Positions 1-43,044 of a stretch of DNA of 43,044 bases are shown here, one piece after another. The notes beneath the pieces were generated by a model. It saw only the letters and a list, made by a program, of their open reading frames with translations. It made no database searches and was not told the origin of the DNA. This DNA is from an uncultured Chloroflexota bacterium (GTDB lineage Bacteria; Chloroflexota; Anaerolineae; Anaerolineales; UBA4823), in assembly GCA_903871905.1 (NCBI GenBank), contig CAIQIV010000233.1, forward strand, positions 1 through 43,044, in the 5' to 3' direction. The position numbers were made by a program, and so were the translations under genes. How positions within the stretch are numbered: position 1 is the first letter of the stretch; the number at the start of each line of letters is the position of its first letter.

Positions 1-984
1 GAGGAGCGGATTAACCTGGCCGAAATGCTCGACCAGTCCAAGCCAGAGACTGTCGCTGCACAAACTTCTGCCCCCAAAGGAAGCGATCGCCAGGTCCAGC
101 CTTACAATTTCTGGTCACCCGACCGCTTTTCAAAAGAGCAGATGCGGGCAATTGAAATGGTTCACGAAGACCTGGGGGAGCGGCTCACTGCCTCGCTGCC
201 GTCCTTCCTGCGCTCTAACCTGCGTCCCAAAGTGATCCATACCGAACAGGGCCGCTTCCATGACTTCCTGGAAGACTTACCACCCGACAGCCTGTTCCAC
301 ATGATTACCCTGGCGCCTTTACCGGGACAAATGGTCATTACCGTCAGCCCAGATATCAGCTACACCATTCTCGAGATGCGCCTGGGCGGTAAAACGGAAC
401 GCCAGCAGTCACGCCGGGGGCTCACTGAGATTGATCAACTCTTGTTGCGCGGTATGATTGAACATATGCTCAATGACCTCAAAGCTGCCTGGAACCGGGT
501 GGTTGTAGTTGAGCCCAGCCTGGAAGACAGCACCGTCAACCAGCACTGGATGCAGATGGTCATGGGTAACGAGCGGGTGATGCTGGTAGCTTTTGAGTTG
601 GTCATGCAGTCAATTACCGGAACGATGAACGTCTATATCCCGTTTGCTATGCTCAAGCCCATTTCCAACCTGTTGAATCCCTATATGTGGATCGCCGGGC
701 AAAAGGAACGTCAGGCGAACCCCGCAGAGAAGAAAACAGTGATTGAAAGCCTGAACCTGGTCACTCTGCCTGTGCAGGTTACCCTGGGTCACGCAAAAAT
801 AAAATTTTCTGAAATGACAGACCTCCAGGCGGGCGACATTATTCCGCTTGACCGCTCGCTGACCGAGGACCTGACTGTCCTGGTCGCAGACCAGGAGCGT
901 TTTCTGGCACGCGTGGGTCGAGTTGGTAATCACCTGGCAGTAGAAATCACAGAAATCCTCAACCAGGCTACCGCCAAAGAATAG
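1..984 (+). CDS. fliM: Flagellar motor switch protein FliM (5' end cut by window)
   Basis: FliM forms most of the cytoplasmic C-ring, binds FliG above and FliN below, and receives the CheY-P signal. The visible protein has the CheC-like middle domain followed by a C-terminal SpoA (FliMN_C) domain, which starts near 'LVTLPVQVTLGHAKIKFSEM' and includes 'LQAGDIIPLDRSLTEDLTVLVADQ'. The frame is open to base 1 (first residues EERINLAEML), so the first in-frame ATG at 25 is probably internal. The N-terminal CheY-binding segment, normally LSQxEID-like, is mostly outside the window and cannot be judged. fliN follows after 12 bases in the same operon. Family assignment is secure; only the start is unknown. 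Confidence 0.93.
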   Translation, partial: EERINLAEMLDQSKPETVAAQTSAPKGSDRQVQPYNFWSPDRFSKEQMRAIEMVHEDLGERLTASLPSFLRSNLRPKVIHTEQGRFHDFLEDLPPDSLFHMITLAPLPGQMVITVSPDISYTILEMRLGGKTERQQSRRGLTEIDQLLLRGMIEHMLNDLKAAWNRVVVVEPSLEDSTVNQHWMQMVMGNERVMLVAFELVMQSITGTMNVYIPFAMLKPISNLLNPYMWIAGQKERQANPAEKKTVIESLNLVTLPVQVTLGHAKIKFSEMTDLQAGDIIPLDRSLTEDLTVLVADQERFLARVGRVGNHLAVEITEILNQATAKE

Positions 985-996
985 AGGAGCGACTCA

Positions 997-1440
997 ATGG
1001 ATGATAATTTTCCCAATTTCCCCGGAGAATTAGAGAGCAGTGGAGGCATGGATGATGACCTGCAGTCCCGGGTCGAAGCTGCACTGGGACTGACAACCGC
1101 AGCAAAGCCTGGTCCGACGCTCACCCCGGCTAAACGCGCTGAGCAGGAAATGGCTCAGCAGGCTGAACTGCTCAAGGCCAGCATCGATATGCTGCTGGAT
1201 GTCACCTTGCAGCTAACCGTGGAACTTGGGCGAACCAATATGACCGTTTCCCAGGTGATCGATCTACAGAAAGGCTCGGTCATTGAATTGAATCGCGTTG
1301 CCGGGGAAGCCGTAGATGTGTTTGTTAACGACCGGATGCTGGCGCGCGGCGAGGTAGTGGTCGTGGATGATAAATTTGGCGTCCGGATTACAGAACTGCT
1401 GCCTCCAATCCCCAAACGGGATGAGGTCAAACGTGGCTGA
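997..1440 (+). CDS. fliN: Flagellar motor switch protein FliN
   Basis: FliN is the lower C-ring subunit and docks the FliH-FliI export ATPase complex. The protein is 147 residues, with a loose N-terminal half rich in Pro, Ala and Gln and a single C-terminal SpoA domain ('MLLDVTLQLTVELGRTNMTVSQ' onward, then the GSVIELNRVAGEAVDVFVND strand pattern) ending in ITELLPPIPK. The ATG is preceded by GAGGAG at good distance. It lacks the CheC-type domain that would make it FliY. The fliO start overlaps its last codons. Confidence 0.93.
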   Translation: MDDNFPNFPGELESSGGMDDDLQSRVEAALGLTTAAKPGPTLTPAKRAEQEMAQQAELLKASIDMLLDVTLQLTVELGRTNMTVSQVIDLQKGSVIELNRVAGEAVDVFVNDRMLARGEVVVVDDKFGVRITELLPPIPKRDEVKRG

Positions 1441-2014
1441 GTACATTGAAAATCTGCGAAAGGCAGCATTCCAGCGAGTGCCTATTTTGCAAAAGGTGCC
1501 CCGCTGGGGGTGGTGGCTGTCCGCCCTGGCATTCCTCCTGCTGGTGGTCATCTGGGCCAGAAGTATGCCGATGAACTCAGGCAAACAAAACCTGTCCGCC
1601 CTGGATACAACCTCGCTTGGGCTGGATGTCCTGCTCAAATTGGGCATAATTGTCTTGCTGATCTATACCGGGAGCAACCTGCTGAACAAATGGCGCAGTT
1701 CTTCAGCACGTAGATCTAACCGCAAGATGGTTATCCTGGAAACCACCCGGCTCTCAACCCGCCAGCATATCCACCTGGTGCAGGTAGGAGACCAGGTCCT
1801 GCTGATCGGTGCAACCGACCAAACCGTGACCTGCCTGGCAGAAATCGATGGGGAAACGCTCTTACCAGAACCGAACACCCGCCAGGTACAGCCAACCGTG
1901 CAGCCCGGTCAGGGGCTGCCAGTCATTGGGGCACGGAAGTCCCAATGGAGCACAACTAAGGCAGATTTTCCCAGCCTGCTCGAACAAAAAACGGCCACAT
2001 CTGATCAAGGATGA
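1433..2014 (+). CDS. fliO: Flagellar biosynthesis protein FliO
   Basis: FliO is a small membrane protein that helps assemble the FliP ring of the type III export gate. I start it at GTG 1433 (VAEYIENL), which has GAGGT about 5 bases upstream and overlaps the end of fliN by 8 bases; the ATG further upstream lies inside fliN. The 193-residue product has hydrophobic segments around residues 24-44 and 63-83. The cytoplasmic FliO domain follows: 'RKMVILETTRLSTRQHIHLV' then QVGDQVLLIGATDQTVT, the usual 'VxVGDxxLLLGxT' pattern. A tail of about 60 residues is poorly conserved. Position between fliN and fliP supports the call. Confidence 0.85.
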   Translation: MAEYIENLRKAAFQRVPILQKVPRWGWWLSALAFLLLVVIWARSMPMNSGKQNLSALDTTSLGLDVLLKLGIIVLLIYTGSNLLNKWRSSSARRSNRKMVILETTRLSTRQHIHLVQVGDQVLLIGATDQTVTCLAEIDGETLLPEPNTRQVQPTVQPGQGLPVIGARKSQWSTTKADFPSLLEQKTATSDQG

Positions 2015-2048
2015 GGTTGGCCGATATATTGGCCTGAAACCTGAGGTT

Positions 2049-2813
2049 ATGAACAAGCGAGCCAAACTCATTGGGCTTTTTGCCTTGATTCTGATATCCA
2101 GCGTGCTTCTTTCCGGCTGCGCTGAAAACCCACAGCTTTCTGCTCCCGGGGTCACTCTGTCGGTAGACCCTGCTGGTGGGCCGGAACAAGTCAGCACCGG
2201 GGTACAGCTGTTGGTGTTGGTTACTGTCCTCACCATGGCTCCCACCATTTTGCTGCTGACCACTTCGTTCACTCGCATTGTAATTGTTCTATCCCTGCTG
2301 CGAAATGCCATTGGCTCCCCGACCATCCCGCCGAACCAGGTTCTTGTCGGCCTCTCCTTGCTGCTGACCTTTTTCATCATGTCACCCGTTTACACCAAGA
2401 TTAACGAGGAAGCACTTCAGCCTTATATCAACAAGGAGATTGACCAGGAAACCGCCCTGGAACGCGCGATGAGACCCGTGCGAACATTTATGTTTACCCA
2501 GACACGGCCCAAAGACATTGAGCTGTTCCTGAGCATCAGCGGCGAAGGTCGCCCCCAGACTCTGGAGGATATCCCTACCGCCAGCCTGCTGCCAGCTTTT
2601 GTGATCAGTGAGCTGCGAACTGCCTTCATCATGGGCTTTGTCCTGTACGTGCCATTTCTGATCATCGACATGGTTATTTCCAGTGTTTTACTTGCCATGG
2701 GCATGATGATGCTGCCTCCATCCCTGATATCTTTGCCCTTTAAACTGCTGTTGTTCATCATGATTGATGGTTGGTATTTGATCACCCGCTCGTTAACCCT
2801 GAGCTTTCAGTAA
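2049..2813 (+). CDS. fliP: Flagellar export gate protein FliP, with lipobox-like signal peptide
   Basis: FliP forms the pentameric core of the flagellar type III export gate with FliQ and FliR. The ATG at 2049 gives 254 residues, the usual length; longer in-frame starts run through fliO. Family motifs are clear: 'TSFTRIVIVLSLLRNAIG', PPNQVLVGLSLLLTFFIMSPV, 'LIIDMVISSVLLAMGMMM' and PPSLISLPFKLLLF. FliP is made with a cleavable signal peptide; here the leader (KRAK, then a hydrophobic run) ends in L-L-S-G-C (Cys24), which matches a lipoprotein lipobox. Whether it is lipidated is inference. The gene is 34 bases after fliO and 33 before fliQ. Confidence 0.95.
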   Translation: MNKRAKLIGLFALILISSVLLSGCAENPQLSAPGVTLSVDPAGGPEQVSTGVQLLVLVTVLTMAPTILLLTTSFTRIVIVLSLLRNAIGSPTIPPNQVLVGLSLLLTFFIMSPVYTKINEEALQPYINKEIDQETALERAMRPVRTFMFTQTRPKDIELFLSISGEGRPQTLEDIPTASLLPAFVISELRTAFIMGFVLYVPFLIIDMVISSVLLAMGMMMLPPSLISLPFKLLLFIMIDGWYLITRSLTLSFQ

Positions 2814-2846
2814 CGGTTGTCACCTCAGACACAAGGAGAATCTTTT

Positions 2847-3116
2847 ATGACCGAAGCATATGTTATATCCTTTGCCCAATCCGCCGCCATGATTACCTTG
2901 ATCCTTGCCGGCCCGGTTCTGATCACCAGCCTGCTCATCGGCCTCCTGGTCAGTATTTTTCAGACGGCTACGTCGATCAACGAGGCGACGCTGACCTTTA
3001 TCCCCAAGATCGTTGGGGTAGCTTTGGTTTTGGCAATCTTGGGCTCCTGGATGGCGCAGAAATTGATTGCCTTCAGCACCAATGTATTCACCAGCCTGCC
3101 TACCTTACCTCGCTGA
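2847..3116 (+). CDS. fliQ: Flagellar export gate protein FliQ
   Basis: FliQ (89 residues, two membrane helices) packs around the FliP-FliR core of the export gate. Typical features are an N-terminal acidic start (MTEAYV), the first helix around 'AAMITLILAGPVLITSLLIG', then LVSIFQTATSINEATLTFIPKI and the second helix. ATG 2847 has AAGGAGA about 7 bases upstream; an in-frame TTG at 2817 is less likely. It is the last gene before a strong hairpin terminator, so the export-gate operon is interrupted here before fliR. Confidence 0.95.
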   Translation: MTEAYVISFAQSAAMITLILAGPVLITSLLIGLLVSIFQTATSINEATLTFIPKIVGVALVLAILGSWMAQKLIAFSTNVFTSLPTLPR

Positions 3117-3168
3117 GTTGGGGAAAATATAAATTTCATTTCCTGTCTTGCCAGACTTGGATTACAAT

Positions 3169-3197
3169 AAAATCGCCCAAAGTGCATGGGCGATTTT
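3169..3197 (+). terminator. Hairpin terminator after fliQ
   Basis: A perfect 11-bp inverted repeat (AAAATCGCCCA / TGGGCGATTTT) encloses a 7-base loop. The A and T ends of the stem give an intrinsic-terminator shape on both strands. It lies 52 bases after the fliQ stop and before the HDOD gene, and helps to decide that gene's start. Confidence 0.75.
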
Positions 3198-3216
3198 CCC
3201 TGATGGTTATGAGAGA

Positions 3217-4128
3217 TTGAACACACCCCCAGCGAAACCCGGCGAAACCCCTGGAGCCACACCCGAGCTCAATCGTATCCTGGCCAGCGTGGGCCGGCTG
3301 CGCCCGCTACCCGGAAATGTTACCCGTCTACTGCGCGCCATCGACGACCCCGCCACAACAGCCGGAATGGTGGCTGATTATCTCTTGCTTGACCAGGCTT
3401 TAACCGCCTATATCCTACGCGTGGCTAACTCGGCCCAACTGGGTTATTCAAAACCTTGTGCATCGCCCAAAGACGCCGTGATGCGCCTGGGGTTCAAACA
3501 GGTGAAGGCATTAGTCTTAAGCACGGTGGCGGCTGGGCCGCTGACCCGCCGGTTGACCGGCTATCGCCTGGGAAGCGGCGAGCTCTGGCAGCACTCGATC
3601 TCCACCGCCACACGCGCCCGCTGGCTGGCCCAGGCTGTATCCTTCAATGCGCCAGAGGAAGCTTATGTTGCCGGTTTGCTGCATGATATGGGCAAACTGC
3701 TGATGGATCAATTTATATTATCCGATTATCCCCGTATCCTGGAAATGATGGAGGCAAAGAAACTGTTCTTCTGGCAGGTAGAAGGTCGGTTATTTGGCAT
3801 CGACCACGCCGGGGTAGGAGGCTTGATGGCCGAGCGCTGGAGCTTTCCACCCAATCTGCAAGAAGCAATTCGCTGCCACCATGCCCCAGGACAATCTCAA
3901 GCTCAGCAAAAGCTGGCTGCCCTGGTCAATGTCGCCGATACCTTCTCAAATTTGGAAACCAGCCCTCAGTCGCGCCCTGGAAAAAACCGCGAGATCCATC
4001 CCGATTCTCTGCCCATTCTCAACCTGGATGAACGCTCCCTGGCGCGAATGTATGAAATCATGAACAAGGCGCTGGCGGAGATGGGCAATGTGTACCTGGC
4101 GCCCGATGTCCAGGACGATACCCTGTGA
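3217..4128 (+). CDS. HDOD-domain signalling protein with retained HD-type metal ligands
   Basis: HDOD proteins are relatives of HD-GYP phosphodiesterases that usually act as signalling or scaffold modules in motility and stress. From TTG 3217 the product is 303 residues. The HDOD domain begins at 'LRPLPGNVTRLLRAIDDP'. Most HDOD domains have lost the HD catalytic residues, but here a nearly full set is visible: His126 (LWQHS), His156-Asp157 (LLHDMGK), His197 (IDHAG), His221-His222 (RCHHAP) and Asp241 (VADTF). The frame is open back to TTG 3148, but that start would place the terminator hairpin inside the gene; no start has a strong ribosome site. The stop overlaps the next gene by 4 bases (GTGA), so the two are surely co-translated. 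No output domain is seen. Confidence 0.82.
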   Translation: MNTPPAKPGETPGATPELNRILASVGRLRPLPGNVTRLLRAIDDPATTAGMVADYLLLDQALTAYILRVANSAQLGYSKPCASPKDAVMRLGFKQVKALVLSTVAAGPLTRRLTGYRLGSGELWQHSISTATRARWLAQAVSFNAPEEAYVAGLLHDMGKLLMDQFILSDYPRILEMMEAKKLFFWQVEGRLFGIDHAGVGGLMAERWSFPPNLQEAIRCHHAPGQSQAQQKLAALVNVADTFSNLETSPQSRPGKNREIHPDSLPILNLDERSLARMYEIMNKALAEMGNVYLAPDVQDDTL

Positions 4129-4571
4129 ATACAGCTGAAAAACCCATGCCCATATCCACCATCCTGGTCCTGGAAGGCGATCCGGTGGTACGCGACTTGA
4201 TCACTCTGGCGCTGGGTCGTGTCCGCACCCTTAGCCCTTCTTCCGCATGCGAGGTATTTGCAACAGCCGATGGCAGCGAAGCTTTGAAGTTTCTAAAGGA
4301 AAAGCGCCCCGCTCTCATCCTGCTCGATATCTTGCTACCCAAGATCAATGGGTTAGACTGGTTAAAACAGGTAAAAAACCAGGGACTAATCAAGAACACT
4401 CCGGTCATCGTGTTGTCCTCGCTGGGTTATCGAGAGGTGGTGGAACAGGCCCTCCTGGCTGGAGCTGCAGATTTTGTCATCAAACCCTTTCATGCAGACG
4501 AACTCGTCCGCAGGGTGGAACATACACTGCGAAAACAAAGGGGGTTATCGGACATAAACCAGGATTCTTGA
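4125..4571 (+). CDS. Stand-alone response regulator receiver (CheY-like)
   Basis: A single receiver domain of 148 residues with no DNA-binding or enzyme domain, so it probably works by protein contact, as CheY does. The phospho-acceptor is Asp68 (ILLDILLPK), the Ser/Thr switch is near Ser99 (VIVLSS) and the conserved Lys is Lys121 (VIKPF). The acidic pocket reads LEGDP, so the second acidic residue is Gly in place of the usual Asp. The start GTG overlaps the HDOD stop (GTGA); ATG 4146 is an alternative. It could be the motor-binding CheY of this locus, the partner of the HDOD protein, or both. No histidine kinase is in the window. Confidence 0.88.
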   Translation: MNTAEKPMPISTILVLEGDPVVRDLITLALGRVRTLSPSSACEVFATADGSEALKFLKEKRPALILLDILLPKINGLDWLKQVKNQGLIKNTPVIVLSSLGYREVVEQALLAGAADFVIKPFHADELVRRVEHTLRKQRGLSDINQDS

Positions 4572-4686
4572 GGGTCAACGATTGAATTTACGCAATCTTT
4601 AGCTACCCTTCACCTGCGATTTACTGAAGCAAAGGGGGTCATGCGTTATCCTTGGGACAGGCTGTGAAAGGCAGGTCCTTTTTGAT

Positions 4687-5448
4687 ATGGTAGTATCCGT
4701 CCTCCAGGCTCAGTTATTCTTCTTGGCGCTTACCCGGATTCTGGCGATGATTATTCACGTCCCTATCCTGGCGGGACCCTCTGTCCCGACGCAAATCCGG
4801 CTCAGCCTGGGAATTCTATTGACTGCAGTGATGCTCCCGTGGCAGCCGGTGCCCCCAGAGGCTGCAAGCATTCCTTTTATCGTATTTGCAGTAGATATCT
4901 TGCGAGAATTAATCATTGGCACATTGGCTGGCTTTTCAGCCGTGCTTACATTCAATGCCCTTTCGATTGCGGGGGAATTGATGGGCATGAGCAGCGGATT
5001 TTCTGCCGGGCGTATCCTGAACCCCGCGCTGGAGAACACTGGCTCATCGATGGACCAGCTCTTCCTGATCACAGCCATGTTGATTTTTATTGCCGTGAAT
5101 GGCCATTACAGCTTTATCCTCGGGATCAAGCGCACCTTTGATATCATTCCGCTGATGTCTCCTCTTCCCCAATTATCTGTGCAGCCTTTGCTAGTCCTAA
5201 CCTCCCAGATGATCGCTACAGGTGTTCAACTGGCCTTCCCGGTCATGGGAACGCTGCTGCTGACCGATCTGACGCTAGGGCTCTTAGCCAAGGTGGCGCC
5301 ACAAATTCAGGTCTTCTTCCTGGGGGTTCCACTTAAGGTGGGACTGGGGCTGATCACAATGGGCCTGTCGCTGCCATTACTGCTGCCTAAATTAACCCAG
5401 ATGTTCCATTCAATTGGTTTGATGTCCTTGAAATTGATCGGTGGATAG
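4687..5448 (+). CDS. fliR: Flagellar export gate protein FliR
   Basis: FliR completes the FliP-FliQ-FliR export gate in the inner membrane. The protein is 253 residues, mostly hydrophobic helices. Family signs are 'LALTRILAMIIHVPIL' near the N-terminus, GELMGMSSGFSAGRILNP in the middle, 'LAKVAPQIQVFFLGVPLKVG' and a hydrophobic C-terminal helix. The 115 bases upstream contain no gene and separate it from the HDOD/receiver insertion; an AAGGCAGG stretch about 12 bases before the ATG may be the ribosome site. flhB follows after 3 bases. Confidence 0.95.
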   Translation: MVVSVLQAQLFFLALTRILAMIIHVPILAGPSVPTQIRLSLGILLTAVMLPWQPVPPEAASIPFIVFAVDILRELIIGTLAGFSAVLTFNALSIAGELMGMSSGFSAGRILNPALENTGSSMDQLFLITAMLIFIAVNGHYSFILGIKRTFDIIPLMSPLPQLSVQPLLVLTSQMIATGVQLAFPVMGTLLLTDLTLGLLAKVAPQIQVFFLGVPLKVGLGLITMGLSLPLLLPKLTQMFHSIGLMSLKLIGG

Positions 5449-5451
5449 GTA

Positions 5452-6528
5452 ATGAGCGAAAGGACTGAGCCACCTACCGGGCGTAAGATTGCCGAGGCTC
5501 GTGCTGAGGGAAACGTTCCTCGCAGCCAGGAATTGAACGCGGCCGCAGGTTTGCTGGCTGGTGCCTGGTTGCTGCAGAACTCGGGTAAGCTCCTGGCCCA
5601 GCAGCTCAAAATCATCCTGACCGAAGCTGCCTCAAAAGCGCCTTTTGTCGATTTTAGCGGTGACTGGCTGCGCGAGATGCTCCTCATCAACATCCAGCGC
5701 TTACTGCCCTCCATGGGATTGATCCTGGCAGGCATGCTGATTACCGGGATGGTGGTCACTGTTTCCCAAACCGGCCTGCTTTGGGCAAATAAGAAACTTG
5801 GATTCCATCTTGACCGCCTGAACCCGCTCTCTGGGATCAAACGGCTTTTCTCGCTGAACGGACTCATCGAAGTAGTCAAAGCACTTTTGAAGCTATTCGT
5901 AGTAGGATGGGTCGCATACACGTTCCTGCGCGATCGAGCCGCCGAAGTCGTTTCAATGGGCAATATGAGCATGAGTGACGCCATCAGCTTTTGGGCTGAG
6001 TTAGGGCTGTCCTTATTCATGCGCGTTGGATTTGCTTACCTGATCCTGGCTTTCATAGATTATGCTTACCAACGCTGGAATTACAATCGCTCCATGAAGA
6101 TGACCAAGGAAGAGGTCAAGGAAGATGCCAAGCGCACGGAGGGTGATCCGTTGATCCGCGGCCGCATCCGCGCCAAGCAGCGCCAGGTGGCCCGCATGCG
6201 AATGATGGCCAATGTGCACAAAGCAGACGTGGTCATCACCAACCCGACTCACCTGGCCATAGCGGTAAGCTACAAGGCGGATGAGATGAATGCCCCGAAG
6301 GTCCTGGCCAAAGGGGCTTTCCTGGTGGCTGAACGGATTGTAAGCCTGGCACGGATCCACCAGATTCCTGTGGTGCAAAATATCCCGGTAGCGCGGGCGT
6401 TGTACCGCAGCGTAGAGGTGGACCAGGAAATTCCTCCCGAACTGTACACTGCATTAGCAGAAGTTTTGGCCTACGTTTACCGGATGCGCGGCAAGCGCAG
6501 AGCGGTACCTGTACAGGTTGAGCAATGA
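5452..6528 (+). CDS. flhB: Flagellar export switch protein FlhB
   Basis: FlhB controls the change of export substrate from rod/hook to filament proteins. The 358-residue protein starts with the typical 'MSERTEPPTGRKIAEARAEG' and has four membrane helices, then the cytoplasmic domain. The self-cleavage motif NPTH is intact at residues 264-267 (cut between Asn264 and Pro265). The C-terminal domain has the usual 'IPPELYTALAEVLAYVYRMR' end. It overlaps flhA by four bases (ATGA). A separate copy of the C-terminal domain alone is encoded at 16857-17210. Confidence 0.97.
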   Translation: MSERTEPPTGRKIAEARAEGNVPRSQELNAAAGLLAGAWLLQNSGKLLAQQLKIILTEAASKAPFVDFSGDWLREMLLINIQRLLPSMGLILAGMLITGMVVTVSQTGLLWANKKLGFHLDRLNPLSGIKRLFSLNGLIEVVKALLKLFVVGWVAYTFLRDRAAEVVSMGNMSMSDAISFWAELGLSLFMRVGFAYLILAFIDYAYQRWNYNRSMKMTKEEVKEDAKRTEGDPLIRGRIRAKQRQVARMRMMANVHKADVVITNPTHLAIAVSYKADEMNAPKVLAKGAFLVAERIVSLARIHQIPVVQNIPVARALYRSVEVDQEIPPELYTALAEVLAYVYRMRGKRRAVPVQVEQ

Positions 6529-8597
6529 CAAGCGCTGCGTCGACTCCAAACTCCCTGAGCCTGAGCAAACTCTTCCGCTCCAGCGAAGTGGCTATGGCGC
6601 TGGGGGTGGTGCTGATCATCGCTCTGATGCTTATGCCGCTTCCATCAGCAGCCCTGGATTTGCTCCTGGTGATCAACCTGGCAATATCGATTGGGATTAT
6701 GCTGCTCACCCTGTACATTGGCAAACCCATGGACTTCTCGGCATTTCCCACCGTTCTGCTGCTGGTGACTTTGTTCCGCCTGGGTTTAAATATTTCCACC
6801 AGCCGCGCCATCTTGCTCACTGGTGAGGCCGGGAATGTTGTCGCCACGTTTGGTGAACTCATCGTAGGCGGCAACTACGTGGTGGGCGTGGTTGTCTTCA
6901 TTATGCTGATGATCATCCAGTTTGTGGTGATCAATAACGGCGCCGGGCGTGTCGCCGAAGTTGCTGCGCGCTTCACCCTGGATGCCATGCCTGGCAAGCA
7001 GCTTGCCATTGACGCGGACTTGAACGCTGGATTGATTGACGAAGCCCAGGCGCGCGAGCGCCGGAAAGCGATCCAGGCTGAAGCAGACTTTTATGGCTCG
7101 ATGGACGGTGCCAGCAAATTTGTGCGCGGCGATGCTATTGCCGCGGTTGTAGTCATGATGGTCAACATTATCGGCGGATTTGTCATCGGTGTCCTGCAGC
7201 GCAACCTTTCACTGTCAGAGGCGCTGCAGAGCTATACCCTGTTGACCGTGGGTGCAGGCCTGGCAACCCAGATCCCCGCCTTGCTGATTTCGGCAGCCGC
7301 AGGCTTGCTCGTCACCCGTTCTGCTAATGATGTTCCTCTGGGAAGTGACCTGGTCGGTCAGCTGTCCAATTTGAATATGCTGGTGCTGGGAACGGTCATC
7401 ATGGCTGCCATCTCCTTAGTACCGGGGCTGCCCAAGCTTCCTTTCCTGGCTGTAGCGGTGGTGATGGGCGTTGGCGCTTATTTTATTTGGACAGGCCAAC
7501 GCAAACCAGTGATGGAAGCGCCCATGCCCGTGATGGCAGAACCCGAGACTCCACAGGACATGCTGGAAATGGTGGTTGTCGATCCGCTTGAATTGGAGGT
7601 CGGTTACGCCTTGATCCCGCTGATCGATGAAAGCCAATCCGACAACCTGCTGCGGCGCATCACTGCCATCCGCCGCCAGATTATGGCTGAGCTTGGCGTG
7701 GTTCTGCCAATTGTGCGTGTGCGGGATAACCTGCGCCTGGCCCCGCAATCTTACCGCATCAAAATTCGGGGCGAGGAAGTGGCGCATGGAGAGTTGATGC
7801 TCGACCGCCACCTGGCAATACCTGGCTCAGAGATGAGCGGTACTGTCCAGGGGATACCCACCACCGAGCCGGCCTTTGGTCTGCCGGCCCTGTGGATCAG
7901 CGAGGCTGAAAAGGGACGAGCGGAATTGATGGGGTACACCGTGGTCAACCCCCTCTCTGTGCTCAGCACTCATCTGACAGAGGTGGTACGTAATCACTCC
8001 ATGGACCTGGTCAACCGGCAGATGGTACAGGAGATGATCAACCAGCTGCGCATGAAGACTCCTGCAGCTGTCGAAGGAGTTACCCCCGAGGTGTTGAGCC
8101 TGGGTGAGATCCAGGCTGTGCTGCGCAATTTGCTGGCAGAGCGTGTCCCCGTGCGTGACCTGGGAGGTATCCTGGAAGTGCTGGCCAATAACGCCGGGGT
8201 CACCCGCGACCCCTATGTTCTTGCTGAAGCGGTCCGGCAGAATATGGCCCGCACCCTGTCCAACCAATACCGCGACCCGGATGGATATATCCATGTCTTC
8301 ACCCTTTCACCCCAGGTAGAATCCAGACTGCGCGAAGCGCTTGGCCCAGCAGAGGGCGGGGTGGGTTTTCAGGTCGATGCAGTCATGGCGCAGATGATTC
8401 TGAACAAGACTGGAGAGCAGATGGAAAAGATGGCCCAACAAGGTTACTATCCCATCCTGCTTACCCCGCGCGAGCTACGGCTGGCATTTCGCCGCCTGAT
8501 AGAGCGCTCGTTTCCTAACCTGACCGTCCTGGCATTTTCTGAAATTAGCCCAGGGACCAAGGTAAAAGCCCATGGTATGGTGGAGGTCAATCAATAA
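6525..8597 (+). CDS. flhA: Flagellar export protein FlhA
   Basis: FlhA is the large export-gate protein that binds chaperone-substrate complexes and uses the proton gradient. At 690 residues it is the normal length: about eight N-terminal membrane helices, the FHIPEP signature ('RVAEVAARFTLDAMPGKQLA' then IDADLNAGLID), and a large cytoplasmic domain from about residue 350. The start ATG overlaps the flhB stop, and its stop shares one base with the flhF start, so flhB-flhA-flhF are translationally coupled. Confidence 0.97.
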   Translation: MTSAASTPNSLSLSKLFRSSEVAMALGVVLIIALMLMPLPSAALDLLLVINLAISIGIMLLTLYIGKPMDFSAFPTVLLLVTLFRLGLNISTSRAILLTGEAGNVVATFGELIVGGNYVVGVVVFIMLMIIQFVVINNGAGRVAEVAARFTLDAMPGKQLAIDADLNAGLIDEAQARERRKAIQAEADFYGSMDGASKFVRGDAIAAVVVMMVNIIGGFVIGVLQRNLSLSEALQSYTLLTVGAGLATQIPALLISAAAGLLVTRSANDVPLGSDLVGQLSNLNMLVLGTVIMAAISLVPGLPKLPFLAVAVVMGVGAYFIWTGQRKPVMEAPMPVMAEPETPQDMLEMVVVDPLELEVGYALIPLIDESQSDNLLRRITAIRRQIMAELGVVLPIVRVRDNLRLAPQSYRIKIRGEEVAHGELMLDRHLAIPGSEMSGTVQGIPTTEPAFGLPALWISEAEKGRAELMGYTVVNPLSVLSTHLTEVVRNHSMDLVNRQMVQEMINQLRMKTPAAVEGVTPEVLSLGEIQAVLRNLLAERVPVRDLGGILEVLANNAGVTRDPYVLAEAVRQNMARTLSNQYRDPDGYIHVFTLSPQVESRLREALGPAEGGVGFQVDAVMAQMILNKTGEQMEKMAQQGYYPILLTPRELRLAFRRLIERSFPNLTVLAFSEISPGTKVKAHGMVEVNQ

Positions 8598-9880
8598 TGG
8601 CAACCCAGACCTTTCGCGCCCCTGATGTCATGACTGCCCTGGAAGAGGTGCAGCGACAACTTGGCCCAGAAGCCATCATTGTATCTGTTCAGCAGGTCCA
8701 GGCCGGACCATCCTGGCAGGTGTGGCGTAAACCTGAAGTGGAGGTCATCGCCATGCCAGGCAAGCCGCCTGCAGCACTCCCACCTGCTGCACCAGCCCCC
8801 CAGCTTCAACCAGAGGCAAAAACTGCTGAAAAAGCGCCAGAGCCGCGCAAACCGGCTGCACCTCCCTCGGCCTTTAAGCCGGCTGCTGCACCTGCAGCAA
8901 AGCCTGGAGCGCGCAATGCTGCGGCTCACCCCAAAGCCCGCAGTGGTCAGCGCAAAATGGATCCTGCTCAGGCCGAGGCGCTGCGGCGCCTGACAGAAAA
9001 ACTGCGCACCATGCAGCCCATTGATCCCACTCCACCTCCTGCTGTCAAGGAAGAAGGTGAAACCCAGGAATCAGCTCCTGCTTCCAGCCTGCCGCCTGCA
9101 CTACAGCACGCCCGCCACCTCTTGCTGGAACAGGATGTGGACCCAGACCTGATCGAGCAGCTAACCACTGCCTGCGCCGAAATGCTCAGCCCCCGCGCCC
9201 TCCAGGACGAAGCCCGCCTGAGAGATTATCTCAAGCTCCACATCGCAGCTTATCTGCGTTCCCGCCCGGCGGGTAATCCGACAGCAGATCGCGTGGTCTG
9301 CCTGATCGGGATGAGCGGATCAGGAAAAACCAGCATTTCTGCCAAGCTGGCAGCCCACTACAGCCAGGGACTGGGACGCAAAGTAAGCTGGATTTGTGCA
9401 GATACCGTTGGCGCTGGCGCCATCTCCGAAGCCCGAATGTACACCGAGGCTTTTGGCATCCCGCTGCACATAGCTTATACACCCGATGAATTAGAAACGG
9501 CGGTAAACGATGAAAAAGCTGCGGATCTGATCATCATCGACACACCCGGCTGCAATCCTTACCGTGAATCAAGCGTCATTGAACTTGGCGATTACCTGGC
9601 AGCAGTACCCGGGCGCAGCACATACCTGGTAGCGCCTGCAACGTATAAAGAAAAAGATTTGAACAAGGCCCTGGCTTCCTTCCGGCAGTTCAATCTTAAA
9701 GGGCTGGTGCTCACCCGAATGGACTCAACCGCGACGTATGGAAACGTTCTGAACCTTGCCTGGCGCAGCCAGCTGCCGATCGTCTATTTTTCGACCGGCC
9801 CACGCATTCCGGATGATCTGCGACCGGCCAGCCCGGCGCTGTTAGTATCTGCAATCTTTGGCGAGGAGTGGATGCGGTGA
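8597..9880 (+). CDS. flhF: FlhF-like SRP-family GTPase with altered nucleotide motifs
   Basis: FlhF is an SRP-type GTPase that sets flagellar position and number. The 427-residue protein has the usual N-terminal B-domain start ('FRAPDVMTALEEVQRQLGPE'), a Pro/Ala-rich linker (about residues 52-170), then N and G domains. The P-loop is intact (GMSGSGKTS, 238-246). Two key arginines of the family are not where expected: DTYR reads DTVG (269-272) and DTAGR reads DTPGC (315-319). The TKxD-like motif is TRMD. It may bind GTP but hydrolyse or dimerise differently; that is inference. The usual partner FlhG (MinD-like) does not follow. Position directly after flhA supports the name. Confidence 0.85.
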   Translation: MATQTFRAPDVMTALEEVQRQLGPEAIIVSVQQVQAGPSWQVWRKPEVEVIAMPGKPPAALPPAAPAPQLQPEAKTAEKAPEPRKPAAPPSAFKPAAAPAAKPGARNAAAHPKARSGQRKMDPAQAEALRRLTEKLRTMQPIDPTPPPAVKEEGETQESAPASSLPPALQHARHLLLEQDVDPDLIEQLTTACAEMLSPRALQDEARLRDYLKLHIAAYLRSRPAGNPTADRVVCLIGMSGSGKTSISAKLAAHYSQGLGRKVSWICADTVGAGAISEARMYTEAFGIPLHIAYTPDELETAVNDEKAADLIIIDTPGCNPYRESSVIELGDYLAAVPGRSTYLVAPATYKEKDLNKALASFRQFNLKGLVLTRMDSTATYGNVLNLAWRSQLPIVYFSTGPRIPDDLRPASPALLVSAIFGEEWMR

Positions 9881-10254
9881 CCGTTGATCCCCCACTACGG
9901 GGTATGATGCCCTCTGCTTCACCGGGGAATCCCACTCATCCAGAGAAAGACGACCCCAAAGCGATGATCGCCAATAGCGCCCAGCGAATGATCCAGTTTT
10001 GTACGCTGTTATCTGAGTTGATCGTACTCATTGTGGGGGGGGCGGTTGCGGTGATGTCATTTATGGCCGGGGTTGAAATCTGGATGGCGGTCCTACGCAG
10101 CACAGTCGCCATGATCTCTGTTGGCTTAATCTTATGGTTTGTCAATTTCATGATCGCCCGGCAGGTCCTTGAAATTGCCATGAACCGCCTGAAGGACGAA
10201 TTTGAGCGAGATCAGGCCGATCAGCCTGTATCCACATATGAAAGGAGTGCCTGA
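9877..10254 (+). CDS. Two-helix membrane protein of unknown function
   Basis: I do not recognise a family. GTG 9877 overlaps the flhF stop (GTGA) and has GAGGAG 8 bases upstream; GTG 9868 is an alternative. The 125-residue product has a polar N-terminus of about 40 residues, two hydrophobic segments (about 45-66 and 73-95) separated by a short turn, and a charged amphipathic C-terminus (MNRLKDEFERDQ). It sits where flhG normally lies, between flhF and the late sigma factor, so a role in flagellar placement or in anchoring FlhF is possible but not shown by sequence. Confidence 0.7.
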   Translation: MTVDPPLRGMMPSASPGNPTHPEKDDPKAMIANSAQRMIQFCTLLSELIVLIVGGAVAVMSFMAGVEIWMAVLRSTVAMISVGLILWFVNFMIARQVLEIAMNRLKDEFERDQADQPVSTYERSA

Positions 10255-10280
10255 TCGCAGCCGTATCAAGATGAGTGTCT

Positions 10281-10300
10281 GTCTGGCTGGCAGACCTTTT
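10281..10300 (+). terminator. Weak hairpin with T-run before fliA
   Basis: GTCTG and CAGAC form a 5-bp stem with a 5-base loop, followed by C and TTTT. It could partly stop readthrough into fliA or be chance; the stem is short. Confidence 0.3.
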
Positions 10301-10319
10301 GGCCTGGTTGTGAGATGAT

Positions 10320-10335
10320 AGCATAAGGATATGCT
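10320..10335 (+). promoter_or_regulatory. Predicted CsrA hairpin over the fliA start codon (AAGGAT loop)
   Basis: The string AGCAT-AAGGAT-ATGCT is a perfect 5-bp stem with a hexaloop that carries GGA, the core of CsrA sites. The loop contains the only Shine-Dalgarno-like bases, and the 3' arm begins with the fliA ATG itself. Folding or CsrA binding would hide the start. Three other genes in the window carry the same loop. Confidence 0.65.
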
Positions 10336-11134
10336 GGCTTCAAACGATGATGTAGAGCTGCTCAGAAAATTTGTGGCATCCCGAGATCCAATGATCCGGG
10401 AGGAGATCATCTTGCGTTTTGTGCCGCTGGTCTATTTTGTGCTGGGCCGATTGGGGTTATCCCGATCGCTCGGTGCGGATTACGAAGACGCTACCAGCCA
10501 GGGATTGATGGGATTAATCGAAGCGGTTGACCACTATGACCCGGGTTTTGGAACACAATTCAGCACTTATGCCACGGTGCGCATCCGAGGACGGGTCCTG
10601 GACCATTTGCGCTCGCTGGACTGGCTCTCCCGCGCAGCCCGGCGGCGGACGCGCACTGTCCAGGAGGCCACCAATATATTATGGAACCAGCTGGGCCGGG
10701 CGCCGACCGACGAGGAGTTGGCCAATCATCTTCACCTGGAGCTTCCTGCCTTGCAACAGGCGCTGGTAGATGCCAGCCGGGTCATCTTCTCCCTGGACAC
10801 CCTGGTTGAGACAGATGGAGAAGGTGACACCTCTCTGCATGAGATGCTCGCAGATCAACGGCAGCTTGACCCTTCAGATGCCTTTGATGAACAGGACCTG
10901 AAATCCCGTATGATGGCCACCATCAAGATGCTCCCAGATCGTGAGCAGTTGGTGCTTTCATTATACTATTATGAAGAACTCACCCTAAAGGAGATCGGTG
11001 CAGTGCTTCAAGTGTCAGAATCAAGGGTGTGCCAGCTGCATGCACGCGCTATCATGTCTCTGCGCGCCACCCTCAGCCAAGGAACGGCGGAGCCAAAGGA
11101 TACTTCAGAACAAAGCCTGGAGAGGATTTCCTGA
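10331..11134 (+). CDS. fliA: Flagellar sigma factor FliA (sigma-28 / SigD)
   Basis: FliA directs RNA polymerase to late flagellar promoters and is held by FlgM until the hook is complete. The 267-residue protein has sigma region 2 ('YEDATSQGLMGLIEAVDHYD' then GFGTQFSTYATVRIRGRVLDHLR), region 3 (RAPTDEELANHL) and region 4 (LPDREQLVLSLYYYEELTLKEIGAVLQVSESRVCQLH). ATG 10331 is the only sensible start because an in-frame TAG lies 12 bases upstream. The ribosome site (AAGG) is only 2-3 bases from the ATG, which is unusual and lies in the hairpin described above. Its cognate FlgM is encoded at 13234 and matching promoters are found in the window. Confidence 0.95.
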   Translation: MLASNDDVELLRKFVASRDPMIREEIILRFVPLVYFVLGRLGLSRSLGADYEDATSQGLMGLIEAVDHYDPGFGTQFSTYATVRIRGRVLDHLRSLDWLSRAARRRTRTVQEATNILWNQLGRAPTDEELANHLHLELPALQQALVDASRVIFSLDTLVETDGEGDTSLHEMLADQRQLDPSDAFDEQDLKSRMMATIKMLPDREQLVLSLYYYEELTLKEIGAVLQVSESRVCQLHARAIMSLRATLSQGTAEPKDTSEQSLERIS

Positions 11135-11181
11135 GATCTGGATGATCTTTCTTAAGACTAGAGATCTGGAGGTAACCTGGA

Positions 11182-11598
11182 ATGAACCGAATCAGCCCTG
11201 ACCTGCTTTACGACACACTCAACCTGGTGCAGCTGGCGCGCGAGACCGCCCTTGCCCGAGGAAATAAGGCACAGGCCGAACGCCTGGCGCCCGTAGCCGA
11301 GAACCTGCGCGACCTGGTAGGCACCGCCCGCCAATCCCAGGCGCCTGCCGCAGGCAGTGGCCAGATGGCCCAACCCGATTTCCGGACTTTGCTTAATGCA
11401 ATCCAAACCACACCGGCAGCCAACACCACTCCTACCACCTCAGGGCTTGAGCGTAATCAGATTATCTCTGCCATGTCTGAGGCCGGCATGGCAGAGATCG
11501 ATATTGCTCGCCAGATGGGCATTACCCGCGAAGAAGTGCGACTGATCGCCAGCCTGGGTAAAACCAACCGCTTTGCCTATACGGAGGTGATTAAGTGA
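11182..11598 (+). CDS. Small protein in the SwrB position, with C-terminal helix-turn-helix-like segment
   Basis: This 138-residue protein has no family I can name with certainty. The N-terminal 45 residues look helical, the middle is a Pro/Ala/Thr linker, and the C-terminal 45 residues carry a helix-turn-helix-like pattern ('MAEIDIARQMGITREEVRLI'). In Bacillus subtilis the gene directly after sigD is swrB, an activator of basal-body assembly whose C-terminus has a similar 'IA+xLGxxxGEVxLL' pattern. Position and C-terminus suggest an analogue, but SwrB has an N-terminal membrane helix that is missing here. A GGAGGT ribosome site lies 8 bases before the ATG; its end overlaps flgF by four bases. 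Confidence 0.7.
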   Translation: MNRISPDLLYDTLNLVQLARETALARGNKAQAERLAPVAENLRDLVGTARQSQAPAAGSGQMAQPDFRTLLNAIQTTPAANTTPTTSGLERNQIISAMSEAGMAEIDIARQMGITREEVRLIASLGKTNRFAYTEVIK

Positions 11599-12359
11599 TA
11601 AAAGGACTTTATGCAGCAGCCTCAGCCATGCTGGCCGGGATCACCGAACAGAACATCCTGTCCCACAACATCTCCAACATGGATACCCCCGGCTTTAAGC
11701 AAATCCTGACCTCTTTGCAGGATTTTTTACAGACCCCGGTATCTGCCCCACCTGCCACCGCCGCGGGTATTTACGGCAGCCGTTGGATCGGTGAAATTGG
11801 GCTGGGTACAGATACCACCGGAGAGGAAATCGATTTCACCCAGGGTACCCTGCAGCTCACCAGCCAGCCCATGGATTTTGCCATTGAAGGCAATGGTTTC
11901 TTCCGCGTCCAGACCCCCAATGGGGAACGCTACACGCGCGATGGCCGCTTCTACCTGGATTCGGAGGGCCAGATGGTTACCGTGGATGGATATTTTGTGC
12001 TGGATGAAGGTGGACAGCCTATTACCTTGCCTGAAAACGGCGATCTCTCGGTGAACGCTGAAGGGAGAATCTTCATGAATGGAGAGGAGGTCGCCCAGTT
12101 TGGGCGTGCGGCTTTCCTCGATCCCGCCGCAGAATTGACCCGCCAGGAATCCAACGTGTTTTTGGCCAGCGGAGACCCGTCCTCTGAGGACTACGGCGTG
12201 ATTGTGCAGGGCTATATTGAAGCTTCGAATTCCAATGCAGCCCAGCTAAACACCCAGATGGTCATCGTTGCCCGGCATTATGAAGCAGCCCAACAGCTCG
12301 TCCAAAACCAGGACGCCCTGTTAGGGCAGGCCATTACAGCCCTGGGAAGAATTTCGTGA
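11595..12359 (+). CDS. flgF: Flagellar rod protein, FlgF-like
   Basis: A 254-residue rod protein exported by the flagellar system. It has the N-terminal flg_bb_rod motif ('GLYAAASAMLAGITEQNILS' then HNISNMDTPGFKQ), the internal LQLTSQPMDFAIEGNGFFRVQTPNGERYTRDG region of the FlgE/F/G family, and the C-terminal helix ending ALGRIS. The start is GTG overlapping the previous stop (GTGA). FlgF rather than FlgG is chosen because the next gene has the more typical FlgG sequence; the pair corresponds to FlhO/FlhP in Bacillus. Confidence 0.85.
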   Translation: MIKGLYAAASAMLAGITEQNILSHNISNMDTPGFKQILTSLQDFLQTPVSAPPATAAGIYGSRWIGEIGLGTDTTGEEIDFTQGTLQLTSQPMDFAIEGNGFFRVQTPNGERYTRDGRFYLDSEGQMVTVDGYFVLDEGGQPITLPENGDLSVNAEGRIFMNGEEVAQFGRAAFLDPAAELTRQESNVFLASGDPSSEDYGVIVQGYIEASNSNAAQLNTQMVIVARHYEAAQQLVQNQDALLGQAITALGRIS

Positions 12360-12418
12360 CAGTTAGCCAGGCAATCTCCAGGCGCTCTGGCATTACAGTT
12401 TGAGAAAAGGAGTCAGGC

Positions 12419-13159
12419 ATGCCAGTATCTTACACCCAAACCCTGAATATTTCCCGCAGCGGGATGCTGGCGCGCCTGCTTGACCTGGATGTGGTCAGCA
12501 ATAACCTGTCCAATGTCAATACCACCGGGTATAAACGAAGCCGCGGGAATTTTCAAGAGATATTGAGCCAGAAACAGTTAGAAGGAACCCGTATTCGTGC
12601 TACCCAGAACATCATGGAACAGGGCAGCATCTATTCAACAACCAACCCCTTGGACCTGGCGATTAATGGCGAGGGTTTCTTCTCTGTAACACTTCCCGAT
12701 GAGCGCATTGCCTATACCCGCAATGGTGAGCTTTACGTGGATGCCAGCAACCGGCTGGTCGACAACAGTGGTCATCCGATTGTATGGGATGGCGAGCTGC
12801 CTGAGCGGATAGATGATATCCATGTCAACCCGGATGGTACCGTGATGGTCCAGTCAAATAACGAATGGACACAGGTCGGCCAAATCCCTGTGAGCCGCTT
12901 CCCCAATCCATCCGGGCTTTACCGTTTCGGTCAAAACCTGTGGCTGGAGTCCACCGCCTCAGGAGCAGTAGAAGATGGCGTTGCCAACTCAGATAACTTT
13001 GGAGCAATCATGGGCAATGTTCTTGAACGCTCCAATGTCAATCTGGCAGAGGAAATGGTCCAGATGATCAATCTGCAGCGGTCATTTCAAATGTCACTTC
13101 GCAGTTTTCAGCAAACCGATCAAATGTTGAGCCAGGCGATCCGTATGCGGCGAGCATAA
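12419..13159 (+). CDS. flgG: Flagellar distal rod protein FlgG
   Basis: FlgG builds the distal rod. The 246-residue protein has the rod motif 'LDVVSNNLSNVNTTGYKRSR', the core NPLDLAINGEGFFSV and the C-terminal family helix 'NVNLAEEMVQMINLQRSFQM'. The ATG has AAAAGGAG 8 bases upstream. Its TAA stop is also the first three bases of the -35 element of the flgM promoter, so the early and late operons touch at this point. Confidence 0.9.
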   Translation: MPVSYTQTLNISRSGMLARLLDLDVVSNNLSNVNTTGYKRSRGNFQEILSQKQLEGTRIRATQNIMEQGSIYSTTNPLDLAINGEGFFSVTLPDERIAYTRNGELYVDASNRLVDNSGHPIVWDGELPERIDDIHVNPDGTVMVQSNNEWTQVGQIPVSRFPNPSGLYRFGQNLWLESTASGAVEDGVANSDNFGAIMGNVLERSNVNLAEEMVQMINLQRSFQMSLRSFQQTDQMLSQAIRMRRA

Positions 13160-13183
13160 AGTTTCGCCAGAATGGGACGATAA
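13157..13183 (+). promoter_or_regulatory. Sigma-28 promoter for flgM-flgN-flgK-flgL-csrA
   Basis: TAAAGTTT-N11-GACGATAA: the -35 matches the enterobacterial FliA consensus at 8 of 8 bases, the -10 (GCCGATAA) at 7 of 8, and the spacer is exactly 11. Transcription should start near 13190, about 44 bases before flgM. Confidence 0.88.
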
Positions 13184-13233
13184 CATGGCAGAGAGTTTGC
13201 ATCGATTGTGCTTTGCACAGGAGGTAAGTGGCT

Positions 13234-13539
13234 ATGAAAATTGATAACAGTGGTTTGAACCGCATCTCCAGGCAAGAGACTGAGGCTGCTGCAGCGCTGG
13301 AAAAGAGCAACGCTCAGAATGAGACGGCTGCGGGTGTTGAGCGCTTTGGCGGAAAGGATCGAGCCACGCTTTCCGAGCGCGCTCGCCTGTTAGCCCGGGC
13401 GCGCGTCGCCATGGATGAAACCCCGGAAGTGCGTACCGACAAGGTTGGTAAACTGCGGGATGAGATCGAGACTGGAAATTACCAGCCCCCGCTTCAAGAA
13501 GTGGTCAAGCGGCTGGTATCCCAGGTGCGATTGAGTTAA
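13234..13539 (+). CDS. flgM: Anti-sigma-28 factor FlgM
   Basis: FlgM binds FliA until it is exported through the completed hook. The 101-residue protein is short, polar and low in hydrophobic residues in its N-terminal half, and has the C-terminal sigma-binding pattern 'RVAMDETPEVRTDKVGKLRD' then EIETGNYQPPLQEVVKRLV. ATG 13234 is chosen over GTG 13228 because AGGAGGT lies 8 bases before the ATG. It is the first gene of a FliA-dependent operon, so it forms a feedback loop with fliA. Confidence 0.92.
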   Translation: MKIDNSGLNRISRQETEAAAALEKSNAQNETAAGVERFGGKDRATLSERARLLARARVAMDETPEVRTDKVGKLRDEIETGNYQPPLQEVVKRLVSQVRLS

Positions 13540-13601
13540 TGCGCCCTTGCTTGTGGGATGTGTGTGGCTACAACCCAGGACAGGCGCGAGGATGACCCAT
13601 T

Positions 13602-14123
13602 ATGGTCGCGAATGAAAAGACGCTTGAACATCTGAATGCATTAGAAGATGTCCTGGTCAAGGAATTTCGGCTCTGCCAGAACCTGTATACCCTGACAAAA
13701 GATGAGCGCGCCGCCCTGGCGACGAACGATGTTTCTTCTCTACTGACCCTGGTAGAACGCAAGGAAGCGCTGTTAGACGAGTTGGGGCAGTTGGATGATT
13801 CGAGGCGCACACTCACCCAAGAAACCAGTCAACAACTGGGATTGAATATCGAATCCCCCACCTTGACGGATATCCTGCCTGCACTTGACCGGGACTCTGC
13901 TACCCGATTGGGACATCTGCGTGAAGGCATTCTTGCCTTGATGAATGAGGTCAAGGATCTCACGCATGGCAACCGCGCCCTGGCAGTTACCGCCCTGGAA
14001 CGCACAGATGCGGTGCAGGCTTTCTTGTTGAGTCTCTACCAGACCCCGGCAGGCTACCGACCGCAAAATGTTCCTGCGTCCCGCGAACCCACGTTATCTT
14101 GGGAAGTCGATCACACAGCCTGA
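13602..14123 (+). CDS. flgN: FlgN-type chaperone for hook-filament junction proteins
   Basis: FlgN escorts FlgK and FlgL to the export gate. The 173-residue protein is predicted helical throughout, with the usual opening 'LEDVLVKEFRLCQNLYTLTK' and the ERKEALLDELGQL segment typical of the family. It has no signal peptide. Position between flgM and flgK is the standard one. Sequence conservation in this family is low, so much of the confidence comes from context. Confidence 0.85.
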   Translation: MVANEKTLEHLNALEDVLVKEFRLCQNLYTLTKDERAALATNDVSSLLTLVERKEALLDELGQLDDSRRTLTQETSQQLGLNIESPTLTDILPALDRDSATRLGHLREGILALMNEVKDLTHGNRALAVTALERTDAVQAFLLSLYQTPAGYRPQNVPASREPTLSWEVDHTA

Positions 14124-14141
14124 CGATGCGAGAGGTGAGAG

Positions 14142-15563
14142 ATGTCAACGCTATTTTCAAGTGTTAACCTGGCGCTGCGAGCGCTGCTGACCCACCAACA
14201 GTCCATCCAGGTCACCGAACACAACGTCGCGAATGTCAATACCCCTGGCTACCGGCGGCAGGAAGCAGTTTTGGCTGCAGGTCTGCCTTACCCTTCCCCC
14301 CACTTAACTGGAAATGTATTTGCCGGTCAAATGGGTACCGGCGTGATGGTGGACCTGATCCGGCGGTTCAATATGGAATTCTACGACGGCCGCTACCGTC
14401 GAGAGCTTGGAGAGACCAAGCGTTGGTCGCTGGAGCAGCAGGTGCTCTCTCAGGTCGAGAGCACGCTGTCAGAAACAGGTGAGGACAGCCTGGTCTCGAA
14501 GATGGATGCATTCTGGTCAGGTTGGCAGGCTTTGAGCAATGATCCCACCAACATGGCGTTACGAGCGGACCTGAAGGAAAAAGCCGATAACCTGGTTGGA
14601 GCTCTCAACTGGCGTGCCAACGCCTTGATCCAGTTACGGGAAGACCAGGATCTGGCGATCCAGTCACGCGTGGACGAGATCAATTCCATCGCCGGGCAGA
14701 TTGCCAAGCTGAACGCTGAAATTGCCTCGGTCAAAGGATCTGGCGACCAGCCCAATGACCTGATGGACAGCCGAGACCAGCTCCTGGACCGCCTGGCAGA
14801 GCTCAGCGGCGCCACGGTCAATATCCAGGAAAATGGCGAGGCCAACGTAACCATCGGCCAGCACGCCCTGGTTATCGGCAGCCGGACTTTCTCTTTGACC
14901 ACTGCGCCGGATGCTGCCAACTTCAACCTGACCAAGATCACCTGGCAGGAAGATGGACTGGATTTCGACGCCTCCCGCGGCGAGTTGGCTGGCCTGCTGG
15001 ATGCACGCGACCGGGTGATCCCTGCCCAGCTGGATGCCCTGGACAACGTTGCCAACACCCTGGCAACCCGCGTCAACCAGCTTCACCAGACAGGTTATGG
15101 CCTGAATAATGCTCACGGCCTGGATTTTTTTGACCTGACCGGGCCTACCACGCACCACGCGTTAAATATCCGTCTCAGCACCAACCTGGACGATTTGAAC
15201 AATATTGCTGCCTCGACCACGACCGACTCGCCTGGGAATGGCAACCTGGCCGGAACGATCGCCAGGGTTCAGGAAGAACTGCTGATGAGTGGAAATTCCG
15301 CATCGATTACCCAATATTACACGGGTAAAGTCGGCGAGTTTGGGCTGGAAGTCAGCGGAGCAGAAACCCGCTCGCGCGACCGGCAGACTGTGATTGACTC
15401 GCTCTCTTCGATGCGAGAAAGCGTTACGGGTGTTTCTTTAGATGAGGAGGCAGCAAACCTGGTAAAATCGCAGCGGGCTTACCAGGCTGCTTCACGCATG
15501 ATGACCGCGATCGATGATATGCTCGATCGGGTGATTAATGGAATGGGATTGGTCGGCAGGTAA
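14142..15563 (+). CDS. flgK: Hook-filament junction protein FlgK (HAP1)
   Basis: FlgK is the first junction layer between hook and filament. The 473-residue protein has the N-terminal rod-type motif ('VTEHNVANVNTPGYRRQEAV'), a long helical D1 region, and the C-terminal 'GVSLDEEAANLVKSQRAYQA' helix ending in AIDDMLDRVINGMG, typical of FlgK. The ATG is preceded by GAGAGGTGAGAG. flgL follows 32 bases later. Confidence 0.95.
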   Translation: MSTLFSSVNLALRALLTHQQSIQVTEHNVANVNTPGYRRQEAVLAAGLPYPSPHLTGNVFAGQMGTGVMVDLIRRFNMEFYDGRYRRELGETKRWSLEQQVLSQVESTLSETGEDSLVSKMDAFWSGWQALSNDPTNMALRADLKEKADNLVGALNWRANALIQLREDQDLAIQSRVDEINSIAGQIAKLNAEIASVKGSGDQPNDLMDSRDQLLDRLAELSGATVNIQENGEANVTIGQHALVIGSRTFSLTTAPDAANFNLTKITWQEDGLDFDASRGELAGLLDARDRVIPAQLDALDNVANTLATRVNQLHQTGYGLNNAHGLDFFDLTGPTTHHALNIRLSTNLDDLNNIAASTTTDSPGNGNLAGTIARVQEELLMSGNSASITQYYTGKVGEFGLEVSGAETRSRDRQTVIDSLSSMRESVTGVSLDEEAANLVKSQRAYQAASRMMTAIDDMLDRVINGMGLVGR

Positions 15564-15595
15564 TTCAAGCGGCGCTGCGATAGGAAAGGTGAACG

Positions 15596-16495
15596 ATGCG
15601 TGTTACAGATAAGATGATGACCGAAAATGCTATCACTTATATGGATGACAACAAGTACAGGCTGCATGTGCTCCAGGAAAGAGTAGCTTCGGGAAAACAG
15701 TTTCTGCGCGCCTCAGACAACCCGGTAGGCGCCACCGCGGCGTTGAGCTTGCGCTCCAGCCTGGAAACAACGCGGGCTTACATCGATGCCAACAGCGTTA
15801 CCGAAAACTGGATGGGCGCCACCGACGCCTCAATGCTCAAACTGGCCGATGTCACCCGCAACGCGATCAAGCTCAGCATGGAAGGGATTTCCACTACCCA
15901 GGGCCCGACTGAACGGCAGGCTTTGGCTGCTGAGCTGAATATGTCCATTGAACAGGCGATTGTCCTGGGAAACACATCACACCAGGGAAGTTACATTTTC
16001 TCGGGTTTTAAGACCACGACCATCTCGTTCACCCGCGTGGACGCCAATAATGATGGGCAGGCTGAATCGGTAACTTATAATGGGGATACGGGGCTCATTT
16101 TGCGCAATATCAGTCCCGGTCAAACTGTTACCCAGAATATTACAGGCGATACCGTGTTCTCACCATTATTTGATGCCATGATCCGCGCCCGGGACGCGCT
16201 GCAGGCCGGCGATATGACCGCCTTGCAAACTGCCCTGCGCGATTTGCAGAACGGATTGACCAATGCCACTGAAGCCACCACCACCAACGGCGCACGGCAG
16301 CGCCAGGTGCGCCAGATCAGCGAGCGGCTTGAAACGACATCCACCGACCTCAAAAGCCTGCTTTCGCAAAAAGAAGATGTTAACATGGCTGAGGCAATAT
16401 CTTATCTGCGCAACCAGGAAACAGTGTACCAGGCTGTATTAGAAGTTGGTCAGCGTACCATATCTTCCCTAAACCTCTTCCAGGTTTTAGGTTAG
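15596..16495 (+). CDS. flgL: Hook-filament junction protein FlgL (HAP3)
   Basis: FlgL is the second junction layer and resembles flagellin. The 299-residue protein begins 'MRVTDKMMTENAITYMDDNK' and shows the flagellin-like N-terminal pattern LQERVASGKQFLRASDNPVGA and a C-terminal D0 segment (EAISYLRNQETVYQAVLEVGQRTISSLNLFQVL). AGGAAAGGTGA precedes the ATG. csrA starts 9 bases after its stop. Confidence 0.94.
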   Translation: MRVTDKMMTENAITYMDDNKYRLHVLQERVASGKQFLRASDNPVGATAALSLRSSLETTRAYIDANSVTENWMGATDASMLKLADVTRNAIKLSMEGISTTQGPTERQALAAELNMSIEQAIVLGNTSHQGSYIFSGFKTTTISFTRVDANNDGQAESVTYNGDTGLILRNISPGQTVTQNITGDTVFSPLFDAMIRARDALQAGDMTALQTALRDLQNGLTNATEATTTNGARQRQVRQISERLETTSTDLKSLLSQKEDVNMAEAISYLRNQETVYQAVLEVGQRTISSLNLFQVLG

Positions 16496-16504
16496 AATTA
16501 GCTT

Positions 16505-16816
16505 ATGCTGGTCCTGACGAGGCGAATTGACGAGAAAATCGTCATCAACGATAATATCGTTATCACCATCCTGTCCATCGAGGGCGAAAAGGTCAAGGTT
16601 GGCATTGCCGCCCCGCGTGAAGTAACGGTCCTGCGCCACGAACTGTGGCAGGCAATACAGGAGCAAAGTCACATTGCCGAAATCCTGGCCTCACAGCCGG
16701 CCGGCCATGGGCTGGATACCCTGCGATCGTTCCTGGCAACCGAGGTGCCCGATCAGTCTGATACCCCTGAAACTGAGCCGCGAGAGAAAAAAGAAGGCTC
16801 CCAAAGCACTTCGTGA
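16505..16816 (+). CDS. csrA: Carbon storage regulator CsrA with long C-terminal tail
   Basis: CsrA is a dimeric RNA-binding protein that recognises GGA in hairpin loops and usually blocks ribosome binding. The core (MLVLTRRIDEKIVIND... APREVTVLRHELWQAI) is typical, with Leu4, the N-terminal TRR and Arg44 of the RNA-binding face present. The protein is 103 residues against roughly 60-75 in well-known members; the extra 40 or so residues are polar and acidic (DQSDTPETEPREKKEG). In Bacillus the antagonist fliW is the neighbour of csrA; here no fliW is seen. The gene is last in the FliA-driven operon, so CsrA should rise late. Four likely target hairpins occur in the window. Confidence 0.95.
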   Translation: MLVLTRRIDEKIVINDNIVITILSIEGEKVKVGIAAPREVTVLRHELWQAIQEQSHIAEILASQPAGHGLDTLRSFLATEVPDQSDTPETEPREKKEGSQSTS

Positions 16817-16854
16817 AACTGGAAGCGTTTTCAAGAGCATCCAGTTTTCTTTTG
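16816..16854 (+). terminator. Terminator between convergent csrA and flhX
   Basis: AAACTGGAAGC pairs with GCATCCAGTTT (11 bp with one A-A mismatch), followed by TCTTTT. It directly follows the csrA stop and lies at the end of the convergent - strand operon, so it can serve both sides. Confidence 0.75.
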
Positions 16855-16856
16855 TA

Positions 16857-17210
16857 TCATTTTCGGGGATAACCTGTCCGCATCCGGTAAACGTAAGCCA
16901 GAACTTCAGCGACAACTGCGTATAGCTCAGGTGGAATAACCGTATCAATATCTACATTGGCAAGGGCAGCCGCCAATATGGCGTCCTCGCGGATAGGGAT
17001 ACCGTTTTTGCGCGCTAACTCCAGGATCTTTTCCGCAACATAGCCTTCCCCCGAAGCCAGGATGCGCGGCGCCTGGTCCTGTTCAGGGTCATATCCCAGG
17101 GCAACTGCCTGGACGCGCTTTGGTTTTTCATCTCCCTCATCGCCCTGATGCTGCTCTCTTTTGAACCGGACATACCGGGTGTACATTGTTTTTCTGTTAG
17201 ACGCCCTCAA
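16857..17210 (-). CDS. flhX: FlhB C-terminal-domain paralogue (FlhX-like)
   Basis: A stand-alone version of the FlhB cytoplasmic C-terminal domain. The 117-residue product aligns with FlhB after the cleavage site: 'VQAVALGYDPEQDQAPRILA', GEGYVAEKILELARKNGIPI, and PPELYAVVAEVLAYVYRMR. The NPTH cleavage motif is absent, as expected for a protein made already cut. In other bacteria FlhX can partly replace the FlhB C-domain and affect substrate switching. The start is TTG 17210, which overlaps the stop of the preceding FliK-like gene by four bases; ATG 17186 is an alternative. The pairing with a FliK-like gene is the ylqG-ylqH arrangement of Bacillus. Confidence 0.85.
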   Translation of the reverse strand: MRASNRKTMYTRYVRFKREQHQGDEGDEKPKRVQAVALGYDPEQDQAPRILASGEGYVAEKILELARKNGIPIREDAILAAALANVDIDTVIPPELYAVVAEVLAYVYRMRTGYPRK

Positions 17211-18595
17211 ACGCCGAGATTGATCTGTTTTAATGAAGAAGCCGCAGCCTGATATTCCACTTTTGGATCGGTTGTTAATAATCCAACCTCACATTGCGAG
17301 GTTTGCAGATGATATCCAGCACTTTCCAGGCCGTGCTTGAACTCTGGCAAACCCTCCTTGGCTTTCTCCAACAATACCGGGGTTGAGGTGGTTACCAGGG
17401 CGCCAATTTGCCTGCCAACAATTGAGAGATCAACCTGCACAATGTCATCTTTATCCAGCTCAACCTGGATCACCAAACGCGAATAAGAAGGATCGATCTG
17501 GCGCTCTCCCTCCTCCACACGATACGCCAGGCGCAACTGGGTCGATTGCAGTTCGGCCTGAGTATGCTCAGCCGAAGGCGGGGTGCGCAGTGGCACAACC
17601 AGATTCAACCACTGTTCTTTTACCGGTTCTGTCACTGGTTCGGAATTGGTGAACTGCATCAGCCGGACGCTATCCAGGAACCGGTCAATCTCCTGCAGCA
17701 GCGCCTGGGGACCATCACGCGCCAGTTCCTGCCGCAGGCGTACCAACACCAACAGCCGGTTGCCCGCATCCAGTTGTTCCAGGGATTGGCCTCCCTGCCG
17801 CGCCAACAAAGCCAGATCGCTTTCTAAGGAGCGCCCTAGCAGCGTCACAGTCTGGCGCAGGCTTTCAGCCATCTTTTCAGGAGAAGCATTCCAGTCCACA
17901 CCCAACTCATCCAGTACCTTTTGAGCCTGGGTGATCAAGGCCGATAATTGAGGGGATAGAGTGCTGCGCGCCGTTTCCGCTAATTGTGTCCGCAGCCGAG
18001 ATAACCCCTCCGCCAGGGGCAGCATCTCAGTCAAAGCCAGGGAAAGCGTCCCCTGGCTGATGGGCAAACCAGCCGCTTTGAAGGCCGCTGCCATCTGCGC
18101 CTCTGTCTGGCCCCAGGCCTGCTGTCCCCCTTGAGCGTTCTGCGTCTGCTGAGCGTTTTGATCCAGGAGGGCACGCAGTTGATTGACCAGTTCCTTAGTC
18201 ACAGGCAGACCCTGTAATAATAAGGCACGCGCCAGGTAGACGTTTGCCTGGTCCAGCGGGATATCCATATTCTGTAAAAGCTGTGCTACCAGGTCCCCCA
18301 TTTGAGAGCCAGCAGCTCCTGTTGTCGCCGCCTGGGTGCCGATCAGTTGGAGAGAAATGACCGGGCCAGACATATCTTTGACCAGGAAATTGGCTACCCG
18401 TCGCTCCGTCAGCTGCGCCGCCTGGTCCGGTGTGGTCATGCGGGCCACAATCTTCACCCCATCAACCGACAGCAGGACGCGATCACCTGCCACCTGGAGC
18501 ACCTCAGCAGACATGCGCTGGTTGACACGCAGCGCTGCCGCTGGTTCCTCAGGTCGCTGGCTGGGGACAATCGGTAGCGGGCCAGAAATATTCAC
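17207..18595 (-). CDS. Second FliK-like protein (hook-length control C-domain)
   Basis: The C-terminal third carries a divergent flagellar hook-length control domain (Flg_hook): 'LVIQVELDKDDIVQVDLSIV' followed by GRQIGALVTTSTPVLLEKAKEGLPEFKHGLESAGYHL. The N-terminal part has a small beta-rich segment (MSAEVLQVAGDRVLLSVDGVKI) and long helical, Gln/Ala/Leu-rich stretches. I use GTG 18595 because the longer TTG start at 18625 lies inside a strong GC hairpin. It differs from the canonical fliK at 21907 and is coupled to flhX, so a role in an export-switch variation is likely, but its substrate is unknown. Confidence 0.72.
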   Translation of the reverse strand: MNISGPLPIVPSQRPEEPAAALRVNQRMSAEVLQVAGDRVLLSVDGVKIVARMTTPDQAAQLTERRVANFLVKDMSGPVISLQLIGTQAATTGAAGSQMGDLVAQLLQNMDIPLDQANVYLARALLLQGLPVTKELVNQLRALLDQNAQQTQNAQGGQQAWGQTEAQMAAAFKAAGLPISQGTLSLALTEMLPLAEGLSRLRTQLAETARSTLSPQLSALITQAQKVLDELGVDWNASPEKMAESLRQTVTLLGRSLESDLALLARQGGQSLEQLDAGNRLLVLVRLRQELARDGPQALLQEIDRFLDSVRLMQFTNSEPVTEPVKEQWLNLVVPLRTPPSAEHTQAELQSTQLRLAYRVEEGERQIDPSYSRLVIQVELDKDDIVQVDLSIVGRQIGALVTTSTPVLLEKAKEGLPEFKHGLESAGYHLQTSQCEVGLLTTDPKVEYQAAASSLKQINLGV

Positions 18596-18607
18596 TGCTG
18601 TCCAATC

Positions 18608-18637
18608 CCGGGGGGAGCATGCCAACGCTCCCCCCGG
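18608..18637 (-). terminator. Strong GC hairpin after the second flagellin gene
   Basis: A perfect 11-bp stem (CCGGGGGGAGC / GCTCCCCCCGG) with an 8-base loop lies between the second flagellin and the FliK-like gene. No T-run follows on either strand, so it may be an mRNA-protecting or attenuating hairpin rather than a full terminator. Confidence 0.6.
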
Positions 18638-18651
18638 TTAATTATACGCCT

Positions 18652-19593
18652 TTACTGGAACAACTGCAGGATGAACTGCGGAGCGCTGTTTGCCTGGGCA
18701 AGCATTGCTGTCGCAGTTTGCTGTAAGATCAACAGCTTACTCGCCTCAACTTGCTCTTCAGCCATGTTAGCATTCATGATGCGGTTGAAAGCAGCCTCAG
18801 TCTGCGCATATTGGGCAGACAGCGCGTCTTCCTTGAACGTCAGGCGAGCCGACGCCGCGCCCACCTGGCTGATACCCTGCTTAACAATCGTCAAGGCATT
18901 TTCGATGGAAGAGAGCGTATACGCGCGGGTGGTATCACTGGTGGTCAGATCGATGGCAGAATTATCCAGCCCCAGCCCATCCACCGTGGCCACCGATCCG
19001 CTGGTGGCGAAAAAGCCTTGATTCAGGCCAATATAACGCGGCGGACCGGTTAAGATCTGGGTAAACTCGAAGCGCATCAGCTGGGCATTTCCCGCAGCAT
19101 CCACGTCCGGGCCGGTCAAGAAGTTCTGTACGTCCGTGGTACCGATGCTCCCACTGGTGGAGTTAACCAGCAGGTAATTATTATTCCAGCGCGCCTGGGT
19201 GGCGATTTGATCGATTTCATCTCGGAAGGCGCGCAGCGTATCCTGGATGGCCTGCCGTTCGGCAGGGCCGATCGTGCCGCTTTGTGCTTCCAGGCCCTTG
19301 TTGCGCATCTGGATCAGCAGTTCCTGGATCTTGCGCAGGTTGGTCTCTGAAATCGAAAGCAGATTCTTGGCATCGCCAATCACTTTCACCGCGGTCTTTA
19401 AACCTTCACTGCGAATCTGGAAGGTGGTGGCAATGCTCAGACCAGCCGGATCATCGGCTGATTCATTGATGCGCCTTCCCGTCGATAAGCGTGTTTGGCG
19501 AATGGAAAGCTGCGTATTGACATACTGCAACGAATTCAGCGCATTTAAAGCCTGGATATTCCCAGCAATACGGGTAAGATCTACTGTAGACAT
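18652..19593 (-). CDS. Second flagellin (in the hook operon)
   Basis: A 313-residue flagellin with the standard ends: N-terminal 'MSTVDLTRIAGNIQALNALN' and LSTGRRINESADDPAGLSIA, C-terminal MNANMAEEQVEASKLLILQQTATAMLAQAN followed by APQFILQLFQ. The variable centre is short, so only D0/D1 and a small insertion are present. It is similar throughout its ends to the flagellin at 33650. It lies 27 bases after flgE with a strong GGAGG ribosome site and no promoter of its own that I can see, so it should be made with the hook. It could be a minor filament-base flagellin. Confidence 0.93.
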   Translation of the reverse strand: MSTVDLTRIAGNIQALNALNSLQYVNTQLSIRQTRLSTGRRINESADDPAGLSIATTFQIRSEGLKTAVKVIGDAKNLLSISETNLRKIQELLIQMRNKGLEAQSGTIGPAERQAIQDTLRAFRDEIDQIATQARWNNNYLLVNSTSGSIGTTDVQNFLTGPDVDAAGNAQLMRFEFTQILTGPPRYIGLNQGFFATSGSVATVDGLGLDNSAIDLTTSDTTRAYTLSSIENALTIVKQGISQVGAASARLTFKEDALSAQYAQTEAAFNRIMNANMAEEQVEASKLLILQQTATAMLAQANSAPQFILQLFQ

Positions 19594-19620
19594 TTTATAC
19601 CTCCATATCCTATCTCAGCG

Positions 19621-20841
19621 TTAGCGCTGAATATTAACCAGTTCTTGAAGCATTTGATCGGAAGTGGTAATCACGCGTGACGATGCCTGAAAACCACGCT
19701 GCGCCAGGATCATATTGGTGAACTCCTGGGCCATATCCACATTTGAGCCTTCGAGATAGCCAGAGACAATGGGACCGCGCCCGCCGGTCGCAGGGGCGCC
19801 GATCGACGGCTCACCAGAATTCAGACCCTGTTGGAACAGGTTCTGCCCAACACGTACCAACCCTGCCGGGTTGGCAAACTTGGCCAGGGCAACCTGTCCC
19901 ATCAGAGAATTCAAACCGTTCGAGAACATCCCATACACATTGCCCGTTTCCGGCTCCACGGTGAAAGTAGTCAGACTTCCGGCTGCCAGGCCATTCTGGG
20001 TCAACATGCTGACGCTGCCCTCTGTAGAAAGCTGGGTGATACCAGAAATGTCAAAAGTGACGTCCACTGGATCAGCGCCATTGTCCGGGTTCGGGGTAAT
20101 GGTCAGGTCGAGGGTCGTGTCTGCTGGCAGCTTGCCATCTGCATCAAAAGTCAGGGTGGAAACGGTATTTCCGTCGTAAATGACATCCCAAGTACTGGCA
20201 GCAGTCTTACGAAAGGTGATGGTAGCAGTCTGCAGGGTGCCCAGGGAGTCATACACGCCCACAGTGGTGTTATACTCATTGTTCGTGCTGGCTGGATCGA
20301 GACGAGCATCCAGGTTTCCTCCGATTGTCCCTTCAGTTGTCGCGCGCGCCAGGGTGGCATCCAAAGGAAGCTGAATGTCGCCTACTGCAGCCGCAGCATC
20401 GATATTCCCGGCATCATCAACCACCCAACCCTGGACGCGCAAGCCGGAGGCTGGGTTGACCAGGTATCCTTCAGCATCAATATCCAGCATACCGTCCCGG
20501 GAATACAACACCCCACCTTCCCCATTGGAGTAAATGAACATCCCTTCCCCCTGGATCGCCAGGTCTGTGTTACGTCCGGTTGCCTGCAGCGGTCCCTGGG
20601 TGAAGGTTGAGTTGGCTGTTCCCATGCGGGTACCTAACCCGATCTGGACCGGGTTCACACCGCCCAGGGTCTCGGTTGGCGCTGAGCCAGCGCTCATCAA
20701 TTGGGCAAACTGGTCTTGAAAAGAGAACCGGTTGGCTTTATAGCCATTGGTGTTGACATTCGACAGATTGTCCGCTACTACATCCATAAAGTATTGGTGT
20801 AAATGAAGCGAACTGATCGCCGTATACATCGATCGGATCAT
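19621..20841 (-). CDS. flgE: Flagellar hook protein FlgE
   Basis: FlgE forms the hook. From ATG 20841 (AGGAGG upstream) the product is 406 residues: 'MIRSMYTAISSLHLHQYFMD' with VVADNLSNVNTNGYKANRFSFQDQF, the central FlgE insertion (TVGVYDSLGTLQTATITFRK) that sets hook proteins apart from rod proteins, and the C-terminal 'VDMAQEFTNMILAQRGFQAS'. The longer in-frame start at 20898 lacks support. Gene order flgD - TIGR02530 gene - flgE is typical of hook operons. Confidence 0.93.
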   Translation of the reverse strand: MIRSMYTAISSLHLHQYFMDVVADNLSNVNTNGYKANRFSFQDQFAQLMSAGSAPTETLGGVNPVQIGLGTRMGTANSTFTQGPLQATGRNTDLAIQGEGMFIYSNGEGGVLYSRDGMLDIDAEGYLVNPASGLRVQGWVVDDAGNIDAAAAVGDIQLPLDATLARATTEGTIGGNLDARLDPASTNNEYNTTVGVYDSLGTLQTATITFRKTAASTWDVIYDGNTVSTLTFDADGKLPADTTLDLTITPNPDNGADPVDVTFDISGITQLSTEGSVSMLTQNGLAAGSLTTFTVEPETGNVYGMFSNGLNSLMGQVALAKFANPAGLVRVGQNLFQQGLNSGEPSIGAPATGGRGPIVSGYLEGSNVDMAQEFTNMILAQRGFQASSRVITTSDQMLQELVNIQR

Positions 20842-20924
20842 ACATGCCTCCTGTGTGTTGGCTTCGGGCCTCCTCCAAGAGGGCCGGCCCATGCTCACTT
20901 TTAAATTACCAGGATGGTTATCGC

Positions 20925-21365
20925 TTATCCATCCTTCTTTGCTTCATCCTGCCCGGGGGTTTGGTCCTGAGCAGGCGATTCGGCAAACACGACCGAATCA
21001 ATTTGAGTAAAAACACCTTCGCCGCGGCTGTTCGCATCCACAGCCGTCACCACCAGCCGGTCCCGGACGTTGACAATGAACGCCATGTCATCCATCACAA
21101 CCAGCGACTCCCGCCCGCCGCGCTTTTCCGCCTTTTCGACGGCCGTGGCCAGGCGAGCCAAACCATCGTCTGTCAGGTTAATGTCGCGGCTCTGCAAACG
21201 TTTCTGAGCATGATTGGAGAACTTCAGCCCCTGGGCTTTTGCCAGCTCGTCCGCAAAGCTCGCATTCCCCTGCGCCGGCCCTTTCGTCGTCGGGCGTTGG
21301 GTTGAGGGTACAACCGGCCTGGCTCCAGACGATCCAATCGGGTTGAGGCGCTTATCATCAACCAT
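20925..21365 (-). CDS. Hook-operon protein, TIGR02530 family
   Basis: A 146-residue cytosolic protein of a family found between flgD and flgE in many monoderm flagellar loci. The core is easily recognised: 'LKFSNHAQKRLQSRDINLTD' then ESLVVMDDMAFIVNVRDRLVVTAVD and a closing VFTQIDSVVF. Its function is not settled. GGAGG lies 8 bases before ATG 21365, and the start overlaps flgD by 8 bases. The N-terminal 40 residues are Pro/Thr-rich and the tail is short. Confidence 0.85.
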   Translation of the reverse strand: MVDDKRLNPIGSSGARPVVPSTQRPTTKGPAQGNASFADELAKAQGLKFSNHAQKRLQSRDINLTDDGLARLATAVEKAEKRGGRESLVVMDDMAFIVNVRDRLVVTAVDANSRGEGVFTQIDSVVFAESPAQDQTPGQDEAKKDG

Positions 21366-21843
21366 TGCTATTGCCTCCAGTAGAAGGGACAGTCCCTTTT
21401 ACAGTGATCAACTTTGACAAGGCAACTTCCAGGTCACCCAGCCACAGCATAATCTCGCCTTTGGACGTTGAGACCCCGGTCACCACCCCCGTGCGAGTCT
21501 GGTCACTTCCTACCGAGACCTGGACCGTTTTGCCAATCAACGCTGCAGCTTCGGTTAGCTGGTTAGACTGGTTCATGGTCGTCAGGTTCGTATTCATTGA
21601 CTTCAACCCACTGCTGATGTTTTGCAGCTCACTCAACGAGTTCAGCTGGGTGATCTGCGTCATCAAAGCATTGTCTTCCATCGGTTCCAGCGGGTTCTGG
21701 TTGCGCAGTTGTGCCAGGAGCATTGCCATAAACTGGTCACCCATCTGAGGGGTGCTCGTATCCTGCGTCCCGGTTGTCTTCGTGCTCTTGTTACTCGCCG
21801 CCGACGTGTATCCTGCTGCTACGTTGTTGATTGTGTTGCTCAT
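21358..21843 (-). CDS. flgD: Hook-capping scaffold protein FlgD
   Basis: FlgD caps the growing hook during assembly. The 161-residue protein has the family core 'FMAMLLAQLRNQNPLEPMED' with NALMTQITQLNSLSELQN, followed by a small beta domain (AALIGKTVQVSVGSDQTRTG). It lacks the larger C-terminal Tudor/FnIII domains of enterobacterial FlgD, like the short Bacillus version. AGGAGG precedes the ATG. It follows fliK in the operon, as in other hook loci. Confidence 0.92.
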   Translation of the reverse strand: MSNTINNVAAGYTSAASNKSTKTTGTQDTSTPQMGDQFMAMLLAQLRNQNPLEPMEDNALMTQITQLNSLSELQNISSGLKSMNTNLTTMNQSNQLTEAAALIGKTVQVSVGSDQTRTGVVTGVSTSKGEIMLWLGDLEVALSKLITVKGTVPSTGGNSNG

Positions 21844-21906
21844 TCGGCCTCCTGTTCCGGATGCATGTCTGGCCTCAGCGGCTGGACATGCGCTCCGCTG
21901 ATGCTT

Positions 21907-23244
21907 CTATACCCGGTAATCCACCCCGGATGTCTGTAAGCCGCTCACCAGCCCAGTATTCTGCAGAGTTTCCAGGCCTTGGGCCACCTGTTCAAGCCGG
22001 ACAGATGAGCTGCCCTGGCCGGAAGAAGTGTAGCGGCGGGGTGTGTTCGTCCCATCCCGGCGGTTGTCCTGGCTAACGGTCAAGCCGCCTAACTGAACAC
22101 CTGCCTGGACCAGGGACTGCTTCAAGTCATCAAGATGGCGCTGCAGCAAGGCACTGGTAGACTGCTGTTCCGCAGAAACAACCACCCAGGTCCCTTGCGA
22201 ATTTACCGTGAGGCGCAGATCAATCTTGCCCAGCTCTTCTGGATAAAGCTGCAACCGAAGGGTATTTTGTCCCTGGCGCATCAGCGTCTCAACCCCCAAT
22301 CCAACCTGTTTAGCAAGGTCAGTGCTGCGAGCTTCCGCCGTGCGGGCCGGCTCATGAAGATTGGCTGCTGCTCCGGTTGGCTTAAGCCCGGAGGCCATAT
22401 CGACTCCCGGCGGCTGTCCTACCGCCAGCGGATCCGTTCTGGCATCATTGATGGCGGCTGCCTGGCGTGGAATGCTAAACGTTGAGGCAGCCGTCTCAGC
22501 TGAAACGGAAGAAGAAAGCGAAGAGATGGCGGGCGCCTGCTCCTGGTTCGCAGCCTGGGCTTTGCTCAGCTCCTGCAACATATTCGCCTGGGATGTAACG
22601 GTCTTCGTATCCGCCGTAGTGCCTTCTGGAACCGGAATATTCTTAGGCTCCAGACCGGTTGGCTCCTGAACACCAATGCCCGGGATGGGAATAGTGGCGG
22701 TGAAGGTCAGGGACGAATTCTCTGGGCTCAGTGTGACCGTTCCAGCGTTGAGATCTACTCCAGGCGGAGTTGTCCACTGGCTTGCGCCTGGCGTCGCCTG
22801 CGGTGTGGTTGGCATGCTCATGGGCTCAGGGGTTGTTCCCTGGTCTGCCTGGACCGTCTTGACTTCACTGGCCATTGCAGTTCCATTGGGTTGGACCGGT
22901 TGAGCAGCCGGCTGAGACGCCGCTTGAAACTGGGAGGCGGCTGCCACAGCTTCTGCAGTCGGCTCGTCTGGCTCAGGCGGCTTAGGCTTTTCGGTATCCT
23001 GCGCGGGCTCGGAAACAAAATTCCGCCGCTCTGCAGGGTTTTCGCGCAACAGCTCCATTTGAGATGAACCACTTTCTGCTGCCGTGAAATCATCCCGGGC
23101 AGCCGACACATCCCAAGACTGCTGTTTTGCCGCTAATGCCCGGGCAAAATCGGACCCATCGCGCTCTGCAGGTCTCGACGAGAACTCAGGCAAGATCGGC
23201 GGGCTGTGCGCCACATTAAGAACTGGGTTGATTTTATTCTGCAT
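21907..23244 (-). CDS. fliK: Hook-length control protein FliK
   Basis: FliK measures the hook and triggers the FlhB switch. From ATG 23244 (AGGAGG upstream) the product is 445 residues. The N-terminal 320 are Pro/Ala/Thr/Ser-rich and disordered-looking, as expected for the ruler part. The C-terminal Flg_hook domain holds the signature 'TLRLQLYPEELGKIDLRLTV' followed by LQRHLDDLKQSLVQAGVQLGGLTV. flgB lies 24 bases upstream and flgD about 63 downstream. Confidence 0.9.
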   Translation of the reverse strand: MQNKINPVLNVAHSPPILPEFSSRPAERDGSDFARALAAKQQSWDVSAARDDFTAAESGSSQMELLRENPAERRNFVSEPAQDTEKPKPPEPDEPTAEAVAAASQFQAASQPAAQPVQPNGTAMASEVKTVQADQGTTPEPMSMPTTPQATPGASQWTTPPGVDLNAGTVTLSPENSSLTFTATIPIPGIGVQEPTGLEPKNIPVPEGTTADTKTVTSQANMLQELSKAQAANQEQAPAISSLSSSVSAETAASTFSIPRQAAAINDARTDPLAVGQPPGVDMASGLKPTGAAANLHEPARTAEARSTDLAKQVGLGVETLMRQGQNTLRLQLYPEELGKIDLRLTVNSQGTWVVVSAEQQSTSALLQRHLDDLKQSLVQAGVQLGGLTVSQDNRRDGTNTPRRYTSSGQGSSSVRLEQVAQGLETLQNTGLVSGLQTSGVDYRV

Positions 23245-23268
23245 ATGCACCTCCTGAAACAAATTAGG

Positions 23269-23670
23269 TTACCGGCTGACTGACAGGTTTCTGAGGATCA
23301 GAAACTTTTTATTGATGAGTTGAGAAAGCGCCTGGTAGCGGATGCCGGCATCCGCCATTTGTGTCAGCTCAACATCAATATCCACATCACTGCCATCCGC
23401 TCGCCAGGAGCTTCCTGGACGAGTGGCGATCTGCATTCCCAACGGCCTGGCAGGTGATGCCAGGTGGGCGGTGTTGGTCTGTTGAAGCGCCAGTTTGCCA
23501 GATTTGTTCATCGCCGTTTCAAGGGCGGCTTCAAATTTCACATCCTTGGCCTGGTAACCTGGAGTATCCACGTTGGCAATGTTACGACCAATCATCTCCT
23601 CACGCCGGCTCAGCCCGTCCAGTGCAAAGGCCGCAGACTTCATCGAATCATCCATCAAAGATGAGCTCAT
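23269..23670 (-). CDS. flgB: Flagellar basal-body rod protein FlgB
   Basis: FlgB is a proximal rod protein. The 133-residue product has the rod motif 'REEMIGRNIANVDTPGYQAK' and the C-terminal half 'DVDIDVELTQMADAGIRYQA' with LSQLINKKFLILRNL. It normally leads a flgB-flgC-fliE operon; here it is separated from flgC/fliE by about 6 kb of the same operon and lies one base after the transglycosylase stop. Confidence 0.92.
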   Translation of the reverse strand: MSSSLMDDSMKSAAFALDGLSRREEMIGRNIANVDTPGYQAKDVKFEAALETAMNKSGKLALQQTNTAHLASPARPLGMQIATRPGSSWRADGSDVDIDVELTQMADAGIRYQALSQLINKKFLILRNLSVSR

Positions 23671-23671
23671 T

Positions 23672-24229
23672 TCATGCGCTCCATTCCCGGCTAGATTTCA
23701 TATACCCGACCACCCGGTTAACATAAGTCTGGGTTTCCTGGTAGGGCGGGATACCGCCATAGCGATCCACCGCGCCAGGACCGGCATTATAAGCCGCTAA
23801 AGCCAGCTCGACGCTGCCACTGTAACGCTTCAACAGGTCACGCAGGAAGCGCACGCCTCCATCGACATTTTGTTCCGGATCAAAGGCGTCCATCACTCCC
23901 AGGCCAGCCGCAGTTGATGGCATCAGCTGCATCAAGCCCTGAGCTCCTGCGCTGGAAACAGCCTTGGGGTTGAAGTTCGACTCCGCCTTGATTACCGCCT
24001 TCACCAGGGCCGCGTCCACGTCATACTTGGCACTGATCTTCTCAATTAACTCATCAAAACTGCCCCCACCCGCTACTGAACTCTTACCACTCTCCTTCTT
24101 GGTAGGATAAATCCAGGTCAGCTTGGGCGTTTCACCTGTCCCGCTGGGAGAGGGGTTATCCAACAGCTTGAACAACACCTGGGACAGGATAGATTGGAGA
24201 TGAGACGAGAAGAAAGAATTATCCATCAC
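23672..24229 (-). CDS. Lytic transglycosylase without signal peptide
   Basis: A soluble lytic transglycosylase (SLT/GH23) that can open peptidoglycan for the rod. The C-terminal domain has catalytic Glu83 in 'AVIKAESNFNPKAVSSAGAQ', then GLMQLMPSTAAGLGV, the ALAAYNAGPGAVDRYGGIPPYQETQTYV block, all typical. The first 60 residues contain no signal peptide or membrane helix, so export would need another route, perhaps the flagellar secretion system itself. Location between fliJ and flgB points to a flagellum-dedicated enzyme (functional match to the FlgJ muramidase part). Confidence 0.9.
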   Translation of the reverse strand: MMDNSFFSSHLQSILSQVLFKLLDNPSPSGTGETPKLTWIYPTKKESGKSSVAGGGSFDELIEKISAKYDVDAALVKAVIKAESNFNPKAVSSAGAQGLMQLMPSTAAGLGVMDAFDPEQNVDGGVRFLRDLLKRYSGSVELALAAYNAGPGAVDRYGGIPPYQETQTYVNRVVGYMKSSREWSA

Positions 24230-24247
24230 GCAGCATCCTCGTGTGCC

Positions 24248-24697
24248 CTAATGACTTGCAGCCCGGCGGTGAGCCTGGGCGATATAAATATCATCCTGCA
24301 GGCGGTTCTCCTGGCGCACCTGTTCAGCCTGGAAACGCTCGATCTCCTTATTCTTCAAGGTGTTCAAAGTCTCTTCGTCCTGCTTGGCATTGACCACTTC
24401 CACCCGCTTGCTCTCCACCTGCTGAGCAAGCTCTACCAGGAAAACCTGCTGCTGCCGGATGCGGCCTTCAACGGTTTTTAGATTCAGGCGCAGGTGGTTG
24501 ATCGTAATCAGGTTCAAATCACCATCCTGCTGGTTATGCAGCTCATCAAACAAATGGGTCTGGTAAGAGAACAAACGCTCCAGAAAGATGATGCCCTTTT
24601 GTTGAGCGGCTAGAAGGCTCGCCAGCTCAATTTCCAGGGCCTCGACATGCTGATGACGGAAATCAAGCACAGGCTGGAGGGAGAATTTTGGCGGCAT
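24248..24697 (-). CDS. fliJ: Flagellar export protein FliJ
   Basis: FliJ is the central stalk-like coiled coil of the FliI ATPase ring. The 149-residue protein starts 'MPPKFSLQPVLDFRHQHVEA' and is coiled coil nearly to the end, rich in Gln, Glu and Leu. GGAGGTAAT precedes the ATG, which shares one base with the fliI stop. Sequence conservation of FliJ is weak; position after fliI makes the call firm. Confidence 0.9.
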   Translation of the reverse strand: MPPKFSLQPVLDFRHQHVEALEIELASLLAAQQKGIIFLERLFSYQTHLFDELHNQQDGDLNLITINHLRLNLKTVEGRIRQQQVFLVELAQQVESKRVEVVNAKQDEETLNTLKNKEIERFQAEQVRQENRLQDDIYIAQAHRRAASH

Positions 24698-26034
24698 CAG
24701 TTATTACCTCCACGAGCTATCGCATTCAACTGCATTTGGGTCTCCTCAATCGTGGTGAATTCCTGGGTCTCTTGCTGCAGGAATGCATTTAAAGCCGGCA
24801 AACAAACCAGCGCGGCATCAATATCTGGATCAGACCCGGTCACATATGCCCCAATATTGATCAGGTCGCGGGCTTTCTCATAGGCGGCCAACAATTTTCT
24901 GGCGTAAGCAGCATCTGCCCGATGCGATGAGGTGGTCACTGCAGGCATGACACGGCTGACGCTGTTGAGCACATCGATGGCCGGGTAGTGATTCCGGGCA
25001 GCAAAGGCGCGGCTTAAAACGATATGCCCATCCAGGATGCTGCGTACCGCGTCACAGATCGGCTCGTTAAAGTCGTCTCCCTCAACCAGGACCGTGTAAT
25101 AACCCGTGATCGTGCCATACTGCCCGGCTCCGGTTCTCTCCAGCAAACGGGGCAGCAAAGCAAAAACCGAAGGAGTGTATCCTTTTGATGCAGGCGGCTC
25201 CCCAATCGCCAGGCCTACCTCACGCTGCGCCATGGCAAAGCGCGTGACCGAGTCCATCAAGAAGGTGACATCCAGGCCCATATCCCGGAAGTATTCGGCG
25301 ATCGTGGTGGCAACCCAGGCTGCTTTCAAACGCAGCAGTGCCGGCTGGTCCGAGGTTGAGACAACAACCACGGAACGCCGCAGGCCCTCCGGTCCAAGAT
25401 CACGCGTCACAAACTCCTGCAATTCCCGGCCTCGCTCACCCACCAGGGCAATCACGCTGACGTCGGAGCGAGAGCTGCGGGCAATCATCCCCATCAGGGT
25501 GCTTTTTCCCACCCCGCTGCCTGCGAAAATCCCAATGCGCTGCCCTTTTCCACAGGTCAGCAAGCCATCAATCGCCCGAATACCGGTCACCAGGGGCTGT
25601 GAAATGGGCTGCCGCTGCAGCGGGTGAGGCGGATTGTTGTAGGTTGGCACATATTCGATAGGCTCTAATGGCCCCAGGCTGTCGATCGGCTCACCCAGTC
25701 CATTAACGACCCGGCCCAACAAGGCAGTGCCCACCGGGCAGCGAAAGAAAGTGCCAGTCGGATAAATCTGGCTTCCTGGCCGAACGCCCAACATTTCACC
25801 CAACGGCATCAACAGGGTTCGCTCATCGCGAAAACCTACCACTTCTGTCAACAGAGGGCGCGTGTCTTCCTGCGCATGCACTTCGCATACATCCCCAATT
25901 TTGCTATCCAGGCCGGTGGCCTCGATCGTCAAGCCCACCACCTGGGCAACCCGCCCAGCAGTTCGAATGGTCTTCAAGGATGCCAACGCCTGGCGATAGC
26001 GATCCAAATTAGGCAGTACAGACCGGTCGGTCAT
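24697..26034 (-). CDS. fliI: Flagellar export ATPase FliI
   Basis: FliI is the ATPase of flagellar export, related to F1-beta. The 445-residue protein has the Walker A motif AGSGVGKST (171-179), 'VVSTSDQPALLRLKAAWVAT' and the Walker B region DVTFLMDSVTRFAMAQREV, and the C-terminal helical domain. Its ends share single bases with fliH and fliJ, so the three subunits of the ATPase complex are translated together. Confidence 0.97.
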   Translation of the reverse strand: MTDRSVLPNLDRYRQALASLKTIRTAGRVAQVVGLTIEATGLDSKIGDVCEVHAQEDTRPLLTEVVGFRDERTLLMPLGEMLGVRPGSQIYPTGTFFRCPVGTALLGRVVNGLGEPIDSLGPLEPIEYVPTYNNPPHPLQRQPISQPLVTGIRAIDGLLTCGKGQRIGIFAGSGVGKSTLMGMIARSSRSDVSVIALVGERGRELQEFVTRDLGPEGLRRSVVVVSTSDQPALLRLKAAWVATTIAEYFRDMGLDVTFLMDSVTRFAMAQREVGLAIGEPPASKGYTPSVFALLPRLLERTGAGQYGTITGYYTVLVEGDDFNEPICDAVRSILDGHIVLSRAFAARNHYPAIDVLNSVSRVMPAVTTSSHRADAAYARKLLAAYEKARDLINIGAYVTGSDPDIDAALVCLPALNAFLQQETQEFTTIEETQMQLNAIARGGNN

Positions 26035-27101
26035 CAGTCACCGCCATCCTTTTCATATGGGGTGAACGGATCAGAGCCCTGGGTCTCGCTGGCCATCACA
26101 TCTCCCAGCGTTTCGGTAATCAGCCGAAGCTGGGTTTTTACCCGTGCATCTACAGACCCAAATTCACCTTCAATAAAGCAGCCGCCGCGTTCAATATCCT
26201 GGTTGGGGATCAGTTCAATCTGCTGTCCGGTTACAGCAGTCTGGTGAACCGGCCACAACGCGCCCAGGAGAGCCACATCCTCTGGGTGAGCCCGGATCCG
26301 GACATTTCCCAGGTTCTTTGCCTCTTCCAGGCTGCGTTCAAATGCTTTTCCCAGGCTCTCGGCATCCAATACAAATCCTTCGCCGAACAACTTCCGGGCA
26401 ATATCCTGCACCAGTCCGACCACCATTGGCTCGCTTTGCGCCAAGATATTTTCCTTCCACTGGCGAACCTCATCCGCCAGGGACTGCACCAGCTGCAGCA
26501 TTCCTGCTGCCTCCGCATGAGATGCCTGCATCCCGTCCTGGTAAGCCTGCTGTGTTACCTGGCTGGCGCCTGCATTAGCCTGCAAAATGATCTGCTGCGC
26601 CTGCCGGTTGGCCTCATCCAGGATCTGCTCAGCATTACGCTGTGCTTCGCCAAGAATTTTTTCAAACTGCTGCTGGGCCGCGTACTGCGCCTGTTCCCTC
26701 GTCGTACGCAGCAGTTCCTCCTGCATTTGCCGCAGTTCCATCATAGCCGCGGTATTATCTTCTGCAGTCCTCACCTTGCCAGTTGGCTGGATCACAAATT
26801 CTTGTGGCATCCAGTCCATTACTTGCTGGGTCAATTCAGGTCCTCGCAGCCGGTGCATACCCGAAAGCGCAACCTGGGCTTGCATGGAAGAGACTGCTGC
26901 CTGGCTCAAAACAGGACGGCTAACCTGGTCCGTCTGTTCCGGTGATAGAGCTTGCTTCACCGAATGAGGAACGGTGTGAGTACCAGCCTGCGGGAGGGTT
27001 GGACTGCCCTCATCCTGGCTGGAACCCAGGGAAACAGGCTGCCAGGCGGCCAGCTTGACCGCAGAAGTAGCACCGCGAATGACATTACTGGATGACTTCA
27101 T
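26034..27101 (-). CDS. fliH: FliH-like export ATPase regulator with long N-terminus
   Basis: FliH binds FliI and tethers it to FliN. The 355-residue product from ATG 27101 overlaps fliG by 17 bases; three GTG codons just upstream are alternatives. The middle (about residues 120-210) is a long Ala/Gln/Glu coiled coil ('ILGEAQRNAEQILDEANRQA'), and the C-terminal V-ATPase-E-like domain holds RIRAHPEDVALLGALWPVHQ and GGCFIEGEFGSVDARVKTQL. The N-terminal 115 residues are not conserved and make it longer than the usual 220-280 residues. Confidence 0.88.
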   Translation of the reverse strand: MKSSSNVIRGATSAVKLAAWQPVSLGSSQDEGSPTLPQAGTHTVPHSVKQALSPEQTDQVSRPVLSQAAVSSMQAQVALSGMHRLRGPELTQQVMDWMPQEFVIQPTGKVRTAEDNTAAMMELRQMQEELLRTTREQAQYAAQQQFEKILGEAQRNAEQILDEANRQAQQIILQANAGASQVTQQAYQDGMQASHAEAAGMLQLVQSLADEVRQWKENILAQSEPMVVGLVQDIARKLFGEGFVLDAESLGKAFERSLEEAKNLGNVRIRAHPEDVALLGALWPVHQTAVTGQQIELIPNQDIERGGCFIEGEFGSVDARVKTQLRLITETLGDVMASETQGSDPFTPYEKDGGD

Positions 27102-28092
27102 TCGCACCACCACTGCTGCTGATCACGATCTCTTCGGACTCTTCAAGCACACGTACAATATCCACGATCTTGCGCTGGGCTCCATACACATTCTTTGCCA
27201 GCTGCGGTCCCAACAGCTCAATTTCATCTTTAAGATTATCACGCGCCCGTGCTGAAAGGTTGCGATAGACCGACTCCCGCAGCTTCTCAGGCACACCCTT
27301 CATGGCCAGGGCCAGGTCCTGCTTATTCACATCACGCAAGATGCGCTGGATAGTGCGGTCATCCAGTTTGACGATATCATCAAAGGTAAACAGGTTAGCC
27401 CGGATCTCCTCAACCAGCAGGGGATTGGTCGGCTCAAGCGCATCGAATATCGTCTTTTGAACACCCCGGTCAACCTGGTTCAACACCTGCACCAGGAAGG
27501 ACACACCACCTGTAGCGCGGAAGTCCGCTTCACTGATCACGCCCGACAGCTTGTGTTTCAAGCTGCGCTCAACCACCTGGACCACCTGAGGAGAAACCCG
27601 GTCCATGGTCGCCAGGCGCAAGGTGACATCGATCTGCAGTTCCTGCGCCATGTTCGAGAGAATTTCTGCCGCCAGCTTCGCCTCCAGGTAAGATAACACC
27701 AGGGCGATCGTCTGAGGATGCTCTTCTTGAAGCAGGTTGGCGATCTGCTGGGGATCTGCAACACGCAGCATTTCGAAGGAAGAAAGCTGCTGGTGGGCCG
27801 AGATGCGCTCCAGGATCTCAGAGCCGCGCCGGGGACCTACTGCACGGGCCAGGAGTTGGCGAGTGTATTCAATACCACCGGACAGGTTTGTACTGCCTGC
27901 GATCGCCAGGGCATAAGCTTCCTGGATCGCTTCATGGCGGACCTCGCCGGAAAGCGGCCCACTCGTGCTCACCGCCAGCATGACCCGCTCCAGTTCAGCC
28001 TCTCCCAGGTACTGCAGCACGCTGGAGGATAACTCTACCCCCAGGCTGAGCACCAGAGCAGACGCCTTTTGCAAACCAGTACCTCCTGCCAT
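27085..28092 (-). CDS. fliG: Flagellar motor switch protein FliG
   Basis: FliG joins the MS-ring to the C-ring and carries the torque helix. The 335-residue protein has the N-terminal domain ('LQKASALVLSLGVELSSSVL'), the middle EEHPQTIALVLSYLEAKLAAEIL motif, and the C-terminal torque region 'DDIVKLDDRTIQRILRDVNK' then ALKGV-like AMKGVPEKLRESVYRNLSARAR. ATG 28092 is used, but AGGAGGT inside the first codons lies 6 bases before an in-frame TTG (codon 7), so the real start could be 18 bases later. Its C-terminus ends in a short acidic and Ser/Gly tail. Confidence 0.96.
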   Translation of the reverse strand: MAGGTGLQKASALVLSLGVELSSSVLQYLGEAELERVMLAVSTSGPLSGEVRHEAIQEAYALAIAGSTNLSGGIEYTRQLLARAVGPRRGSEILERISAHQQLSSFEMLRVADPQQIANLLQEEHPQTIALVLSYLEAKLAAEILSNMAQELQIDVTLRLATMDRVSPQVVQVVERSLKHKLSGVISEADFRATGGVSFLVQVLNQVDRGVQKTIFDALEPTNPLLVEEIRANLFTFDDIVKLDDRTIQRILRDVNKQDLALAMKGVPEKLRESVYRNLSARARDNLKDEIELLGPQLAKNVYGAQRKIVDIVRVLEESEEIVISSSGGANEVIQ

Positions 28093-28094
28093 AG

Positions 28095-29855
28095 CTATTT
28101 CTCGTCCTCAGACAGCCAGAGTTGAATAATCTCAGCAATACTGGCAGGGGATTCTTCAGCCATGCGCTGTAAGATCTTCTGCATCTGTTCGTCTTCTGCC
28201 GACATTGCAGGGATATCGATCTTCGGCTCCGGCAGGATAACCGGCATCGGCTCAGGCTGAGGCGGCATCGCCAAACCAGGCATCACTCCTGGGGCCGCGC
28301 CAGGCATCACACCTGGAATAATTCCTGGGACAGCCCCAGGGTATCCAATCCCAGGCATGGGCGCTGGAGCCATTCCGGGCAAGCCCGGTGCCATCCCAGG
28401 AGCCATGCCGGGGACCATTCCCGGCGCCATGCCCGCCGAGGGGGGCAGGGCCATCTCTGCCACCGGCTTGAAAACCGGCGTCCAGGTCTGGGCAGAGGTC
28501 AGGCGCAGTCGGTTAAGCAGCCGCTGGATATACCATAACAGTCCCACCAGCACCAGGATCGCCAGCGCCACTTCACCAATGCGCCAGTACAGGTCATAGC
28601 GCTGGCTGGTATCCATATCGCTCGCCTGGGTTTCGTAATAGGTGCGATCAAAGTCTAAAGTCTGTACCGAAAGGACATCTCCCCGCCTGGTATCGATCCC
28701 GGCAGCAGCCGCAATGGCCGACTGTAAGGAGGCCAACTGGACCGTATCCGTGATCCCATCCACCAATACAGACAGCGAAATCCGCTCGATCTTTCCAGGT
28801 GCAAGAACCTCTTTGGTATTGCTCTGGGTAATTTCATAGTTGAGGGTCTTCTCTGTCCGGGTGTAATTTAAGGTCTCATTCCCGCTGCCGCTGGAGCTGG
28901 TTGTGGGCGGCAGGTTGGTGGCTGCACCCGGGATGCCGCTGATCGTCCCATTAGTTGTCGTATAATTCTCAGTGACAAACTGCGAACTGCGCACCACCGA
29001 GGCAGGGTCAAAAGCCTGGGTTTGCACCTCCCGCTGCGTCCAATCCATCGTGACTGCGGTCTGAACCACTGAGCGGTTCGGCCCCAATGCTGTGTCCAGC
29101 AGATCCTGAACATTGCGTGAAATCTCACTGCTGGCGCTGCTCTCGGCGGCGCGCTGGCTGTCTGACTGCGCCGAAGCAGCCGCCTGTCCTGTCGCCTCGC
29201 CCGAGGCAAGCATGTTCCCCCGCACATCCACCACAACCACATTTTCCGGCTTCAATCCTTCAACGCTGCTGGCTACCAGGTGAGTGATAGCGCTGACCTG
29301 GGTTACATCCAGCCGTGTACCTGGCCTTTCCTCAATCGTGATAGAAGCCGTGGTTGGCGCCTGGTCCTGCGCAGTCAGGCTTTGTTCCGGGGTGACGATG
29401 TGCACCCGCACTGCCTTAACCGCGTTCAAACCACCGATCGTGCGCTCCAACTCCCCCTCCAATGCCTGCTGATAATAAACCTGCTGAGTAAACTCGGTCA
29501 GCCCCAGCGTATTATTCGTGGTGAAGATCTCAAACCCCACCGACCCAACCTGCGGCAGGCCTTCGCGTGCCATGCGCAGGCGCACCGTGTAGACCTGGTC
29601 CTGCGGAACCAGGATAGTTCCGCTACCCTGCAGTTGGTACGGGATCTGCAGTTCATCCAGCTTACCCACGATCTGGCTGGCATCTGACTCGGACAGACCG
29701 CTGTATGCCACAGAATAACTGGGTGTTGTCGCCCAATTTACCAGCAAGGGGATCAGGATCAACGCGCTGACGACCAAAGCGATCAGAACAACCCGCTGAA
29801 CCGGCGTCTGCCGGTTCCATACTTCGATTGACTGTTGGCGGAATTGAGCTAGCAT
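28095..29855 (-). CDS. fliF: MS-ring protein FliF with Met-Pro-Gly-rich insertion
   Basis: FliF makes the MS-ring in the membrane. The 586-residue protein has membrane helices at about 21-41 and 427-446, the PrgK/YscJ-like ring modules between them ('GSGTILVPQDQVYTVRLRMA', VHIVTPEQSLTAQDQAPTTASI), and a C-terminal acidic FliG-binding end (MAEESPASIAEIIQLWLSEDEK). Between helix 2 and the FliG-binding end it holds a run of Met-Ala/Val/Leu-Pro-Gly units (about 468-532), which I do not know from other FliF proteins. The start has little ribosome-site support, but the N-terminal length is normal. Confidence 0.95.
   Translation of the reverse strand: MLAQFRQQSIEVWNRQTPVQRVVLIALVVSALILIPLLVNWATTPSYSVAYSGLSESDASQIVGKLDELQIPYQLQGSGTILVPQDQVYTVRLRMAREGLPQVGSVGFEIFTTNNTLGLTEFTQQVYYQQALEGELERTIGGLNAVKAVRVHIVTPEQSLTAQDQAPTTASITIEERPGTRLDVTQVSAITHLVASSVEGLKPENVVVVDVRGNMLASGEATGQAAASAQSDSQRAAESSASSEISRNVQDLLDTALGPNRSVVQTAVTMDWTQREVQTQAFDPASVVRSSQFVTENYTTTNGTISGIPGAATNLPPTTSSSGSGNETLNYTRTEKTLNYEITQSNTKEVLAPGKIERISLSVLVDGITDTVQLASLQSAIAAAAGIDTRRGDVLSVQTLDFDRTYYETQASDMDTSQRYDLYWRIGEVALAILVLVGLLWYIQRLLNRLRLTSAQTWTPVFKPVAEMALPPSAGMAPGMVPGMAPGMAPGLPGMAPAPMPGIGYPGAVPGIIPGVMPGAAPGVMPGLAMPPQPEPMPVILPEPKIDIPAMSAEDEQMQKILQRMAEESPASIAEIIQLWLSEDEK
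28260..28454 (-). repeat. Met-Pro-Gly repeat segment inside FliF
   Basis: About 65 codons encode a low-complexity run of units such as GMAPGMVPGMAPGMAPG, later PGIIPGVMPGAAPGVMPG. The units vary in codon use, so the segment is maintained at protein level rather than being a fresh DNA repeat. It lies on the cytoplasmic side, just before the FliG-binding end. Confidence 0.9.
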
Positions 29856-29904
29856 AGGTCAGTTATTTTAGAAAACCGGATCCTTGTGAATGAAAGCTGG
29901 CTTG

Positions 29905-30207
29905 CTATACGGCCATGCGCATGACTTCACGGTAGGCATCCACCAGCCGGTCCCGGATGGCGATGGCAACACGGAAGTTGACATCAGTTTCCTCAGCAGA
30001 GATCATCACCTGGTGCAGGTCAACATCTTCACCAGCAGCCAGTTTCTGGATCAGAGCATCTGTCTGGCTTTCAGACTTATTGAGGGTTTCCAGCATCTGG
30101 TTAAAATTCAGGGGCTGCGCGGCATTCCCTGGAACCGTCTGGGTTCCGTTTTGCAGGCTGGAGACGCCTGCAGGCGTAATATTAGGGCGAATGCTTGAAA
30201 TGGTCAT
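29905..30207 (-). CDS. fliE: Flagellar rod/MS-ring junction protein FliE
   Basis: FliE links the MS-ring to the rod and is the first exported protein. The 100-residue product has the family C-terminal half: 'LNFNQMLETLNKSESQTDAL', AAGEDVDLHQVMISAEETDVNFRVAIAIRDRLVDAYREVMRM. The ATG lies two bases after the flgC stop. Confidence 0.93.
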   Translation of the reverse strand: MTISSIRPNITPAGVSSLQNGTQTVPGNAAQPLNFNQMLETLNKSESQTDALIQKLAAGEDVDLHQVMISAEETDVNFRVAIAIRDRLVDAYREVMRMAV

Positions 30208-30209
30208 AG

Positions 30210-30665
30210 CTACCTGCCGATTTCCAGGGCCTTAAGTGCCATCTTCCGGGCGGTATCGATCACGGTCATACCCGCTTCATAAGAACGGGTTGCAGAAAGC
30301 ATATTGGTCATTTCGTATGCCATGTTCACATTGGGATATGAGACATAACCTTCTGCATCTGCATCCGGATGGGTAGGGTCATATACGCGTGGGCCAGTTG
30401 AATCATCCGTGACAATCTCAGTAACCTTTACTCCCCCCATCCCTACACTGGTCAGGTCTTCACCACTGCGCGTGGCGGCTAAAAAGGCAGGAAGAAATGG
30501 GCGGGCTCCCTGTGCCGCAAAAACAACATCCTGGCGCTTATAAGGTCCGCCTGCCGCGGTGCGGGTAGTTTCTGCGTTGGCGACATTATTGGCGATAATA
30601 TCCAACCGCAAGCGTTGAGCACTCAGGGCGCTTGCACCAATCCGCATAATGTTCCACACGCTCAT
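30210..30665 (-). CDS. flgC: Flagellar basal-body rod protein FlgC
   Basis: FlgC is a proximal rod protein. From ATG 30665 (AAGGAGA upstream) the product is 151 residues, with the rod motif 'ASALSAQRLRLDIIANNVAN' and AETTRTAAGGPYKRQDVVF, the DPTHPDADAEGYVSYPNVN segment specific to FlgC, and a C-terminal helix (MTNMLSATRSYEAGMTVIDT). A longer in-frame start exists but has no support. It is the first gene of the long - strand basal-body/hook operon. Confidence 0.94.
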   Translation of the reverse strand: MSVWNIMRIGASALSAQRLRLDIIANNVANAETTRTAAGGPYKRQDVVFAAQGARPFLPAFLAATRSGEDLTSVGMGGVKVTEIVTDDSTGPRVYDPTHPDADAEGYVSYPNVNMAYEMTNMLSATRSYEAGMTVIDTARKMALKALEIGR

Positions 30666-30768
30666 CTGCCATTTCTCCTTTCTACACCCCAATCCTAGCA
30701 TGAAGCCCCCATCTTTACTGTAAAGCCGGTGTGAAGGAGAAATAAAAAATCTGTGAAAGTAACGCGCG

Positions 30769-30795
30769 GCGATGGACACCGGTGGTGTCCATCGC
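30769..30795 (-). terminator. Hairpin between fliS and flgC
   Basis: A perfect 12-bp stem (GCGATGGACACC / GGTGTCCATCGC) with a 3-base loop. A T-rich run (TTTTTTATT) follows about 20 bases downstream on the - strand rather than directly, so termination efficiency is unclear. It ends the fliS unit and separates it from the flgC operon. Confidence 0.65.
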
Positions 30796-30832
30796 TGTTG
30801 GAATTAATTACTGAAGTAAAAGAGAACCTATT

Positions 30833-31201
30833 TTAGACTGTCGCTCGAGCCAGTGTCCCCGGTTGGTTGTTGACTGGCACAGGCACCGGTGAGAGGCGTT
30901 TCTCAACTGTGGACCAGGCCTCACGAAGATCCTTCAGAGTGTGCAGAGCGCTGTCATAATCACCCTGGCGAACACAATCCAGGCACCACTGGTAAAGCCG
31001 GAACAGGCCTACTGCCGCATCTCCATAATCGAAATTCAACGCATCCCGCAAGGCGCCGATTGTTTTCGTCGCCTGAATAAAGTCTTGCTGCTCACAGGCC
31101 TTGATTGCCAGGTCATAGGCCATCACAACCAACCGGATTGGGCTGGCGCCCATCACATCCTGCTGGCGGTATTCCTGAGACCCGTACCCTCTGTACATCA
31201 T
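30833..31201 (-). CDS. fliS: Flagellin export chaperone FliS
   Basis: FliS binds the C-terminus of flagellin in the cytoplasm and prevents early polymerisation. The 122-residue helical protein shows the family pattern 'GYGSQEYRQQDVMGASPIRL' then VVMAYDLAIKACEQQD and LNFDYGDAAVGLFRLYQWCLDCV. ATG 31201 is 7 bases from an AAAGGAG ribosome site; GTG 31204 and ATG 31198 are alternatives. A sigma-28 promoter lies about 60 bases upstream. Confidence 0.94.
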   Translation of the reverse strand: MMYRGYGSQEYRQQDVMGASPIRLVVMAYDLAIKACEQQDFIQATKTIGALRDALNFDYGDAAVGLFRLYQWCLDCVRQGDYDSALHTLKDLREAWSTVEKRLSPVPVPVNNQPGTLARATV

Positions 31202-31259
31202 CACCTGACTCCTTTCACTGCCTGGTTAGAACCCTAGCATCATTTTGTGTTATATCTCA

Positions 31260-31286
31260 GTATCGGCATTCTGGGCTGAACCTTAA
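31260..31286 (-). promoter_or_regulatory. Sigma-28 promoter for fliS
   Basis: On the - strand: TTAAGGTT-N11-GCCGATAC. The -10 matches GCCGATAA at 7 of 8 bases, the -35 matches TAAAGTTT at 6 of 8, and the spacer is exactly 11. Transcription should start near 31253, leaving a leader of about 50 bases. Confidence 0.8.
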
Positions 31287-31358
31287 GGCCGTGGGCGTAA
31301 AAAACACCTAAAAAGCAGCCAGTAGATCCAAAGGGGTGACACCAGTTCTGAGTGATCT

Positions 31359-31727
31359 TTATGCAAACAGCTGCAAGATCTCACCAGGACCCATTTTGGA
31401 CATGTCTTCCGGCGGGATCGTGCGCACCACCTGGCGTGAAGCCCGGTTCAGGATCAGAATGGTGACATCATTCGTCTGAGGGTCCACCTGGAACTTCAAG
31501 CTGATGTCCACCATCGGGTTCTGCCCGCTCGCCTTCTCCGGTTTGGCTTCTGCAGGTTTTGCCTCGCTGGGCTTGGCCTGGTTCTCAACCCGTGCGGCCA
31601 GGACATCCTCGCCTCCATGCGATTTTGCCGGCGCCGGCGGTTGAGATGAGACTGCCTGGGATAGCTGGGCAAAGCCGCTCAGGTCGATCTCAATCCTGCC
31701 CACTGGGTTTACACTGTTTTCGGACAT
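31359..31727 (-). CDS. flaG: FlaG-family protein
   Basis: FlaG proteins are small and affect filament length; the mechanism is unclear. The 122-residue product has a Pro/Ala/Glu/Lys-rich N-terminal part (AKPSEAKPAEAKPEKASG) and the conserved C-terminal beta domain 'ISLKFQVDPQTNDVTILILN' with RQVVRTIPPEDMSKMGPGEIL. Position between fliD and fliS is the usual one. A GGA-loop hairpin lies directly upstream of its ribosome site. Confidence 0.9.
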   Translation of the reverse strand: MSENSVNPVGRIEIDLSGFAQLSQAVSSQPPAPAKSHGGEDVLAARVENQAKPSEAKPAEAKPEKASGQNPMVDISLKFQVDPQTNDVTILILNRASRQVVRTIPPEDMSKMGPGEILQLFA

Positions 31728-31742
31728 GTGTCCCTTCCTTTC

Positions 31743-31768
31743 CGCCTCAAACCATCCTTGGTGAGGCG
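31743..31768 (-). promoter_or_regulatory. Predicted CsrA hairpin in the flaG leader (AAGGAT loop)
   Basis: On the - strand, CGCCTCA/TGAGGCG (7 bp), a 2-base bulge and CC/GG close a hexaloop AAGGAT. The loop neighbourhood ACCAAGGATGG is close to the CsrA consensus ACARGGAUGU. It ends a few bases before the flaG ribosome site (AAGGAAGGG). Confidence 0.65.
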
Positions 31769-31783
31769 CTTACTCACCAGCCG

Positions 31784-33517
31784 CTAGTACGAGCGGCTGA
31801 CACCACCATACATGCTGCCCAACATCTGCTGTGTATAGCTCATGTTGATCAACTGCGCCTGCAGCTGGGCATACTGGTTACTCAAGTACAATTCTCGATC
31901 GTTTAACCTGGCCGTCATATCTTTGATTTCCAGGTTCATCCCGCTGAGCTCAGTCGAGAAGTTGGAAACCGCCTGGTCCAGGTATCCGGTCTCGCCGCCA
32001 GTGACACCGGTGAAGCGAGTCAGCTTGGATTCCAATGCCCCCATCACCTGGTCCATCAGGGTAGTGACCCCTTCCAGGTTGGTGCTGAGCGCCGTATCCA
32101 GCTTGCTGCTGTCGCTGACGGTCACCTGCAGGCTGTCGTTGATGGTCAGGCCAATTTCCCGCAGGCTCTGGTAGGTGCCGCTGGAGACGGGGTTCATAAA
32201 GGTCATGAACAAATCGCTGCGCAGATCGCTGAAGATGTTGTCATCCGCCAGGGAACCCCGGGTATAGGTTGTGGACACCCCGTCGTTGAAGCTGGTAATT
32301 GCGGTCTTGGTCTCCAGGTAAGTCTGCACCTCATTCATCTGGTCAACAAAGGTCTGGATGGCGCTGCGGGCATTTGACATATCCGAGCTGACCGTCAGCG
32401 TGGCGCTCTTGCTGGCTGCGTCGGCGGCCAGGTTCAGGGTGACGCCGCTGATCACATCTGTCAACCCGGTATTCTGGCTGCGAGTCACCGATAAGCCGTT
32501 CACCGTAAAGACCGCATCCAAAGCGGATTGCATCTCGTTTTTGAAGGTTCCGGTTCCGGTCAGCACACCCAGGGACTGCAGCACGGTGCCGCTGGTGTCC
32601 TGGGCCGAAATGGAATAGCTCGTCCCGGTGGAGGCCGCAGTCAGCACCAACTGCCGATCAATTACTGAGGCCACCACCCCGCTGCCCTCGCCATAAGTGC
32701 CGCTGTTAATCTTGGCCGCGATGGCATTCAGGCTGTCCGATGCCGCGACTGTGATCGATGCCCCTTGGGCAGTGTAATTGACCCGAGCGGCTCCGCTGCT
32801 GCGGTCCGCAGCCTGGTACAGCGCGGAATTGGCGCCAAAATCGATGGTCAAACCGCGCCCGGTGTCAAAGGTTCCAGAGGTAATGGACTGCCAGGAGCTG
32901 GTATATTCGCTGGTCGTGCCGTCCTTGATGCTGACGGCTTTGCCTTCCGAGTTCACCAGGCGGAACTGCCAGCCGTTGTCCGGGTCATTGCGCGTCTCAA
33001 CGTAGTAGCTGCCGCTGCCCAGCTCCTTCTGGCCGTCCAATGGAGCGCTGGTGTTGAAAGCTGTCACCGTATCGGCGATAGTGGATACCGTGGACTGCGA
33101 GCGGCTGGCGGCGCCGCCGATCAGGAAGGTTCCCGTGCGGTTAAGTGCCTGGTCAGCATAAAGCTGCTGGTCTGAGCGCACCCGCTGCTCGCGCGCCAGG
33201 TGATCCACGGCCACATTGTAAGCGCCGATCGCCGCACTGCTGGAAGTCGAGGCGGTGATGACTGTGGTATTGGTGGGTGCATTGCTCACTGCCCCGCTGC
33301 GGCCTGCCACCAGCGCCGGCGACGGATAGGTGGATTTCAAGGCCTGGACCGCCGAGAGCAGGCTGCTCAACTTGGTATCGACATCCTGGTAGGCGCCACT
33401 GCGCACATTCAGCGTGTCCCGCTGCTGCTGCAGCCGGACCAACGGCTGGCGCTCAACCGCCATGATGCTGGTGATCAAGCTGGTAAATGTCGAACTGAGA
33501 CCTGTTACGCTGGTCAT
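31784..33517 (-). CDS. fliD: Filament cap protein FliD (HAP2)
   Basis: FliD caps the filament and helps flagellin fold into place. The 577-residue protein has the N-terminal FliD domain ('LSSTFTSLITSIMAVERQPL' with LQQQRDTLNVRSGAYQDVDTKLSSL), Ser/Thr-rich central domains, and the C-terminal coiled region (MNLEIKDMTARLNDRELYLSNQYAQLQAQLINM). ATG 33517 has GGAGG 6 bases upstream; both are covered by a small AAGGAT-loop hairpin. It is longer than enterobacterial FliD because of the central region. Confidence 0.95.
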   Translation of the reverse strand: MTSVTGLSSTFTSLITSIMAVERQPLVRLQQQRDTLNVRSGAYQDVDTKLSSLLSAVQALKSTYPSPALVAGRSGAVSNAPTNTTVITASTSSSAAIGAYNVAVDHLAREQRVRSDQQLYADQALNRTGTFLIGGAASRSQSTVSTIADTVTAFNTSAPLDGQKELGSGSYYVETRNDPDNGWQFRLVNSEGKAVSIKDGTTSEYTSSWQSITSGTFDTGRGLTIDFGANSALYQAADRSSGAARVNYTAQGASITVAASDSLNAIAAKINSGTYGEGSGVVASVIDRQLVLTAASTGTSYSISAQDTSGTVLQSLGVLTGTGTFKNEMQSALDAVFTVNGLSVTRSQNTGLTDVISGVTLNLAADAASKSATLTVSSDMSNARSAIQTFVDQMNEVQTYLETKTAITSFNDGVSTTYTRGSLADDNIFSDLRSDLFMTFMNPVSSGTYQSLREIGLTINDSLQVTVSDSSKLDTALSTNLEGVTTLMDQVMGALESKLTRFTGVTGGETGYLDQAVSNFSTELSGMNLEIKDMTARLNDRELYLSNQYAQLQAQLINMSYTQQMLGSMYGGVSRSY

Positions 33518-33525
33518 CCTTGACC
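33512..33525 (-). promoter_or_regulatory. Predicted CsrA hairpin over the fliD start codon (AAGGAT loop)
   Basis: On the - strand, GGTC-AAGGAT-GACC: a 4-bp perfect stem with the same hexaloop as at fliA, flaG and fliC. The 5' arm uses the last GG of the ribosome site and the ATG spans the loop end and 3' arm. Confidence 0.55.
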
Positions 33526-33562
33526 TCCGAAAAAATACATCCTAAAGAGCTGTTGCCAGAGT

Positions 33563-33607
33563 GCCTGATAGGGGGGATACTCCAGGCATCCCCCCCACTC
33601 ATCAGGC
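33563..33607 (-). terminator. Two-tier hairpin between fliC and fliD
   Basis: GCCTGAT/ATCAGGC (7 bp) encloses a second stem of 8 bp (GGGGGGAT/ATCCCCCC). The 9-base loop, read on the - strand, is GCCTGGAGT and itself contains GGA. No T-run follows directly, so it may limit rather than stop readthrough from fliC into fliD, and could stabilise flagellin mRNA. Confidence 0.65.
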
Positions 33608-33649
33608 TAGTGTTCTATTCGGCCAGCCCCCGTTCATCCAGGCTTACGC

Positions 33650-34552
33650 CTACTTGAACAGCGAGAGCAGGAACTGCGGCGCCATGTTGGCTTGAGCCAA
33701 CATCGAGGTGGCCGTCTGCTGCAGGATTTGGAACTTCATGGCGTTCACCTGCTCCTCCGCCATGTTGGCATTCATGATCCGGTTGTAGGCTGCCTCAGTA
33801 TTGGCCTGCTGCACGGTGAGCGCCTCTTCCTTGAAGGTCAACCGGGCAGAGAAGGCGCCAACCTGGGCGATACCTTCCTTGACGATGTTCAGCGCAGCTT
33901 CGATCTTGCCGGCAGCCGTCTGGGCTGTGGTGGTGCTGTTGATGGTCAGGGCAGTATTATCCAGGCCAAGACCGGAAGCGCCTGAGGCCGAGGTGGTGGC
34001 CTGGAAGCCCTGGTTGGCAGAGATGTACGTGCCCGCTGAGAAGCTGAATGAGCTGGTGCTGTTGCTGGCCTCTGGGCCGGTCAGGAAGTTCAGGGCCGTG
34101 GTGCTGCCCGTGCCGCCCGAACCCGAGATCAGATTGGTGCTGTTCCACTGAGTCTGCTTGACAATGTCATCAATTTCAGCCGCGAAAGCCCGCACCTGCG
34201 CCTGGACGGCATTGCGCTCATTGGTGCCGATGGTGTCGCCCATGGCTTCTTTGGTCTTGTTGTTCATCTTGACCAGGATGTCCTGGATCTTCTTCAGGCC
34301 GCCTTCCATCGTGGACATCAAGTTCTTGGCGTCGCCGATGGCCGAAACAGCCGTTGCTAATCCCTGGCGGCGTACGTCAAAGGTGGTTGCCAGGCTCATG
34401 CCAGACGGGTCGTCAGCAGCCTCATTGATGCGCTTACCCGTCGCCAGCCGCGTCTGGTAGATCGACAACTGGTTGTTGACGTAGGACAGGGAATTGAGGG
34501 CATTCAGTGCCCCGATATTGCCCGCAATGCGGGTGACATCTACGTTAGCCAT
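33650..34552 (-). CDS. fliC: Major flagellin FliC/Hag
   Basis: The filament subunit. The 300-residue protein has intact ends: 'MANVDVTRIAGNIGALNALN' with RLATGKRINEAADDPSGMSLA, and MNANMAEEQVNAMKFQILQQTATSMLAQANMAPQFLLSLFK. The centre is short, Ser/Thr/Gly-rich (GSGGTGSTTALNF, NSTSSFSFS), which leaves possible O-glycosylation sites. It has its own sigma-28 promoter and a leader of roughly 210 bases, with a strong GGAGG ribosome site, so I take it as the major flagellin. fliD follows after a strong hairpin, and a giant glycosyltransferase gene lies upstream in the same direction. Confidence 0.95.
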   Translation of the reverse strand: MANVDVTRIAGNIGALNALNSLSYVNNQLSIYQTRLATGKRINEAADDPSGMSLATTFDVRRQGLATAVSAIGDAKNLMSTMEGGLKKIQDILVKMNNKTKEAMGDTIGTNERNAVQAQVRAFAAEIDDIVKQTQWNSTNLISGSGGTGSTTALNFLTGPEASNSTSSFSFSAGTYISANQGFQATTSASGASGLGLDNTALTINSTTTAQTAAGKIEAALNIVKEGIAQVGAFSARLTFKEEALTVQQANTEAAYNRIMNANMAEEQVNAMKFQILQQTATSMLAQANMAPQFLLSLFK

Positions 34553-34767
34553 AATAAACCTCCATGTTTATCAGAAAAATTATAAGGGGATCCTTCCCCT
34601 TTTGATTCCGGGTGTTGCTTGCGGTTCCATTTTCTTGTTCAGCGCTGGCAGGAACCACTTCTGCCGGCATCTACGGTGTTTCCGGGTTGGACTTATGCCT
34701 ATCTTCGAATTTTCCTTTCGATACTGCTGCCTCCTGAACCGTTGCTGGATTTTTTGTTCTAAAGGAA
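34553..34767 (-). promoter_or_regulatory. Long 5' leader of fliC with many GGA sites
   Basis: This gene-free stretch is the predicted transcribed leader between the sigma-28 promoter and fliC. Read on the - strand it contains about eight GGA triplets, including one in the AAGGAT hairpin and one in the ribosome site (GGAGG, 6 bases before the ATG). I see no small ORF with a good start. Confidence 0.6.
34584..34601 (-). promoter_or_regulatory. Predicted CsrA hairpin in the fliC leader (AAGGAT loop)
   Basis: On the - strand, AAGGGG-AAGGAT-CCCCTT: perfect 6-bp stem with GGA in the loop, about 20 bases before the ribosome site GGAGG. The pair of sites (hairpin plus ribosome site) resembles the two-site CsrA arrangement known for Bacillus hag. 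ATAATTTTT follows, so a leaky terminator is an alternative reading. Confidence 0.7.
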
Positions 34768-34794
34768 TTATCGTCAATTTATTCTAGAACTTGA
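34768..34794 (-). promoter_or_regulatory. Sigma-28 promoter for fliC
   Basis: On the - strand: TCAAGTTC-N11-GACGATAA. The -10 is identical to that of the flgM promoter (7 of 8 to consensus), the -35 matches TAAAGTTT at 6 of 8, and the spacer is exactly 11. Start expected near 34761. Confidence 0.8.
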
Positions 34795-34872
34795 GGCCTT
34801 CCCGGCGTAAAAAACGCATTAATAAAATCCTGGCTGTACCAATCCTGGTCATTGGATGGTAAAGAGGCCGGC
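34795..34872 (-). other. Gap between the glycosyltransferase gene and the fliC promoter
   Basis: AT-rich 78 bases with a weak hairpin (CCAAT/ATTGG, 7-base loop) and GCG-TTTTTTA-CGC further on; either may end the glycosyltransferase transcript, but neither is a clear terminator. No gene is seen. Confidence 0.4.
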
Positions 34873-37800
34873 TCATTCCAGACTATCGGGCGAGAGGACC
34901 TTCTCAATGTAATCCGCCAGATCATTCAACCCTTCCGCCAGTTCCACCTGCCCCTCAGCCTGCGCATTTTGGGCGTTCATTCTCACCAGGGATAAGAGAT
35001 CCCCATCCAGGCGATCCCGGTTCTGCTCCAGGGCAGCCAGCAAATCTTCTGCCTCCAACAAGATTTCTAAAGTCTGCGCGGCACGCTCCTCTGGCAGTTC
35101 TTCTTCTGGCATTAAATGGGGCAAATCCACAAACAGATCTCCCCCGGTCATGGAGCGATAAAAGTCCCGTTGTCTCTGTCGTGTTTCGGCCGATACTTCA
35201 GGGGCGCATACAGAATAAATCTGTTGATACAGGCTGGCTATTTGCTGCGGCGACAGCATATTGCGCGTTCCCCCACCTTGCCGGACAGTATATTCTGCGG
35301 TAGTTAATTGTATATGCCTAAAACCTCCCACCATGGCCAGGCGGATCAGCCATTCCCAATCTTCCAAAGCGGTCATTTTCTCGTTAAAATGACCAGCTTG
35401 CTCCACGGCATCCCGGCGGACAACCAGGCAAAGGATAGGGATATAATTTGCTACAAACAACTCATCCCGCGAATATTCGCGTGAGTAAACCACCCGTTTC
35501 TCGACAAAGCGCTCTTTTTTCTGCCGGGCATCGATGGTAATCTGCAGAGCGTCTGAATAAACAGCCGTGTAAGAGCTGTCCTCTTCCAGTTTTTTAACCA
35601 ACGCACTCAGGTGATCAGGGTAATAACGATCATCATCGTCGAGGAAGGCAATGTATTTGCCGCTTGCTAACTTCATGCCGGTATTGCGCGCGGCGCCTGC
35701 CCCTCGGTTTTCCGGATGCACCACATATCGCAGTTGGATGTTCTTTTTTTGAAATGGCTTGATGACCTGGCTGACATCTCTCCCCCCATCATTCACGACA
35801 ATGACCTCAAAATTTGGATAGCTCTGACGGGCGATGCTGTCCAGGGCTTCCCACAATTTTTCTGGCCGGTTATAGGTCGGCACAATGATAGACACCAGGT
35901 CGTCTGCGTGTACACCCTGCGACAGGTCATCTGACCGGATTTGTGTCTGCACCGATATACCAGCATCTTTTTGGTCGCGATAAGCCAAATATCGGCGCAG
36001 AACCTCAGCTCCACTGAGGTTACCCGCCATCTCAAGAACCGAGGTTCGCTGTTGGATCAGAGTTCTGAATGGATAGGGGGTATAGGTCATTTTCTCATCT
36101 GCTGCCCTGAGCAGCCTGCCGATGGCATGCTGAATATCCATAGGCCATTTTTTAAGGTCTACTGTGCTAAGAATTCCCGCAATCTGCCCTCTCACCCGGC
36201 TTCTTAATTCAATTGGGCAGTCCTGGGACAGCCATTCGCTCACCCGGTCTAAAAGCGCCGGCGTATAACCGGCAATATTGATAAACGCCTCCGGATTTGT
36301 CACGACTTGCAAAATGTTCTGGATAGCGAAAAAGACATGCTGCGGTTTCGATAGGTCCAACAGAGGAAATAAGTCAACGAGACGGTGCTCATTGAGAAAA
36401 TTGAGACATGCCAGGGCAGAGTCCAAGGGACCAGCTTCGGGAAAACGAGAGGTATCCTGCCCGGCATGGATCCGCGTGGTGCAGGTACGCTCATCCAGAT
36501 AGAATGAGTTAAATCTGGCACTTATTCTCAGCCACATATCAAAATCCTGCCCATAATGCAGAGAAGGATTAAAAAATCCAACCTGGTCAAACACAGAGTG
36601 GTGAATCGCTATACAATTCCCTGAGATATAGTTGCTCCAGAAAAATCGCAAAACCTGTAATTCGGGGATCGGCATTGTCTTATGGAGTTGAGGTGAGGGC
36701 GCTGTTTTCTTGCCCGTTTTCTCATCCAAAAAGTAATAGTGCGTGTGAAAGAACTTGATACCTGGAAAATGATCGATGGCAGCAACATGCGTGAGCAGCT
36801 TGTTGGACTCAAAGAGATCATCCGAGGAAAGCCAACAGAGCCATTCCCCCCGCGCCTGGCGCAGGCCCTCGTTTAGAGCGCTGGCGGCCCCACCATTTGC
36901 TTTGTGAAAAATGCGGATGCGCCGGTCGCGCGCCGCATATTGCTCCATGACCATGGCAGTGTCATCTGTGGAGCCATCGTTGACCACAATAGCCTCCCAG
37001 TTTGGATAAGTCTGGGCTAACAAACTCTCTAAAGCCGCTGGCAGGTATCGAGCATGATTGTAGGCTGGTACAAGCACAGAAATTAACGGCCGGATCTGAT
37101 TGATTTCGGACATGATCCGTTCATTCAACCCATTTGCTTCCAGCACTTGCCGGATATCCTGGACCTGAGCTGCATCAAACCGGACCAGCAAGATTTCCTG
37201 AAACGCGCTGACAAACTGGTCAAATTGACTTTGCAGGGAGAATTCTCGCACTTTTTCGAACCCTCCGGATATGACCTTCTCCTGCAACGCCGGATCGGTT
37301 AATATTTCTTCAATCGCTGCTGCAATCCGCGCTGGGTTCTGTGCAGGAACCAGCAGGCAGTTTTCTCGATCCACAGCAATCTCATCCAATCCCTGGTTAT
37401 TGACCTGGACTACAGGAACACCGCAGCCCATGGCCTCCAGTGAGGGTAAACCAAAACCTTCATACCAGGCAGGATTGATGAATACATCGGTGCGATAGTA
37501 CACATCCCGCATCTCCTCCTGGCTCAAACCCCAATAAATACCACGGGTCAGGCCAGGAAATTGGGGAAAGAGATCATCATCATCAATGACCTTATCTCCA
37601 CATAGAATGTTGAGATGGAGCTTCCATTCTGGATGTCGCCTGACCAGAAGCAACAAAGCCTGCTTGACATCCGCCGCGCCTTTCAACAATCGATCCGGAT
37701 TGCCAACAATTGTGATGTGAATACGCTCAGAAATTGGACGCTTCCAACGCGGCTTGAAGGTATTAAGATCAATCCCATTGAAGATCCGAAAAGCTTGCTG

Positions 37801-40800
37801 CTGATAATTCTTTAAAAAATAGGTGCGTAGATGTGGGGAAACAACCAACCGGCCAACCGGTAGCGAATGCAGCATCTGGAACATGGGTTTAACAGCCAAC
37901 AACGACGCATAATCTGTTCCATGGTAGTTGAAATCTTCCACCCCCTGGCACAGGTGAAGAACGCGTTTACCGGACAGATTTGCGTTCTGAAGCAAGACTG
38001 GCATCTCCAAAATGGAATAAACAACAATCACCGGTTCACGGATAGCCGCATATCTCTGGTGTTCGTCCGGGATTGTTTGAAAATTCGCCTTTAGCGATAT
38101 CCACTGCGGCGCTTTATCGTTTGAATAAATGGTTACATCAACCCCCAGGTCAACCAACCAGTTGGCGTAACGATAAACCATCATTGGGCCACCACCCTGG
38201 ATTGAGGAGTTCAACAGGGTAAAAGCGACCGCCGGTTTGGCGCCTGCTGACCGAAAACGTTGAATAAAACGCTGCGATTCAGCGACAAAATCGTAGCCGC
38301 CCGACCACAGCTTAAAAATATCCGACGGGAGGATCTTGTAAAGCCTATGCGTAGCAGGATCAACAACCTGGAAGGCCTGAATCCCCATTGAGTAAGGGAA
38401 CGTCTGCTCCTGCGTATAGAGTCCCGCTCCTTTTTGCGGCTCCCAACCTATCCGCAGCGTAAACGATCCATCCAATCGTGGGAAGAAGAAACAATGAACC
38501 AGATGGGCAGCTGGTAGCTGAGATGAATCTCGATGGGACAAGAACTTTGCCGGGGTTGGTTCTAAGCGCTGGATTGATTCCAGCTTGCGAGACAGCCGCG
38601 CCAGCCCATCGATCGCTGACCTGAAGTTTCCCTGCACACCCAATGCCAGGTGATATGCTGTCCAGGCCTTTTCAATATCTTTCACCCGCTCTGCCCATTC
38701 AGCAATCTTCAATATTGCATGCACCGGGCAAGAGCGGCCCTCGGTCATTAAATAAATCCACCCCTGCTCAACAGCCTGCGGTAGATCTCCTGCTTGAGCC
38801 AGGTTTAATGCATACCAGTAATACAAAACCGGCTCAGTAGGATGACGACCGCACACACTGCCCAGGTCATCCAAATAATCAGCAGGAAGATGAGAAATTT
38901 CGCTCTCCATTTGCTCAATCAGGTCAATGGGGTATTCCCTGGCACGAATGGCTTGCTGATGCTGGAGGAGAGTATCAGCCGTCTTTGGATAATGTAAATG
39001 ACAAAACAGCGCCAGCGCCTCATCTGCAGTCTCAGGAATCTGGGAAAATTGAGCATAAGGTAAAACCAGCTCCTGGAACGGATTGGCAAACTGAGATAGA
39101 TATCGGATAGCGCTGTGCCCCAATTTGTAGGGCGTATCGACTACCTTATTGGTATTGTGAAAATATAACTCCTGAGCAAACAACGGGGTATGTGCATTGA
39201 TGAAAAGGTCTGTACCATAGTCAAATAACCGTTTGCCGAATGGGTCCGCATCCCGCCGGTCATAGCGGATATCGCGCCCCACAACCGAAAAATTCATCTC
39301 AACCGGGGAAAAAACACGCCGGTTGCCCATCGAATCCAGGCAGGCACCCAGGTAATAATCCATCTTGGCTGTCACTGCCCGGCTGCGCAGCATCAGGATA
39401 AAGCACTTGCGCAGGATTTTCATCTGAACGTCGGGCGTGAGCGCCGAGATTCCTGCATCAAACCAATCCCAGAATTTCTTCTGCAACAGGGGGTGATTAA
39501 CGTTTGCTTCGGTGTGCAGCATCCGGCCCACAAAATGGCCCAAGAAACGATCAATATCTTTTTCTGAGGAAAAATCAAAGTAACGATACATTTCCAATAA
39601 ATGGAAATGTTCCAGGTAGTAGTTTATCATCCAGGCAGCATCATAGCGACAGTGGATCATATTTCCAGTCGATGATTGGGCAAGATGAACACGCCGGATA
39701 GTTAACTTTTTATCTAGCAGATAAAAATGATAGCCACGGGAGGCAATCCGCACCCATAATTCCATATCTTTCGAATGGCGAAAATACGGATTAAATCCGC
39801 CTACCTCCCGCATGACATCCATCCGGATCATGATGGTGCAGCCATCAATAAAATCAAATTTCAGCGCCTCTGGAAATTCTGCGCCTGCCACAACCGGTTC
39901 AGCAAACGGTTGGATATCAATCCGTTGTTCTTCCTGGATCAGCAGGTCAAAGCTGCCATAGACCAGGGCAAAACTTTCATCGAGCTCAGTGAAGGCCTTA
40001 ACCTGGGCCTCGATCTTTTCTGGATAAAAAAGATCATCTGAACTCAGCCAGCAGAAATACTCTCCCACTGCTCTTTCCAGGCCATAATTGAGCGCTGAAG
40101 TGATGCCTCCATTGGGCTTTGAATTTGGTTTGATGCGAGCATCACGGGATGCATACTCATTCATCACTTCGAGCGTATGATCCTTTGAACCATCATTGAC
40201 GACCACTGCTTCCCAATTCGAATAGGATTGTGCAAGCAAGCTGTCCAGCGCCTGACGTAGATAATCGGCCTGGTTATAGGTGGGGATCACAACTGAAATC
40301 AGAGGCAACTCACGCTGCCGAGAACCTCTCGCAGGCTCGCTTGCATCTGCCGTCTCCAGCAACGATGAAGCTAATGGAAGCCGGCGGCGAATTCTATCTA
40401 CATCTTGAATGCCAAATTGTACGTTCAGGATCGTCTCAAAGGTGTCTTTAAACTGCTCAAACTGGTGAGTAGTAGTATGTTGGCTGGCAGTCACCAGGCC
40501 TTGCTCGCTCAACCGTTTTGCCAGGTCGCGGTCATTCACCACCCGCTCAATGGCACTGGACATGCTCCTGGCGTCATGAATCGGGACAACCAAACAATCT
40601 CGTTCATCCTCGATAATAAAATCCAATCCCTGGTTGTCTGCCTGGATCACTGGAATCCCACTCGCCATGGCCTCCAATGAGGGAAGGCCAAAGCCCTCAT
40701 ACAAGGATGGGCAGACAAATATGTCCGCCGTGTGGTACAGATCCCGCATTTGGGAACGGGTAAGACCCACCTGGGGAGTAAATTCCAGATTTTTCACACC

Positions 40801-41886
40801 ATCGAACCACTGATTGGGAATATTGCGTTCCTGCCCAAAAGCCATCACCCATTTGATCTGGAGATCCGGCCGTCGTAAAGCCAACAGTCTGAGCGCCTCG
40901 GCTAATACATCAATGCCTTTCACAAAATGAGTTGGGTCACCCACACTGGCAATCCGCACCACTTTAGAAGACTTCTTCGCCTCACCTAACGGATAAAACT
41001 CGCTGGGATCAATTCCGTTTGTAATGAGGAAACTTGACACACCCAATTCGCGCGAATACCAATCCTGAATATGCGGTGATATGGCAATACTCCCCAGGGG
41101 CAGACTTTCCAGCAGCTCTATGACCGGTTTGCGAGCAATCATGGATTGATAATCCATCCCGAAGTGGTAAGTCTCAACAATCTGGCGCAGATGGTAAATC
41201 CGTTTACCCAAAGGTTGGCTCCGCAGCATCGGCTCGATATGCCACATCGAAAATAAGATTACTGTTTCTTCTTCAATCGAAGCAAACATTTCCGCATATG
41301 ACGTAAAATTCCGGAACCGGGCGCTGACACGGGTCCAAAAAGGTGTTGAGCCGCAGGAATAAATCGTGACTTTAACTCCCAAATCAGCCAGCCAATTGAC
41401 CATTCGGAATAGAATGATATTTCCCCCACCTATAATGGATGGATCGTGGCAGGTGAAAGCAACAGGTTGAAGGAAGTGCGTGTCACCGGCGGCCACGGCT
41501 GACTTCCCAGCCGAAAAGACATAACCGCCCAAGACAGCGGCTTTTATCTGTTCGGCTGTGATCTCATAAAGAGGGATCTCATCAGAAAAACCAGGCTTCG
41601 GGTTTACCAACGTAGATGATAACGGGTCTGAATAGGAGCTCCTTCGATTGAGCAAGGTTGAACCGCAAGAATTGGCCGCAAAGCCCTCATCACCAAAACG
41701 GCGCGGATCAGCGATGACCAACCGGTCTAATGGCTCAGTGACATGCAGCCGCATGCGAACAGTGAACTCTTCGCCCTGTTCTGTCACGCATTGGAACACC
41801 GGATAGAAAAAACCCGGATCCAGATTTCGGTGCAACTCACCCAGATTCAGAAAAGCCCCTTTCAAGCGAAGCCCATTTATTTTCAT
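34873..41886 (-). CDS. Giant polymodular glycosyltransferase (GT4-GT2-GT4-GT2-GT2)
   Basis: A 2337-residue protein from ATG 41886 (GGAGA 8 bases upstream; the longer in-frame start lacks support). Five sugar-transfer domains can be read in order. GT4-a, about 138-493, holds 'EGFGLPSLEAMASG' (397-410). GT2-a, about 528-758, has SVVIPTYN, VVNDGS and SSDD (615-618). A helical, partly TPR-like linker runs 759-1213. GT4-b, about 1218-1568, holds EGFGLPSLEAMGCG (1476-1489). GT2-b, about 1600-1808, has SVLVPAYN and SSDD (1687-1690). A second linker precedes GT2-c, about 1997-2208, with SIIVPTYN and DDDD (2083-2086). A helical tail closes it. Nucleotide-sugar binding residues look intact in all five. 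No signal peptide or membrane helix is seen. It likely builds a glycan of several sugars; flagellin is the plausible acceptor because fliC is the next gene, but cell-surface polysaccharide is equally possible. Confidence 0.9.
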   Translation of the reverse strand: MKINGLRLKGAFLNLGELHRNLDPGFFYPVFQCVTEQGEEFTVRMRLHVTEPLDRLVIADPRRFGDEGFAANSCGSTLLNRRSSYSDPLSSTLVNPKPGFSDEIPLYEITAEQIKAAVLGGYVFSAGKSAVAAGDTHFLQPVAFTCHDPSIIGGGNIILFRMVNWLADLGVKVTIYSCGSTPFWTRVSARFRNFTSYAEMFASIEEETVILFSMWHIEPMLRSQPLGKRIYHLRQIVETYHFGMDYQSMIARKPVIELLESLPLGSIAISPHIQDWYSRELGVSSFLITNGIDPSEFYPLGEAKKSSKVVRIASVGDPTHFVKGIDVLAEALRLLALRRPDLQIKWVMAFGQERNIPNQWFDGVKNLEFTPQVGLTRSQMRDLYHTADIFVCPSLYEGFGLPSLEAMASGIPVIQADNQGLDFIIEDERDCLVVPIHDARSMSSAIERVVNDRDLAKRLSEQGLVTASQHTTTHQFEQFKDTFETILNVQFGIQDVDRIRRRLPLASSLLETADASEPARGSRQRELPLISVVIPTYNQADYLRQALDSLLAQSYSNWEAVVVNDGSKDHTLEVMNEYASRDARIKPNSKPNGGITSALNYGLERAVGEYFCWLSSDDLFYPEKIEAQVKAFTELDESFALVYGSFDLLIQEEQRIDIQPFAEPVVAGAEFPEALKFDFIDGCTIMIRMDVMREVGGFNPYFRHSKDMELWVRIASRGYHFYLLDKKLTIRRVHLAQSSTGNMIHCRYDAAWMINYYLEHFHLLEMYRYFDFSSEKDIDRFLGHFVGRMLHTEANVNHPLLQKKFWDWFDAGISALTPDVQMKILRKCFILMLRSRAVTAKMDYYLGACLDSMGNRRVFSPVEMNFSVVGRDIRYDRRDADPFGKRLFDYGTDLFINAHTPLFAQELYFHNTNKVVDTPYKLGHSAIRYLSQFANPFQELVLPYAQFSQIPETADEALALFCHLHYPKTADTLLQHQQAIRAREYPIDLIEQMESEISHLPADYLDDLGSVCGRHPTEPVLYYWYALNLAQAGDLPQAVEQGWIYLMTEGRSCPVHAILKIAEWAERVKDIEKAWTAYHLALGVQGNFRSAIDGLARLSRKLESIQRLEPTPAKFLSHRDSSQLPAAHLVHCFFFPRLDGSFTLRIGWEPQKGAGLYTQEQTFPYSMGIQAFQVVDPATHRLYKILPSDIFKLWSGGYDFVAESQRFIQRFRSAGAKPAVAFTLLNSSIQGGGPMMVYRYANWLVDLGVDVTIYSNDKAPQWISLKANFQTIPDEHQRYAAIREPVIVVYSILEMPVLLQNANLSGKRVLHLCQGVEDFNYHGTDYASLLAVKPMFQMLHSLPVGRLVVSPHLRTYFLKNYQQQAFRIFNGIDLNTFKPRWKRPISERIHITIVGNPDRLLKGAADVKQALLLLVRRHPEWKLHLNILCGDKVIDDDDLFPQFPGLTRGIYWGLSQEEMRDVYYRTDVFINPAWYEGFGLPSLEAMGCGVPVVQVNNQGLDEIAVDRENCLLVPAQNPARIAAAIEEILTDPALQEKVISGGFEKVREFSLQSQFDQFVSAFQEILLVRFDAAQVQDIRQVLEANGLNERIMSEINQIRPLISVLVPAYNHARYLPAALESLLAQTYPNWEAIVVNDGSTDDTAMVMEQYAARDRRIRIFHKANGGAASALNEGLRQARGEWLCWLSSDDLFESNKLLTHVAAIDHFPGIKFFHTHYYFLDEKTGKKTAPSPQLHKTMPIPELQVLRFFWSNYISGNCIAIHHSVFDQVGFFNPSLHYGQDFDMWLRISARFNSFYLDERTCTTRIHAGQDTSRFPEAGPLDSALACLNFLNEHRLVDLFPLLDLSKPQHVFFAIQNILQVVTNPEAFINIAGYTPALLDRVSEWLSQDCPIELRSRVRGQIAGILSTVDLKKWPMDIQHAIGRLLRAADEKMTYTPYPFRTLIQQRTSVLEMAGNLSGAEVLRRYLAYRDQKDAGISVQTQIRSDDLSQGVHADDLVSIIVPTYNRPEKLWEALDSIARQSYPNFEVIVVNDGGRDVSQVIKPFQKKNIQLRYVVHPENRGAGAARNTGMKLASGKYIAFLDDDDRYYPDHLSALVKKLEEDSSYTAVYSDALQITIDARQKKERFVEKRVVYSREYSRDELFVANYIPILCLVVRRDAVEQAGHFNEKMTALEDWEWLIRLAMVGGFRHIQLTTAEYTVRQGGGTRNMLSPQQIASLYQQIYSVCAPEVSAETRQRQRDFYRSMTGGDLFVDLPHLMPEEELPEERAAQTLEILLEAEDLLAALEQNRDRLDGDLLSLVRMNAQNAQAEGQVELAEGLNDLADYIEKVLSPDSLE

Positions 41887-41999
41887 AAATAGTTCTCCAT
41901 AACCAACACTATGTTCTCTACGCCAGCACCAGAATTCTGGCGAAAATAGCAATCACGGGTAAATAGAATAAATTTCTCAACCAGGACAATCCTCGCAAA

Positions 42000-43034
42000 T
42001 TACTTTCTGAAAATGACACAGCCTTCAATCACAGTATCGCTTTTTTGAGCATTTGATAAACATTGATCATATTGCTTAATGAAGTTCCAAACCCATTCAG
42101 GAATCACCTCCCTTTTTAGACCTGCATATTGTTCAAGGACTGTGGATGCTTGCCGCTCAAACCGCCCGTCAGGCGCACTTAACGAGTCAATTCTACACTC
42201 GGAAAACGCGGCAGCTTTAGAAGCCCTTCTCAAATAAGAGTTGGGGAATAACCACTTATCATCTATCATAAGAAAGCGTTGAGCGGATTTATCTTCACCT
42301 TTTATCATGTCTATGTTTGTTACCCATGCCTTCATATAATTAGCAACCTCAGCCGGCAGACTTGCTGCATTATCATGATCAAGAATGGCTTGAAAAACAA
42401 ATTGAAGATATAAGTGGCCACTTTGGATTGGCTCAAAGAAAATTGCTGCGCCACCAGGTCGCAAGACACGGGCGCACCCCATAATGGTTTTAGCCGGATC
42501 AAAAAGATGATGTAAAATAGCCCCTCCGACAATTAAGTCAAACGAGCCTGGCTCAAAATCGAGATCCTCGGCGTTCAATTGTAACAAACCACACCGCCCA
42601 ACCAGCCCCTGCCGGGTTAATGCTTGTTTTAGAGTAACCAACATTTCAGCGCTCAATTCAGAGGCGAGCAGTTGACAATCTGGTAGGAGTCTCAATAACG
42701 GGATGATCGTGTTGCCCGAACCTGAGCCCAAATCCAGTATCTTTATTGATTTATTATCACCAAGCCCCAAACCGATCTGCTCAAATGCTCGCCGCAGATA
42801 GAATTCATAATAATCATACATGACATATTTGTCCGCGTGATGCTCAGCTCCGCTGCGAAACTGCTCATGGACATACTTATCGACAATTGCAGCATTGTAA
42901 AGAGGCGAATAAATATTCTGAAGATCTACATTACCAGATTTGCCTAAATCGAATACTGGCTGGCGATAGAACGGTTGCCACCAATCAACATTAGACAATT
43001 TACTGCTTTGAACTGGCTGTTCATTAGAAGCCAC
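42000..43034 (-). CDS. Class I SAM-dependent methyltransferase (start may lie beyond window)
   Basis: A 344-residue Rossmann-fold methyltransferase. Motif I is 'IKILDLGSGSGNTIIPLLRL', followed by LLASELSAEML, the AEDLDFEPGSFDLIVGGAILHHL acidic/post-II region and RVLRPGGAAIFFEP. The substrate cannot be read; a sugar on the neighbouring glycan or a lipid/peptide is possible. GTG 43034 is the first visible start, but the frame is open to the window edge, so the gene may begin outside. It lies 113 bases before the glycosyltransferase start, same strand, and is visibly richer in A and T than the flagellar genes. Confidence 0.85.
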   Translation of the reverse strand: MASNEQPVQSSKLSNVDWWQPFYRQPVFDLGKSGNVDLQNIYSPLYNAAIVDKYVHEQFRSGAEHHADKYVMYDYYEFYLRRAFEQIGLGLGDNKSIKILDLGSGSGNTIIPLLRLLPDCQLLASELSAEMLVTLKQALTRQGLVGRCGLLQLNAEDLDFEPGSFDLIVGGAILHHLFDPAKTIMGCARVLRPGGAAIFFEPIQSGHLYLQFVFQAILDHDNAASLPAEVANYMKAWVTNIDMIKGEDKSAQRFLMIDDKWLFPNSYLRRASKAAAFSECRIDSLSAPDGRFERQASTVLEQYAGLKREVIPEWVWNFIKQYDQCLSNAQKSDTVIEGCVIFRK

Positions 43035-43044
43035 AACAGAGACC

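Follow-up and report, generated by a model that had tools for sequence, protein, structure and literature searches.

The leaders of two flagellar genes, fliC (flagellin) and flaG, in a 43,044-nucleotide stretch of DNA from an uncultured Chloroflexota bacterium of the order Anaerolineales (contig CAIQIV010000233.1; hereinafter, the window) are very probably CsrA binding sites (Table 1). We infer binding, repression and its relief from hairpins that are conserved and covary, from the sequence and position of their loops, and from the presence of CsrA in the genomes that have them. Because the hairpins are conserved at the flagellin and FlaG genes and not at fliA or fliD, flagellin and FlaG appear to be the conserved targets. 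A sequence-only reading of the window had proposed a CsrA regulon of late flagellar genes that would take in the flagellar sigma factor along with all the filament genes. The comparison with relatives that it called for, made here with GGA-loop hairpins and with a test for covariation, upholds this proposal for fliC and flaG, where the GGA loops are conserved and covary, and does not extend it to the sigma factor or to the complete filament set. Leaders of this kind are already known from other bacteria; judging from sequence comparison, they are here extended to Chloroflexota with evidence at the level of base pairs.

Table 1. Flagellar genes, csrA, leader hairpins and candidate promoter in the window
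Feature	Position	Strand	Remarks
fliA start hairpin, AGCAT-AAGGAT-ATGCT	10320..10335	+	overlaps ATG at 10331; real, unconserved at comparable strength
fliA-type flagellar sigma factor, 267 aa	10331..11134	+	Pfam sigma-70 regions 2, 3, 4
flgL-type gene directly upstream of csrA	15596..16495	+	Pfam Flagellin_N; named by context (after flgK)
csrA, 103 aa, 50-aa C-terminal extension	16505..16816	+	Pfam PF02599, E 8e-23
flaG, 122 aa	31359..31727	-	Pfam PF03646
flaG leader hairpin, CGCCTCACC-AAGGAT-GGTTTGAGGCG, 2-nt bulge	31743..31768	-	16-41 nt upstream of flaG ATG
fliD, filament cap, 577 aa	31784..33517	-	Pfam PF02465, PF07195
fliD start hairpin, GGTC-AAGGAT-GACC	33512..33525	-	overlaps ATG; real, unconserved
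fliC, flagellin, 300 aa	33650..34552	-	Pfam PF00669, PF00700
fliC leader hairpin 2, TGATAAAC-ATGGAG-GTTTATTA (ATAAAC-ATGGAG-GTTTAT), proposed second CsrA site	34552..34573	-	
fliC leader hairpin 1, AAGGGG-AAGGAT-CCCCTT, proposed upstream CsrA site	34584..34601	-	-49..-32 from fliC ATG
Candidate sigma-28-like promoter for fliC, TCAA-N15-GACGATAA	34768..34794	-	2 mismatches to consensus

The fliC leader has two hairpins, of which the sequence-only reading described one and overlooked the other, whose loop contains the GGAG of the Shine-Dalgarno sequence. Among 56 flagellin leaders of relatives (-80 to -20), 50 contain a hairpin with a GGA hexaloop, compared with a shuffle mean of 0.58, the remaining 6 being below the score threshold used; equivalents of the second hairpin are present in 39. 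In this unselected set, GGA is the commonest of the 64 loop cores (50 vs 3). The first hairpin carries the loops AAGGAT (33 of 50), AAGGAA (8), ACGGAT (4) and others (5), and the second one ATGGAG (25 of 39), AAGGAG (9) and ACGGAG (5), the loop pattern of both being ANGGAN. In an alignment of 45 of the 57 leaders (12 were left out), covariation is strong, with 67 double-change cells vs 19.7 in shuffled and 3-23 in slid controls; 87.5% of the cells are paired, and A.GGA is invariant in both hairpins across all 45 aligned rows, a count that omits the same 12 leaders. The distance from GGA to GGA is 30 nt in the window (hand count) and 21-32 nt in those relatives' leaders that were measured, 44 of the 56. 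Two GGA loop sites, with the downstream one over the Shine-Dalgarno sequence, and compensatory changes in the conserved structure are the marks of CsrA-repressed flagellin leaders of the hag/flaA type, and by this analogy the design of the fliC leader matches them; the hag leader of Bacillus subtilis has two CsrA sites. A first model, R1, matched 18 of 61 genomes, in every case directly upstream of a flagellin gene, and all 18 have CsrA; some of these genomes also contributed rows to the model. The second flagellin gene of the window (18652-19593) was rejected as a CsrA target, there being no GGA-loop hairpin of this kind at that gene. The consensus behind the candidate fliC promoter is what we take to be that of sigma-28, and the window contains 40 sigma-28-like matches vs 22.4 expected, so that a lone match weighs little.

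In the flaG leader, the fold comprises 3 contiguous pairs, the bulge and 6 further pairs, and 19 nt downstream of the hairpin the Shine-Dalgarno sequence provides another GGA (hand count). Hairpins with a GGA hexaloop precede flaG in 17 of 37 relatives (shuffle mean 0.47; the other 20 are below the score threshold used), of which 14 are in the matching place, with a start at -33 to -47, and 3 at -63 to -70. Here too GGA is the commonest of the 64 loop cores in the unselected set (17 vs 2), and 22 chosen leaders show 34 double-change cells vs 12.7 after shuffling, that is, a conserved GGA-loop hairpin near the start with compensatory changes, as would be expected of a CsrA-controlled flaG. A second model, R2, was built from flaG hairpins only, the window's own included, so that the first rank of the flaG hairpin within the window is by construction; the second rank (19.5 bits) belongs to fliC hairpin 2, which R2 had not seen. 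R2 was also run over eight whole genomes in search of further targets. Its best match was a flaG leader in five of them (G029, G001, G024, G304 and G012), whereas in G050 the second fliC hairpin came first. For the window's own genome, flaG was in fourth place (E 1.46), behind three matches that were neither a flaG leader nor the second fliC hairpin, and in G009 R2 matched neither of the two. The other matches across these genomes had E-values of 0.09 or worse. The contexts of 22 of 30 loci were examined by a script that picks, around the centre of each locus, the GGA hairpin with the highest score, so that a match may be overlooked where a contig end cuts the locus.

In Campylobacter jejuni, according to Dugar 2016 (PMC4894983), CsrA binds the leaders of flaA (with two ANGGA stem-loops), flaB and flaG, and fliD is enriched with CsrA; the remark of the sequence-only reading that it knew of no description of such control is thus only partly correct. 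The leaders here are like SL1 and SL2 of flaA in having two ANGGA stem-loops with the second over the ribosome-binding site and with compensatory changes, and the flaG leader, which has a GGA hairpin here, is a CsrA target there. There are also differences: the GGA spacing is 21 nt in flaA, as opposed to 30 nt in the window, and FliW controls CsrA in C. jejuni, whereas most relatives here are without FliW. FlaG levels in C. jejuni did not change substantially on deletion of csrA alone (PMC4894983), an observation that counts against CsrA control of flaG. The loops described here agree with the CsrA sites of C. jejuni (mAwGGAs) and E. coli (RUACARGGAUGU) as given in PMC6692469. PMC6529632 likewise describes a flagellin leader, B. 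subtilis hag, in which CsrA occludes the Shine-Dalgarno sequence; in Bacillus fliW and csrA are found together, unlike in the window, where csrA starts 9 bases after the flgL-type gene, with no fliW between them.

Might these leaders owe their structure to something besides CsrA, for example to a thermometer function of the RNA, to stabilisation of the mRNA or to plain sequestration of the Shine-Dalgarno sequence? The second fliC hairpin does enclose the Shine-Dalgarno sequence, and co-occurrence cannot part a role of CsrA from flagella, CsrA being present in every one of the 20 genomes that have a strong FliA. However, the stems vary while the loop is constant, GGA is the sole strongly enriched core of the 64 in the unselected sets, and the upstream fliC hairpin, which is off the Shine-Dalgarno sequence, has the same loop, all of which makes such an explanation improbable. 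Still more improbable is a role of the inverted repeats as operators in the DNA, to which a transcription factor would bind: they are near-palindromic, e.g., GGGGAAGGATCCCC, but the loop is asymmetric and sense-oriented with respect to the gene in the leaders compared, the second repeat at fliC shares bases with the Shine-Dalgarno sequence, and some 165 nt separate the first fliC hairpin from the candidate promoter upstream of it.

The four AAGGAT-loop hairpins on which the regulon proposal was based are present at fliA, flaG, fliD and fliC as described. The window contains 29 copies of AAGGAT, and the other 25 have at most 2 Watson-Crick pairs each, as had been claimed (the copy at 29255 has 3 pairs when G-U is counted); the stems consist of 5 Watson-Crick pairs at fliA (6 with one G-U), 4 at fliD and 6 at fliC. 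Only the fliA and fliD hairpins are located as described, at or just before the start codon; those of fliC and flaG lie farther upstream (Table 1). Shuffles of the window and of the gene starts bear out that the set is far from chance in this window: AAGGAT with a contiguous stem of at least 4 pairs occurs 3 times, compared with a mean of 0.08 and a maximum of 2 in 100 shuffles, and within -60 to +15 of 42 selected gene starts, AAGGAT-loop hairpins are found at 3 genes (fliA, fliD and fliC) vs a shuffle mean of 0.004. These figures overstate the surprise at fliA and fliD because the motif was picked post hoc and AAGGA itself resembles a Shine-Dalgarno sequence. For any GGA hexaloop with a score of at least 11 at the 42 starts, the shuffle mean is 0.26. 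The folding energies are ordinary relative to shuffles (z of -1.03 for fliC, -0.90 for flaG, 0.41 for fliD and -1.22 for fliA), so the evidence for the hairpins is comparative. No Rfam family matched the window above its gathering score.

The hairpins at fliA and fliD are real here, are outside the conserved set and would at best be additions in this lineage. At a score of at least 11, GGA-hexaloop hairpins precede fliA in none of 19 relatives (orthologues with 47-64% identity), fliD in 1 of 48 (L088, in another place, at -65), fliS in 0 of 44 and flgL in 1 of 10; accordingly, fliA and fliD were rejected as conserved CsrA targets. With looser settings (loops of 4-6, a score of 10 and the region -30 to +15), the count was 3 of 19 for fliA (L016, L020 and L023; shuffle mean 0.49, P 0.02), so that fliA starts may have a weak tendency toward GGA hairpins; 3 of 48 for fliD, not above chance (shuffle mean 1.49, P 0.22), all in three similar Leptolinea-type loci with the pentaloop CGCC-GCGGA-GGCG at about -17, at the Shine-Dalgarno sequence; and 3 of 44 for fliS (shuffle mean 1.26, P 0.11). 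We lean toward the explanation that the fliA and fliD hairpins are due to chance and that the CsrA sites are at fliC and flaG only: conservation at comparable strength is absent, and in 4% of 500 shuffles at least two starts carry a hairpin with some GGA hexaloop, although a loop that reads exactly AAGGAT at both genes is far rarer by chance. It seems rather unlikely that a single functional CsrA regulon takes in all four hairpins, the sites at fliA and fliD having arisen within the lineage. This reading would account for the two loops being exactly AAGGAT over the start codon, and it is compatible with the weaker hairpins at fliA starts and with the enrichment of C. jejuni fliD (PMC4894983). 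Against it, besides the near absence of strong hairpins in relatives, stand the fliD stem of only 4 bp and the chance-level looser count; the R2 scores, 10.8 bits (E 2.4) for fliA with fliD unlisted at E <=10; the preference for AAGGA near starts as a Shine-Dalgarno sequence anyway; and the identity of FliA, which tops out at 64% among the relatives found.

In E. coli and the gammaproteobacterial Csr systems, control of flagella goes by way of flhDC, and the CsrB/C RNAs titrate CsrA, unlike the flagellin and FlaG leaders that are the proposed targets here; the recognition of GGA loops and the CsrA core are shared. CsrA residue N55 is needed for FliW binding in other bacteria. The window does encode CsrA in the same locus as the hairpins, as the sequence-only reading stated; it is the sole CsrA match in the assembly, with matches in the PDB, and the conserved core found in hag/flaA-type systems is present, 54 residues aligning with E. 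coli CsrA (1y00). The residues at positions 55 and 59 are S55 and E59. FliW was detectable in none of the 13 FliA-bearing relatives of the same family, all of which have CsrA, and is absent from all 12 genomes behind the named loci. N55 is kept in 13 of 13 CsrAs of FliW-bearing genomes vs 10 of 23 of FliW-less ones (the window is excluded from both counts), and 22 of the 23 FliW-less CsrAs carry E or Q at position 59. The lack of FliW in most relatives and of N55 in the window CsrA are observations that count against the CsrA reading. So does the draft genome G090 (94% complete), in which the leader precedes a flagellin gene and no CsrA match was found. The window's assembly contains a tandem FliW on another contig; contamination as its source is not supported, with GC contents of 54.1% vs 54.2% and a centred 4-mer correlation with the window of 0.81, where eight pieces cut from the window itself gave 0.26-0.80 and stretches from five relatives -0.16 to 0.46, although the stated assembly contamination of 8% leaves some room for it.

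Under the CsrA reading, a CsrA dimer would grip the two GGA loops of the fliC leader, the upstream one and that at the Shine-Dalgarno sequence, and would keep the ribosome off fliC until flagellin is needed; on flaG, CsrA would take the single hairpin loop and, probably, the Shine-Dalgarno GGA downstream. The retention of a CsrA with a C-terminal extension and of the two-hairpin leader, together with the apparent loss of FliW, the drift of N55 and E or Q at position 59, leads us to propose, tentatively, that Anaerolineales possess a flagellin checkpoint without FliW, in which CsrA might be released by a new protein that targets its conserved tail, by flagellin itself or by a sponge RNA. If so, the species of the window, which combines a tandem FliW with a CsrA like those of FliW-less genomes, would stand apart as a side case.

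With FlaG as a second conserved target, the picture resembles that in Campylobacter and is in keeping with such control being an old function of CsrA. The absence of FliW where the rest of the system is kept raises the question of what releases CsrA, one for cultured members of the group such as Leptolinea and Bellilinea.

The four hairpins with the loop AAGGAT that the sequence-only reading had described before fliA, flaG, fliD and fliC are real in the window and, as claimed there, unlikely to have arisen by chance, save that the flaG stem contains a bulge and that the distances for fliC and flaG differ, so that a position at or just before the start codon does not hold for these two genes. 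A further fliC hairpin, which encloses the Shine-Dalgarno sequence, had been overlooked. The hairpins belong to a large flagellar locus (fliA, flgM, flgN, flgK, an flgL-type gene, csrA, fliF, fliS, flaG, fliD and two flagellins) on contig C233 of a 6.1-Mb assembly in 865 contigs; csrA starts 9 bases past the flgL-type gene, with no fliW between them, and the nearest named relative of the flagellin is an Anaerolineales MAG of the Chloroflexota (72% identity). Sigma-28-like sites number 40 in the window against 22.4 expected.

Features of the flagellar locus and of the separate FliW contig
Feature	Position	Strand	Remark
fliA hairpin	10320-10335		loop AAGGAT
sigma-28-like site before flgM	13157-13183	+	1 mismatch to consensus
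csrA	16505-16816		
ORF, 472 aa	17207-18625	-	adjoins second flagellin; no Pfam match
second flagellin	18652-19593	-	in hook-gene cluster; without GGA-loop hairpin
sigma-28-like site before fliS	31260-31286	-	2 mismatches to consensus
flaG hairpin	31743-31768		loop AAGGAT
fliD hairpin	33512-33525		loop AAGGAT
fliC hairpin 2	34552-34573		loop ATGGAG
fliC hairpin 1	34584-34601		loop AAGGAT
2359-aa protein, several glycosyltransferase domains (GT2 and GT4 types)	34873-41952	-	upstream of fliC, same strand; candidate flagellin glycosylation enzyme
tandem FliW gene	L141:2834-3655 (contig C711 of the same assembly, G000)		away from csrA; halves 45% identical

Are these hairpins retained in relatives? 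One scan of genome contigs with the window flagellin yielded 60 loci and 56 usable fliC leaders, L084, L087, L091 and L093 being dropped on identity and N-terminus cut-offs (both fliC hairpins are nonetheless visible in L084 and L087); fliA orthologues, the window's own and 19 others, came from a search of 61 genomes. Start codons were assigned by script, those of flaG uncertainly because the FlaG N terminus varies. When contiguous stems flanking a hexaloop whose positions 3-5 read GGA were scored from -80 to +15 with a threshold of at least 11, a hairpin was found in 50/56 fliC and 17/37 flaG leaders but in only 1/48 for fliD and 1/20 for fliA, the latter being the window's own (0/19 relatives), with 0/44 for fliS, 1/10 for flgL and 1/15 for csrA; shuffled leaders give 0.1-0.6 per gene set. 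The upstream part of the fliC leader alone accounts for 50/56 and the Shine-Dalgarno part alone for 39/56, and the flaG hairpin starts at -33 to -47 in 14 of 17 relatives and at -63 to -70 in L081, L079 and L057. A looser test near the start (loops of 4-6, score 10, -30 to +15) gave 41/56 for fliC (shuffle mean 1.91), 7/37 for flaG (2.13, P 0.01), 3/19 for fliA (0.49, P 0.02), 3/48 for fliD (1.49, P 0.22), 3/44 for fliS (1.26, P 0.11), 1/15 for csrA and 0/10 for flgL. Five loci labelled Bacillota (L067, L070, L051, L082, L085) carry a GAGGAAGGATCCTC-type hairpin some 40-62 nt upstream of the flagellin start. The single csrA leader with a hairpin, in L063 (9 bp, loop CAGGAG, about 50 nt before csrA), possibly reflects self-control of csrA.

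The covariation that the earlier proposal called for is present in both leaders. The fliC alignment takes in 45 of 57 leaders (the 56 and the window); the other 12 (L051, L052, L053, L054, L067, L070, L072, L075, L076, L080, L082, L085) have the GGA hairpin at another place, several of these being Bacillota-labelled records, or none. Its cells are paired in 87.5% of cases versus 75.2% when shuffled and 31-63% when slid, and 67 cells are changed on both sides versus 19.7 shuffled. For flaG, pairing is 79% versus 62.5% and double changes number 34 versus 12.7, in a set made up of the window and 21 of the 37 relatives; these leaders were selected because a core was visible and were aligned on their GGA, so that this count is biased towards structure.

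A model of the two-hairpin flagellin leader matches 18 of the 61 relatives' genomes, some of which also supplied rows of the model, once each and always directly upstream of a flagellin. CsrA and a strong FliA are present in all 18, compared with 21/61 (CsrA match below 1e-15) and 20/61 overall; G011 and G046 have CsrA and FliA and no leader match, and G051 has CsrA without strong FliA or leader match. In a class sample of 248 genomes, 85% or more complete, the model matches 9, three of them (G161, G221, G276; E 1e-4 or worse) not at a flagellin. G090 has the leader and no CsrA match.

Taken together, the comparative data give good support to a CsrA explanation of the fliC and flaG leaders but do not support it for the fliA and fliD hairpins, and the proposed regulon of all four genes contracts to the former two. 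According to PMC4894983, the flaA leader of C. jejuni forms two stem-loops with ANGGA, the second of which covers the ribosome-binding site, and compensatory changes support them; CsrA binding is weaker at the leaders of flaG, flaB and flgI, fliD is enriched with CsrA, and FlaG shows no substantial change on csrA deletion alone and an approximately 3-fold fall on fliW deletion. Consensus CsrA sites are given in PMC6692469. In view of the flaA and flaG features, the window's fliC and flaG leaders, as predicted CsrA targets, are of an already known type. Full-text searches covering a minority of subscription journals showed no report of CsrA control of flagellar genes in Chloroflexota.

The distribution of FliW, the usual CsrA antagonist, is a different matter. 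The single FliW gene of the window's assembly encodes two FliW domains in tandem in one 273-aa frame, 45% identical to a tandem FliW that adjoins csrA in G046; no report of tandem or fused FliW was found in the literature texts searched. FliW was detected in 5 of the 61 genomes searched (G000, G038, G046, G050, G052), and the tandem FliW as query at E 1 gave no extra match better than E 0.13. It was not found in any of 13 same-family relatives with strong FliA (G001, G007, G009, G010, G011, G012, G023, G024, G026, G029, G032, G034, G036), all of which have CsrA. Among ten same-family csrA loci read (G009, G011 and G023 left out), nine show an open reading frame of roughly 300 aa that stops 10-17 bases upstream of csrA; in G010 such a frame ends about 117 bases before it. 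FliW was likewise not found in the 12 genomes to which named loci bearing the two-hairpin leader belong, some likely overlapping the G set, including Leptolinea sp. HRD-7 (complete genome), Anaerolinea thermolimosa, Thermanaerothrix daxensis, Leptolinea tardivitalis and Bellilinea caldifistulae; in six of the 12, those in which it was looked for, the locus flanks contain CsrA. Anaerolineales genomes that have this leader and no detectable FliW are those of L099-L104, L108-L110, L117, L046, L049 and L056-L058. In the class sample, 10 of the 12 genomes with a CsrA match below 1e-15 have FliW, the exceptions being G049 (same order) and G186.

The CsrA sequences themselves differ between these groups. 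According to PMC7829508, binding of FliW in C. jejuni and B. subtilis requires asparagine 55 of CsrA, a residue shared by every FliW-bearing species compared there. Here, with six CsrAs assigned to neither group left out, position 55 is N in 13/13 FliW-bearing CsrAs versus 10/23 from FliW-less genomes, and E or Q stands at position 59 in 0/13 versus 22/23, counts that are not independent events because the sequences are related. The window CsrA (S55, E59) stands outside both counts; taken as FliW-bearing, it would make N55 13/14. Among the window CsrA and those of its relatives, a C-terminal tail of the approximate pattern EQN.IAE.LA......LR.FLA.E is common to FliW-less CsrAs, unlike the FliW-bearing ones. 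The more unusual finding of this analysis is that FliW has been lost while the leader is retained.
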